The notes beneath the pieces were generated by a model. The model was given only the letters and a program-made list of their open reading frames with translations, was not told where the DNA came from and did not search any database. The position numbers and the translations under genes were made by a program. From Deroplatys truncata (lineage: Eukaryota > Arthropoda > Insecta > Mantodea > Mantidae), in contig CM060983.1 in the NCBI GenBank assembly GCA_030765065.1, positions 44,576,067 through 44,640,066 on the forward strand: 64,000 bases of DNA. Reading direction: 5' to 3'. Below, one piece after another: positions 1-64,000 of this stretch; position 1 is the first letter of the stretch, and each line of letters opens with the position of its first letter.

Positions 1-319
1 TGTGTACCCATAATTTTCAACTTACCCAATTCTCAAGTTTTTAATTTAAAATTCTTTTAATTATAATTTACACTTTTATGAATTAAATGTTACGTACTGA
101 AAAACTAAATACATACAATAATGCTAAATGAACTGGTACAAGTCTATACAACGACCAACAAAACGGCAGATTTACAGGTAATTAAAAGATCTAGGTGTCA
201 CTGAATGATTACAAAAATAAGTTGTCTGGGTATTAACAGTACAGTACCATCACGGATGCTTACAAAAGAATAAAGATAAGGAAACAGATGAAGAAAATGC
301 ACCGGTTTCCAGGGAATTG
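1..319. other. Unassigned AT-rich DNA
   Basis: AT-rich sequence with no open frame of note, no tRNA-like fold and no similarity by eye to the repeat families in the rest of the window. It leads into the transposase relic that starts at about 320. Confidence 0.4.
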
Positions 320-716
320 CTCAAAATGGCGACCTCTTAACATTAATGCATAGGCGACACCTATCATTCCTGAACCCCGATGAGCATTCCCGGTGCGTTA
401 CGAATCTCAACATTTGGCTTCAATACTGCGCCTCTTCAGAATCAGTCGTTGATAAATACACCATAGTCTGAAGATGACCCCAGAAAAATAAATCCATGCG
501 GTTGCGATCCGGAGAACGAAGTGGCTAGGGCACTGTAGGACTGCCTCTTTCGATCCAGCGATTCGGGAAGTTTCGATTTAGATACTTCCGAACGTTTATA
601 CCATAATGCGCATGAGCTCCATCGTGTTGGAAATGCAGCTGAGCCCGAAAATAAGTATCACTAGGCAGTCGAGGAGGATGAAGGTATGATCCAAAGGCGT
701 GGTCAGAACGTAACAC
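320..716 (-). pseudogene. Tc1/mariner-superfamily transposase, C-terminal relic
   Basis: Read on the minus strand, this stretch gives the end of an insect transposase of the kind usually found with a DUF4817-type N-terminal domain. Visible pieces are FQHDGAHAHYGINVRKYL, then LRSPDRNRMDLFFWGHL, then a degraded RRCRLCIQANGGHFEHLL-like tail readable as RNDRCRLCIN. The order (second catalytic Asp in QHDGAHAHY, then the SPD...D.FFWG block, then the C-terminal Gly-Gly-His-Phe tail) matches the family and the better preserved copy at 16793-17825. Only the last third is present. An in-frame stop lies between SPTVP and PLRSP, and another follows the EEAQY segment, so it is dead. No terminal inverted repeat was recognised on either side. 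Confidence 0.7.
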
Positions 717-777
717 ATCAGATGTTTATCACGTGGGGCATTCACGCAAGACTCGATTTTCATCATTTTTTAAAATT

Positions 778-2398
778 AATGTTTATTTTCTCTACAACGT
801 ACTTATAGGTAGAGAAGATATTGCATTCCACCCATGGAACATTTTTCGAAATTTCTTATTTTCTAAACAAATAGCTCTAACGATTTTGATTAAAATACTA
901 TATATTAAAGATATTTAAATGATAAATGAAAAATAAAATGTATATATACTGGGAATACCTTGTGAAGACCTCTACATTCGGTAGGGATTTTGTATAATCT
1001 TGTATAACTGGTAAACGTTAAGGGATAGACGAAAACGTACTGTACAAAAAAAATCTGATGTGTTACACTCACATGACTTTCTCTACTCTGGTACAAACTA
1101 TTTTTACATTCTCTTATTCTCCATCTATTTCATATTAATCGAGATAAACATTTGCAGAAACGATCTTTTGGCATGCAAAGAGAATTACATTTTACACATA
1201 GCGACCAGTTCTAAAAATATTTGACTATCGCTTAAGGCCTACCATGTTCCTCTTGTTTTGTAATTGCAAGGGCAATATAGAAATACAGTAGCCTTTAAGC
1301 ATCGACATATATCTTAATAGCTGGTTGCTAGGTGCAGCACTATTCTCTTTGCCACAGATTAACACTCTTTGCATATCCAAGGCAAAAAAAAATTAATAAC
1401 GAATTCCCATTTGAGAAAATAAGTATTGAAAAATTTAAGGGAATAACAAGCAATATCTCGAAAATGGTTCACTCAACAAAAAAAATGTATATAACATAAA
1501 TTGTGTATTTTAACACGATCTACATTTTCTGTGTAGTAAAATTTTGTCTATCTCTTATGGTTTACCAGTTATGCAAAATTCGTTCACAATGAAGAATACT
1601 TTTGGAGACATTTCAGAAAACTCAAGATATACATTTTATTTGTCATGAAAGTATCTTAAACATATGATATTTTAATCAAAATCGTTAGAGCCATTTTTGA
1701 GAAAATTCAACTTTTCGAAAAATCTTCCATGTAAAGGGTAGTCTGGGATGGGGGGGGGATTTTCTTGAAAACCTTCGTGTCGCATCTCTGGAAGATACTG
1801 AACCTAAATACCAAGTTTGGTGTTTATCCGACTGTTCGTTTCTGAGTTATGCTGTTCGCAGACAGACACACACACACACGGACATGTTTCCAAAAATGCT
1901 TTTTTTGGATTCAGGGGGTCTCAAAACATATATTTCCGGTGAAATCTCGGTATCGAATTGTTGGGTGGAATACAATACTTCCCCTACTTACTATACTAGT
2001 AGAGAAAGTAAAAATGTAGATGTCTTTAAAATACACAATTTATTTCAATTAAGTTTTTGTGGCATAGCTATTTCTGAGATATCCGTTAGTAATGGTTCGA
2101 ATTGTTCATTACTTGGCCATTCTCTTGAAGTCCTATCAACATTCAGTTGTTTCTCGCCATTGCATAGAAATAGTATGAAATTTTAAGGCTAGCATATAGC
2201 GTCCAGTTCTTAAATATTTGACTATCGCTGTTCCGTTTATATCTATAACGAAATGTGTAATGTAGCTATTTCTGCAAAGGTTTATTCGGATTAAAACGTA
2301 GTAGATAGAAAAATAAGATTTAGTAAGAATAGTTTGCATAGCCACTAATAAACATTAAAGGGTATGGAAAGTCATGTGAATGTATCACATCAGATTTT
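778..2398 (+). mobile_element. R1 dispersed element, older copy, split by a younger R1
   Basis: An old, diverged R1 copy in two parts, 778-1049 and 2018-2398. The left part starts with the R1 end motif (TTTTCTCTAC followed by a purine-rich GGTAGAGAAG) and the right part ends with a tail of the form GAAAGTCATGTGAATG...ATCAGATTTTA. The break falls in the A-run of the internal block that elsewhere reads CACAAAAAATGTAGAT, where the younger copy 1050-2017 sits. R1 strand is defined here so that the + copy ends in the stem-loop followed by a T-run. Confidence 0.7.
1050..2017 (-). mobile_element. R1 dispersed element, younger full-length copy
   Basis: A complete R1 copy in the minus orientation. 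It opens with TCTGATGTGTTACACTCACA and TGACTTTCTCTACT, and closes with AGTAGAGAAAGTAAAAA. The short CA tract (1864-1879) is the family's internal microsatellite in reduced form. It has no coding capacity: the 100-residue open frame at 1884-2186 is simply the conserved terminal block of R1 read through into the host copy. It is inserted into an A-run of the older R1 copy. Confidence 0.8.
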
Positions 2399-2399
2399 A

Positions 2400-2994
2400 T
2401 GGAAGTTAAGAAACGTGGTAACCGATAGAGATAAAGAAGGAGAAATTTAGAGTATGTTGTTAAAGCAATTTCATATATAGGCAATATTTATTTCCTTATA
2501 TGCCAGTGTGATAGGAAACTTGCGGAAGAGTGCTTAGGCACCGCACCTGTAAGCCCATGCAATCCCCTTTGTGGCTTCAGACAACAAAAGGCAAGGTAAA
2601 GAAAGAAAATAAACGACACATAAACGCCCATGTTCGCTTCAGGAGACCGTAACGGAGAGTCGCACCGCAGTACAAAGGCATTTATTACACGCTGAGTTTT
2701 ATTGACACCGTAGTCATAACGACAGGAATAACAGACATTATGGACTCGAGGACATGATGTCCGTGTGCAAGTATGCGATACATGACGTCCCTGAAGGTGT
2801 GAACATGCTCTTATGTTGAATAAATAAATAACGTTGCTACAAATATGCACGTGGGAAGAACCGCCTAAGTCCGAGATAGATTGCCTGGCTACTTCGATTT
2901 TATTGCCAAAATCACATCCTATTTTAAATTCAAAATTGTATAAGCACATAAAATGTGGGATAGGGAATCTGATTAGTGCCCTCTCTAGCTCCCA
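2400..2994. other. Unassigned sequence with a long minus-strand open frame
   Basis: This gap holds most of a 177-residue minus-strand open frame (2488-3021). Its N-terminal part overlaps the following R1 copy, it shows no recognisable domain and its composition looks untypical of a conserved protein, so I do not call it a gene. No tRNA or inverted repeat was seen. Confidence 0.3.
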
Positions 2995-3902
2995 TAGAGG
3001 AAGTATTACATCCCAAACCAAAATTCTGTATAGGTTTCACCGGAAATATACGTTTTGAGGCTCTCTGAATAAATACCCGCGTGTGTGTGTGTGTGAGTGT
3101 GTGTGTGTGTGTGTGTGAACAAAATAACTCCAAACTCCGTATTTAAGTTCAGTGTCTTCTGAAAATATAACACAAAGATTTTGCAGAAAATACTTTCACT
3201 GCAAACTACCCTTTACATGGGAAACTGGACGGTATCCTAATGCCATCTGCACGGCGCAAAGCAAAAGATCCGGCTGCTATGCGCTAGGGTCTCTGTGGAC
3301 ACGTGACGAAGCAAGATAGCATGGTTGCAGAGATGAGACCTAGAAGGCTAACTGTCCGCCTTTCTATATGAAAGCGGCAGTTAGAATGGACGGCACTCTA
3401 ATGTCATCTACACGGCACGAAGCAGAAGATTCAGTTGCTATGCGCTAGGGTCTCTGTGGACACGAAGCGGTTGGTTACAGGGACTTAGAAGGCTAACTGT
3501 CCGTCACATTTCGATCTAAGAGTTATCCACTAACAGATCCGTCGCGATATGGCCGTGTAGTTAAAGCGACGTAAAAGAAATACGGTGATAATAATAATTT
3601 GTTAATTTTGATTTTCCGAAAAAATGACTAACGATTTTGATTAAAACACCCCATTTTTATGATATGTGCATGACTGATAAAAGGTATTTTCTGCGAATAG
3701 CATGTGAAGTCCTCTTCATTCTAAATGAATTTTGTATACTTTTGTACAACTGGGTATACCATAAGTAAAAGACAAAAATTACTACACAAAAATAAATGCA
3801 GATCTCGTTAAAGCACATTGCTTAAGGCAATTAATTGTTGTGGTATTAATAATTTCTGAGATATTCGTTGTTATTGGTTTGGATTTGTTCAGTACTTTTA
3901 TA
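2995..3902 (+). mobile_element. R1 dispersed element, old copy split by a SINE-D repeat
   Basis: An old R1 copy in two parts, 2995-3222 and about 3595-3902. The left part carries the block around TTTCACCGGAAATATACG, the expanded GT microsatellite at about 3080-3117 and the block ending CTTTACATGG. The right part resumes with the ACGATTTTGATTAAAA block and the CATAAG...ACACAAAA block. SINE-D sequence sits between them. Confidence 0.65.
3218..3594 (+). repeat. SINE-D repeat, internally duplicated
   Basis: Two tandem versions of the same unit: GGACGGTATCCTAATGCCAT at about 3227 and GGACGGCACTCTAATGTCAT at about 3389, each followed by GCTATGCGCTAGGGTCTCTG and by CTAGAAGGCTAACTGTCCG or TTAGAAGGCTAACTGTCCG. 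The 3' end reads TCGCGATATGGCCGTGTAG then GCGACGTAAAAGAAATA. The same family recurs at 26040-26305 and, reversed, at the window's right edge. Its short length, dispersal and A-rich end suggest a SINE, but I cannot show a tRNA-like promoter with confidence. Confidence 0.6.
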
Positions 3903-4082
3903 TTTTATTCTCTCTACCAGTGCATAGTAGGTAGAGAAGGTATTGCATTCCACCCAAAAATTCGAAACCGAGATTTCACTATAAATACACGTTTGGAAAC
4001 CCCTTAATTAAAAGAAAACCATTTTAGAAAAAGGTCCGTGTGTTGTGTCTGTATGTGAACGGCAAACTCTGTCTGTGAAATC
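3903..4082 (+). mobile_element. R1 dispersed element, 5' end only
   Basis: Starts with TCTCTCTACC and GTAGGTAGAGAAGGTATTGC, the R1 left-end motif, and runs through the block before the microsatellite. It stops where the mariner-derived hairpin begins at about 4083, so the rest was lost or displaced. It lies directly after another R1 copy in the same orientation. Confidence 0.6.
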
Positions 4083-4600
4083 ATTCGACAGCTGGTTAGG
4101 AGCACAGGACCCACTTCTGATTCATCTTCGTCACGGTGTTAAAGCGCTTACCTCCAAGATGACCTTTGAGTCAGAGGAACATGTGAAAATCACTTGGAAA
4201 AAGATCTGGTGAATATGGAGGATGCGAGAAAACTTCCCAGTTGAATCTTTTGAGCTCCGCCTGGGTCAAGATTCAACTTGGAAGTTTACTCGTATCCTCC
4301 GTATTCACCGGAGCTTGCCCCAAGTGATGTTCCTCCAACTCAAAGGTAAGCGCTTTTAACACCGATGATGAAGTCAAATCAGTGAACATCCGGTTGCGAG
4401 CACAGGACCCGATCTAGTACAACACTGGCTTGGAAAAACTTATGTTATGTCCCCAAAAATGCTTGGAAAAAAATGTTGACTATGTAGAAAAGTAACAGAA
4501 GGATTGTGCAATATAAACAAATTTAATTCAACATGATCAATTGTGTGTAATGTTTTTTTTATATAAAATATGGAAACTTACTTATTGGACGCCCCTCGTA
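4083..4600 (+). mobile_element. Mariner remnant rearranged into a long hairpin
   Basis: The right end at 4585-4600 is a mariner-type terminal repeat (TTGGACGCCCCTCGTA) ending in the TA target dinucleotide. No matching left terminal repeat is present. About 4117-4249 and 4268-4383 are inverted copies of the same transposase segment around an 18-bp loop, so the single strand can fold into a hairpin of roughly 115-130 bp arms. GAGCACAGGACCC also occurs in direct orientation on both sides of the hairpin (about 4100 and 4398). Confidence 0.75.
4285..4495 (+). pseudogene. Mariner transposase, C-terminal relic
   Basis: The plus strand gives YPPYSPELAPSD, the mariner block that carries the third catalytic Asp, and, in another frame, TDDEVKSVNIRLRAQDPI, then YNTGLEKL, then QKCLEKNVDYVEK followed by a stop. 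This is the normal mariner C-terminus (a TDDEVK-type start, the YN.GLEKL helix and a final DYVEK). A frame change separates the two parts and one stop interrupts the tail. Only about the last 80 residues of a protein of about 340 remain. Confidence 0.75.
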
Positions 4601-5542
4601 GAACTAAACTGTTTTGGTTAAAGAAAACGGCCCTTACAAACCCCCCACATCACATTATCAGATGATTTATTTCCTAAGTAGGGCCTAAGTTTTATTATAC
4701 ATCACACACATATAATTCTAATTCAATGTTTTCTTTCAAGATACATCGACAACTTCGGATATAGTTTTATTAAATATATATGTCTACTTGTTAATTATAT
4801 ATAATGTTATATTACATTTTATTCTAAAATAGTTTAAATAAATCCCACTCCAGTTTGCATTCTTGTAGACAAATTTATCAACAAAAACAAGGCTTCTTGT
4901 GAGATTAGTTCACATAATTTAAATTCTTTTTATTAAAGTCCATTTTTCTTTCCATCTGATATACTTCAGTCTTCAGCCTCGAAGCAAGTTTCATTTGTTA
5001 GACTCAATTAAACTTCTGGAAAACGACTAGGATCTATGGAATTACTCTTGGTGGTAAGTATATGTTCAGTTTTATATAATGAGTTGGAGAAAAAGCACTA
5101 GAGCTGAATACTAATTTTATAATAATTGATTTTACCAGAAGCTTTTGGGGTGATTTATAAACATGAGGCGCTCTAAAATGTATGTTATAGAATTCTTGAG
5201 CACACCTGCATGCAAGAGCAACCTTGGTTCGCTGTGGGTGTCCCGTCTTATGATTTACACTCCATAACGAGTGGGGCGTGCAAAAACGTGCCTTTTGGTG
5301 TCGTTAAAAACACGCACCTGCATACTGTCGCATATTCAGTGCCACAATAGTGTCTGGCCACCCGTAACGAGAGGAGGCAATGCTCCACATGCTGGGACTG
5401 GCTGCCAGCCACCAGGAGATCAGAAGACGCCGAAGAGGATACGGTCCTTGGAGAGTGTGTTCACTATCTCATTATTGATTTCAAGGGGATATCGCGATAC
5501 CATGACTGAAAATGTAAGAAGGCTGTAAGATAGTAGTGCTCT
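4601..5542. other. Unassigned AT-rich DNA
   Basis: Mostly AT-rich. The more GC-rich part at 5210-5530 holds an 85-residue plus-strand open frame (5271-5528) with no recognisable domain. No tRNA, terminal repeat or known SINE head was seen. Confidence 0.35.
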
Positions 5543-6038
5543 AAAAATATCTGATGTTACAGTCACATGACTTTCTCTACCCTCTATCGTTTATAAGTGG
5601 GTGCAAACTATTCTTACGCAACTATTCTTTCTGTCTACTTCTTTATTATCGAGATAAACCTTTGCAGAAATAGCTACATCACACATTTCGTTATAAACAA
5701 AGAGAATAGGATAGTCAAATGGTTAAGAACTGAACGCTATACTCTGGCCTTAAAACTCCATACTGTTTCCATGCAATCGCGAGAAGCAACAGAATGTTGA
5801 CAGAGAATGACCAAGAAATGAACAATTCGAACCATTACTAACGTATATCTCAGAAATGACTTATGCCAAAAAAAAACTTATTGGAAATAAATTGTATGTT
5901 TTAAAGAGATCTGCATTTTTTTGTGTAGCACGTTTTCGTCTATCGCTTAACGTTTAACAGTTACACAAGATTATATAAAACTCCTTCCAAATGAAAACGA
6001 CTTTACAGGCTATTCCCAAAAAACTCAATATATACGGT
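5543..6038 (-). mobile_element. R1 dispersed element, older copy, truncated
   Basis: Begins with ATCTGATGTTACAGTCACAT and the CTTTCTCTACC motif. It continues through GCAGAAATAGCTACATCACA and CAATCGCGAGAAGCAACAG, blocks typical of the older R1 subfamily. It stops before the microsatellite block, where unrelated sequence takes over. Confidence 0.65.
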
Positions 6039-6837
6039 CTATTACCGTTCTTTAGACTCGCACGAGCTTGCAGTAGTCCCTTGACTAACCTTAACTTATT
6101 TATGAGCTTGGATATGATTATGTCGAAGAATACCGTTAGCACGTTATATAAATATTTCACCTACATCACTTTACAATTGCTTAATTGCGCGGCACTTAGC
6201 AAATTTCGGAACTTAGCGTCCTTTTCTGACCCGGAGTGCTACGTGTTACCTCAACGAAGAATCATGACAAACTGTCCCAAATCCACGCTCGCATTCACAT
6301 ATAACAACGACTGCTCGCCCTCAAATTGTGTATATGTCCCTGCGTCTTCCTATGTTTCCATTAGTTCTCACACTTATTCTCTACGTTATTGGTTCCCTGG
6401 TTGAAAATTCAAAGCCTAACTGTAAGAAAAGTCCGTTGCCTCATAGCGTCTCTTTACTCTTAAAACTTGCCTCATTCCCACGAAGTACAAAAGACGGTTT
6501 CGATTTTTATGGCCCCACGCTCGGAAAACATAATGAACAGTCTAAAACGAAGCTACTCTTATTTTGCCTAAATCTTGCCGTTTTTCTTAGGCAATCACGC
6601 CTTTACTTATTTAACAATATTATTGAAACTTAAAACATATTTACAGCTTCTAAAGGGCTTTCGATTGATACAGTTTTAATCCTATTGCTTTAAAATTATG
6701 GAAAATTATCAAATTGTATGTTAATTAATTATCAATAATTTCTAAATTATAATCATTACAGAGTTCCTTTTTGTGTATTCTTAATCAGGCGGAAATATCG
6801 CTACAACAGCAAATAAACACATTTAAGTATAGGAGAA
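6039..6837. other. Unassigned, C/T-rich on the plus strand then AT-rich
   Basis: About 6040-6640 has far more C than G on the plus strand and many CTAAC, CTCGC and CTTAC words. It supports overlapping plus-strand open frames of 137 (5991-6404) and 101 (6328-6633) residues, which look like by-products of the skew. The remainder to 6837 is AT-rich with nothing recognised. Confidence 0.3.
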
Positions 6838-6898
6838 AAAAATATTTGTATGCACACTAATAAACGATAGAGAGAGAAAGTCATGTAACAGATAAGAC
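6838..6898 (+). mobile_element. R1 dispersed element, 3' end fragment
   Basis: Only the tail of an R1 copy is seen: CACTAATAAACGATAGAGAG then GAAAGTCATGTAACAGATAA, comparable to the 3' end of the copy that finishes at 2398. Confidence 0.45.
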
Positions 6899-6997
6899 TT
6901 TTAAAATTTTAGAGCCTATTTTGGGTGACTAAACTTGATTTTTAAGGGTCTAAAATCTGAGGTCTACGAGGGATGATCAATAAAGACTGAGACTGAT

Positions 6998-7159
6998 TTT
7001 TTACTTTCTCTACTACGTATAGTAAGTAGGGGAAGTATTGCATTCCACCCAAAAATTCGATACCGAGATTTCGCCGGAAATACATGTTTTGAGACCTCCT
7101 GAATCCAAAAAAAGCATTTTTGGAAACATGTCCGTGTGTGTGTCTGTGTGTGTGTGTAT

Positions 7160-7206
<47 letters not shown>

Positions 7207-7902
7207 CAGCATAACTCAAAAACGAACAGTCGGATAAACACCAAACTTGGTATTTAGGTTCAGTATCTTCTAGAGATGCGACACGAAGGTTTTCAAGAAA
7301 ATCCCTCCACCCCAGACTACCCTTTACATGGAAGATTTTTCGAAAATTTTAATTTTCTCAAAAATGGCACTAACGATTTTGATGAAAATATCATATGTTT
7401 AAGATAAGGTCACAAGAAATGAAATGTATATCTCGAATTTTCTGGGAATGTCTCCAAAAGTATTCTTCATTGTGAACGACTTTTGTATAACTGGTAAACC
7501 ATAAGAGATAGACAAAATTTTACTACACAACAAATGTAGATCGCGTTAAAATACACAACTTATGTCATATACATTTCTTTTGTAGAGTGAACCGTTTTCG
7601 AGATATTGCTTGTTATTTCCTTAAATTTTCCAATACTTATACTTTTTCTCAAATGCGTTATTCATTTTTTTTATGTCCTGGACATGCAAAGAGAATGGAA
7701 TGCGGCACATACCAACCAGCGTTAAAATATTTGACTATCGCTTAAAAGCTACCATATTCCCCTTGCATATACAAGAAAATTAGCAATAAGATTGACATCT
7801 CGATATCTCGATTAACATGAAGCATATGGAGAATAGGCGTTTGTAAAATTAGATTGTACAAGAGTAGAGAAAGTCATGTGAGTGTAACACATCAGATTTT
7901 TT
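6998..7902 (+). mobile_element. R1 dispersed element, young full-length copy inside a mariner
   Basis: Starts TTTTACTTTCTCTACTACG and ends GTGTAACACATCAGATTTTT. The GT microsatellite spans about 7133-7203. Open frames rich in Thr-His on the minus strand across 6942-7244 are the translated microsatellite. It is inserted at the T-run where the mariner's left terminal repeat ends. Confidence 0.85.
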
Positions 7903-8055
7903 CTGTAGTTTCCTTGATAGTTTTATGTCTCTACCACGAATACTTGAAAAGCAGGGTTTTTTGTATAATGTCCATAAGCGACAGCACTCTCGTAACGGTA
8001 GATTGGTAGTAATGATGTATATTGTTGACCCTACTTGAATTTCGCATACCACAAA

Positions 8056-8704
8056 ATGGAGGTGACACGAGAGGAGCAATACAGCGCAATAAAATTTTAT
8101 TTTCGTTTAAATCATACAGCCTTGAAACTTTCGAAAAGCTGAAGCAAGCATACGGTGAAAATGCACTACCTCGTGCAACGGTGTTTAGGTGGTTCAAGGA
8201 CTTCAAAGAAGGGCGAGTCCTCTGTGCTAAGCAAGGTGGGCCTCGTGTTTCGGAATGGAATGATTTACCAGCATGCAGTTCCCCCCTCACACTACTGTTA
8301 CAGCAGCTACTACACGTCAGTATTGGCTACACTGAGGAAGCACATTACAAGGAAACGTCCAGAACATCATCGGAATGGGTGGCGACTTCATCACGACAAC
8401 GCTCGGCCTCACGTCGCAAATCAAGTCCAGGAATTTTTGGCTAAATTCAACATTACCTGTGTGCCGCATCCGCCTTAAAGTCCCGGTCTTACCCCCTGTG
8501 ATTTCTTTTTATTCCCATTACTAAAGGCAAAGCTCCGGGGCATTCGATTTGAGAGCACTGAAGCAGTGCTAAAGAAAAGTGAGGCGATTCTCAAAGAATG
8601 GCCTGCACCATGTGTTCGAGGACTGGCAGAGACGCTATAAAGAGTGCATTCAGTTAGGAGGGGACTACTTTGAAAAAGATCATGTCAACATTGAAATGGA
8701 GTAA
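8056..8704 (+). pseudogene. Mariner transposase, internally deleted
   Basis: The start codon at 8056 begins MEVTREEQYSAIKFYFRLNH, the helix-turn-helix N-terminus of a mariner transposase. One frame change later comes ETFEKLKQAYGENALPRATV and FRWFKDFKEGR. After about residue 65 the middle of the protein, including the first catalytic Asp (the DE.W block), is missing. The protein resumes with HHDNARPHVANQVQEFLAKF (second Asp), CDFFLFPLLKAKLRG (third Asp region) and EDWQRRYKECIQLGGDYFEK before the stop at 8702-8704. With an internal deletion and at least two frame changes it cannot be functional. Confidence 0.85.
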
Positions 8705-8755
8705 TAAATATCTGTGAAAAAAATCAATCTCAGTCTTTATTGATCAGCCCTCGTA

Positions 8756-10284
8756 GTTATTGCATACATGTTTCCACGAAAGAAGGCTGGTTTTGAAAAC
8801 AAAACTGCTTCAGAAATGCTGCTGCAATCTGTGGATCATTCAGAGAACATTTCAAATCACTCTCTTAGTTTTTTTGAACTCTAAAGTTTTGAAACGAAAA
8901 TCCCATTTTGGGTTTTTAGGTACAGAGACAGTGGGCAGCAAATAAGGGAGTCGTACTGTGTAGAGATGCATCTCGAAACGAAGTTGTACGTGCCTTGCTC
9001 TCTTGTGCAGCTGTAAATATCTCAGAAACAAGCATACATACATCTTTCTGGCCGGGATAAATCTGATGCATGTTCCACGATAGCAGAATAATTCGGCCAG
9101 TTTTTTCATACGATGATATCTTCTCTATAATAAGCAGTATCCGTACTTGTCCTCTGACACACCCACCATCCGGCCATTTCTGCATGTCAGAGACATCCAG
9201 CATTATAAAGTAATTAATCTTCCGATGTGAAGAGCACAACCTTAATTATCTTCATAGCATGAAATGGATCGAATCAAAACAAAATATAGAACACATAAAT
9301 TACAACAGGGACGATTAACCTGTCGCCAACTGTTACATAAAGATGAAGAGGGATGGGGGGACCATCCAACGCCTGCTGCAACAAAAATGTCTTGTAAATA
9401 CATTATTTATACTGCTTCGTCAATCTGGATAATTTAAATGTTATAAATGCCGCAAGGAATACGTAGCAGAAAAGAATATGCAAGCTATGTCGCGCACATC
9501 TCTCTTTTTCTTTTTTAAATACAAGTTCCATGACCTGGCATTCAAGGGCATTCTTATTTCATTAAGTGAATCTGAAGAATTTACCATTCTTACTAACGAG
9601 AGAAACTTAAAAGGGAAATTAAAAAGCCCTATCCCGCTAATATTGAATCTTCTAAAATTTTTAAATTCATAAGCAATTATATCAGAAATTATTTAAGATA
9701 TAAGACTGATATTTTTACAGGACGTAGAGCAATGCCAATTTCTAAATACACCGATCCACTTTTATCAAATAATTTTGCTTATTAATGAAGATGGGATTTT
9801 TTTCTCATTATACCACATTTTGATTAACATTGATTAGCAATTCGTTTTAAATAACCAGCCATCTTACTAATCCCAAAGTAGATCCACAACAGCATTTAGA
9901 GGTTGTTTTTATCATCCTAAAATTTAATTTAGTTATCTTCAATAGTTTCTGAGGAAAAAAGCGTCATTTATACCAGAAAATGTCATTCAGAGAAGAAGTT
10001 GTTCAAAGCAAAAATGCGAAAAATAAAACAACCTCAAATATATTTGCAAATCAAGATATCACATGTCTTGGGAACACAGAAAGTGATAAATTAACAATAA
10101 TATCAATTTTAAATCAAAATTTGCCCTAAAGATGGACTAAATCTTACCTCTCTAAGTATGTTGTAATTTTTTTCCTTTTGGAAGTGGTGCATAATTCAGA
10201 ACACAAAATGGCAGATGTAGTACCACTTTTAAAAATACATTTAAAATGCATCTATTGTGCCTACAATGATAAAAAATGTGAAGT
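8756..10284. other. Unassigned DNA
   Basis: The stretch 8850-9240 supports overlapping minus-strand open frames of 85 and 107 residues without a recognisable domain. It may be an old transposon remnant but I could not identify one. From 9240 to 10284 the DNA is AT-rich and featureless. Confidence 0.3.
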
Positions 10285-11131
10285 GATACATTCACATTAC
10301 CTTCTCTACCCTCTATTTTTATTATTGGATTTACCAACTATTCTTACTAAAGCTTATTTTTCTATTTACTACATTTTAACCCAAATAAACCTTTGCAGAA
10401 ATAGCTACATTACACATTTCGTTATAGATACAAAGAGAACAGCGATGGTCAGATGTTTAAGAACTGGACGCTATTTTATTCCATACTGTTTCTATGCAAT
10501 CGCGAGAAACAGCTGAACGTTGACAGGACTTTAAAGAAAGATCCAGTAATGAACAATTGGAACCATTAATAATTGTTATCTCAGAAATGGCTGATGTCAA
10601 AAAAAAATTATTTGAAATAATTGTGTGTTTTAAAGAGATCTACACTTTTTGTGAAGTACGTTTTCGTCATGTCTTTAACGTTTACTAGTTATACAAGAAT
10701 ATACAAAATTCCTTCCGAATGAAGGGGACCTTACAGGCTATTCCCACAATATTCAAGACATACATTTTTGTCATGTGAATATGTTTAATATATGGTATTT
10801 TAATCAAAATCGTTAGAGCCATTTTTTAGAAAAAGCAAAATTTCGAAAAATGTTCCATGTAAAGAGTAATTTGGGGTGGGGGATTTTCTTTAAAATCTTC
10901 ATGTCGCATCCTCAGAATATACTGAACTTAAATACCAAGTTTGGTATTATCTGGCTTTTCATTTTTGAGTTATGCTGTGAAGATACACATGGACATGTTT
11001 CCAAAAATGCTTTTTTTTTGTTCGGGGCCTCGAAACGTGTATTTCAGGTGAAATCTCAGTACCGAATTTTTGGATGGAATGCAAAACTTTCTCCACCTAC
11101 TATCTACGTGGTAGAGAAAACAAAAATGTAT
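10285..11131 (-). mobile_element. R1 dispersed element, older near-complete copy
   Basis: Begins with the CTTCTCTACC motif at about 10302. It contains GCAGAAATAGCTACATTACA, CAATCGCGAGAAACAGCTGA, the GTTAGAGCCATTTTTTAGAA block and the CATGGACATGTTTCCAAAAA block, and ends GTGGTAGAGAAAACAAAAAT. The CA microsatellite is almost absent (AGATACACATGG), which separates this older subfamily from the young copies. Confidence 0.7.
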
Positions 11132-11814
11132 CAAATTAAAGAAGAAATTCAAATTTATAGAACTGCACACTAAACTAAAATTGTAATTTTTTTCGAATGT
11201 TCGGTATCTAGTCTCCCCTTGAGACCCAGGTTTTGACGATTTCGTGGAAAATTTGGTACATAAATCAACGACACTTAATATCGACGTTGGAAAAGATATA
11301 GACAAACACGGTTCCCTAGGATACGTCACAAATAAATTTCCGTAGCTTTTTGTACGTTAACACATTAAGTCCAATAAAAATAAATAATATTTTTGGTGCG
11401 CATTTCCTTTATTTTTACTTCTCTACTATTTACCTATAGTAAGTAGAGGAAGTATTGCATTCCAGCCAAAATTTGTATATGGAGATTTCAAAGGAAATAC
11501 ATTTTTTGAATCCAGTGAAAAACATTTCTGGCATAAAGTGTGTGTCTGTGTTTCTGTGTGTTTGTAAACAGCATAACTCAAAAACGAAAGTTGGTTAAAT
11601 CAAACACCATCTAATAGGGATGCCACACCGAGATTTTCAAGAAATCCCTCCCCAAATTATCTTTTGCATGGAATAGTTTCTCAAAAATGACTAACGATTG
11701 TTATTAGAATAACATATGTTTTAATATATTTGTATGGCTATGAAATGTATATCGTGAGCTTTCTGTGAATACCCTGTGAAGTCCTCTTCATTTTGAAAAC
11801 CCTTTGCATAAGAG

Positions 11815-12320
11815 ATACCGAGCGAGGTGGTGCTACGGTAACACGTGCGATTCCCATTCGGGAGGTCCCGTGTTTGATCTTCGGCAATCGCCCACTCTGA
11901 CGGGTTCTTTTTCGTGGTTTTCCCTTTTCGCCAGGCAAATTTGGAGTGGTTTTTCTAATACCACAAATCTTTCCGGTTCCTCATTCCACATCATTTCATT
12001 TCCTATTACCTTTCGTGGTATGAGTCTTGACTGGGTAGTTTGGTTGTGTGTGGTGCGCAATGGATATGTGCTCTGTGGCTGTTTCTTCCTACTCTGGTAT
12101 GGAACCAGGACAGCTCGAACCTGTTCGTCAGGAGGAGACCTAGGGGGTGTTTGCAGGGATGTTTCCATCTGTGAACTTTAGAGACCCCACAATATCCGCA
12201 CCTGCCGCTACTTGGTCCGGCCAACCATCCTACGGATCCTTCATCGACCTTTTCCTTCCAGAAGTTGCATACGGTGCAATAGGCCTCTGGCGGCAGTGAT
12301 TAAATTCTTCTCCGCCCCTT
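11815..12320 (+). repeat. SINE-A, tRNA-headed
   Basis: The head reads CCGAGCGAGGTGGTGCTACG then GAGGTCCCGTGTTTGATCTT, positions that correspond to box A and box B of a tRNA-derived polymerase III promoter. A GGTTTTCCC body and a GC-rich 3' half follow. Open frames on both strands over 11738-12224 are products of this composition. It is inserted within the old R1 copy. Confidence 0.65.
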
Positions 12321-12404
12321 ACAAAAAAAATCTCATTTAAAGCGCACAATTTGTCAACCTTTCATTTTTTTTACATAAATAATTTCCGATATATCTATTC
12401 TTTT

Positions 12405-13336
12405 TACTTTCTCTACTACGTATAGTAAGTAGGGGAAGTATTGTATTCCACTCAAAAATTCGATACCGAGATTTCACCGGAAATACATGTTTTGAGACCC
12501 CCTGAAGCCAAAAAAAGCATTTTTGGAAACATGTCCGTGTGTGTGTCTGTGTGTGTGTGTGTGTGTCTGTGTGTGTGTGTCTGTGTGTGTCTGTGTGTGT
12601 GTGTGTGTGTGTGTGTCTGTGTGTGTCTGTGTGTCTGTGAACAGCATAACTCAAAAACGAACAGTCGGATAAACACCAAACTTGGTATTTAGGTTCAGTA
12701 TCTTCCAGAGATGCGACACGAAGGTTTTCAATAAAATCCCCCCACCCCAGACTACCCTTTACATGGAAGATTTTTCGAAAATTTTAATTTTCTCAAAAAT
12801 GGCTCTAACGATTTTGATGAAAATATCATGTGTTTAAGATAATGTCATGAAAAATGAAATGTATATCTCGAAATTTCTGGGAATGTCTCCAAAAGTATTC
12901 TTCATTATGAACGACTTTTGCATAACTGGTAAACCATAAGAGATAGACAAAATTTTACTACACAAAAAATGTAGATCGCGTTAAAATACACAACTTATGT
13001 CATATACATTTTTTTTGTTGAGTGAAATGTTTTCGAGATATTGCTTGTTATTTCCTTAAATTTTCCAATACTTATGCTTTTTCTCAAATGCGTTATTCAT
13101 TTTTTTTATGTCCTGGACATGCAAAGAGAATGACATGCGCCACATAGCAACCAGCGTTAAAATATTTGACTATCGCTTAAAAGCTACCATATTTCCCTTG
13201 CATCTACAAGAAAATTACCAATAAGATTGACATCTCGATATCTCGATTAACATGAAGCATATGGAGAATAGGCGTTTGTAAAATTAGATTGTACAAGAGT
13301 AGAGAAAGTCATGTGAGTGTAACACATCAGATTTTT
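12405..13336 (+). mobile_element. R1 dispersed element, young full-length copy
   Basis: Bounded by TTTTTACTTTCTCTACTACG and GTGTAACACATCAGATTTTT, nearly identical over its length to the copy at 6998-7902. The GT microsatellite, with interspersed CT steps, spans about 12535-12640 and is the longest in the window. Confidence 0.85.
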
Positions 13337-13875
13337 TTCAATACTTATTTTCTTAAATGAGAATTCGTTATTCATTTTTTTGTCTTTGATATGCGAAGAG
13401 TATTAATCTGTGGCAAAGGGAGTGGTGCTGCACCTAGCAACCAGCTATTAAGAGATATGTATGTGCTTAAAGGCTACTGTATTTCCAAATTGCCCTTTAA
13501 ATATATTATCCCCTTACATCTACAAGAAAATTAGCAATAAGATAGAGTCTGCAAATGTTTATCTCGATTAACATGAAGTAGATGGAGAATAAGCGTTTGT
13601 AAAAATAGTTTGTACAAGAGTAGAGAAAGTCATGTGAGTGTAACACATCAGATTTTTTCAAGTGTTAAGTCACTATTCTTTTCTCTCGCGACACGCTTTT
13701 TAAAAATCTGACTGTCGCTTTAATCTACCGTACCCTTCTTATACCTACAACGAAATGCGTAATGAAAGTTTATCTCGAATAATAAGAAGTAGATAGAAGA
13801 ATGACTCCTAAGAATAATTTGTAGAAGAATGAGTGGAGAAAGCCATGTGAATGCAGCACATTTAAAAAAGTTAGA

Positions 13876-14166
13876 TTTATTTATGGACGCTCTTTAACTG
13901 CTGTGGTCTTTAGCGTCCCATTCTATATTGGGCGTGAAAGACCAGAAATTTTGCTCAGAGGCCTCTTTATCAGGTTTGAGGTTCTTTTACGTGCCGCAAG
14001 TCTACAACACGGAGCACCGGCTTTACTTTCCTTCCAAAGGAAGCCATGCTAAGGATTTTTACGCCCAACAAAAACCCATCGCCCTCCGCTGAGTTTGAAT
14101 CTGTGATCTCATGAACCAGAGGCTAAGCATTGTACCCCCAGACCACGGAAGACGACTGCAACACAT
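13876..14166 (-). repeat. SINE-C, tRNA-headed
   Basis: Reverse-oriented copy. The 3' end lies on the left (TTTATTTATGGACGCTC) and the head on the right. On the minus strand the head reads CCGTGGTCTGGGGGTACAAT (box A-like) and CAGATTCAAACTC (box B-like). Relatives lie at 27715-27904 and 30730-31018, sharing the GGCTTCCTT block and the CATAAATAAA end. Confidence 0.65.
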
Positions 14167-14369
14167 TAGAAAATTTTTTTAACTAGTAAAATTTTTAACA
14201 TTTGACGCGGCTAAATCCGGAAGCTTTTATTAACATGCCCTATACATGAAGTACGTTTCTGAAGCGTGTGTACTTGTAAAATAGAAAATACAGAAAACGG
14301 CTTTACTACGTAAGCAAAAATATTTCATACAAATTCTGTATTTTATTGGCCTCTACTTTTTAAGCGCAG

Positions 14370-14612
14370 AAAGTTTCTGTGTATCTCACGGTTTCTTTTA
14401 ATTCACAATTATTCAAAATTCAGTCAAATAAAGGGAGCTCCACAAGCTATTCACCAAAAGTTTACTAGCCACGCAAATATATTAAACATATGGTATTTTA
14501 ATCAAATTTTCTCCAAAGAAAACAAAGGAAATCGCTTCAAGTAAAGGGTGGCTTGGAGTGCGGATTTTCTTGAACATTTTCGTGTCATTTCCAAAAGATG
14601 CAGTAGAATAGC
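14370..14612 (-). mobile_element. R1 dispersed element, old fragment
   Basis: Diverged R1 internal blocks: CTCACGGTTTCTTTTAATTC, then AAACATATGGTATTTTAATC, then GGATTTTCTTGAACATTTTC. Both ends are lost. SINE-A at 14698-15234 separates it from the better copy at 15235-15827 and the two may be one interrupted element. Confidence 0.5.
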
Positions 14613-14697
14613 GATAGTCATATTATTAAAAAGCGGATAGCTTTCATGCTCTTTGCATGACCACGAGAAAAAATGAGCAGAAACTTACCACTCGAAA

Positions 14698-15234
14698 ACC
14701 GAGCGGGATGGCTGGGCAATCACGTCTGTGGCCCGCATTCAAGAGATCCCGAGTTCGATTCCCGGCGAGACCCACTCTGTTCTATGGATTTTTCGTGGCT
14801 TCTCCGGGTCGACAGGCGAATGTTGGGGTGGTTCTTCTTCTACCACGACTTTCCTGCCCCTCATTTCCTGTACCTAGCATCTTCCTTATTGTCTATTTCA
14901 GAGTTGTAGGATCAGGCGACGGTGTTCGGGGGGTTGCGGCTGAACGGTGGCTTGCTCTCTGTAGAGGTCTCTTCATTGGCGTCGCTGCGGGGACTCTCAG
15001 TTACGTCTCTCCCCCCCCCCCGAGTGGGTTCTACCCAATAGAGGACTGCCGGGGGTTGGTTGCTTGTGGGTAGGTCTTGTCGGAGCCGATCGTGTTCAGT
15101 CTGGAAACGTTAGGAATCCCGTCGGCGTCAGATATAGGCGCCCATCCCTCCTAAAGTCACGTTGGAAGCAAAAAGAGCTTACGGCCTACTTGTGCGCTGC
15201 CCGTCCCCTCCGAGAGGTGTACCTTTACCACTTG
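14698..15234 (+). repeat. SINE-A, tRNA-headed, with C-run
   Basis: The head reads ACCGAGCGGGATGGCTGGGC (box A region) and GAGTTCGATTCCCGGC (box B, close to the GGTTCGANTCC consensus). The family body with TTTTTCGTGGCTTCTCCGGG and a GC-rich tail with a run of ten or more C at about 15009-15019 follow. Open frames of 138, 78 and 81 residues here are SINE sequence, not genes. The box B is the best preserved of the SINE-A copies. Confidence 0.7.
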
Positions 15235-15827
15235 AAAAGTGTAAATTCAAACCAATTACAAAGAATACTTCGGAAATGGCTAAAGCCACAAAAACTTTAT
15301 TTGTCATAAATTGTGCGCTTTAACGGGATTCACGTCTTTGTATAAACTGAAATTTTATCCATCTCTTACGGTTTACCCATTATACAAAAGCTACTAAGAA
15401 TGAATAGGACTTCACAGCTTATTTGCAGAAAATCCAAGATATACATTGTTTTTGTCATTAAAATATCTTAAACATATCATATTTTAATACAAATCGTTAC
15501 AGCCACCTTTGAGGGAAAAAAACTAACGAAACATTTTCAATGTAAAGAGTATTTTGAGGTGGGGGATTCTCTAGAAAACCTTTATATCGTATTCTTGGGA
15601 GATGCTGAACTTAAATATCAAGTTTGGTATTTAACCGATTTTTCGTTTTTGATTTATGCTGTTCACAGAAGACAAACATACACACACACCTTTTTTTTCT
15701 AAAAATTGCTTCCTTTTGGATTCAGGGAGCCTCAAAGCATGTATTTCCGGTGCAATCTCGTATCGAATGTTTGATTGGAATACCACACTTCCTCTGCCTA
15801 CTATAGATAGGTTAAGAGAAAGTAAAA
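15235..15827 (-). mobile_element. R1 dispersed element, right two thirds
   Basis: Runs from the CAATTACAAAGAATACTTCG block through CTTACGGTTTACCCATTATA, the short CA tract at 15681-15692 and TCGTATCGAATGTTTGATTG to GTTAAGAGAAAGTAAAAAG. This is the older subfamily with a small microsatellite. Confidence 0.65.
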
Positions 15828-16271
15828 AGGGACCCAGAGATTATTTACCTTAAGAAGCAAAAATAATGACTGTACAAAACAACGCAAAGCTTCGCCTAAA
15901 TAGTGCACAGCATGATTGCCGTGTTCTTGAGGTGAAATGATTTATTTCGCTTTATCCCAGAAGCCGGCATCTCAGCATAAAGGTTTACGATCGTCCTCAG
16001 CGGTTGCAAAGAAACGAAAACGAATCAAAGCAGCAGAGCCGCTCCGCAGAGGTTTTCCTGATGGCATACGGGAGATTTCGCCAAGGATTTTGCACTTCTT
16101 AAGCGGACTAAGATATATGTGTGGTTCTAATGCGTATTTATGTGAAACAGTTGTTCGGTAGGGCGTGTTAAGCTGAAGCACAGAGTTGAATAGAATTTCG
16201 TTACACCTTAGAACAGCCAGATATTTCAAGTCATAAGAAGACAAGCAACGGGGAACCATAATAATACATAT
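15828..16271. other. Unassigned DNA
   Basis: Contains weakly supported open frames on both strands (15937-16161 plus, 15972-16259 minus) that overlap each other and have no recognisable domain. No repeat family from this window was matched. Confidence 0.3.
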
Positions 16272-16437
16272 TTTTACATTCTATACCACTTACCTTACGA
16301 TAGATATCTACAGGAAGTATTGTATTGCATCCAAAAATTCAAAATCGAGATTTCATTAAAAATACATGCTTTGAGGCCCCCTAAATAAAACTACACTTTT
16401 TACAAACCGCCCCCGTGTGTGACGTGAACAGCATAAA
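16272..16437 (+). mobile_element. R1 dispersed element, 5' end
   Basis: Starts at TTCTATACCACTTACC and contains AGGAAGTATTGTATTGCATC and the GAGATTTCATTAAAAATACA block. It ends near CGTGAACAGCATAAATACA, where another R1 in the opposite orientation begins, so two R1 copies meet almost head to head here. Confidence 0.55.
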
Positions 16438-16580
16438 TACAATAAAACATCTGATGTGTTACGATCACATGACTTTCTCTATCATCTGTCATTTATTAAT
16501 GGGTATACAAATTTTACAAACGAAAGTTTATTTCTCCTATGTATTTCATTTTAGTCGAGATAAACCGTTAAATTTCATTA

Positions 16581-17943
16581 TACAGGGTGATTTATGAAGA
16601 ACTGACACATTTCTTTCTTTAATTATTCTGTTCGGAATTCACTCAGTGCCACAATTTTAGCACCAAATTAAGCAGAATGTTCTGGAGTTTCGATTTCCTG
16701 TCACTAGATGCCCATATGTTCATGTTTTATTCGTAATTCTTAGTTTTATTGTCGGCAACTGTTTTTGAGATTTTCTTCTTGTCAACGTGAAAATGGAGCA
16801 GACATTAAATGAACAACTCTTCCTTGTAAAGCAATACTGGATTACGAATTCAATTACAGCTACTCAAAGGGCATACCAGAGAGAATTTGGTGTCCGGAAT
16901 CCTCCCCAAAGAAACACAAAACTGTGACTGGTAAACACATTGGAAACAACTGGGTCTCTGGTGAGGGAAAAAGGCAAAACTCGTTCATCCAGGCTTCCCA
17001 TGGTTGTCGTTGACGTAAGAGCACGACTGGATCAGTCACCCAAAAAATCATTAAAACGTTTGTCGCAGGAGACAGGGTACAGCTACTCAATGTGTCAGAG
17101 AGCTGTGAAAAGTGCAGGCCTAAAGCCGTATAGCATTACGGTTGTCCATCGGTTACAGGAACCAGATAAGAATAGACGACTGAATTATTGTCGTTGCTTT
17201 CAGGGTTCATTGTGCAAAATCCTGCCATATTATCAATCACATGGCTCACAGATGAAGCATGGTTTCATTTATCCTGCTATGTGAACTCAAATAACTCACG
17301 CTATTGGGCCAGTGAAAATCCACATGTTATTCATGAAGCACCTATGTACCCAGTTAAAATCGGAGTTTGCTGCGCAATATCCGCACAGAGAATAGTGGGA
17401 CCAATTTTTTAAAAACATTGTGAATACTGCAGAGTACAGACGGATTTTCATGGAGTTTGCTGAGCAACTAGACGATGTAGAGATGAGTCAAGGATATTTT
17501 TTTTCAGCAGGATGGCGCTAAATGCCAAACATCAAATGAATCCATGGCACTAATTGCAAGTTTCTTTGACGACCGGATAATTTTCAAGAACCTGTGGCCA
17601 CCGAGATTTCCGGATTTGACAACGCCGGACTTCTTTCTATGGGGTTACTTAAAAGACAGGGTTTATGCCACACGTCCCTAGACATTGGACGATCTGAAGC
17701 ACAACATTACACAGGAGATTCAAGCTATTGACAACAGAGTCCTCCAACGAGTGGCCAGTAATATGGAACGACCTGTTGAGTTGTGCCCTATGTAGGATGG
17801 AGGACATTTTCAACATTTGTTATAGAGGTAAATAATCTCGCAAAATTCCTCTGCATTTCAGGTATAATAATTTGTCGCAAGCATAACTGGTTTTGAAACA
17901 ATTATAGAAATAAATATGTCAGTTCTTCATAAATCATCCTGTA
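16581..17943 (+). mobile_element. Tc1/mariner-superfamily transposon with both ends
   Basis: A 1363-bp element bounded by TA (16581-16582 and 17942-17943). Its terminal inverted repeats of about 30 bp begin CAGGGTGATTTATGAAGAAC at the left and CAGGATGATTTATGAAGAAC on the opposite strand at the right. It sits in an R1 copy whose sequence continues on both sides, which independently fixes the borders. Confidence 0.9.
16793..17825 (+). pseudogene. Tc1/mariner-type transposase with DUF4817-like N-terminus, broken
   Basis: The start at 16793 gives MEQTLNEQLFLVKQYWITNS and then TATQRAYQREFGVRNPPQ, the helix-turn-helix region usually named DUF4817. After frame changes come GKTRSSRLPMV, LSQETGYSYSMCQRAVKSAG and NRRLNYCRCF, then the first catalytic Asp in TDEAWFHLSCYVNSNNSRYW, the second in QDGAKCQTSNESMALIASFF, and PDLTTPDFFLWGYLKDRVY with the third acidic position. 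The end is GGHFQHLL and a stop at 17823-17825. About 340 residues is the normal length, so nearly the whole protein is represented. At least three frame changes and two internal stops make it inactive. Confidence 0.85.
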
Positions 17944-18475
17944 GAGACAAAGGGAATAGCGATTCCAAAATGGTTTGGAACTGGACGCTATATGCTGGCC
18001 TCAAAATTCCATATTGTTTCCATGCAATCGCGAGAAACAACTGAATGTTGACAGGATCTTACAAGAATGACAAAGTATTGAATAATTCGAACCATTAATA
18101 ACGGATATCTCGGAAATGGCTTATGCCACAAAATGTTATTTGAACTAAGTTCTTTGCTTCAAAGAGATCTACATTTTTTGTGTAGTACACTTTCGTCTTT
18201 CGCTTAACGTTTACCAGTTATGCAAGATTATATAAATTTCCTTCCGAATGAAGTACATTTTACAGGCTATTTCCAGAGCATTCAAGATAAACATTTTATT
18301 TGTCATGTAAATATCTTTAATATATGGTATTTTAATTAAAAACGTTGGAGCATTTTTAGAAAGTCAAAGAATTTGACAAATGTTCCATATAAAGGGTAGT
18401 TCGGGATGCGGAGATTTTCTTGAAAAACTTCGTGTGACATCTTCGAAAAATACTGAATTTAAATACCAACTTTGT

Positions 18476-19547
18476 GCCACAAATGGAACACGAACTTTCT
18501 TGGTGAAAACCACGTATCCTAGGCACTAGACCACATGGGATTGTACTTTCGTGATATCTATACAATATTGTCGTTAGAGATCACAGATAGATATTTACAG
18601 AAACAAAAATGTATTCCCATGCCGGGAATGAAAACCGGCCCTCCTGGGTGTAAGCTAGATATTGTAGCCATAGACCATAAGGATTGTACTTTAGTAATAT
18701 CTACAATATTGTCCTTAGACATCACAGCTAGATATGCACAAAATCAAAAATATATTCCTATGCCGGGAAACGAACCCACACCTTCTGTACGAAAACCAGG
18801 TATCCTAGCCACTAGACCACATAAAATTGTGCTTTAATGATATTCATACATGTTGTCATTAGAGATCATACCTAGATATACATAGAAACAAAAATATATT
18901 CCAATGCCGTGAAACGAACCCGGACCTCCTGGATGAAAGCCAGGTATCCTAGCCACTAGACGACGTGGAATTTTGCTCCAGTGCTACCTACAATAACGTC
19001 ATTAGAGATCACAGCAAAATACGCTCAGAAACAAAAGTATATTCCCACGCCGAGAATCGAACCCGTACCTCCTCGGTGAAAGCCAGGTATCCTAGCCACT
19101 AGACGACATGGAATTTTGTTGCAATGATACCTACAATAATGTCATTAGAGATCACAGCAAAATACGCTCAGAAACAAAAGCATATTCCCATGCCGGGAAT
19201 CGAACCCGGACCTCCTGGGTGAAAGCCAGGTATCCTAGCCACTAGACCACATGGGATTTTTCTCTAATGCTATTTATACATATTGTCATTAGAAATTATA
19301 GCTATATATGCAGAAACAAAAATATATTCCCATCCCGGGAATCGAACCCGGACCTCCTGGGTGAAAGCCAGGTATCCTAACCACTAGACCACATGGGTTT
19401 ATGAGATGGTTGTTTCTATGCAATATTTTCAGTTGGATACAGAGCCCTATGTCCTTCCAGAGAAACTAAATTACATTCCCATCCCGAAAACTGAAACCAC
19501 GCCTGCTGGATGAAGGCCAAGTATCCTAGGAGCTATGCCAAATGTGA
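18476..19547 (-). repeat. tRNA-Glu cluster A, eight units, mostly decayed
   Basis: Eight tRNA-Glu-like units on the minus strand at about 18476-18540 (truncated), 18614-18683, 18755-18826, 18899-18970, 19042-19113, 19185-19256 (perfect), 19327-19398 (acceptor mismatches at both ends) and 19476-19547 (badly decayed). Pitch is 139-149 bp. The spacer differs from that of the big array (here TGTCATTAGAGATCACAGC and ATATATTCC next to the tRNA) but keeps the layout and a TTTT shortly after most tRNA 3' ends. Decay increases toward both ends, as expected if exchange homogenises the middle. Confidence 0.8.
19185..19256 (-). tRNA. tRNA-Glu-TTC: tRNA-Glu(UUC), perfect fold
   Basis: The 72-nt body folds without a mismatch. 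Acceptor TCCCATG pairs with CATGGGA and the discriminator is A. Anticodon stem CCTGG/CCAGG encloses loop CTTTCAC (anticodon TTC). The T-arm has box B GGTTCGATTCC and box A is TGGTCTAGTGG. It is the only copy of cluster A that meets every criterion. A TTTT follows a few bases after the 3' end (in GCTTTTGTTTC), suitable as a polymerase III terminator. It is the best candidate for a working gene in this cluster. Confidence 0.9.
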
Positions 19548-19837
19548 CTATACACAGTCAAATTACGTTATAACGAATTTTTGGGGACTTTGAAGTTCAA
19601 TTCGTTCTACTGAAATTTCGTTGAATCGGTTATTTAATAGTTTATCTTAAAAGGGCCAAAATTGCATATTTTAAATCTAATATAATACGTTATCTATTTT
19701 TTAAAACGCAATATGTATGTATTAGAAACGGATATATAAGAAACAATAAATTCGCTATTAAAGTAATTTCTAATTAAAACATTAAACTTGGCAGCATTAC
19801 ACAATATAATTTATGTGTATTCTTCATTCATTCATTA
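19548..19837. other. Unassigned AT-rich DNA
   Basis: AT-rich sequence with no tRNA-like fold, SINE head or R1 block. Confidence 0.35.
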
Positions 19838-20204
19838 TCTGTTTACCCTCCTCTTATGTAGGACTTACACCCCCCAGGACTTACAAGCGGGTGCCTGGGG
19901 TCAGAGGCCCGTCGAGGAGCAGACACTCATGGATCAGATAGAACATCCAGGATGAGTGATCAGCCCGATGCCTGGTATGGGATGAAGGAAGTAGATGAAA
20001 CGAAATGTTGGTGATATGGATGAAAGGAAAGGTGATGATGGAGCAGTTGGTAGAATGAATGGCGGGGGAAACCGGAGAACCCGGAGAAAACCCGCCCAGA
20101 CGCCGCTTCGTCCACCACAAATCCCACATGCAGGTCCCTGGGATTGAACCCGGATCGCCTCGATGGGAGGCGAGCGGTCTAACCACTCGGCCACGGCGCC
20201 GCCC
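19838..20204 (-). repeat. SINE-B, tRNA-headed
   Basis: On the minus strand the right edge reads GCGCCGTGGCCGAGTGGTTA (box A: TGGCCGAGTGG) and, after a short paired arm, CCGGGTTCAATCCCAGG (box B). The body includes the GTAGAATGAATGGCGGGGGA block and ends at ATCTGTTTACCCTCC. A second copy lies at 27912-28268. The box A resembles Leu or Ser tRNAs but the body is too degraded to assign a parent. Plus- and minus-strand open frames of 86-136 residues here are SINE sequence. Confidence 0.75.
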
Positions 20205-20539
20205 TAATTTATGTGTAGTGAACTTATATACTAGTAACATACCTTACAAGTGTTTTCATTTTGAGACAATATCTAAAAAAGCGTTTCTGGACAGATCACT
20301 TCACAATTTGCACTTTTTGTCACATTGTCAACCTGCTGTAAGGTTTATAATTTTTCTTTTAAAGAAAACTGCATTTTGTTACTTTTCATGCTCCATTGGT
20401 TGGCATTGCTTAAAGCAGGCTTGCTCTGAGCACACTGAAATTCCTGTCACACGAGACAACAATAAGTAGACGAAACAAAAGTGTATTATTCAATGGTACG
20501 TTTTAAACAGACTGTTGAATTATGGAATTTAGGGTGCAG
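20205..20539. other. Unassigned DNA
   Basis: Nothing recognised. A plus-strand open frame ending at 20469 begins inside SINE-B and is not a gene candidate. Confidence 0.35.
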
Positions 20540-20617
20540 TTTCGGCATCACATTTTTGGAAGAAATGCAACAGGTACATACCTTTTCTACCTACCAGGTA
20601 CGTGGTAGAGAAAATAA
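20540..20617 (-). mobile_element. R1 dispersed element, end fragment
   Basis: Only the terminal block is left: CATTTTTGGAAGAAATGCAA, then CTTTTCTACCTACCAGG and CGTGGTAGAGAAAATAATA, the decayed form of the R1 subterminal repeat. Confidence 0.5.
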
Positions 20618-20622
20618 TATAC

Positions 20623-21177
20623 ACTACGTTTCCATGGGGAATTGAAATCGATTTCAGTCCAATTCCATGCTGAATACGATCTGCGTTTCCATGTTAAATG
20701 CAATACGTATTTAAAACGGTTTGGATACACAAATCGAGAATAAAATAATTCAAGCTTTTATGTTGTCTAAATTGGATTTAGGTTGACGAATCTGTTAAAC
20801 ATATTTAATTTGTTTCTCTGTATAATTTAAGCAGGTTTTAAGGTTAGTGAATGTTTTTGAGAAGAATAAATAGCGAATTATGGAAGCGACAGAAGTGACT
20901 GCTGTGTGTTTAATCACACATGTGATTAACGATTTCCGCTAATAAAAACAAAATGATGAGTGTGCAGGTGTTAATATAGTAGATGATACTATCTTTGACG
21001 TATTCAAAATGATTTGAATACGGTAGGTGTTTCCATTCAACAAATTTCGATCCGATCCTATTTTCTAAGAGGATCGGATCCAAAGTTCAAAACGATCTCA
21101 ATACGATACAGATCTGCGTTTCAATGCAATACGGAAAGTGTACTCAAATCGATTTCAATTTTCCATGGAAACGTAGT
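20623..21177. mobile_element. MITE-like element with terminal inverted repeats
   Basis: A 555-bp non-coding element. The left end reads ACTACGTTTCCATGGGGAAT then TGAAATCGATTT. The right end on the opposite strand reads ACTACGTTTCCATGGAAAAT then TGAAATCGATTT, so the arms match over about 32 bp with two differences. Inside each end a second motif, GATCTGCGTTTC, recurs at about 20679 and 21110 in direct orientation. No transposase is present. I could not fix the target-site duplication (ATAC flanks both sides if one extra base is allowed), so the superfamily is open. Confidence 0.75.
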
Positions 21178-21345
21178 AATACAGATAAAATAAGCAAATA
21201 TGCAGCATAATTTGCAAAAATATTATGCTTATTAATAAAACAGGTAAAATATGCATTATATGCAACATAAATTATTATTTAAGTTGTTGGAAATTTAGTA
21301 ATTAACTTGAATTAACCAAATGAGGATACTTTCTGACAGCAGACA
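21178..21345. other. Unassigned AT-rich DNA
   Basis: AT-rich spacer with TATGCA-type words. Nothing recognised. Confidence 0.3.
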
Positions 21346-23082
21346 AAAAATCTGATGTGTTACACTCACATGACTTTCTCTACTCTTGTACAATCTATTT
21401 TTACAAACACCTATTCTCCATATGCTTCATATTAATCGAGATATCGAGATGTCAATCTTATTGCAATTTTCTTGTAGATGCAAGGGGAATATGGTAGCTT
21501 TTAAGCGATAGTCAAATATTTTATCGCTGGTTGCTATGTGGCGCATTCCATTCTCTTTGCATGTCCAGGACATAAAAAAATCTGATGTGTTACACTCACA
21601 TGACTTTCTCTACTCTTGTACAATCTAATTTTACAAACGCTTATTCTCCATATGGTTCATGTTAATCGAGATATCGAGATGTCAATCTTATTGGTAATTT
21701 TCTTGTAGATGCAAGGGAAATATGGTAGCTTTTAAGCGATAGTCAAATATTTTAACGCTGGTTGCTATGTGGCGCATTCCATTCTCTTTGCATGTCCAGG
21801 ACATAAAAAAAATGAATAACGAATGTGAGAAAAAGTATAAGTATTGGAAAATTTAAGGGAATAACAAGCAATATCTCGAAAACGGTTCACTCAACAAAAG
21901 AAATGTATATGACATAAGTTGTGTATTTTAACGCGATCTACATTTTTTGTGTAGTAAAATTTTGTCTATCTCTTATGGTTTACCAGTTATGCAAAAGTCG
22001 TTCACAATGAAGAATACTTTTGGAGACATTCCCAGAAAATTCGAGATATACATTTCATTTCTCATGACATTATCTTAAACATATGATATTTTCATCAAAA
22101 TCGTTAGAGCCATTTCTGAGAAAATTAAAATTTTCGAAAAATCTTCCATGTAAAGGGTAGTCTGGGGTGGGGGGATTTTCTTGAAAACCTTCGTGTCGCA
22201 TCTCTGGAAGATACTGAACCTAAATACCAAGTTTGGTGCTTATCCGACTGTTCGTTGTTGAGTTATGCTGTTCACAGACACACACACAGACACACACACA
22301 CACAGACACACAGACACACACACAGACACACACACGGACATGTTTCCAAAAATGCTTTTTTTGGATTCAGGAGGTCTCAAAACATGTATTTCCGGTGAAA
22401 TCTCGGTATCGAATTTTTGGGTGGAATGCAATACTTCCCCTACTTACTATACGTAGTAGAGAAAGTAAAAATGAATAACGAATTTGAGAAAAAGTATAAG
22501 TATTGGAAAATTTAAGGAAATAACAAGCAATATCTCGAAAACGGTTCACTCAACAACAAAAATGTATATGACATAAATTGTGTATTGTAACGCGATCTAC
22601 ATTTTTTGTGTAGTAAAATTTTGTCTATCTCTTATGGTTTACCAGTTATGCAAAAGTCGTTCATAATGAAGAATACTTTTGGAGATATTCCCAGATATTT
22701 CGAGATATACATTTCATTTCTCATGACATTATCTTAAACATATGATATTTTCATCAAAATCGTTAGAGCCATTTTTGAGAAAATTAAAATTTTCGAAAAA
22801 TGTTCCATGTAAAGGGTAGTCTGGGGTAGGGGGATTTTCTTGAAAATCTTCGTGTCGCATCTCTGGAAGATACTGAACGTAAATACCAAGTTTGGTGTTT
22901 ATCCGACTGTTAGTTTTTGAGTTATGCTGTTCACAGACACACACACGGACATGTTTCCAAAAATGCTTTTTTTGGATTCAGGAGGTCTCAAAACATGTAT
23001 TTCCGGTGAAATCTCGGTATCGAATTTTTGGGTGGAATACAATACTTCCCCTACTTACTATACGTAGTAGAGAAAGTAAAAA
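21346..23082 (-). mobile_element. R1 dispersed element, young copy split by an identical-family copy
   Basis: Outer copy in two parts, about 21346-21580 and 22471-23082. The first part runs from TCTGATGTGTTACACTCACA to CATGTCCAGGACATAAAAAA. The second resumes with TGAATAACGAATTTGAGAAA and ends GTAGAGAAAGTAAAAA. Its CA tract (22938-22947) is reduced to a few repeats. Confidence 0.85.
21581..22470 (-). mobile_element. R1 dispersed element, young complete copy nested in R1
   Basis: About 890 bp from TCTGATGTGTTACACTCACA to AGTAGAGAAAGTAAAAA, inserted in the A-run of the outer copy in the same orientation. The host sequence continues without loss on the other side (GGACATAAAAAA then TGAATAACG), so this copy defines the exact ends of R1. 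The CA tract at about 22276-22335 is expanded. Confidence 0.9.
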
Positions 23083-23805
23083 GAATATACATTTGTATTA
23101 AAATCCTGTCACCAGTTATAATTGATGGAATAAGAAGCTAATAACTGTTAATACTGTGTTCCTCAGAGAGTTTTGATGTGAGTTGTTGACAAAACAAAGA
23201 TGCAATTGATGGGTGAAGCAGCTGGCAGATTGCAGCACCATACCATCACAGAAGGTGCGCCCCTAATTCACTTCGATTACAGTACTCAGAAAGTGCAGTC
23301 CTAGAGGCAAACTGCAAGAAGACAGCCATGTATCTTCATTTTGAAGCCGATAACATGCAGCTAGACACAATATTTACTCCTTAATCTCTCAGGTACAACC
23401 CTGTTCGCCCTAAAGACAGCTGATTCCTTAACATTAGCGGATGACCATCACCAGTAATTAGACGAACGTAGGAATTCGAACCCTGGGGCTGCAAGGCGGT
23501 TATAATAGACTTCCTGCGGCAGTGCAAGGCAACCTTAGCAAGCTTGTTTTCAAATCACTTTACTGGAAACGAGAAACGTGTAGACTTTTTCTTTGTGTTC
23601 TCCTTTTTTGTGGCCCCCAGGCCTTTTGCATTGGTGAGACATGATTGGTTGATTGTTGCTTTCATCCCTTGGGACAAAAGAAATGGGATTGTGGATCCCT
23701 GAAAATGGAATGGTGATCTAGACACGAAATATTGAGTTCAACATTATTCAGAACCGAGAACCACCAGTTGATACGAAAACCTGACACATTATAGGGATAT
23801 AGGGT
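23083..23805. other. Unassigned DNA
   Basis: Mixed-composition DNA. GGAATTCGAACCCTGGGG at about 23472 resembles a reversed box B and might be the head of a decayed SINE, but the neighbouring box A is not visible. Confidence 0.3.
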
Positions 23806-24552
23806 ATACAACTGAGGGGGAAACCTCGCGCACTGCGACCTATGGAAGATCTATTGCGGCTTTCATCTCCCAGGAGGAAGAGATGAATGAAGGGACCACA
23901 GGGGGCTACAGGTCGGAGGCAGTTGGACCACAGAGACGCGCGGAAGTCCCTAACAGTTCCTAGCTCGAAGACCGTCCCACTATTGGAGCTGCCTAGAGAG
24001 GCAATGAATGACCCCATTCAACCAGGCAGCCCTCTGTTGTACACAGGGATACAGGATGTAGGTAATTACCGGAGGGGGACACCTCGCCTGCGACCAACTA
24101 AATCTATTGTGGCTACATCACCCGGGGGGCAGGGATGAAGTGAAAGAGCCGCAGGAGGTCGCAGGTCCGTAGGCAGACAGGATCCCAGAGACGCACGCAA
24201 GTCCCTATTATTTCCAGTACGAAACACCCGCTCTCGCCAGTGGACGTGGAGTCCCGCGAGAGGGCGACGAAGCGGCCCTTGCAGGCAGGCCAACGCGCCC
24301 AGTCGTAGGCGGGGAGAAATCTTTCGAAAGCGCAGCAACCATGCCATCGCACCACGGTACCCGGTGCGCTGCCTGAAAAATGAAAGGGAGAGAGATGAAA
24401 TGACAGGAAATCAGGGAAAGGAGAAATCGTGGTAGCATTCGCCTATGCGATCATAGAAAACCACGAACAGCCCCATGGTCAGAGTGGGCGGCCATCCAGG
24501 ACCTTCCGAATGCAGACCACAGACGTTACCGTTTGAGCCATCCCGCTCGATT
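23806..24552 (-). repeat. SINE-A, reversed, with duplicated body
   Basis: The head on the right reads, on the minus strand, ATCGAGCGGGATGGCTCAAA (box A region) with a decayed box B (AGGTCCTGGATGGCCGCCC). The body contains two tandem versions about 253 bp apart: GAGGGGGAAACCTCG...GAAGTCCCTAACAGTTCC from about 23813 and GAGGGGGACACCTCG...AAGTCCCTATTATTTCC from about 24073. Open frames of 76-93 residues on both strands are SINE sequence. Confidence 0.6.
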
Positions 24553-24812
24553 CTCCACGGGGTAATACTCTTGCCTTTGAGCAAGCATCCGCACCACGAA
24601 ACCTAGAAGCACACCTGAAACATGAGAAGGAAGCGGAATGAAAGGGAAATTATGGAAAGGAAACCGTGGTAGATGAGAAGCTACCCCAGCATTCGTCTAT
24701 GGAAAAGTACGAAAATCCCTAGGTTAGAATCGACGGTCGAAGAGCATCGAACCCGGGACCTCCCAAATGCGAGCTCACACGTTACCGCGGAGCCATCTCG
24801 CTCAGTAATCTA
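24553..24812 (-). repeat. SINE-A, reversed
   Basis: The head at the right edge reads, on the minus strand, ACTGAGCGAGATGGCTCCGC and AGGTCCCGGGTTCGATGCTC (boxes A and B). It lies directly beside the previous SINE-A copy in the same orientation, so the two may be a tandem or a target preference. Confidence 0.65.
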
Positions 24813-25235
24813 ATGTATTGCACTCACATGGCTTTATATAGCTTCTCTAAATTATTATTTTTATTATTCTGTGTACTTTATGTTAACTGATATAAATTTG
24901 CAGAAATAGTTGTATTACACGGAGGAATAGAGGAACCGAATCGACAGTCAGATGTTTACAAGCTGGTCGCTAAATGCTGGCTTTGGAATTCCATACCCTT
25001 TCAATGACATCGCGAGAAATAAGTGAAAAGCGACAGCAATTTATAGAATAACAAAATACTGAAACATTCAAACCAATGATAACAGTTATCTCGAAAGTGG
25101 CTGATGCCACAAAATCGAGGCCCTTAGAGTCTGTGAAGTCCTCTCTATTTTAAGTAAATTTTGAATAAGAATTCATGAATTATAAGAGCTTGTTAAAAAC
25201 TTACCACAGGAAAAAAACATAGATCTTATTTGTGT
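24812..25235 (-). mobile_element. R1 dispersed element, older partial copy
   Basis: Begins ATCTAATGTATTGCACTCAC and has the GCAGAAATAGTTGTATTACA and CATCGCGAGAAATAAGTGAA blocks of the older subfamily. It fades after about 25235. Confidence 0.55.
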
Positions 25236-25837
25236 CAAATAACGCTTTTTTGTACACCTAAATGCATATTTACAGTTTCTCAAATGCGTCAACTTATGGA
25301 CATGATTGAAAACCTTACGATTCTTCTTTGTTCTTTCTATCCCAAGAGCTTGTTACCACGAATAAATATTTGAATGCTGTTTAAAGATATCTTCAAAAGT
25401 ATTAATATGCTTTATTCTATTAATGCTATTTTAAAGCTGCATATAGTAATTCCTTAAATCAAAGCATATCTTTAGTTCCTGAGTAGTGCTTCTGTCTCTA
25501 TCAAAAAAGGCCTGTCTCGACTATCTTCTGATAAAAGCTTGGCGTTCTATCTTCACTTTAAATCACAATGAAAGCGCCATTACGAAATGACACCCGTGTC
25601 TAGACAACGCACAAACAAGTTTAGAGTATTCCAAATGTATATTTGATCTTTGAAAATTAATATTTACTTCATTTAATGATACACTGTTACAGATGCCCCA
25701 CTCGGTAATGCTGAAGGTTTGAAACGATATGAGCTCTCATATGCCCAGAAAGTATCAATGCTTAACTTGTATATGGGATGGAATTCATTGTCATAATTAA
25801 TATATTATTTTAGCAGCTGACAGGAAAATAAAACGAT
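25236..25837. other. Unassigned AT-rich DNA
   Basis: AT-rich, without open frames, tRNA-like folds or known repeat blocks. Confidence 0.35.
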
Positions 25838-26025
25838 GTGACCGAGTGGAATGGCTTAACGGTAATGTCTGTTGCCCCCATTCGAGAGGTCCCAGGTTCA
25901 AATCTCTGGGTCGGCTAATCTGATTGGGATTTTTTCATGATTTCCCTCAGTCGTTAAGTAAATACCGGATTGTATATTTAATAACACGACTCAAAGTTCC
26001 ACCTTAAATCTATAACAATAGTAAA
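25838..26025 (+). repeat. SINE-A, short copy
   Basis: The head reads GACCGAGTGGAATGGCTTAA (box A region) and GAGGTCCCAGGTTCAAATCT (box B). The family block with TTTTTTCATGATTTCCC follows, and then the copy ends, lacking the GC-rich 3' half. Confidence 0.65.
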
Positions 26026-26039
26026 AATGAAAGTAGATG

Positions 26040-26305
26040 GTAATTGCGAATGCTCTGCCATCTATAGATAATGAAAGCAGGTAGACTGGACGGCACCTTA
26101 ATGTCATCTGCCCGGCACGTGTAAAAGCAGAGTTACAGTTGCCCAGCACTAAGGCCTCTCAAAACACGTGATGAAGCAAGATGGTATGGTACAGGGATGA
26201 GATCTAGAAGACTAACTGTTCGCCACACGCCGAGCCAAAGTATTTCCTAACAGATCCGTCGCGATATGAGCATGTGGTTAATGCGACGTAAAATAAATAG
26301 ATAAA
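26040..26305 (+). repeat. SINE-D repeat
   Basis: Shares GACTGGACGGCACCTTAATG, AGAAGACTAACTGTTCGCC and TCGCGATATGAGCATGTGGT with the copies at 3218-3594 and at the right edge of the window. It ends GCGACGTAAAATAAATAGA. Confidence 0.65.
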
Positions 26306-26439
26306 GAAAAAAAGTATGTGACAAATTAACTGAAATTTTCCTGCCTATTAGCATTTTACTATTACGCAAATTATTCATACGTAAGTTTTTCTTTTCTGTC
26401 TGCTTCCTGTTCAACATTTGCTAGTTGACGCTGCAGAAT

Positions 26440-27000
26440 ATACTTGGATTTGCTACGGAGGGAACTCGGCACTGATCCACATAGGGGGATTTTGTACCTA
26501 CGCCCCGCAAGGGAGCGTCCCTGGGAAGAAGGATAAGGCGAGAGGAGACACCGGGAGGCCGGAACCAGGAGTGACGGTACAGGAATGGCAGGATTCCCAC
26601 GTTTTCCAGATAGAGACTCCCCGACAGATGGACCCCATCCCGCACAGAGGAGGGTCCAACGCCCCTCAAGGGGGTTCGAATACCCCAGCAGCCAGCCAAG
26701 GGACAGAGAGAGTCACAAAGAGCATCCTTTTCCCCTGCCACACTGCACCGAAACACCATCACCAACACTTCGCCTGAAAGAGACCAACGGATGAAAGATG
26801 GAGTGAAATGAGAATTGAGATGAAATTGAGGGACAGGAAATTCAGGGGATGTGAGAATGCTTCCCAGCATTCGCTTGGCGACCCGGGAATACCCCCGAAA
26901 AAACCAATGGTTCAGGAAGGTCGGCCACGGGAATCGAATCCACGACCTCCATAATGCGGGCCACAGACGAAACCGCCTGAGTCAACCCGCACGGTCAGAG
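26440..27000 (-). repeat. SINE-A-like, long GC-rich copy, reversed
   Basis: The head on the right reads, on the minus strand, GACCGTGCGGGTTGACTCAG (box A region) and GGTCGTGGATTCGATTCCC (box B). The body to the left is GC-rich and unusually long, with open frames of 119 residues on the plus strand (26418-26777) and 149 on the minus (26421-26870) fully overlapping. Overlap on both strands and the SINE context argue against a gene. Confidence 0.55.
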
Positions 27001-27020
27001 TATGTATACTTACTGAACAG

Positions 27021-27692
27021 TCCCGTGTGGTCTAATGTTTAGGATTCCTGGCTTACGCCAAGAAAGCCCCATAAGATTATCGGCATGGGAAAAACGTTTT
27101 GTTACTATAGTAACGTCCATGGATCTGATTCCTAATGAAATAATTGTAATAGAAGAACTTTACACCGCTTTCTAGGTGAAAGTCAGGGGTTTTAGCCACC
27201 AGACTACATCGAACATTGTCTACAACAATACTTACATTAGGATTTACATTCCGGTAATCAAACCCATAACTCTTGTATCAGCCCCAGGTATCCTAGCACT
27301 ATACCACATAGGATTACATTAATCGTGTTTACTATAACAATATTTTCATTAGGATTCACAGTTATGAACGTCTCCGTAGAAACAAAACATACTTCTATAT
27401 CAGTAATCGAATCCGTAGCTCCAGGATGAGACAGGTAATCTAGCCACTAGATCACGTAGTTAAGTGCTTTTTGTATAGCAATATTTCCATTAGGATTCAC
27501 AACTATGCATGTTTCCATAAAAAGAAAACATCTTCCACATCGGGAGCCAAACCCGTGCCTCTTGGGTGAAAGCAAGGTATTCTAACCACTAGACCACATG
27601 GGACTGCATGTTAAGTACAATCCCATGTGGTCTAGTGGTTAGAACACCTGATATTTACCGAGCAAGACCGGGTTCGATTTCCGGCATGGGAA
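27021..27692. repeat. tRNA-Glu cluster B, decayed, with inverted units
   Basis: Six tRNA-Glu-like units. Plus strand: 27021-27091 and 27621-27692. Minus strand: about 27171-27214 (partial), 27248-27312, 27391-27460 and 27533-27603. All have damage. The plus-strand copy at 27621 keeps a perfect acceptor stem, box A (TGGTCTAGTGG) and box B (GGTTCGATTTCC) but its anticodon arm is scrambled. The minus copy at 27533 and the plus copy at 27621 are divergent with 17 bp between their 5' ends. Confidence 0.7.
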
Positions 27693-27714
27693 AATGTTTT
27701 GTTTCTATGGAAAC

Positions 27715-27904
27715 GCGTTCTGAGTATGGCTTCCTTCGGAAGGATAATAAAGCCGGTGGTGCCATGTCGTAGATTTACGACACGTAAAAGAACCTCAAGC
27801 CTGATAAAGAGTCCTCTGAGCAAAATCTTCGGTCTTCATGCCCAATATAGGATAGGACGCTAAGAACCGTAGTAGTTAAAGATCGTCCATAAATAAAACC
27901 CGAT
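27715..27904 (+). repeat. SINE-C, 5'-truncated
   Basis: Starts at TATGGCTTCCTTCGGAAGG and ends CGTCCATAAATAAAAC. It matches the 3' two thirds of the copy at 30730-31018. It abuts the 3' flank of the plus-strand tRNA-Glu relic at 27621-27692, so the tRNA-like head of the SINE is absent and a tRNA-Glu lies in its place. Confidence 0.65.
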
Positions 27905-27911
27905 TTATTTG

Positions 27912-28268
27912 TCTTCTTCTTTCTCTATTTACCCTCCCGTTTGTAGGACTTACAAGCCAAAGCCTGGGATCAGACGTCTGTCGGGGAGCAGACAAATTAT
28001 TTGGATTGGATAGAAGAACCAGGGTGGGTATACAGCCCGAAGCATGGTATGAGAGCAAGGAAGGAGATGATATGAAACGATGGTGAAATGGGTGAAAGGA
28101 GAGGTAATTATAGAGCAGTTGTAGAATGAAAGGCGGGGGAAACCGGAGAACCCGAAGAAACCCCGCCCAGACGCCGCTTCGTCCACCACAAATCACACAT
28201 ATGGTTCCCTGGGATCGAACCTGGGTCGCCTAGGAGTGAGGCGAGTGGTCTAACCACGGCGCCGCGCA
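27912..28268 (-). repeat. SINE-B, tRNA-headed
   Basis: Same family as 19838-20204. On the minus strand the right edge reads GGCGCCGTGGTTAGACCACT, with part of box A deleted, then CCCAGGTTCGATCCCAGG (box B). The body with GTAGAATGAAAGGCGGGGGA and the end at TTTACCCTCCCG are present. Confidence 0.7.
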
Positions 28269-28489
28269 TGCAATCAAAGAATATAATATCATAAGACAGC
28301 AAACTCCAGGACTATTTTAATTACACATATTGCTTCCAAAAATCTCGTTGCAAAAATAAACTTCGCTATGCAAGGAGCGTTTTGTAAAAGGTTTTATAAA
28401 AAACTATTAAAACTTCATTAGAAAAGATACAGTTCAGGTTACAAACTTCAAATTTTGTTGATATTGCAGCACAATAATTTGATAAAAAT

Positions 28490-28926
28490 GCGATGAACTA
28501 CATTCAAATGACTTTCTCTCTATCATTTATTCTGATATTGCTGCTACAAATTATTCTTGCAGAACTTTTATTCTTCTGTTACTTAACGTTAATCCAAGTA
28601 AATAGTTTGATTACATATTCATTATAGGTACAAGAAGATCCAGCAGGCTGAAGCGATAGCCAAAACCTTAAAAAGTTGGTCGCTATATGCTGGCTTTGAA
28701 ATATCTACTCTTTCCATGATATCGCGAGAAACAAATTAATGGTGACAACACTTCAAAAATTCACAGATACTGCAAAATTCAAACCAATAACAACGAATAA
28801 CTCGGAAATGGCTGATGCCACAAAAAAGATATTTAAAATAAACAGTGTATCCTGAAGCGATCTACATTGTTGGTGTAGTAAGTATATGCCTATGCATTAT
28901 TAGTTATACAAATTACACACACGCAC
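28490..28926 (-). mobile_element. R1 dispersed element, older partial copy
   Basis: Carries the CATTCAAATGACTTTCTCTC start, the ATATCGCGAGAAACAAATTA block and the CTCGGAAATGGCTGATGCCA block. It ends near ACACACACGCAC, short of the right terminus. Confidence 0.6.
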
Positions 28927-28995
28927 AACCGCGCGTGCGGATGGACGAATCTGAAAAAGGAACGAAGTACTTCCAGGTAAAGCCTTCCTTCCGTC

Positions 28996-29087
28996 TCCCC
29001 AGTGGCGCAATTGGTTAGCGCACGGTACTTATACGACAGTGTCTGTGAGCAATGCCGGGGTTGTGAGTTCGAGCCTCACCTGGGGAA
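28996..29087 (+). tRNA. tRNA-Ile-TAT: tRNA-Ile(UAU) with intron
   Basis: The sequence closely follows animal tRNA-Ile(UAU). Acceptor TCCCCAG pairs with CTGGGGA with discriminator A. Box A is TGGCGCAATTGG. Anticodon stem CGGTA/TGCCG holds loop C-T-TAT-A-A, giving anticodon TAT. T-arm box B is GAGTTCGAGCCTC. An intron of about 18 nt (29034-29051) lies one base 3' of the anticodon, the position used by all eukaryotic nuclear tRNA introns. Introns are a hallmark of this isoacceptor in animals, and the encoded tRNA reads AUA. A T-run follows at 29092. No neighbouring copy exists, and this is one of the few features here that looks like an intact single-copy gene. Confidence 0.93.
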
Positions 29088-29091
29088 TAAA

Positions 29092-29095
29092 TTTT
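29092..29095 (+). terminator. Polymerase III T4 terminator of tRNA-Ile
   Basis: TTTT begins five bases after the discriminator base of the tRNA-Ile gene, the usual place for a polymerase III stop. Confidence 0.7.
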
Positions 29096-30388
29096 ACTTC
29101 GCGCATTCACGGATTCTGCAGTAAGTGATATATCATAATTACAATTACGATGGAATTTTCAAGGTTGAAAGGCGGATTGAAAACAATGAAATAATGAACG
29201 TGCTCGCTGATGTATGCAAGCGAACATACACATGCCGGAATTTCTGACAGTTTTATCGATTGCTACATCGTCTCGAGGGGTCGTGAGTTCGTGCGCCAGA
29301 TGCAGCATTTTTCGTGCATACCTACTATTACTATACAATGTATCACAGAAACTCAGTTTTATCTTAAAATGGCTGTCGCACTTTTTACTGCAACCAATAA
29401 CACTAAAGGAAACGTTGAAGTTGAAAAGCCCAATGCTGTTATCGTTTCTGGGTTTTCGATAATCTTTTCCTAAGCCTCTGTTTTATAAATATTTCCAGGT
29501 GTGATCGTGTTCAAACACCTGATCTTAGTTGTGCTTACGGGTTGCCTTTTAATTTTGTTGGTGTATTTAATAACTATCTGGCTTATCCGGGTTTCGTGGG
29601 GCCTTTTAATTCTGGAATTATGATTCAATTAATTTTATTTACCAACCCATTAAATGGACCAGCCTTCTCTGCTCTAAATAAATCCCTTTCAAGATTTTAT
29701 TTTTCTGCACTATTCCATTCATACGTCGTGTATTTGATACTGAACAATAATGTTTAATAATTCCTGGAATATCACCAATTATGACATTTATCTCATAATG
29801 CGATTGTAAGAATACGATTTTATCGCTTTAAACATCAGTTCGTTACTGAACGGTAATAGTATCAGTATGCATTGATTAATAGGCTATATAATCCAATCAA
29901 TGCACATACACTGAAACAGTGTCAATTTCCTAATAAATGATTATATTCCTGAAAAAAAGTTAGGTCTTATTGTGCTCTGATTTTGAGTTTAAGTATTTTC
30001 TCATTCCCGGTGTTGGTAGCATTGATTACTATTCCGCAACATATTGGACAGTTCGTTCATTTAATATGCCGTGATCTGACAGCTGGCACAATGGTCAATT
30101 GATTTTAAACAGCACAAGTAAGAAAGTAATTATTATTTCTATAGTCTGTTACAATTTAAAGTTAAGTTTTTATCTAAAAACTATAAGAAAATAGGGCAAT
30201 ATTTGGAAAAAGTAAAGAAATAAATGGATATGGACTGTTAAAAGAGCAAAGGAATAAAAATTTATGAGTACATAAATAATGTATAATGTAGATTGTAACA
30301 TAAGATAGGTTGCCCAACTAAAGAGTAACTGGGGCCAGTTTCAGTGGGCAGTCCAATATACATGTAATGTCTTAGTACTTCAGTTAAC
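29096..30388. other. Unassigned AT-rich DNA
   Basis: Small plus-strand open frames (29210-29473, 29214-29462, 29542-29757) overlap or lack any recognisable domain. TATATAATCCAATCAATGCA at about 29884 and other AT-rich words stand out but nothing functional could be shown. Confidence 0.3.

Positions 30389-30456
<68 letters not shown>
30389..30456. repeat. (TTA)n microsatellite
   Basis: About 22 near-perfect TTA units. On the minus strand it is translated as the poly-Asn stretch of an open frame running from 30384 to 30713, which is not a gene. Confidence 0.95.
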
Positions 30457-30460
<4 letters not shown>

Positions 30461-30524
30461 AGGCTAGCATATAATCATTTCCTATTTTGGAGTAAAGGTA
30501 CATATTTACAACACATTTACGGGG

Positions 30525-31018
30525 GGGGGGCCCACAAGCGCGACAAGCACCGCACGTAGGCGATGTGGCCCATTGTGCTTTTAACGTGATCCCTGGGAGG
30601 GAAGCACGAGGGAGAGTGCCGAAGGGCGATCTGATCCGTATAACGACGGGCGCAAGCCTGGACGGGATCCCTAACGTTTCCAGATCGAACGCATCCGACG
30701 CTGCCCAACCCACCTACGAGCCCTAACACTGGCGACCCCCTCCTGGTGGGGCCCACTTCGGGGGTGGACCTCTAGTTCCTGAGGTCGCGGGTTCAAACCC
30801 GGCGAAGGGCGGACGATTTTTTTTCGGGCGTAAAAATCCTTAGCATGGCTTCCTTCAGAAGATAAGTAAAGCCGGCGATCCCCTGTCGTAGATTTACGGC
30901 ACGTAAAAGAACCTCGATCCTGATACAGGTCTCTGAGCAAAATTTCCGGTCTTTCACGACCAGAATAGAATGGATTGCTAAGAAGCACAGTAGTTAAACA
31001 ACGTCCATAAATAAAGTA
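30525..31018 (+). repeat. Composite: GC-rich repeat F followed by SINE-C
   Basis: About 30525-30725 is a GC-rich repeat with ACGTGATCCCTGGGAGGG and GGATCCCTAACGTTTCCAGA, related to 60300-60560 and, reversed, to 15085-15180. From about 30730 a SINE-C copy follows: its head has GAGGTCGCGGGTTCAAACCC (box B) and its end is ACGTCCATAAATAAA. Minus-strand open frames of 79-109 residues here are repeat sequence. Confidence 0.6.
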
Positions 31019-31034
31019 CAGTTTTTATCTTGAC

Positions 31035-31255
31035 TTTTCTGAGAATAACCTGTAAAGCTCTATTCATCAGGAATGCCGTATAATTTTATGTAACTGACAA
31101 ACCATAAGAGATAAACAAAAGTATACCACACTAAACACGTAGGGCTGTTTATAACACACAGCTTATTTCAAATAACTTTTTGTAGCATTAGCCATTTCCG
31201 AGACATTTGTTGTTATTTGTGTGAATTTTTTAACAGAAAGAGCAGTGGTTTGTTT
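31035..31255 (+). mobile_element. R1 dispersed element, older internal fragment
   Basis: Internal R1 blocks only: TGAGAATAACCTGTAAAGCT, then AACCATAAGAGATAAACAAA, then TAGCCATTTCCGAGACATTT. No ends are left. Confidence 0.5.
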
Positions 31256-31258
31256 ATT

Positions 31259-31333
31259 ATTATTAGTAGTAGTAGTAGTAGTAGTAGTAGTAGCAGTAGT
31301 ATTAGTGGTGGTAGTAGTAGTAGTGGTGGTAGT
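31259..31333. repeat. (TAG)n microsatellite with interruptions
   Basis: Runs of TAG with some CAG and TGG variants. On the plus strand it translates as poly-Ser and on the minus as poly-Thr, which explains the two short open frames across it. Confidence 0.9.
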
Positions 31334-31799
31334 ACTGTTTACCCCTTTCAACAAGAGTATATGACACCTTTACCATGCCCTGAAACAGAGAGACCTTGAC
31401 GTAAATCAGACTTGTTCGGCGACAGCCTTATCTGTTACAGATATCTATTTGCTTTTAACGAGAACTAAGAACATTTTGATTAGGAATTTCGGTTGAGAGT
31501 TATGTGTTGCGAGATTAGACTCCCACTCATTCTGAAAAGAAGGGTTGAAGGCCTGGTAGGTCACGACGGGGAAGTCAGGCCAGAAGTGTGGAGACACGTG
31601 CACGATGGAACTCTCCAGACATCGCTGACATGTAACCTATTTGTTTCTCCAGGTCTAACACCAAGGTTAGGGAACTCCATGTAGTAATTCATAAGTAAAT
31701 AAATTTCAAGAGTCTTTTATTTTTGTAGCGCTATTAAAGTACACTGCAGGCAAGGAGCAAACAATATAACTGTCTAAAATATGTGCAACATTCATATCA
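31334..31799. other. Unassigned DNA
   Basis: A 63-residue open frame (31493-31684) has no recognisable domain. No repeat family from the window was matched. Confidence 0.3.
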
Positions 31800-32080
31800 C
31801 CACTCCTCTACTACGTATTCTTACGAAAGCTTGTTCTATCTGCTTCATGTTAGTCGGGATAAACGTTTACAGAAATGTTTCATTAGATATTTCGTTGTAG
31901 GACAAGAGAGATACAGGAGATGAAGCGATAGCCAATTTTTAAAACGTACGTCGCTATATGCTCGCTTTTAAAGTCCATGCTTTTTGCAAGACCACCAGAA
32001 CTAAAGAATGACGACTTAGCATTTCAAAGTCGCACAAAGCATTTTAAAATATCAAAATAATAACAACAAATTGATTGGAT
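31800..32080 (-). mobile_element. R1 dispersed element, older copy ending at the array border
   Basis: From CTCCTCTACTACGTATTC through AGATATTTCGTTGTAGGACA and GCGATAGCCAATTTTTAAAA to about 32080, where a broken tRNA-Glu unit (AGCCAGGTAACCTAGCCACT) takes over. This marks the left border of the tRNA-Glu array. Confidence 0.6.
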
Positions 32081-32618
32081 TGACAGCCAGGTAACCTAGC
32101 CACTACACCACTAGAGATTGTTGTTAACGTTTGCTCTAAGAACGTTTTCACTACTGATCATCATTATGTATGCATAGAAGCAAAACAGATCCCATGCCGG
32201 GAATCGAACCCGGACCTCCTGGGTGAAAACTAGGTATCCTAGCCACTAGACCACATGGGATTGTTGTTTTCTTTTTCTCTAAGAACGTTTTCACTACCGA
32301 TCATCACTATGTATGCATAGAAGCAAAACAATTCCCATGCATGGAATAGAACCCGGAACTCCTGGGTGAAAGCCAGGTATCTTAGACACTAGACCACATG
32401 GGATTGTTGTTACATTTAGCTCTAAGAACGTTTGCACTACTGATTATCACTATGTATGCATAGAAGCAAAGATTTTCCCATGCCAGTAATCGAACCCGGA
32501 CATCTTGGGTGAAAGGCAGGTACTCTATCCACTAGACCACATAGGAGTTTTGTTTGTCTGTTACTGCAATAACGTTTTCACTGCCGATAATCACTATGTA
32601 TGCATAGAAGCAAAACAA

Positions 32619-32690
32619 TTCCCATGCCGGGAATCGAACCCGGACCACCTGGGTGAAAGCCAGGTACCCAAGCCACTAGACCACATGGGA
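32619..32690 (-). tRNA. tRNA-Glu-TTC: tRNA-Glu(UUC), near intact
   Basis: Acceptor, T-arm (GGTTCGATTCC) and anticodon arm (CCTGG, loop CTTTCAC, CCAGG) are perfect. The D-region carries changes (GGCTTGGGTA instead of GGCTAGGATA). TTTT follows in ATTGTTTTGC. Confidence 0.65.
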
Positions 32691-33038
32691 TTGTTGTTAT
32701 CTTTTGCTCTAATAACGTTTCCACTACCGATCATCAGTATGTATGTATAGAAGCAATTCACTTCCCTTACTGAGAATTGAACGCGGACGTGAGACAGTTA
32801 CCTTGGCGACTAGACCACATCGGATTGTTGTTCCTCATTTTTGCTGTAAGAACGTTTTAACTACAGATCATCACTATGTATGCATAGAAGCAAAACACTT
32901 CTCATGCCGGGAAACGAAAACGGACCTCCTGGGTGAGAGCCAGGTGTCCTAGCCACTAGACCACATGGGATTGTTACCTTTTGCTCTAAGAACGTTTTCA
33001 CTACAGATCATCACTATGTATACATAGAAGCAAAACAG

Positions 33039-33818
33039 TTACCAAAGCCGGGAATCGAAACCGGATCTTCTGGGTGAAAGCCAGGTTTTCTAGCCACTAG
33101 ACCGCATAGGATTATTGTAAACCCTTGCTCTAAGAACGTTTTCAATACGGATCATCACTATATATGTATAGAAGCAAAACACTTATCAAGTCGCGAATCG
33201 AACTAGGACCCCCTGGGTGAGAGGCAGGTATTCCAGCAACTAGACCATATGGGATTGCTGTTACCTTTTTCTCTAAGAACGTTTTCACTACTGATCATCA
33301 TTATGTATGCATAGAAGCAAAACTCCTCCCATGCCGTGAATTGAACCCAGAACTCCTGGGTGAGACACAGTTATCATAACCACTAGCCTACAAGGAATTG
33401 TTGTTACTTTTTGCTCTAAGAACGCTTTCACTACCAATCAACACTATGAATGTATAGAAGGAAAACACTTCTCATGCCGGGAAACGAAAGCGGATCTCCT
33501 GGGTGAAAGCGAGGTATCCTAGCCACTAGACCACATGGGATTTTTGTTTCTTTGTTACTGTAGTAACGTTTTCACTGCCCCTAATCACTAAGTATGTATA
33601 GAAGCAAAACACTTCCCATCCCGGGAATAAAACTCGGATCTCTCGGGTGAAAGATAGGTATCCTAGCCACTATATCAAATGGAAGTGTCGTCTTCTGTTG
33701 TTCTAATAACGTTTTCACCACCGATCATCAGTATCTATGTATAGAAGCAATTCACTTCCCTTGCTGAGAATTGAACGCGGACGTGAGACAGTTACCTTGG
33801 CCACTACACCACATCGGA
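33039..33818 (-). repeat. Six-unit segment repeated about 5.93 kb away
   Basis: Units 33039, 33183, 33326, 33469, 33613, 33756 correspond one by one to 38970, 39114, 39258, 39401, 39682, 39825. The offset is 5931-5932 bp for the first four and 6069 bp for the last two, because one extra unit (39537) is present in the right copy. Shared private changes support homology. Confidence 0.85.
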
Positions 33819-34172
33819 TTTTTGTTTCTTATTTTTGCTGTAAGAACGTTTTCACTACCGATCATCACTATGTATGCATAGAAGCAAAACAATTCCCATG
33901 CCGGGAATAGATCTCGGATCTATCGGGTGAAAGCCAGGTATCCTAGCCGCTAGATCACATGTAAATGTCGTTTTCAGTTGTTCTAATAAAGTTTCCACTA
34001 CCGATCATCAGTATGTATGTATAGAAGCAATTCTCTTCCGTTTCTGAGAGTTGAACGCGGACGAGGGACAGTTACCTTGGCGACTAGACCACATCGCATT
34101 GTTGTTCCTCATTTTTGCTGTAAGAACGTTTTCACTACCGATCATCACTATGTATGCATAGAAGCAAAACAA

Positions 34173-34244
34173 TTCCCATGCCGGGAATCGAACCCGGACC
34201 TCCTGGATGAGAGCCAGGTACCCTAGCCACTAGACCACATGGGA
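34173..34244 (-). tRNA. tRNA-Glu-CTC: tRNA-Glu(CUC), near intact
   Basis: Acceptor and T-arm are perfect. Anticodon loop is CTCTCAT (position 38 T) within paired CCTGG/CCAGG. One D-stem change (GGGTA). TTTT terminator present. Confidence 0.6.
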
Positions 34245-36569
34245 TTGTTGTTATCTTTTGCTCTAATAACGTTTCCACTACCGATCATCAGTATGTATGT
34301 ATAGAAGCAATTCACTTCCCTTACTGAGAATTGAACGCGGACGTGAGACAGTTACCTTGGCGACTAGACCACATCGCATTGTTGTTCCTCATTTTTGCTG
34401 TAAGAACGTTTTAACTACAGATCATCTCTATGTATGCATAGAAGCAAAACACTTCTCATGCCGGGAAACGAAAGCGGACCTCCTGGGTGAGAGCTAGGTA
34501 TCCTAGCCACTAGACTACATGGGATTGTTACCTTTTGCTCTAAGAACGTTTTCACTACAGATCATCATTATTATGTATAGAAGCAATTCAATTCCCATGC
34601 CGGGAATCGAACCCGGGCCTCCTGGGTGAAAGCCAGGTATCCTCGCCACTGGACCACACGGGATTGTTGTTACATTTTCTCTAAGAACGCTTTCACTACC
34701 AATCAACACTACGAATGTATAGAAGCAATACGCTTCTCATACCGTGAAACGAAAGCGGACCTCCTGGGTGAAAGCCAGGTATCCTCGCCACTGGACCACA
34801 CGGGATTGTTGTTACATTTTCTCTAAGAACGCTTTCACTACCAATCAACACTACGAATGTATAGAAGCAATACGCTTCTCATACCGTGAAACGAAAGCGG
34901 ACCTCCTGGGTGAGAGCCAGGTATCCTAGCCACTAGACCACATGGGATTGTTGTTACGGTTTGCTCTAAGAACGCTTTCACTGCCAATCAACACTACGAA
35001 TGTGTAGAAGCAACGCACTTCTCATACCGGGAAACGAAAGCGGACCTCCTGTGTGAAGGCCAGGTATCCTAGCCACTAGACGACATAGTATGGTTATTTT
35101 CTGTTTCTATAAGAACGTTTTTACTACCGATCATAACTATGTATACATAGAAGCAAAACACTTACCATGCCGGGAATCGAAACCGTATCTTCTGGGTAAG
35201 AGCCAGGTATTCTAGCCACTAGACCGCTTAGGATTGTTGTTACCCCTTGCTCTAAGAACGTTTTCAATACGGATCATCACTATGTAGGTATAGAAGCAAA
35301 ACACTTATCAAGTCGGGAATCGAACCAGGACCCCCTGGGTGAGAGGCAGGTAATCCCAGCCACTAGACCACATGGGATTGTTGTTACCTTTTTCTCTAGG
35401 AACGTTTTTACAACTGATCATCACTATGTATGCATAGAAGCAAAACACTTCCCATGCCAGTAATCAAACCCGGACCTACTGTTTGAGAGCCAGGTATCCT
35501 ATCCACTAGAGATTGTTGTTACCTTCTGCTCTAAGAACGTATTCACTACTGATCATCATTATGTATGCATAGAAGCAAATATCCCCCCATGCCGGGAATC
35601 GAACCCGAACCTCCTGGGTAAGAGCCAGGTATCCTAGCCACTAGAGATTTTTGTTACCTTCTGCTCTAAGAACTTTTTCACCACTGATCATCATTATGTA
35701 TGCATAGAAGCAAAACTCCTCCCATGCCGGGAATTGAACCCAGAACTCCTGGGTGAGAGCCAGTTATCCTAACCACTAGCCTACAAGTAATCGTTGTTAC
35801 TTTTTTCTCTAAGAACGCTTTCACTACCAATCAACACTATGAATGTATAGAAGGAAAACACTTCTCATGCCGGGAAAAGAAAGCGGATCTACTGGGTGAA
35901 AGCCAGGTATCCTAGCCACTAGACAACATCCGATTGTTGTTACCTCTTGCTCTAGGAACGTTTTCACTACTGATCATCCCTATGTATGCATAGAAGCAAA
36001 GATTTTCCCGTGCCGGTAATCGAACCCGGAAGTTTTGGGTGAAAGTCAGGTATTCTATCCACTAGACCACAGGTGACTTTTGTTTTTGTTATTGTAGTAA
36101 CGTTTTCACTGCCGCTAATCACTATGTATGCATAGAAGCAAAAGTTTTCCCTTGCCGGTAATCGAACCCGGGCGTCTTGGGTGAAAGGCAGGTATTCTAT
36201 CCACTAGACCACATGTGACTTTTGTTTTTTGTTACTGTAGTAACGTTTTCACTGCCGCTAATCACTATGTATATATAGAAGCAAAACACTTCCCAAGCCG
36301 GGAAGAGATCTCGGATCTATCGGGTGAAAGCCAGGTATCCTAGCCACTAGATCACATGTAAATGTCGTTTTCAGTTGTTCTAATAAAGTTTCCACTACCG
36401 ATCATCAGTATGTATGTATAGAAGCAATTCAGTTCCGTTTCTGAGAATTGAACGCGGACGTGAGACAGTTACCTTGGCGACTAGACCACATCGGATTGTT
36501 GTTCCTCATTTTTGCTGTAAGAACGTTTTCACTACCGATCATCACTATGTATGCATAGAAGCAAAACAA

Positions 36570-36641
36570 TTCCCATGCCGGGAATTGAACCCGGACCTCC
36601 TAGGTGAAAGTCAGGTATCCTAGCTACTAGACCACATGGGA
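36570..36641 (-). tRNA. tRNA-Glu-TTC: tRNA-Glu(UUC), near intact
   Basis: Acceptor perfect; T-loop TTCAATT. The anticodon stem has one mismatch next to the loop and one wobble (CCTGA with CTAGG). Loop CTTTCAC. Confidence 0.5.
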
Positions 36642-39600
36642 TTGTTGTTACTATTTGCTCTAAGAACGCTTTCACTACCAATCAAAACTATGAACGTATA
36701 GAAGAAAAACACTTCTCATGCCGGGAAACGAAAGCGGACCTACTGGGTGAGAGCAAGGTATCCTAGCCACTAGACCAGATGGGACTGTTACCTTTTGCTC
36801 TAAGAACGTTTTCACTACAGATCATCATTATGTATGTATAGAAGCAATTCAATTCCCATGCCGGGAATCGAACCCAGGCCTCCTGGGTGAAAGCCAGGTA
36901 TCCTCGCCACTGGACCACACGGGATTGTTGTTACATTTTGCTCTAAGAACGCTTTCACTACCAATCAACACTACGAATGTATAGAAGCAATACGCTTCTC
37001 ATACCGTGAAACGAAAGCGGACCTCCTGGGTGAAGGCCAGGTATCCCAGCCACTAGACCACATGGGATTGTTGTTACTATTTGCTCTAAGAACGCTTTCA
37101 GTACCAATCAACACTATGAACGTATAGAAGAAAAACACTTCTCATGCCGGGAAACGAAAGCGGACCTCCTGGGTGAGAGCCAGGTATCCTAGCCACTAGA
37201 CCACAGGCAATGGTTGTTTTTCTCTAAGAGCGATTTCACTACCCATTATCACTATGTATACATAGAAGCAAAACACTTCCCATGCCGGAAATATAAGCCG
37301 GACTTCCTGGGTGAAAGCCAGGTATCCTAGCCACTAGACCACATGGGATTTTTGTTACGTTTTGCTCTAAGAACGCTTTCACTACCAATCGACACTACGA
37401 ATGTATAGAAGCAATACGCTTCATATACCGGGAAACGAAAGCGGACCTCCTGGGTGAAGGCCAGGCATCCTAGCCACTAGACCACATGGTATGGTTATTT
37501 TCTGTTTCTCTAAGAACGTTTTTAATACCGATCATCACTATGTATACATAGAAGCGAAACACTTACCATGCCGGGAATCGAAACCGAATCTTCAGGGTAA
37601 GAGCCAGGTATTCTAGCAACTAGACCACATGAGATTGTTGTTACCTTTTGCTCTAACAACGTTTTCACTAGTGATCATCACTATGTATGCATACAAGCAA
37701 AATTTTCCCCTGCCGGTAATCGAACCCGGAGGTCTTGGGTGAAAGCACACTAGACCACATGGGATTTTTGTTTTTTGTTACTGTAGTAACGTTTTCACTG
37801 CCGCTAATCACTATGTATGTATAGAAGCAAAACACTTCCCAAGCCGGGAATAGAACTCGGATCTCTCGGGTGAAAGCCAGGTATCCTAGCCACTAGATCA
37901 CATGGAAGTGTCGTTTTCTGTTGTTCTAATAACGTTATCACCACCGATCATCAGTATCTATGTGTAGAAGCAATTCACTTCCCTCGCTTAGAAAATTGAA
38001 CGCGGACGTGAGACAGTTACCTTGGCCATTACACCACATCGGATTTTTGTTTCTTATTTTTGCTGTAAGAACGTTTTCACTACCGATCATCACTATGTAT
38101 GAAGATAAGCAAAACAATTCCCATGCCGGGAATCGATACCGGATTTTCTGTGTGAGAGCCAGGTATCCTAACCACTGACCGCATAGGATTGTTGTTACCC
38201 CTTGCTCTAAGAACGTTTTCACTACTGATCATCACTATGTATGCATAGAAGCAAAACGTTTTCCGTGCCGGTAATCGAACCCGGACGTCTCGGGTGAAAG
38301 GCAGGTATTCTATCCACTAGACCACATCTGACTTCTGTTTTTTGTTACCGTAGTAACGTTTTCACTGCCGCTAATCACTACGAATATATAGAAGCAAAAC
38401 ACTTCCCAAGCCGGGAATAGATCTCGGATCTATCGGGTGAAAGCCAGGTATCCTAGCCACTAGATCACATGTAATTGTCGTTTTCAGTTGTTCTAATAAA
38501 GTTTCCACTACCGATCATCAGTATGTATGTATAGAAGCAATTCACTTCCCTTACTGAGAATTGAACGCGGACGTGAGACAGTTACCTTGGCGACTAGACC
38601 ACATCGGATTGTTGTTCCTCATTTTTTGCTGTAAGAACGTTTTCACTACCGATCATCACTATGTATGCATAGAAGCAAAACAATTCCCATGTCGGGAATC
38701 GACCCCGAACCTCCTGGGTGAGAGCCAGCTATTCTAGCCACTAGACCACATGGGATTGTTGTTACGGTTTGCTCTAAGAACGCTTTCACTACCAATCAAC
38801 ACTACGAATGTGTAGAAGCAATACATTTCTCATACCGGGAAACGAAAGCTTACCTCCTGGGTGAAGGCCAGGTATCCTAACCACTAGACCACATAGTCGG
38901 GTTATTTTCTGTTTCTATAAGAACGTTTTTACTACCGATCATCACTATGTATACATAGAAGCAAAACAGTTACCAATGCCGGGAATCGAAACCGGATCTT
39001 CTGGGTGAGAGCCAGGTTTTCTAGCCACTAGACCGCATAGGATTAGTGTAAACCCTTGCTCTAAGAACGTTTTCAATACGGATCATCACTATATATGTAT
39101 AGAAGCAAAACACTTATCAAGTCGGGAATCGAACTAGGACCCCCTGGGTGAGAGGCAGGTAATCCCAGCAACTAGACCATATGGGATTGCTGTTACCTTT
39201 TTCTCTAAGAACGTTTTCACTACTGATCATCATTATGTATGCATAGAAGGAAAACTCCTCCCATGCCGGGAATTGAACCCAGAACTCCTGGGTGAGAGCC
39301 AGTTATCATAACCACTAGCCTACAAGGAATTGTTGTTACTTTTTGCTCTAAGAACGCTTTCACTACCAATCAACACTATGAATGTATAGAAGGAAAACAC
39401 TTCTCATGCCGGGAAACGAAAGCGGATCTCCTGGGTGAAAGCCAGGTATCCTAGCCACTAGACAACATCCGATTGTTGTTACCTCTTGCTCTAGGAACGT
39501 TTTCACTACTGATGATCACTATGTATGAATAGAAGTTTACCCCTGCCGGTAATCGAACCCGGACGTCTTGGGTCAAAGCCAGGTATCCTATCCACTAGAC

Positions 39601-39961
39601 CACATGGGATTTTTGTTTTTTTGTTACTGTAGTAACGTTTTCACTGCCCCTAATCACTAAGTATGTATAGAAGCAAAACACTTACCATCCCGGGAATAAA
39701 ACTCGGATCTCTCGGGTGAAAGCCAGGTATCCTAGCCACTATATCAAATGGAAGTGTCGTTTTCTGTTGTTCTAATAACGTTTTCACCACCGATCATCAG
39801 TATCTATGTATAGAAGCAATTCACTTCCCTTGCTGAGAATTGAACGCGGACGTGAGACAGTTACCTTGGCCACTACACAACATCGGATTTTTGTTTCTTA
39901 TTTTTGCTGTAAGAACGTTTTCACTACCGATCATCACTATGTATGCATACAAGCAAAACAA

Positions 39962-40033
39962 TTCCCATGCCGGGAATCGAACCCGGACCTCCTGGATGAG
40001 AGCCAGGTATCCTAGCCACTAGACCACATGGGA
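39962..40033 (-). tRNA. tRNA-Glu-CTC: tRNA-Glu(CUC), near perfect
   Basis: All stems pair. The only departure from the array consensus is T at position 38 in the anticodon loop (CTCTCAT). Box A, box B and the TTTT flank are intact. Confidence 0.75.
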
Positions 40034-40247
40034 TTGTTGTTACATTTTGCTCTAAGAACGTTTTCACTACTGATCATCATTATGTATGCATAGAAGCAAA
40101 ACCCTTCCCATGCCGGGAATGGAACCCAGAACTCCTGGGTGAGAGGCAGTTATCCTAACCACTAGCCCACAAGGGATTGTTGTTGCTGTTTGCCCTAAGA
40201 ACGCTTTCACTACCAATCAACACTATGAATGTATACAAGCAAAACAA

Positions 40248-40319
40248 TTCCCATGCCGGGAAACGAACCCGGACCTCCTGGGTGAAAGCCAGGTATCCTA
40301 GCCACTAGACCACATGGGA
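40248..40319 (-). tRNA. tRNA-Glu-TTC: tRNA-Glu(UUC), one T-loop change
   Basis: All stems pair. The T-loop reads TTCGTTT rather than TTCGATT, which alters the conserved A of box B. TTTT flank present. Confidence 0.65.
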
Positions 40320-42092
40320 TTGTTGTTACTATTTGCTGTAAGAACGCTTTCACTACCAATCAACACTATGAACGTATAGAAGCAAAACACTTCCCATGCC
40401 GGAAATAGAAGTCAGACTTCTTGGGTGAGAGCCAGGTATCCTAGCCACTAGACCACATGAGATGGTAATTTTTTGTTTCTCTAAGAGCGTTTTCACTACC
40501 CATCATAACTATGTATACATCTAAGCAAAACACTTCCCATGCCGGGAATCGAACCCGGACATTCTGGGTGAGAGCCAGGTATCCTAGGGACTAGACCACA
40601 TGGGATTGTTGTTAACTTTTGCTCTAAGAACGCTTTCACTACTGATCATCATTATGTATGCATAGAAGCAAAACTCTTCCCATGCCGGGAATCGAACCCG
40701 AACATCCTGGGTGAAAGGCAGGTATCCTAGCCACTAGACCACATGGGATTGTTGTTACGTTTTGCTCTAAGAACGCTTTCACTACCTATCATGACTATGA
40801 ATGTATAGAAGCAATACGCTTCTCATACCGGGAAACGAAGGCGGACCTCTTGGGTGAAGGCCAGGTATGCTAGCCACTAGACCTCATGGTATGGTTATTT
40901 TCTGTTTCTCTAAGAACGTTTTTACTACCGATCATCACTATGTATACATAGAAGCAAAACACTTCCCATGTCGGTAATCAAACCCGGACCTACTGTTTGA
41001 GAGCCAGGTATCCTAGCCACTAGAGATTTTTGTTACCTTCTGTTCTAAGAACTTTTTCACCACTGATCATCATTATGTATGCATAGAAGCAAAACTCCTC
41101 CCATGCCGGGAATTGAACCCAGATCTCCTGGGCGAGAGCCAGAAATCTTACCCGCTAGCCTAAAAGGAATTGTTGTTAGTTTTTGCTCTAAGAACGCTTT
41201 CACTACCAATCAACACAATGAATGTATAGAAGGAAAACACTTCTCATGCCGGGAAACGAAAGCGGATCTCCTGGGTGAAAGCCAGGTATCCTAGCCACTA
41301 GACCACATGGGATTGTTGTTTCGTTTTGCACTAAGAACGTTTTCACTACTGATCATCACTATGTATGCATAGAAGCAAAAGTTTTCCCGTGCCGGTAATC
41401 GAAACCGGGCGTCTTGGGTGAAAGGCAGGTATTCTATCCACTAGACCACATGTGACTTTTGTTTTTTGTTACTGTAGTAACGTTTTCACTGCCGCTAATC
41501 ACTATGAATGTATAGAAGCAGAACACTTCCCAAGCCGGGAATAGATCTCGGATCTATCAGATGAAAGCCAGGTATCCTAGCCACTAGATCACATGTAATT
41601 GTCGTTTTCGGTTGTTCTAATAAAGTTTCCACTACCGATCATCAGTATGTATGTATAGAAGCAATTCACTTCCGTTTCTGAGAATTGAACGCGGACGTGA
41701 GACAGTTACCTTGGCGACTAGACCACATCGGATTGTTGTTCCTCATTTTTTGCTGAAAGAACGTTTTCACTACCGAGCATCACTATGTATGCATAGAAGG
41801 AAAACAATTACCATGCCGGGATTCGAACCCGGACCTCCTGGCTGAAAGCCAGGTATCCTAGCCACTAGAACACATGGAATTGTTGTTACCTTTTGCTCTA
41901 AGAACGTTTTCACTACTGATCATCATTATGTATGCATAGAAGCAAAACTCTTCCCATGCCGGGAATCGAACCCAGAATTCCTGGGTGAGAGGCAGTTATC
42001 CTAACCACTAGCCCACAAGGGTTGCTGTTGCTGTTTGCTCTAAGAACGCTTTCACTACCACTCCACACTATGAATGTATACAAGCAAAACAA

Positions 42093-42164
42093 TTCCCATG
42101 CCGGGAATCGAACCCGGACCTCCTGGGTGAAAGCCAGGTATCCAAGCCACTAGACCACATGAGA
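42093..42164 (-). tRNA. tRNA-Glu-TTC: tRNA-Glu(UUC), near intact
   Basis: T-arm and anticodon arm perfect. One acceptor mismatch (5' strand TCTCATG against CATGGGA) and a D-loop change (GGCTTGGA). Confidence 0.6.
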
Positions 42165-42378
42165 TTGTTGTTACTGTTTGCTCTAAGAACGCTTTCACTA
42201 CCAATCAACACTATGAACGTATAGAAGCAAAACACTTCTCATGCCGGGAAACGAAACCGGACCTCCTGGGTGAGAGCCAAATATCCTAGCCACTAGACCA
42301 CATGGGATGGTTGTTTTATGTTTCTCTAAGAGCGTTTTCACTACCCATCATCACTATGTATACATAGAAGCAAAACAC

Positions 42379-42450
42379 TTCCCGTGCCGGAAATCGAACC
42401 CGGACCTCCTGGGTGAGAGCCAGGTATCCTAGCAACTAGACCACATGGGA
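42379..42450 (-). tRNA. tRNA-Glu-CTC: tRNA-Glu(CUC), near intact
   Basis: Anticodon arm perfect. T-stem has a G-U pair (GGTTCGATTTCC). One acceptor mismatch (3' strand CACGGGA). D-loop TAGTTGC. Confidence 0.55.
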
Positions 42451-44639
42451 CTGTTACCTTTTGCTCTAAGAACGTTTTCACTAAGGATCATCATTATGTA
42501 TGTATAGAAGCAAACCAATTCCCATGCCGGGAATCGAACCTGGACCTTCTGGGTGAGAGAGGGGTAACCTAGCCACTAGACCACATGGGATTGTTGTTTC
42601 CTTTTGCTCTAAGAACGCTTTCACTACCAATCAAAACTACGAATGTATAGAAGCAATGCGCTTCTCATACCGGAAAATGAAGGCGGACCTCTTGGGTGAA
42701 GGCCAGGTATGCTAGCCACTAGACCTCATGGTATGGTTATTTTCTGTTTCTCTAAGAACGTTTTTACTACCGATCATCACTATGTATACATAGAAGCAAA
42801 ACACTTCCCGTGCCGGTAATCAAACCCGGACCTACTGTTTGAGAGCCAGGTATCTTAGCCACTAGAGATTGTTGTTACCTTCTGCTCTAAGAACGTTTTC
42901 ACCACTGATCATCATTATGTATGCATTGAAGCAAAACTCCTCCCATGCCGGGAATCGCACCCGAACCTCCTTGATGAAAGCCAGGTATCCTAGCCAATAT
43001 ACCACATGGGATTGTTGTTACGTTTTGCTCTAAGAACGCTTTCACTACCAATCAACACTACGAATGTATAATGCAATGCACTTCTCATACCGGGAAACGA
43101 AGCCGGACCTCTTGGGTGAAGGCCAGGTATGCTAGCCACTAGACCTCATAGTATGGTTATTTTCTGTTTCTCTAGGAACGTTTTTATTACCGATCATCAC
43201 TATGTATACATAGAAGCAAAACTCCTCCCATGCCGGGAATCGAACCCGGACCTCCTTGATGAAACCCAGGTATCCTAGCCACTATACCACATGGGATTGT
43301 TGTTACGTTTTGCTCTAAGAACGCTTTCACTACCAATCAACACTACGAATGTATAATGCAATGCACTTCTCATACCGGGAAACGAAGCCGGACCTCTTGG
43401 GTGAAGGCCAGGTATGCTAGCCACTAGACCTCATAGTATGGTTATTTTCTGTTTCTCTAGGAACGTTTTTATTACCGATCAGCACTATGTATACATAGAA
43501 GCAAAACACCTCCCATGCCGGTAATCAAACCCGGACCTACTGTTTGAGAGCCAGGTATCCTAGCCACTAGAGATTGTTGTTACCTTCTGCTCTAAGAACG
43601 TTTTCACCACTGATCATCATTATGTATGCATAGAAGCAAAACACCTCCCAAGCCGGGAATTGAACCATAATCTCCTGGGTGAGAGCCAGTTATCCTACCC
43701 ACTAGCCCATAAGAGATTGTTGCTTCTGTTTGCTCTAAGAAGGCTCTCACTACCAATCAAGACTATGAATGTATACAAGCAAAACAATTCTCATGCCGGG
43801 AATCGAACCCGAACCTCCTGGGTGAAAGCCAGGTATCCCAGCCACTAGACCACATGGGAGTATTGTTACGATTTGCTTTAAGAACGCTTTCACTACCCAT
43901 CATCACTATGTATACATAGGAGCAAAACTCTTCCGATGCCAGAAATAGAAGCCGGACGTCTTGGGTGAGAGCCAGGTATCCTCGCCACTAGACCACATGG
44001 GATGGTTATTTTCTGCTTCTCTAAGAGCGTTTACACTACCCATCATCACTATGTATACATAGAAGCAAAACTCTTCCCATGCCAGAAATAGAAGCCGGAC
44101 GTCTTGGGTGAGAACCAGGTATCCTAGCCACTAGACCACATGGGATGGTTATTTTCTGCTTTTCTAAGAGCGTTTACACTACCCATCATCACTATGTATA
44201 CATAGAAGCAAAACACTTCCCATGCCGGAAATAGAAGCCGGACGTCTTGGGTGAGAACCAGGTATCCTAGCCACTAGACCACATGAGATGGTACTTTTTT
44301 GTTTCTCTAAGAGCGTTTTCACTACCCATCATAACTATGTATACATAGAAGAAAAACACTTCCCATGCCGGAAATCGAACCCGGAACTCCTGGGTGAGAG
44401 CCAGGTATCCTAGTCACTAGACCACATGGGACTGTTACCTTTTACTCTAAGAACGTTTTCACTACAGATCATTATGTATGCATAGAAGCAAAATTCTTCC
44501 CATGCCGGGAATCGAACCCAGAACTCCTGGGTGAGAGGCAGTTATCCTAAGCACTAGCTCACAAGGGATTGCTAATGCTGTTTGCTCTAAGAACGCTTTC
44601 ACTACCAATCAACACTATGAATGTATACAAGCAAAACAA

Positions 44640-44711
44640 TTCCCAAGCTGGGAATCGATCCCGGACCTCCTGGGTGAAAGCCAGGTATCCTAGCCACTAG
44701 ACCACATGGGA
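44640..44711 (-). tRNA. tRNA-Glu-TTC: tRNA-Glu(UUC), near intact
   Basis: Anticodon arm and D-arm perfect. Box B starts GGATCGATTCC, and the acceptor has one mismatch (3' strand CTTGGGA). Confidence 0.5.
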
Positions 44712-45489
44712 TGGTTGTTCTCTGTTTCTCTAAGAGCGTTTTCACTACCCATCATCACTATGTATACATCTAAGCAAAAACCTTCCCATGCCGATAATCA
44801 AACCCGGACCTACTGTTTGAGAGCCAGGTATCCTAGCCACTAGAGATTGTTGTTACCTTCTGCTCTAAGAACGTTTTCACCACTGATCATCATTATGTAT
44901 GCATAGAAGCAAAACTCCTCCCAAGCCGGGAATTGAACCATAATCTCCTGGGTGAGAGCCAGTTATCCTACCCACTAGCCTACAAGAGATTGTTGCTTCT
45001 GTTTGCTCTAAGAAGGCTTTCACTACCAATCAAGACTATGAATGTATACAAGCAAAACAATTCTCATGCCGGGAATCGAACCCGAACCTCCTGGGTGAAA
45101 GCCAGGTATCCTAGCCACTAGACCACATGGGAGTATTGTTACGATTTGCTTTAAGAACGCTTTCACTACCCATCATCACTATGTATACATAGGAGCAAAA
45201 CACTTCCCATGCCAGAAATAGAAGCCGGACGTCTTGGGTGAGAGCCAGGTATCCTCGCCACTAGACCACATGGGATGGTTATTTTCTGCTTCTCTAAGAG
45301 CGTTTACACTACCCATCATCACTATGTATACATAGAAGCAAAACTCTTCCCATGCCAGAAATAGAAGCCGGACGTCTTGGGTGAGAGCCAGGTATCCTAG
45401 CCACTAGACCACATGGGATGGTTATTTTCTGCTTTTCTAAGAGCGTTTACACTACCCATCATAACTATGTATACATAGAAGCAAAACAC

Positions 45490-45561
45490 TTCCCATGCCG
45501 GAAATCGAACCCGGAACTCCTGGGTGAGAGCCAGGTATCCTAGCCACTAGACCACATGGGA
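45490..45561 (-). tRNA. tRNA-Glu-CTC: tRNA-Glu(CUC), near perfect
   Basis: All stems pair, allowing one G-U in the T-stem. The variable loop is AGTT instead of AGGT. TTTT flank present. Repeated from 44360 at an offset of 1130 bp. Confidence 0.7.
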
Positions 45562-45912
45562 CTGTAACCTTTTGCTCTAAGAACGTTTTCACTACAGATC
45601 ATTATGTATGCATAGCAGCAAAATTCTTCCCATGCCGGGAATCGAACCCATAACTCCTGGGTGAGAGGCAGTTATCCTAAGCACTAGCACACAAGGGATT
45701 GCTAATGCTGTTTGCTCTAAGAACGCTTTCACTACCAATCAACACTATGAATGTATACACGCAAAACAATTCCCATGCCGGGAATCGATCCCGGACCTCC
45801 TGGGTGAAAGCCAGGTATCCTAGCCACTAGATCATATGGGAATTTTGTTTTCTGTTTCTCTAAGAGCGTTTTCACTACCCATCATCACTATGTATACATA
45901 GAAGCAAAACAC

Positions 45913-45984
45913 TTCCCATGCCGGAAATCGAACCCGGACCTCCTGGGTGAGAGCCAGGTATCCTAGCCACTAGACCACATGGGA
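45913..45984 (-). tRNA. tRNA-Glu-CTC: tRNA-Glu(CUC), near perfect
   Basis: Identical to the perfect CTC copies except for one C to T change that makes a G-U pair in the T-stem (GGTTCGATTTCC). Followed by AGTGTTTTGC with a T4. Confidence 0.8.
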
Positions 45985-46055
45985 TGGTTGTTCTCTGTTT
46001 CTCTAAGAGCGTTTACACTACCCATCATCACTATGTATACATAGAAGCAAAACAC

Positions 46056-46627
46056 TTCCCATGCCAGAAATAGAAGCCGGACGTCTTGGGTGAGAGCCAG
46101 GTATCCTCGCCACTAGACCACATGGGATGGTTATTTTCTGCTTCTCTAAGAGCATTTACACTACCCATCATCACTATGTATACATAGAAGCAAAACTCTT
46201 CCCATGCCAGAAATAGAAGCCGGACGTCTTGGGTGAGAGCCAGGTATCCTAGCCACTAGACCACATGGGATGGTTATTTTCTGCTTCTCTAAGAGCATTT
46301 ACACTACCCATCATCACTATGTATACATAGAAGCAAAACTCTTCCCATGCCAGAAATAGAAGCCGGACGTCTTGGGTGAGAGCCAGGTATCCTCGCCACT
46401 AGACCACATGGGATGGTTATTTTCTGCTTCTCTAAGAGCATTTACACTACCCATCATCACTATGTATACATAGAAGCAAAACTCTTCCCATGCCAGAAAT
46501 AGAAGCCGGACGTCTTGGGTGAGAGCCAGGTATCCTAGCCACTAGACCACATGAGATGGTAATTTTTTGTTTCTCTAAGAGCGTTTTCACTACCCATCAT
46601 AACTATGTATACATCTAAGCAAAACAG
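46056..46627 (-). repeat. Four near-identical 143-bp units in a row
   Basis: Units 46056, 46199, 46342 and 46485 share CAGAAATAGAAGCCGGACGT and the same spacer, with a perfect 143-bp pitch. They alternate ATCCTCGCC and ATCCTAGCC, so the original duplication step may have been two units (286 bp). All four belong to a decayed class (T-arm and box B lost). Confidence 0.9.
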
Positions 46628-46699
46628 TTCCCATGCCGGGAATCGAACCCGGACCTACTGGGTGAGAGCCAGGTATCCTAGCCACTAGACCACATAGGA
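46628..46699 (-). tRNA. tRNA-Glu-CTC: tRNA-Glu(CUC), near perfect
   Basis: T-arm and D-arm perfect. The acceptor has one change (5' strand TCCTATG against CATGGGA, a U-G pair), and the variable loop is followed by CCCAG. TTTT flank in ACTGTTTTGC. Confidence 0.7.
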
Positions 46700-46910
46700 T
46701 TGTTGTTACATTTTTCTCTAAGAACGTTTTCACTACTGATCATCATTATGTATGCATAGAAGCAAAACTCTTCCCATGCCGGGAATAGAACCCAGAACTC
46801 CTGGGTGAGAGGCAGTTATCCTAACCACTAGACCACATGGAATTGTTACCTTTTGCTCTAAGAACGTTTTCACTACAGCTCATCATTATGTATGTATAGA
46901 AGCAATTCAA

Positions 46911-46982
46911 TTCCCATGCCGGGAATCGAACCCGGACCTTCTGGGTGAGAGCCAGGTATTCTAGCGACTAGACCACATGGGA
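46911..46982 (-). tRNA. tRNA-Glu-CTC: tRNA-Glu(CUC), near intact, no proximal T4
   Basis: Acceptor and T-arm perfect. One mismatch closes the anticodon stem (CCTGG with CCAGA) and the D-arm has AGTCGC. The 3' flank is ATTGAATTGC, so the usual TTTT is missing. Confidence 0.5.
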
Positions 46983-47053
46983 TTGTTGTTAGCTTTTGCT
47001 CTAAGAACGCTTTCACTACTGATTATCATTATGTATGCATAGAAGCAAGACTC

Positions 47054-47125
47054 TTCCCATGCCGGGAATCGAACCCGAACCTCCTGGGTGAAAGCCAGGT
47101 ATCCTAGCCACTAGACCACATGGGA
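47054..47125 (-). tRNA. tRNA-Glu-TTC: tRNA-Glu(UUC), one T-stem mismatch
   Basis: Acceptor, D-arm and anticodon arm (loop CTTTCAC) perfect. The T-stem starts TCGGG instead of CCGGG, one mismatch. The 3' flank contains only AGTCTTGC, so the T4 is lost here. Confidence 0.6.
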
Positions 47126-47627
47126 TTGTTGTTACGCTTTGCTCTAAGAACGCTTTCACTACCTATCAACACTATGAATGTATAGAAGCAATACGCTTCT
47201 CATACCGGGAAACGAAGGCGGACCTCTTGGGTGAAGGCCAGGTATGCTAGCCACTAGACCTCATGGTATGGTTATTTTCTGTTTCTCGAACAACGTTTTT
47301 ACTACCGATCATCACTATGTATACATAGAAGCAAAACACTTCCCATGCCGGTAATCAAACCCGGACCTACTGTTTGAGAGCCAGGTATCCTAGCCACTAG
47401 AGATTGTTGTTACCTTCAGCTCTAAGAACGTTTTCACCACTGATAATCATTATGTATGCATAGAAGCAAAACTCCTCCCATGCCGGGAATTGAACCCAGA
47501 TCTCCTGAGTGAGAGCCAGTTATCCTACCCACTAGCCTAAAACGAATTGTTGTTAGTTTTTCCTCTAAGAACGCTTTCACTACCAATCAACACTATGAAT
47601 GTATAGAAACAAAACAATTCTCATGCC

Positions 47628-47699
47628 GGGAATCGAACGCGGACCTCCTGGGTGTCAGCCAGGTATCCTAGCCACTAGACCACATGGGATTGTTGTTAC
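47628..47699 (-). tRNA. tRNA-like with a GAC anticodon, otherwise tRNA-Glu
   Basis: The body is tRNA-Glu, but the anticodon loop reads CTGACAC, so positions 34-36 are GAC, the Val anticodon. The anticodon stem still pairs (CCTGG/CCAGG). The T-stem has one mismatch (CCGCG) and the acceptor one (3' strand CATGAGA). Probably a decayed copy, but as written it would be an anticodon-switched tRNA. Confidence 0.5.
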
Positions 47700-47903
47700 A
47701 TTTTGCTCTAAGAACGTTTTCACTACTGATCATCATTATGTATGCATAGAAGCAAAACTCTTCCCATGCCGGGAATCGAACCCAGAACTCCTGGGTGAGA
47801 GGCAGTTATCCTAACCACTAGCCCACAAGGGATTTTTGTTCCTGTTTCCTCTAAGAACGCTTTCACTACCAATCAACACTATGAATGTATACAAGCAAAA
47901 CAA

Positions 47904-47975
47904 TTCCCATGCCGGGAATCGAACCCGGACCTCCTGGGTGAGAGCCAGGTATCGTAGCCACTAGACCACATGGGA
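47904..47975 (-). tRNA. tRNA-Glu-CTC: tRNA-Glu(CUC), near perfect
   Basis: Acceptor, T-arm and anticodon arm perfect. One D-stem change (ACGAT for AGGAT). TTTT flank in ATTGTTTTGC. Confidence 0.75.
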
Positions 47976-48189
47976 TTGTTGTTACTATTTGCTCTAAGAA
48001 CCCTTTCACTACCAATCAACACTATGAATGTATAGAAGCAAAACACTTCCGATGACGGAAATAGAAGCCGGACTTCTTGGGTGAGAGCCAGGTATCGTAC
48101 CCACTAGACCACATGAGATGGTAATTTTTTGTTTCTCTAAGAGCGTTTTCACTACCCATCATAACTATGTATACATCTAAGCAAAACAC

Positions 48190-48261
48190 TTCCCATGCCG
48201 GGAATCGAACCCGGACCTCCTGGGTGAGAGCCAGGTATCCTAGCCACTAGACCACATGGGA
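48190..48261 (-). tRNA. tRNA-Glu-CTC: tRNA-Glu(CUC), perfect fold
   Basis: No mismatch in any stem: acceptor TCCCATG/CATGGGA, discriminator A, anticodon arm CCTGG-CTCTCAC-CCAGG, box A TGGTCTAGTGG, box B GGTTCGATTCC. The 3' flank AGTGTTTTGC supplies a T4 stop. It recurs unchanged at 49696 and 50688, in corresponding places of three related multi-unit blocks. Confidence 0.92.
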
Positions 48262-48417
48262 TTGTTGTTACATTTTGCTCTAAGAACGTTTTCACTACTG
48301 ATCATCATTATGTATGCATAGAAGCAAAACTCTTCCCATGCCGGGAATCCAACCCAGAACTCCTGGGTGAGAGACAGTTATCCTAACCACTAGCCCACAA
48401 TGCTACAAGCAAAACAA

Positions 48418-48489
48418 TTCCCATGCCGGGAATCGAACCCGGACCTCCTGGGTGAGAGGCAGGTATCCTAGCCACTAGACCACATGGGA
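48418..48489 (-). tRNA. tRNA-Glu-CTC: tRNA-Glu(CUC), one stem mismatch, minimal spacer
   Basis: Acceptor, D- and T-arms perfect. One anticodon-stem mismatch (CCTGC with CCAGG). Downstream only about 15 bp separate it from the next unit's 5' end, but the TTTT is kept (ATTGTTTTGC). Confidence 0.6.
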
Positions 48490-48703
48490 TTGTTGTTACT
48501 ATTTGCTCTAAGAACGTTTGCACTACCAATCAACACTATGAATGTATACAAGCAAAACAATTCCCATGCCGGGAATCGAACCCGGACCTCTTGGGTGAGA
48601 GCCAGGTATCCTAGCCACTAGACCACATAAGATGGTAATTTTTTGTTTCTCTAAGAGCGTTTTCACCACCCATCATAACTATGTATACATCTAAGCAAAA
48701 CAC

Positions 48704-48775
48704 TTCCCATGCCGGGAATTGAACCCGGACCTCCTGGGTGAGAGCCAGGTATCCTAGCCACTAGACCACATGGAA
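48704..48775 (-). tRNA. tRNA-Glu-CTC: tRNA-Glu(CUC), near perfect
   Basis: All stems pair. The acceptor second position is U-G (5' strand TTCCATG), and the T-loop is TTCAATT. TTTT flank present. Confidence 0.75.
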
Positions 48776-49695
48776 TTGTTACCTTTTGCTGTAAGAACGT
48801 TTCCACTACCAATCATCAGTTAGTATGTATAGAAGCAATTCAATTCCCTTACTGAGAATTGAACGCGGACGTGAGACAGTTACCTTGGCCAATAGACCAC
48901 ATCGGATTGTTGTTCCTCATTTTTGCTGTAAGAACGTTTTCACTACCGATCATCACTATGTATGCAGAGAACCAAAACAACTCCCATGCCGGGAATCGAA
49001 CCCAGAACTCCTGGGTGAGAGGCAGTTATCCTAACCTCTAGCCCACAAGAGATTGTTGTTTCTGTTTGCTCTAAAAACGCTTTCACTACCAATCAACACT
49101 ATGAATGTATATAAGCAAAACAATTCTCATGCCGGGAATCGAACCCGGACCTCCTGGGTGAAAGCCAGGTACCCCAGCCACAAGACCAGATAGGAGTATT
49201 GTTACGATTTGCTCTAAGAACGTTTTCACTACTGATCATCATTATGTATGCATAGAAGCAAAACTCTTCCCATGCCGGGAATCGAACCCAGAACTCCTGG
49301 GTGAAAGACCGTTATCCTAACCACTAGCCCACAAGGGAATTTTGTTGCTGTTTGCTCTAAGAACGTTTTCACTACCCATCATCACTATGTATACATAGAA
49401 GCAAAACACTTCCCATGCCAGAAATAGAAGTCGGACTTCCTGGGTGAGAGCTAGGTATCCTAGCCACTAGACCACATGGGATTGTTGTTACTATTTGCTC
49501 TAAGAACCCTTTCACTACCAATCAACACTATGAACGTATAGAAGCAAAACACTTCCGATGACGGAAATAGAAGCCGGACTTCTTGGGTGAGAGCCAGGTA
49601 TCGTACCCACTAGACCACATGAGATGGCAATTTTTTGTTTCTCTAAGAGCGTTTTCACCACCCATCATAACTATGTATACATCTAAGCAAAACAC

Positions 49696-49767
49696 TTCCC
49701 ATGCCGGGAATCGAACCCGGACCTCCTGGGTGAGAGCCAGGTATCCTAGCCACTAGACCACATGGGA
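49696..49767 (-). tRNA. tRNA-Glu-CTC: tRNA-Glu(CUC), perfect fold
   Basis: Sequence of the tRNA body identical to 48190-48261, with the same 3' flank and T4. It lies 1506 bp from that copy and 992 bp from the copy at 50688. Confidence 0.92.
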
Positions 49768-50124
49768 TTGTTGTTACATTTTGCTCTAAGAACGTTTTCA
49801 CTACTGATCATCATTATGTATGCATAGAAGCAAAACTATTCCCATGCCGGGAATCGAACCCAGAACTCCTGGGTGAGAGACAGTTATCCTAACCACTAGC
49901 CCACAAGAGATTTTTGTTGCTGTTTGCTCTAAGAACGTTTTCACTACCAATCAACACTATGAATGTATACAAGCAAAACAATTCCCATGCCGGGAATCGA
50001 ACCCGGACCTCTTGGGTGAGAGCCAGGTATCCTAGCCACTAGACCACATAAGATGGTAATTTTTTGTTTCTCTAAGAGCGTTTTCACCGCCCATCATATC
50101 TATGTATACATCTAAGCAAAACAC

Positions 50125-50196
50125 TTCCCATGCCGGGAATCGAACCCGGACCTCCTGGGTGAGAGCCAGGTATCCTAGCAACTAGACCACATGGAA
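50125..50196 (-). tRNA. tRNA-Glu-CTC: tRNA-Glu(CUC), near perfect
   Basis: Anticodon and T-arms perfect. One acceptor U-G pair (TTCCATG) and one D-loop change (AGTTGC). T4 present. Confidence 0.75.
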
Positions 50197-50401
50197 TTGT
50201 TACCATTTGCTGTAAGAACGTTTCCACTACCGATCATCAGTATGTATGTATATGAGCAATTCAATTCCCTTACTGAGAATTGAACGCGGACGTGAGACAG
50301 TTACCTTGGCCACTAGACCACATGGGATTGTTGTTCCTCATTTTTGCTGTAAGAACGTTTTCACTACCGATCATCACTATGTATGCAGAGAACCAAAAAA
50401 A

Positions 50402-50473
50402 TTCCCATGCCGGGAATCGAACCCGGACCTCCTGGGTGAAAGCCAGGTATCCCAGCCACTAGACCACATGGGA
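50402..50473 (-). tRNA. tRNA-Glu-TTC: tRNA-Glu(UUC), near perfect
   Basis: Acceptor, anticodon arm (loop CTTTCAC) and T-arm perfect. One D-loop change (GGCTGGGA). The 3' flank is ATTTTTTTGG, with an extended T-run. This is the best TTC copy inside the array. Confidence 0.8.
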
Positions 50474-50687
50474 TTGTTGTTACTATTTGCTCTAAGAACC
50501 CTTTCACTACCAATCAACACTATGAACGTATAGAAGCAAAACACTTCCCATGACGGAAATAGAAGCCGGAATTCTTGGGTGAGAGCCAGGTATCGTACCC
50601 ACTAGACCACATGAGATGGTAATTTTTTGTTTCTCTAAGAGCGTTTTCACTACCCATCATAACTATGTATACATCTAAGCAAAACAC

Positions 50688-50759
50688 TTCCCATGCCGGG
50701 AATCGAACCCGGACCTCCTGGGTGAGAGCCAGGTATCCTAGCCACTAGACCACATGGGA
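50688..50759 (-). tRNA. tRNA-Glu-CTC: tRNA-Glu(CUC), perfect fold
   Basis: Third identical perfect copy of the CTC gene (compare 48190 and 49696), with its T4. Flanked by the same neighbours as 49696, so it arose by block duplication. Confidence 0.92.
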
Positions 50760-51116
50760 TTGTTGTTACATTTTGCTCTAAGAACGTTTTCACTACTGAT
50801 CATCATTATGTATGCATAGAAGCAAAACTCTTCCCATGCCGGGAATCGAACCCAGAACTCCTGGGTGAGAGACAGTTATCCTAACCACTAGCCCACAAGG
50901 GATTTTTGTTGCTGTTTGCTCTAAGAACGTTTTCACTACCAATCAACACTATGAATGTATACAAGCAAAACAATTCCCATGCCGGGAATCGAACCCGGAC
51001 CTCTTGGATGAGAGCCAGGTATCCTAGCCACTAGACCACATAAGATGGTAATTTTTTGTTTCTCTAAGAGGGTTTTCACCACCCATCATAACTATGTATA
51101 CATATAAGCAAAACAC

Positions 51117-51188
51117 TTCCCATGCCGGGAATCCAACCCGGACCTCCTGGGTGAGAGCCAGGTATCCTAGCCACTAGACCACATGGAA
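51117..51188 (-). tRNA. tRNA-Glu-CTC: tRNA-Glu(CUC), near intact
   Basis: Anticodon and D-arms perfect. One acceptor U-G pair. The T-loop reads TTGGATT, which damages box B. Block-duplicate partner of 50125 (offset 992 bp). Confidence 0.6.
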
Positions 51189-51820
51189 TTGTTACCTTTT
51201 GCTGTAAGAACGTTTCCACTACCGATCATCAGTATGTATGTATAGAAGCAATTCAATTCCCTTACTGAGGATTGAACGCGGACGTGAGACAGTTACCTTG
51301 GCCACTAGACCACATCGGATTGTTGTTCCTCATTTTTGCTGTAAGAACGTTTTCACTACCGATCATCACTATGTATGCAGAGAACCAAAACAATTCCCAT
51401 GCCAGGAATCGAACCCAGAACTCCTGGGTGAGAGGCAGTTATCCTAACCACTAGCCCACAAGAGATTGTTGTTTTTGTTTGCTCTAAAAACGCTTTCACT
51501 ACCAATCAACACTATGAATGTATATAAGCAAAACAATTCTCATGCCGGGAAACGAACCCGGATCTCCTGGGTGAAAGCCAGGTACCCCAGCCACAAGACC
51601 ACATGGGAGTATTTTTACGATTTGCTCTAAGAACGTTTTCACTACTGATCATCATTATGTATGCATAGAAGCAAAACTCTTCCCATGCCGGGAATCGAAT
51701 CCAGAACTCCTGGGTGAAAGAGTTATCCTACCCACTAGCCCATAAGAGATTGTTGGTTTTGTTTGCTCTAAGAAGGCTCTCACTACCAATCAAGACTATG
51801 AATGTATACAAGCAAAACAA

Positions 51821-52464
51821 TTCTCATGCCGGGAATCGAACCCGAACCTCCTGGGTGAAAGCCAGGTATCCCAGCCACTAGACCACATGGGAGTATTGTT
51901 ACGATTTGCTTTAAGAACGCTTTCACTACCCATCATCACTATGTATACATAGGAGCAAAACTCTTCCCATGCCAGAAATAGAAGCCGGAAGTCTTGGGTG
52001 AGAACCAGGTATCCTCGCCACTAGACCACATGGGATGGTTATTTTCTGCTTTTCTAAGAGCGTTTACACTACCCATCATCACTATGTATACATAGAAGCA
52101 AAACACTTCCCATGCCAGAAATAGAAGCCGGAAGTCTTGGGTGAGAACCAGGTATCCTAGCCACTAGACCACATGAGATGGTTATTTTCTGCTTTTCTAA
52201 GAGCGTTTACACTACCCATCATCACTATGTATACATAGAAGCAAAACACTTCCCATGCCGGAAATAGAAGCCGGACGTCTTGGGTGAGAACCAGGTATCC
52301 TAGCCACTAGACCACATGAGATGGTACTTTTTTGTTTCTCTAAGAGCGTTTTCACTACCCATCATAACTATGTATACATAGAAGCAAAACACTTCCCATG
52401 CCGGAAATCGAACCCGGAACTCCTGGGTGAGAGCCAGGTATCCTAGCCACTAGACCACATGGGA
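51821..52464 (-). repeat. Five-unit segment repeated from 43788 at 8033 bp
   Basis: Units 51821, 51964, 52107, 52250 and 52393 match 43788, 43931, 44074, 44217 and 44360 with a constant offset of 8033 bp and shared private changes, showing transfer of a multi-unit segment across a large part of the array. Confidence 0.85.
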
Positions 52465-53918
52465 TTGTTGTTACGTTTTGCTGTAAGAACGCTTTCACTA
52501 CCAATCAACACTACGAATGTATAGGAGCAATACGCTTCTCATACCGGGAAACGAAAGCGCACCTCCTGCTTGAAGGCCAGGTATCCTAGCCACTAGACGA
52601 CATGGTATGGTTATTTTCTGTTTCTCTAAGAATGTTTTTACTACCGATCATCACTATGTATACATAGAAGCAAAACACTTACCATGCCGGGAATCGAAAC
52701 CGAATCTTCTGGGTGAGAGCCAGGTATTCTAACCACTAGACCACATAGGAGTGTTGTTACCCCTTGCGCTAAGAACGTTTTCAATACGGATCATCACTAT
52801 GTATGTATAGAAGCAAAACACTTATCAAGTCGGGAATCGAAGCAGGACCCCCTGGGTAACGGCAGGTAATCCCAGCCACTAGTCCACATGGATTGTTGTT
52901 ACCTTTTTCTCTAGGAACGTTTGCACTACCAATCATCACTATGTATGCATAGAAGCAAAACACTTCCCATGCCGGTAATCAAACCCGGACCTACTGTTTC
53001 ATAGCCAGGTATCCTAGCCACTAGAAATTATTGTTACCTTCTGCTCTAAGAACGTTTTCACTACTGATCATCATTATGTATGCATAGAAGCAGAACTCCT
53101 GGGTGAGAGCCAGTTATCCAAACCACTAACCTACAAGGAATTGTTGTTAGATTTTGCTCTAAGAACGCTTTCACTAACAATCAACACTATGAATGTATAG
53201 AAGGAAGACACTTCTCATGCCGGGAAACGAAAGCGGATCTCCTGTGTGAGAGCCAGGTATCCTAGCCACTAGACCACATGGTATTGTTGTTACCGTTTGC
53301 TCTAAGAACGTTTTCACTACTGATCATCACTATGTATGCATAGAAGCAAAAGTTTTCCCGTGCCGGCAATCGAACCCGGACGTCTTGGGTGAAAGACAGG
53401 TATTCTATCCACTAGACCACATGTGACTTTTGATTTTGTTACTGTAGTTACGTTTTCACTGCCGCTAATCACTATGTATGTATAGAAGCAGAACACTTCC
53501 CATGCCGAGAATAGAACTAGGAGCTCTCGGGTGAAAGCCAGGTATCCTAGCCACTAGATCACATGGAAGTGTCGTTTTCTGTTGTTCTAATAACGTTTCA
53601 CTACCGATCATCAGTATCTATGTATAAAACTAATTCACTTCGCTTGCTGAGAATTGTACGCGGACGTGAGACAGTTACCTTGGCCACTACACCACATCGG
53701 ATTTTTGTTTCTTATTTTTGCTGTAAGAACGTTTTCACTACCGATCATCACTACGTATGCAGAGAAGCAAAACAATTCCCATCATGGGGATCGAACCCGG
53801 ACCTCCTGGGTGAGAGCCAGGTATCCTAGCCACTAGACCACATTGGATTGTTGTTAGCTTTTGCTCTAAGAACGTTTTCACTACCGATCATCACTATGTA
53901 TGCATAGAAGAAAAACAA

Positions 53919-53990
53919 TTCCCATGCCGGGAATCGAACCCTGACCTTCTGGGTGAGAGCCAGGTAACCTAGCCACTACACCACATGGGA
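53919..53990 (-). tRNA. tRNA-Glu-CTC: tRNA-Glu(CUC), near intact
   Basis: Acceptor perfect. One mismatch each in the T-stem (CAGGG) and at the base of the anticodon stem. D-region GGTTA. TTTT flank present. Confidence 0.5.
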
Positions 53991-54196
53991 TTGTTGTTAT
54001 GTCCTGCTCTAAGAACGTTTTCACTACGGCTCATCACTATGTATGCATAGACGCAAAACACTTCCCATGCCGGGAATCAAACCTGCACCTACTGTTTGAG
54101 AGCCAGGTATCCTAGCCACTAGAGATTATTGTTATCGTTTGCTCTAAGAACGTTTTCACTACTCATCATCATTATGTATGCATAGAAGCAAAACAC

Positions 54197-54268
54197 TTCC
54201 CATGCCGGAAATTGAACCCGGACCTCCTGAATGAAAACCAGGTATCCTAGCCACTAGACCACATGGGA
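54197..54268 (-). tRNA. tRNA-Glu-TTC: tRNA-Glu(UUC), near intact
   Basis: Acceptor and D-arm perfect. T-loop TTCAATT with a G-U in the T-stem. The anticodon arm has changes on both sides of the loop (CCTGG-TTTTCAT-TCAGG), leaving U33 and anticodon TTC. Confidence 0.5.
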
Positions 54269-54912
54269 TTGTTGTTTTCTGTTTCTCTAAGAACGTTTTC
54301 ACTACCGATCATCACTATGTATGCATAGAAGCAAAACAATTCCGATAGCGGGAATCGAATCCGGAACTCCTGTGTGAGAGCCAGGTATCCTAGCCACTAG
54401 AACACATGGGATTGTTGTTACACTTTGCTCTAAGAACGTTTTCACTACTGATCATCACTATGTATGCATAGAAGCAAAAATGTTCCGGTGCCGGTAATCG
54501 AACCCGGACGTCTTGGGTGAAAGCCAGGTATTCTATCCACTAGACCACATGGGAATTTTGTTTTTTTGGTACTGTAATAACGTTTTCACTGCCGCTAATC
54601 ACTATGTATGTATAGAAGCAAAACACTTCTCATGCCGGGAATAGAACCCGGACCCCCTGAGTGAAAGGCACGTATCCTAGCCACTAGACCAGATTGGATT
54701 GTTGTAACGTTTTGCTGTAAGAACGCTTTCACTACCAATCAACACTATGAATGTAGAGAAGCAATACACTTCTCATGCCGGGAAACGAAAGTGAACCTCC
54801 TGGGTGAGAGACAGATATCATACCCACTAGACCACATGGGATTTTTATTTTCTTTATCTCTAAGAACGTTTTCACTACTGATCATAGTTATGTTTGTATA
54901 GACGCAAAACAC

Positions 54913-54984
54913 TTCCTATGCCGGCAGTCGAACCCGGACCTACTGGGTGAGAGCCAGGTATCCTAGCCACTAGACCACATGGGA
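54913..54984 (-). tRNA. tRNA-Glu-CTC: tRNA-Glu(CUC), near intact
   Basis: Anticodon and D-arms perfect. One change in the acceptor 3' strand (CATAGGA) and a T-loop change (TTCGACT). TTTT flank present. Confidence 0.6.
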
Positions 54985-55173
54985 TTGTTGTTACTTTTTG
55001 CTCTAAGAACGTTTTCACTACTGATCATCATTATGTATGCATAGAAGCAAAACACTTCCCATGCCGGAAATCGAACCCGGACCTCTTGGGAGAGAGTAAG
55101 ATATCCTAGCCACTAGACCACATAGGATTGTTATTTTTTGTTTCTGTAAGAACGTTTCACTACCGATCATCAC

Positions 55174-55739
55174 GTTTCGAAAATTTTAATTTTCTCAAAA
55201 ATGGCTCTAACAATTTTGATTAAAATATCATATGTTTAAGATATTTTCATGACAAATGAAATGCATATCTTGAATTTTCTGGGAATGTCTCCAAAAGTAT
55301 TCTTCACTGTGAACGACTTTTGCATAACTTTTAAACCATAAGAGATCTCGTATACGAAATTTTAGTATACAAAGAGTTAGATCGCGTTGAAATACACAAT
55401 TCGTATCATATACATTTTTTTGTTGGGTGAAACATTTTCGAGATATTGCTTGTTATTCCCTTAAATTTTCCCAATACTTATACTTTTTCTCAAATTCGTT
55501 ATTCATTTTTTTGTCCTGGTAATGCAAAGAGAATGGAATACTCCACATAGCAACCAGCTCTTAAAACATTTGACTATCGCTTAAAGCCTATCAATTCCCC
55601 TGCATCCACAAGAAAATTAGCAATAAGATTAACATCTGGATATCTCGATTAATATGAAGCATATGGGGAATAAGCGTTTTTAAAAATAGTTTATACAAGA
55701 GTAGAGAAAGTCATATGAGTGTAACACATCAGATTTTTT
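55174..55739 (+). mobile_element. R1 dispersed element, 5'-truncated, inserted in the tRNA array
   Basis: Starts within the GTTTCGAAAATTTTAATTTT block and runs to the normal 3' end (GTGTAACACATCAGATTTTT). It breaks the spacer of a tRNA-Glu unit: ACCGATCATCAC precedes it and TATCTGGTATGTACGCATAG follows. Confidence 0.8.
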
Positions 55740-56139
55740 CTATCTGGTATGTACGCATAGCAGCATCATAACTTCCTAAATCGGGAATTGAAAGCCGGAT
55801 GTCCTAGCCACTAGACCACATGGAAGCTGTTTCCCCCCCCCCTTTCTTTTTTTTTTTTTTCGCTGTTGTATTAACGTTTTCATTAGTGTCAACGCTGTGT
55901 GTATATAGAAGCAAAACAACTTGCTATGCCAGGAAAAGAAGCCGAGCCTCCCGAGGGTAAACTAGATATCTTACTCACCTATCCACATGTAACTGTTATA
56001 TATGTCGTACTAGTAATATTTTCGTTATTGTCATCACTATGTATGTCTTAAAAAAGAATAACAACTTCCCATGACGGAAATCAAACCCGCTCCTCATGGG
56101 CAAAAGGCCAGTCAGGCTAGCCACTAAATCACATGGGGC

Positions 56140-58619
56140 CGCTGTTTATCGCCGTTCTAGTAGCGTTTTCATTCATCGTTTTGTACGTTTTGAGGCAGTA
56201 TTTTTAACATTTAAATGATATCAGCCTGATTATATAATATAAAATATAATAACAGCCCGCCTTAAAGTAATATGTATACAAAATAATATATAAAGTGTAT
56301 GTAACAGTCATTGTATTATGTTTATATTATTATGTACATGTATAATAATGTTATGTGAATGTGTTACATAGTTTAACAATGTAGGAGCTGTGAGAATAGA
56401 AGCCGAAAGTTGCTAACAATGAGGTAACCTTGAGACAAGAATAAATTAGAAAGTTTAATAATGCTAGTAGTAATTCTTGGAACAATAATGTAATATTTAA
56501 AACCCTTTATAAATAACCAATCAAAAACTAGAAAAAGCTTAAGTTAAATAAAAGTACTCTATTGGAGTAAAGTTAGCCAATCAGAGACTTGAAATAGATG
56601 AAATTTGCAAATTCAGGCGGAAGACGGCGTTCTCAGCCGGACGGTATTAAGCAGCGTTCCCGAGCACTTAGATACGGTACAGGTTTAAGTGTGAGACATA
56701 AAACTTCATTACGGCAAGCATAAAAATAAAGTTTACTTATTAAAAAGTGCAATTAATAAATAATATCACAGCTCTACAGTATGATATATCAGTGAAGTGT
56801 CATTTAATCATGTGAAAGATTAATAAAAACAGAAATGAAGTAAAAATAATAATTTGTGTAATCCTTCATTCTTTAGCCACACCATCGCTCTAAGAGATAC
56901 ATGTTTCTACAAATTACTACTGACGCAGTCCAGACATACATATATAATAATTAAATAAACATTAAAATACAAAATTGATTTTTTTTAAACGTGGAGGCGA
57001 AGGCCACCGGAAAGTGAACGTGGTTGGAAATGCCTTCGCCGGCCGCAGGAAACTTTGTAACGTGCGTGGTCTAAACAACTTCAAGTTTGGCTCTCCAACA
57101 GCAGAAATACAACAACTTCAGTTTCCATAGTAACGAAAGAAATTCCCACACCAGGAGTCTTTTCTATAAAATTTTGTAAATCATTTTGTACTCCTGGTGT
57201 TTTAAGCATTTAAATATGCCAAATTACATACGTTTAGCATACTTTTAAAAATTAATACCACGATAATCAGAGTTCATCAAATGCTAAAAATGCACGTTTA
57301 CTTTTATCTGTGAACACAATTGTTTTGCCCGACCTTTGTTGCAAATATGGATCAGAATGAGAAATCAGGACGATGTATTATGCAGAGATATGAAAATACC
57401 AAATGCTACTAGTGTTACGATTCAAGGATATGTAAGATTAGTAACATCATGGGATCTCATCGAGTTAATGCTCTCCACATGCAGTGAGTGACATCCAGGA
57501 ACCTGCCCAGGAAATTCCCTTGGCTATTGACTGCTAAGGAGTTTGTTTGCTCGCATGCCTTGCATTGTTAGGATGAGCACAGTAATTTTCTCCGAGATAT
57601 GCTAAGAATGTCACTTCAAATCATCTCAAAAGGTGGCAGCACTTTCCAGGAAAAGCTGTTATGCAATAAACTTAAAGTACAGTTCTGCTCTAATGAGTAA
57701 TTACAAGATATAGTTCACAGGCATGCAGTGGCGGCCTGTGTGTTTTGTAAAATAAGATGGCAGATTTTTAAGGCTTTTAAATAACTTCGGTTTTACCTAC
57801 CCATTATCAATGTTTTTGTGTCTTTTCGGGGCTAAAATTTGAATAGAGTTAGGACGTAATTCAGTAAAACAGGGGCCAAACTAATTAGACAAAGTCCGCG
57901 TGGCTATGACTGTGCATGGCGAGTGATAAATATTTCTGATGGAAATGGTTGAAGTATTGTGAAGGAATGTTAGAAAAATATTCACTTGTTTTTCCTTTCT
58001 TTCTTCGAATAGAGAGTTAAGGGCATGTCGGAAGCTACTGGCAGGTAGGGAAGATTAGGAAGGCGTAGATACATTTCTGCTTAAGGTGAGAAAGCTGGTC
58101 TGAGAAGACTGGTATTAGAGGAGAGGATGTATACATATCCTGCCGGGTGTTGGTTGCTTTATTTTCCTTATTTTATGTCATTATTCAGGTATTATTATTA
58201 CTGTGATGCATTTACTTATCTTTCTTGGATGTTCTTTGGACAATATAATAGGCCACAGCAAAGTATGTGGTTTACTGTAATTTTGTGTTTTCTATTCTTA
58301 TTTAAGCTACTATATTTAACTGTGTTTATCTTACTGTTATATTGCCGTGAGTTACTTTTTCTCGCTTTCTTTACCATCCTGTGTATTATAAAAACGGATA
58401 CCGTCTTTTGATCGGTGCGACTGTTGAATATAGTAAATACACACCATCATCCATGTTTTCTAAAATTATTCATCCTGCACGTAAGAATCGTCAAGGATTG
58501 TTAAATTTCTATAATGTACTAATTCTGTAGGCAGTGACAACACTCAACTGATTAAAAGATAGGTAGAAATTATATGTCAGCCATGATAATTATTATACTC
58601 TCAAAATGAGTTCTTGAAA
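56140..58619. other. Unassigned AT-rich DNA beyond the array
   Basis: AT-rich sequence with no convincing gene. A hydrophobic 94-residue open frame (58127-58411, rich in Phe, Leu and Tyr) has no start context or homologue I can name. A stretch at about 56300-56780 has a promoter-like TATAAATAA and a polyadenylation-like AATAAAG and might be a solitary terminal repeat (see findings). Confidence 0.3.
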
Positions 58620-58895
58620 ATTAAACAATGGCCATCAACGTTTCGAAGGGTACTGTTTAAAATGTTGGCAAAAAGTATTTAAAGAATGGTAGCAAATATT
58701 TCCGAAATTGCCAATGCCACAAATATTTTATTAGAAAAAAATGTTTTATCTCAAAGAGCTATACATTTTTCATGCGGTAATTTTTTAAATTACCTATCAG
58801 TATTTATGTCAACTTTAAAACTGAAGAAGATTTAATTGGCGTTTCACAGAAAACTCAAGGTATATTATCCTGTTAATATCTCTAAAATATGATAC
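58620..58895 (-). mobile_element. R1 dispersed element, old internal fragment
   Basis: Diverged internal blocks: CAAATATTTCCGAAATTGCC, then TCTCAAAGAGCTATACATTT, then AGAAAACTCAAGGTATATTA. Ends not visible. Confidence 0.45.
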
Positions 58896-59001
58896 AATAA
58901 AACCCTAGCCGATAATTTTGTGGTAATTTTCGATTTTGCGTTAATAGCTGATAATAAACGTATAATGCCTTATTCTAAAAATAAATAAATAAATATATAC
59001 A

Positions 59002-59887
59002 GATATGTGTTGCACTCACATGACCTTCTCTACTCATGTACAAAGTATTTTTACAAACGCTTATGATCCATCTACTCCATATTAATCGAGATAAACATTT
59101 GCAGAAACTATCTTATTACTAATTTTCTTGTTGGTGCAAGGAGAATTGGCAGGCTTTAAGCGATAGTCAAATCTTTTAAGAGCTGGTTGCTAAGTGGAGC
59201 ATTCCATTCTCTTCGCATGTCCAGGAAATAAAAAAATAAACAAACGAATAACGAATTCCCATTTGAGGAAAAATATAGGTATTGGAAAATTGAAACAAAT
59301 AACAATAAATATCACGAAAATGGTTCAATCAGCCCAAAAAAAGTATATGACATGAATTGTGTGTTTTAACGAGATCTAATTTTTTTTTTGGTATAGCAAA
59401 ATTTTGTCAATCTCTTGCGGTTTTCCAGTTATACAAAAGTCATTCAGAATGAAGAAGACTTTTGGGGACATTTCCAGAAAATTCATGATATACATTTCAT
59501 TTGCCATAAACATATCTTAAACATATGATATTTCAATCAAAATCGTTAGAGACCTTTTTGAGAAAATCAAAATTTTTAAAAAATGCTCCATGTAAAGGGT
59601 AGTCTGTGACGGGGGGATTTTCTTGAAAATGTTCATGTCGTATTTTTGAAAGATACTGAACCTACATGCCAATTTTGGTTTTTATTCGGCTTTTCGTTTT
59701 TGAGTTACGCTGTCCACAGTCACACATCCACCCAGACACACATACACCACGAACCTTTTTCCAAAAATGATTTTTTTTTGGATTCAGGGAGCCTCAAAAC
59801 ATGTATTTCCGGTTAAATCTCGGTATCGAATTTTTGGTTGGAATGCAATACTTCCCCAACTTACTATACGTAGTAGAGAAAGTAATA
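59002..59887 (-). mobile_element. R1 dispersed element, full-length copy
   Basis: From CAGATATGTGTTGCACTCAC to ACTTACTATACGTAGTAGAG and AAAGTAATA. The CA tract is short and interrupted (about 59722-59748). It sits at the start of another R1 copy in the opposite orientation. Confidence 0.75.
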
Positions 59888-59889
59888 GC

Positions 59890-60190
59890 ATTTTAAAAAG
59901 TGTGTGGTGTGTGTTGGCTTGTGTGTATGGGTGTGTCAACAGTAAAACTCAAGCAGCAAAAGTCGAAAGAATAACAAACTAGGAATATAAGTCCATCATT
60001 TTTCAAAGATACAACACGAAGATTTTTCTTGAAATACCCTATCCCAAACAATCATCCACTAGTTTTTGTTTTGTCAAAAAGAGTTTAAACATTTTAGTTA
60101 AAGTATGGTATCTCTGAGATATTTTTACAAGTGATAAAATGCATATCTGGAATTTTCTGTGGACAACCTGTGAAGTCCTCTTCATACAAG
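59890..60190 (+). mobile_element. R1 dispersed element, older partial copy
   Basis: Begins at the microsatellite block (GTGTGTGGTGTGTGTTGGC) and continues through ACAACACGAAGATTTTTC and TGATAAAATGCATATCTGGA to CCTCTTCATACAAG. Its start was displaced by the copy at 59002-59887. Confidence 0.55.
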
Positions 60191-60299
60191 TATTTTCTCG
60201 TTCACGTCTTTTGTTTCTAATGAGTCAATGCAAAGAGGACAGAATGCCAAGACCTACATATAGAAGTAGGAGTAAGGAGTACGCAGTCGGAGGACCCTC

Positions 60300-60560
60300 C
60301 CAAAACTGGAACACAGCACCGCAAGCAGTGCGCAGTGATCCTTTATATTTCTAACGTGACTCCTGGGGGAGGATGGGTGGAGGCCCCAAAGGCGACTAGG
60401 TCCGGACAACGATGTGCACTAAAAAGGACGGGGTCCCTAATGATTCCAGATGGAGCATAACCTGTCACCAGCTAGCCACGTCTTAGCCCCGTGCCCACTG
60501 GTTCTGGGGGTCCCTGTGGTGCCCAGGAAGGGATGCCACAGGGGCCAACCAAACGACAGG
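60300..60560 (+). repeat. GC-rich repeat F
   Basis: Shares the layout and motifs of 30525-30725: AACGTGACTCCTGGGGGAGG, then GACGGGGTCCCTAATGATTC. The parent element is unknown. It may be the 3' half of a long SINE-A-type element. Confidence 0.45.
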
Positions 60561-61787
60561 TAGAAACCTTTTCAAAGTACACAAATCTATAGATTTAGCA
60601 ATATCAGTATGAAAGAAAGTGATTATTCCTATGTTAGTTACATTTTCCGAGGGACTTTTATGACTATATACAACAATTTCGGCGACAGTGTTTTTTTTAA
60701 TCCCCTTCCCGTTCATTCTGCCATTGGCGGAAAGTTGAATTTCCTGCAATTAGTGCTGGTAACCTAACTTACCTGCGTGTTTTGTCTCTTTTACTACACA
60801 TCGAAGGCGTTCGTGGTTCGAAAATTTTTAAGCCGTATTCTTTGCTTCAAATTTTGATGCTGCTATGCATACCTTTAGGTACGTTTAATGCTACTTGCTT
60901 TGTTGTTGAGTTCTACGATGTCGTCCTCTCCTAACTCGTTCTGCGTTGTCCGGTCCGCCAGCTGCGTCAGTGGTACAGTTATGAGTTCTTTGTCTCGGGG
61001 TATGCGTGAGTTTAGTGTGAAAGGATAACACCAGCTTAGTTAACTGATAAATTTTAATGTTGACTCAAGTATTCTGTTTGAAAAGAGTCGCCGACTGTTG
61101 AATTAAAGAATTAAATTATTTTTAGAATAATAATTAAGGAAGCGTCAGTTACCGTAACTCGCGGAACTGTTACTCGGAAATATCTCTCACAATAACCGCT
61201 AAATCTTTCTAACTCAAGCGCGTCACTAGACGCTACACAACTTGAAATGAAACTACCACACGAGTAATCACAAGAGCCGTCGCACGAGTAAGACACATGA
61301 TTTAGTAAAAAGTCAGATTAAAGTAAGTAACTCTGATTTAGATTGCATACACTTTTCTTAACTTAAGCTCAGCCTACCTATCGCTACCCCATCAACGTTC
61401 CTACTCACGCGGTCCAATCTTAAAACTCTACGTATATGTATCTGACACTGTTACTATGCGGTGCCTTGCTCAAATCCCAGAATTTCACTCCCTTTCTAAT
61501 TTACAGAATCCCTGTCTACGTGACTTTGCAAACGTACTGAACTATACCCTAACTGCATTCTAGGAGTCGTTATACTAATGCGTTCGCTACTCGACTGTTA
61601 CTAATGACCTTCCTTAACACGACACGCTAATGACTTGTTTCTCCGGACAAATCTTTTAACTCGTGCTTATTACAGTATACATTAATTTAATATACAGAAA
61701 TTATTTAGTGCAATAAGTTCTCTATCTTATCATCACTTCTTTATTTAGTTATTTATATCTTCCGGTTCAATAATTACGTTATCAACA
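60561..61787. other. Unassigned DNA, C-rich plus strand at 61330-61680
   Basis: No gene recognised. An 88-residue minus-strand frame (60483-60749) overlaps repeat F, and a 61-residue frame (61111-61296) has no domain. The part 61330-61680 shows a C over G excess on the plus strand, like 6040-6640. Confidence 0.3.
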
Positions 61788-62957
61788 TACGAGGGCGGTC
61801 CAAGAAGTACCCGATCTGACGTATATATAGCGGCTGTTGTTTCAAACAATTGACTGGTGGAAAGTACCAAACTTATAAAGCTTAAGTTTAAAGTTTGACG
61901 ATGCCACGTTGTTTAGTAATTGTTTGGCAGCCATTAATAGTGAACTCTCTCAGCAAATGTGTAAACATCGATAAAACTGGCCATCGTTATGTGATACAAT
62001 ACTTTTATTTGAAAGGCCTTTGTCCAACTAATATTAAAGCTGAGCTAGATTCTACTCTGGGGAAGTCTGCTCCTTCGTTTACAACAGTAAAGTATTGCGT
62101 GGCAGAGTTTAAGCGAGGCCGTACGAGCTGCCAAGACGAACATCGCTGTGGTCGACCAAATGAGGTGATCACGCCAGAAATTGTGAAGAAAATCCACAAA
62201 ATGGTATTGGATGACCGTCGACTGAAAGTGCACGAGCTAGCAGACATCGTAGGCATTTCAAAAAGTGCTGTACATCGCATACTAACTGAAAATTTAGACA
62301 TGTGAAAATTGTGCGCAAGATGGGTGCCTCGTTTACACACAATGGAGGAAAAGCAGCGTCATGAGAATGTTTCAGTCGAGGGTTTGGCGATGTTTCGCTG
62401 CAATAAAGCCGAGTTTTTGCATCGATTCATAACCATGGATGAAACATGGGTCCATCACTTCACACCTGAGACTAAGGAACAGTCAGAACAGTGGATTGAA
62501 GGGGGAGAATCGGCTCCAAAGAAGGCGAAGACAGTTCCATCTACAGGCAAGCTCACGGCGTCAGTTTTTTGGGATAAGCGTGGGATAATTTTCATTGATT
62601 ATCTTCAAAAAGGAAAAGCAATCAATGGCGAGTATTATGCAAACTTACTGCAACTTTGAATTATGAAATCAAGCAAAACCGGCCGCATTTAGCGAAAAAG
62701 AAAGTTCTGTTTCATCAAGACAATGCACCAGTTCACACATCCATTATCGCCATGACCAAAATCAATGAGTTAAAGTTCGATTTGCTTTCTCATGTACCCT
62801 ATTCTTCTCACTATAAATAGGGTATCGAAGCTATTGAACATCGCTGGGAAAAGGTGTATCGAGCTGAAAGGAGACTATGTAGAGAAATAAAGATGTTTTC
62901 TCCCAAAATATTTGTGTTTTCTTTGTTAGGTCGGGTACTTCTGGGACACCCCTCGTA
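61788..62957 (+). mobile_element. Mariner transposon with both ends
   Basis: A 1170-bp element bounded by TA at 61788-61789 and 62956-62957. The left terminal repeat reads CGAGGGCGGTCCAAGAAGTA then CCCGA; the right, on the opposite strand, CGAGGGGTGTCCCAGAAGTA then CCCGA. The inverted repeats are about 25 bp with three differences. Confidence 0.9.
61895..62890 (+). pseudogene. Mariner transposase, broken
   Basis: A helix-turn-helix region is clear: RYVIQYFYLKGLCPTNIKAE, then SFTTVKYCVAEFKRGRTSCQ, then RCGRPNEV and ELADIVGISKSAVHRIL. After an in-frame stop following LTENLDM, the catalytic part continues: FITMDETWVHHFTPETKEQS (first Asp), GKLTASVFWDKRGIIFIDYL, and, after a frame change near 62657, VLFHQDNAPVHTS (second Asp). 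The block with the third Asp is deleted, and the tail resumes with GIEAIEHRWEK and, in another frame, a DYVEK-like end. DETW and HQDNAPVHTS are typical of DD34D mariners. It is inactive: one stop, at least two frame changes and an internal deletion. Confidence 0.88.
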
Positions 62958-63914
62958 TGTGCATGAACTATATTAAATATCTTCGATTTATTATTAAATA
63001 TTGTTAATATTTATTTACCATTTAATTCATGCAGCAGCTAAGTATGTGCTGCAAGTTATTGATTTTTTAAGGTCAGCAATCAGGAGTGAATAATCAACTG
63101 CCACTTTGCCACCAAAATTAATACCGGTTACCTTGCTACTGCAACCACCATGTTCAACAGCTGTTAGTAAATTATTAATCATATTTTCTTGTAGGTACTA
63201 TTTCTATCACTTTCTGCCGTCTAAAAAAAGTAGCATGCTTTAAGTAAATCGGTGAATTTCGGAAGTAGATTCTTACTAATTCTCTAATATATATTTCCCA
63301 AATCTGCGAACTTATTTTCAAGCACACTGAGGCAAACGGCTAGGGGATGTGCACTTTTGCATTTTCAGGTTTCCTGTGACTGAGTAATTGGCTTGAAACG
63401 TCATTATTACATAAAATAAGGAAACTATAACTTAAACTCGTTTAGAGTCTGTTAAGAGAGAAGATAATTATTGCTATTACTGCACCGGAGTTCTTAGAAC
63501 ATAAGCTCGCCTCAAGCTTTACACGATGTGGCCATGTAGATGACCATCTTCGCAGAGTTGTGCAGAAAATATGTGACCGTTTCAAGGTAACGTCGCGTGT
63601 AAGCGGCAAGAGGACTTAAGTTGGGGACCATGTTACTTTTGAAACGTGGAGATAAGATTATACTGTTTAAAACTTCCGGCAAATTCTTGCACTAGGAACC
63701 CTCAAGCGGAGCTTACGTGGCGACATTTATGCAAATGCTGAATTTTTCAATAATTTATTACTTTCCTTAGCATATACCTACCAACATACTCCGCAGATAA
63801 GGAAGTGTTAAAAGTTCAAGATTTAGTTCAAGCTGTCTAAAAAATATATACCTACTGAAAATTGTCTGGAATGTCATATTTATAAAAACAAATGATTTTT
63901 TTTTACTCTATTTT
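62958..63914. other. Unassigned DNA
   Basis: No open frame, tRNA or known repeat was recognised in this stretch. Confidence 0.35.
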
Positions 63915-64000
63915 ATTTTACTCGCTTTAACTCAGTCATATCGCGACATCTGTTGGTGGATAACTCTTAGAACGATATGTGATGGACAGTTAGCCTTCTA
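63915..64000 (-). repeat. SINE-D repeat, reversed, cut by the window edge
   Basis: The plus strand reads TCATATCGCGACATCTGTTG and ATGGACAGTTAGCCTTCTA, the reverse of the SINE-D copies at 3218-3594 and 26040-26305. It continues beyond the window. Confidence 0.65.

Follow-up and report, generated by a model that had tools for sequence, protein, structure and literature searches.

Is a long tandem run of tRNA-Glu units a set of genes kept for what they encode, or can a tRNA gene turn into a satellite? The run in question lies in a 64,000-nt window (C9:44576067-44640066, the whole stretch of DNA that was analysed, to which positions refer unless a contig or locus is given). The assembly measures 4.29 Gb, split into 818 contigs, and its 141 matches to Chitin_bind_4, a domain of arthropod cuticle proteins, as against none in 14 prokaryote controls, indicate an arthropod. 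Searched by nhmmer with the consensus body, 165 tRNA-Glu bodies are found at 32081-56139, arranged head-to-tail and without exception on the minus strand; with the consensus spacer as query, 164 matches are obtained in this array, again all on the minus strand. The consensus unit consists of a 72-nt tRNA-Glu body and a spacer of ~71 bp, the consensus of which opens with GTGTTTTG, including a run of four T. Behind a tRNA body, such a T4 run could plausibly act as a Pol III terminator. Of the 164 intervals from unit to unit, 101 measure exactly 143 bp and 158 fall within 130-147 bp, and TRF reports a period of 143 across 32081-48399 (score 16795), 48400-53096 and 53096-55173. The first-pass annotation, which had described 163 units between 32190 and 55056, all on the minus strand and with a mean pitch of 141 bp, was correct within counting error; the count now stands at 165 units, and 143 bp is the commonest pitch.

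At its right edge the array is interrupted by an inserted interspersed repeat (approximately 55175-55739, strand unassigned), and the three units that lie past it, the last of the 165 (55788-56139, minus strand, nhmmer), are relics; the window holds four further near-full-length copies of this repeat as well as fragments. Tandem repeats are difficult to assemble, and a short array might have been inflated by misassembly. This is very improbable: the units differ from each other by 21% on average, the window is free of any N and the array free of gaps on a chromosome-scale contig, and the interspersed insertion and the age gradient described below would be hard to obtain from misassembly. The tandem tRNA-Glu array is confirmed as real; the copy number in its most uniform core could be wrong.

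Within the span of the array, ARAGORN makes 78 calls: 75 Glu, one Gln(TTG), one Val(GAC) and one unresolved. With a threshold of 29 bits for tRNA matches, Rfam RF00005 matches the array 99 times, 40 of these matches reaching at least 50 and 33 at least 55 bits; 98 of the 99 can be assigned to a unit, and the remaining one is partial. A near-absence of units that fold as a tRNA, the outcome named at the outset as speaking against the array, is not what these 99 matches for 165 units indicate, and most units score below 50 bits. Among the 40 units with at least 50 bits, the anticodon is CTC in 21, TTC in 18 and GAC in one. The three top-scoring bodies, at 48190-48261 (66.9 bits), 49696-49767 and 50688-50759, all on the minus strand, are tRNA-Glu(CTC).

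The arrangement of the units carries the marks of a satellite. Similarity grouping yields 13 recurrent unit types and 7 singletons, and 16 runs of three to six successive units repeat at one lag with less than 8% divergence per unit; permuted unit order (n = 200) gives a mean of 0.225 such runs, the longest of three units. The lags extend from 1 to 57 units, and thus blocks have been copied across varied distances. The left edge has a mean nearest-unit divergence of 0.075 and the right edge one of 0.122, compared with 0.026-0.028 in units 91-135: the core of the array is young and its edges are old. In the youngest part, units 81-135 (43582-51319, minus strand), 23 of 55 units reach 50 bits, compared with 14 of 80 to the left and 3 of 30 to the right. 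Blocks and ages together form the pattern that is expected from unequal exchange acting mostly in mid-array, and unequal exchange is presumably the agent. The satellite-like expansion of one tRNA family, as proposed from the first inspection, is borne out by the block duplications, the young core and the old edges of a long tandem array with exchange-type homogenisation.

Is the tRNA body nevertheless held by selection? Units have 3.68 broken stem pairs each, as against 3.65 +/- 0.11 in a simulation that uses each unit's own substitution count and the mutation spectrum of the spacer; compensatory double changes are fewer than simulated (9 vs 28 expected). Divergence is 0.119 in the body and 0.111 in spacer positions 73-127, and the two are alike at G/C sites (p 0.86) as well as at A/T sites (p 0.87). 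When the whole spacer is compared, the body is less diverged (0.119 vs 0.143; per unit p 0.005), which is explained by a variable spacer tail with a divergence of 0.253; the apparent selection on the tRNA body is gone once this tail is set apart. A body conserved above its spacer and stem-preserving changes, which would characterize a tRNA cluster kept by selection, are thus not found, the whole-spacer comparison being the one that points the other way. The ratio of rare to common variants does not differ between body and spacer in the main array, with the spacer tail (odds ratio 1.02, p 1.0) or without it (0.66, p 0.14), nor does it in two arrays treated below, the Ala array (1.42, p 0.44) and array E (1.25, p 0.69). 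No broken stem pair is present in 20 of the 165 units vs 0.2% in a star-like simulation; this excess may reflect unequal unit ages. Three dead types have multiplied within the array: 11 units with a 9-nt deletion that reaches from the anticodon into the stem, 8 units without the 5' acceptor strand, and 4 units of a third type, none of these 23 reaching 29 bits. The tests address the array as a whole and are compatible with selection on a small number of units; within the array they give no clear sign that tRNA function is selected.

Substitutions between closely similar units were compared as well. Across 53 disjoint close pairs of units in the main array, G/C sites have changed more often in the body (108/2235) than in the spacer (38/1342; p 0.003), and A/T sites alike (29/1515 and 51/2322, respectively). 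Non-CpG C>T changes in close pairs (body vs spacer) number 24/842 vs 1/417 in the main array, 9/650 vs 9/633 in the Ala array and 2/117 vs 3/77 in array E. The body excess of the main array is not replicated in either of the other two, and transcription-associated mutagenesis was rejected.

The genome has intact tRNA-Glu genes outside this array too. A genome-wide search with an exact 32-letter anticodon-arm pattern, which is strict and blind to the 3' half, so that its matches are cores rather than proven genes, finds 110 cores (49 CTC, 61 TTC). The main array contributes 25 of the 110 (19 of 49 CTC, 6 of 61 TTC), array A no CTC and two TTC, array E no CTC and 14 TTC, and the cluster at C9:44.59-44.65 Mb as a whole 41 of 110. 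The first-pass annotation had suggested that the locus could dominate the tRNA-Glu gene count: perhaps it does by raw units, but by exact cores neither the main array nor the cluster does. The CTC anticodon as a trait of the array alone is ruled out, 30 of 49 CTC cores, along with 39 of 61 TTC cores, lying outside the cluster. Fifteen non-array Glu bodies (loci L035-L046 and L050) were compared: ten are identical over their 72 nt and carry C47, two carry T47, and the remaining three have other differences. Closely behind all 15 a run of four or more T is seen by eye, and the flanks of the three on C3 are similar to each other. In the main array, 156 of 165 units carry T47, as opposed to the C47 common elsewhere; the array is therefore not being overwritten by the C47 sequence.

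These figures bear on the idea of a functional dosage array, in which selection for more tRNA-Glu, perhaps in oocytes or a single tissue, drove the expansion and dead units are tolerated by-products. A T4 run stands behind 36 of the 40 units with at least 50 bits vs 38 of 67 units without a match at 29 bits, and the CTC share peaks in the young core, with 42 of 55 units, both of which would suit such an array; in Arabidopsis, the SYY cluster is described as mostly silent across tissues and reactivated in root tips (PMC12308677). Yet body, stems and variant frequencies look neutral, dead types have multiplied alongside the intact ones, and most Glu cores of either anticodon lie outside the cluster, so that selection for dosage appears unlikely. 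The ~40 units with at least 50 bits would contribute little beyond what genes elsewhere supply, and these units may be partly or wholly silent. A role in chromatin, either as a run of TFIIIC sites that serves as a boundary or as a nucleosome-sized repeat for packaging, would fit the pitch near 143 bp, and for a human tRNA repeat at 1q23.3, which binds CTCF, a boundary function has been proposed (PMC4041453). It seems quite improbable here, the spacer having no conserved motif beyond the level of the body and the spacer core diverging as the body does.

Another reading is probable: satellite-type expansion and homogenisation of a tRNA-Glu unit, with a turnover largely blind to tRNA function. 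It is supported by the geometry of the array, its duplicated blocks and age gradient, the multiplied dead types and the near-equal divergence of body and spacer core. The array could have arisen in the following manner: A tRNA-Glu gene with ~70 bp of flank would have been duplicated in tandem. The repeat would then have expanded and been homogenised as a satellite, via repeated unequal exchange or a similar block duplication, with units gained and lost largely regardless of their capacity to encode a working tRNA. Fresh copies would fill the core, and dying copies would accumulate at the edges.

The main array is not solitary: arrays A and E and clusters B and D all lie within 60 kb of it. Sister array A (18475-19546, minus strand; nhmmer) comprises 8 tRNA-Glu units at a pitch of 142-149 bp with a spacer that differs from that of the main array, and its unit at 19185-19256 scores 68.4 bits. 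Relic cluster B (27021-27692; nhmmer) holds 6 tRNA-Glu-like matches, four on the minus and two on the plus strand, and cluster D has 7-8 tRNA-Glu matches (locus L031, 2957-4149). Array E starts ~6.8 kb past the end of the window (C9:44646851-44650765) and runs on the plus strand, opposite to the main array; its 28 tRNA-Glu units have mostly a 141-142 bp pitch in the right half, and 17 of them, plus one more cut at the locus border, reach 50 bits. A further tRNA-Glu array, on C6, has 8 units at ~160-bp pitch. Transposase-like frames, judged by eye only, are seen on either side of this C6 array, which may have originated inside a transposon. When the spacers of the main array, A, D, E and the C6 array are aligned pairwise, 9 of 10 alignments are better than those of shuffles (z 3.1-7.6), the exception being D/C6 (z 1.3). 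In a control with the flanks of four single genes, z exceeds 2.5 in 2 of 20 comparisons (E/L039 2.8, E/L045 4.0), so the weaker z values among the spacers carry little weight. On the simplest reading of these sequences, the local sister arrays would be remnants of one ancestral array that broke up.

SINEs usually begin with a tRNA head, and the unit might be conceived as a tRNA-derived SINE or another mobile element that became tandem by chance. Among the best candidates in the genome, all matches that cover the spacer lie within C9:44.59-44.65 Mb and the others end by query position 90 of 166; dispersed copies of a tRNA head with an unrelated body, as in a SINE, are not found among these candidates. 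On the basis of these best candidates, a SINE or mobile family was rejected, and a mobile origin of the array is hardly credible.

Short-pitch arrays are also formed by other tRNAs. Four kinds were tried (Glu, Ala, Asp and Gly), and since the genome search scores best candidates only, all array counts are lower bounds. At C9:138.44 Mb, tRNA-Ala(TGC) forms an array with at least 119 body matches, spaced at 142 (45 intervals), 129 (31) and 144 bp (24); 96 of its 106 Rfam matches (loci L047 and L048) reach 50 bits, so that its preservation is much superior to that of the main Glu array. Other Ala arrays are found at C9:140.03 Mb (145 bp pitch, 5.6 copies, 99% match), C11:181.28-181.32 Mb (~150 bp pitch) and C11:181.54 Mb (165 bp pitch). 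Runs of tRNA-Asp at ~129-156 bp spacing are present on C6 at 148.44-148.47, 149.06 and 149.31-149.41 Mb, as judged from coordinates only and among the best 150 of 230 matches. For tRNA-Gly(GCC), at least 42 matches include one three-copy group at ~170 bp; another cluster of this tRNA, on C11, has kilobase spacing. The Ala spacers compared, from C9:138.44 Mb and the two C11 arrays, do not exceed z 2.5 in any alignment among themselves or with Glu spacers; several array births therefore look independent. Six tRNA-Ala units have a UAA anticodon and keep the G3.U70 pair and, if expressed, they would place alanine at leucine UUA codons. It is conceivable, though doubtful, that this genome repeatedly makes short-pitch satellites from individual tRNA genes (so far those for Glu, Ala and Asp, with little sign for Gly) in independent births, and that the arrays act as a nursery in which anticodon-changed tRNAs are multiplied.

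Two consequences follow beyond this locus. tRNA gene counts serve as a proxy for tRNA supply; here a satellite that spreads its dead copies just as it does its live ones accounts for a large share of the tRNA-Glu count, and in genomes of this sort automatic counts would mislead. Moreover, a genome in which different tRNAs form several short-pitch arrays, apparently of different age, offers a natural series of how a tRNA gene turns satellite, which bears on whether tandem growth is promoted by Pol III genes themselves and on how the cell tolerates multiplied tRNA genes with altered anticodons.

Tandem tRNA arrays as such are already known from Entamoeba, Arabidopsis, human and zebrafish. In Entamoeba, nearly all tRNA genes are described as arrayed, in 25 kinds of unit with up to five genes each and mostly uniform copies (PMC2652664). 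Long head-to-tail tRNA arrays homogenised by concerted evolution are common to both; here, in contrast, there is one gene per unit, most units are decayed, and intact genes exist elsewhere too. The single Glu genes at many non-array places set this genome apart from an Entamoeba-type system. The Pro and SYY clusters of Arabidopsis, as presented in PMC12308677, share tandem tRNA duplication, interspersed pseudogenes and an expanded core, but SYY has three genes per unit, and silencing and reactivation have been demonstrated there. The clusters on zebrafish chromosome 4 likewise represent very numerous clustered tRNA genes in an animal; according to PMC11574265, their copy number is unrelated to tRNA level and CpG methylation is near-complete. 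Neighbouring zebrafish pairs are reported to be mostly different tRNAs (PMC2888827), in contrast to one tRNA per array here. The human 1q23.3 locus is also a tandem tRNA-bearing repeat, of unstable copy number, with a unit given as 7.3 kb and a tRNA content below 6% (PMC4041453); here the tRNA makes up half of the unit. For Nematostella and teleosts, clusters of at least 50 members that include pseudogenes are described, the pairs in Nematostella being mostly heterogeneous and drosophilid clusters small (PMC2888827), unlike the single-tRNA arrays found here. The account of clusters in that survey mentions no arthropod array like the present one. Among the titles and abstract beginnings listed in a literature search with partial journal coverage, none describes an arthropod tRNA satellite built from one gene, which is weak evidence. 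Several single-gene arrays of different tRNA kinds within one arthropod genome look new. By anatomy, the main array is a tandem tRNA gene array, and in its behaviour it has turned satellite; it is distinguished from the known systems by one gene per 143-bp unit and by a near-neutral turnover of live and dead units.

Within the main tRNA-Glu array, individual units depart from the Glu anticodon: ARAGORN assigns Gln(TTG) to the unit at window 39538-39609 and Val(GAC) to that at window 47618-47689, with Rfam tRNA (RF00005) scores of 37.1 and 52.8 bits, respectively. Elsewhere in the window, a 92-nt tRNA-Ile(TAT) call on the plus strand (28996-29087; 51.2 bits) perhaps contains an intron. The interspersed repeat inserted in the right edge of the main array recurs at window 7338-7904, 12773-13337, 21345-22139 and 59005-59576, and one of these four copies carries an internal direct duplication of 231 bp.

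Repeated tRNA genes are also present on further contigs of the assembly. Runs of tRNA-Asp are found on contig C6 (148.44-148.47, 149.06 and 149.31-149.41 Mb), with a pitch of roughly 129-156 bp among the matches listed, and Glu genes occur in the same region. An 8-unit Glu array on this contig (locus L034, 1200-3000; C6:149.798-149.800 Mb) has, as judged by eye, transposase-like reading frames on either side. Four tRNA-Thr genes, to which ARAGORN assigns the anticodon CGT in three cases and AGT in the other, lie ~838-840 bp apart at 1442-4033 of locus L049 (C16:161.194-161.197 Mb), with a fifth Thr gene, anticodon TGT, nearby; tRNA-Gly(GCC) genes at C11:57.16-57.42 Mb show kilobase-scale repeat spacing (e.g. 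4397 and ~4875 bp).

Short-pitch tRNA-Ala arrays are located at C11:181280591-181319074, C11:181541180-181548036 and C9:140031958-140032738 (loci L054-L056), the last of which looks very young, given its sequence uniformity of 99%. A tandem tRNA-Ala array with 119 body matches and mostly intact units (loci L047 and L048; C9:138441752-138457934) resides on the same chromosome as the main Glu array and also includes Val(TAC) and Thr(TGT) calls. Six of its units (L047 4761, 5877, 6419 and 8207; L048 164 and 3456), scoring 55-64 bits, combine a TAA anticodon with a retained G3.U70 pair. If transcribed, these units would be predicted to place alanine at leucine UUA codons, because alanyl-tRNA synthetase recognizes its substrates via G3.U70 and not via the anticodon.
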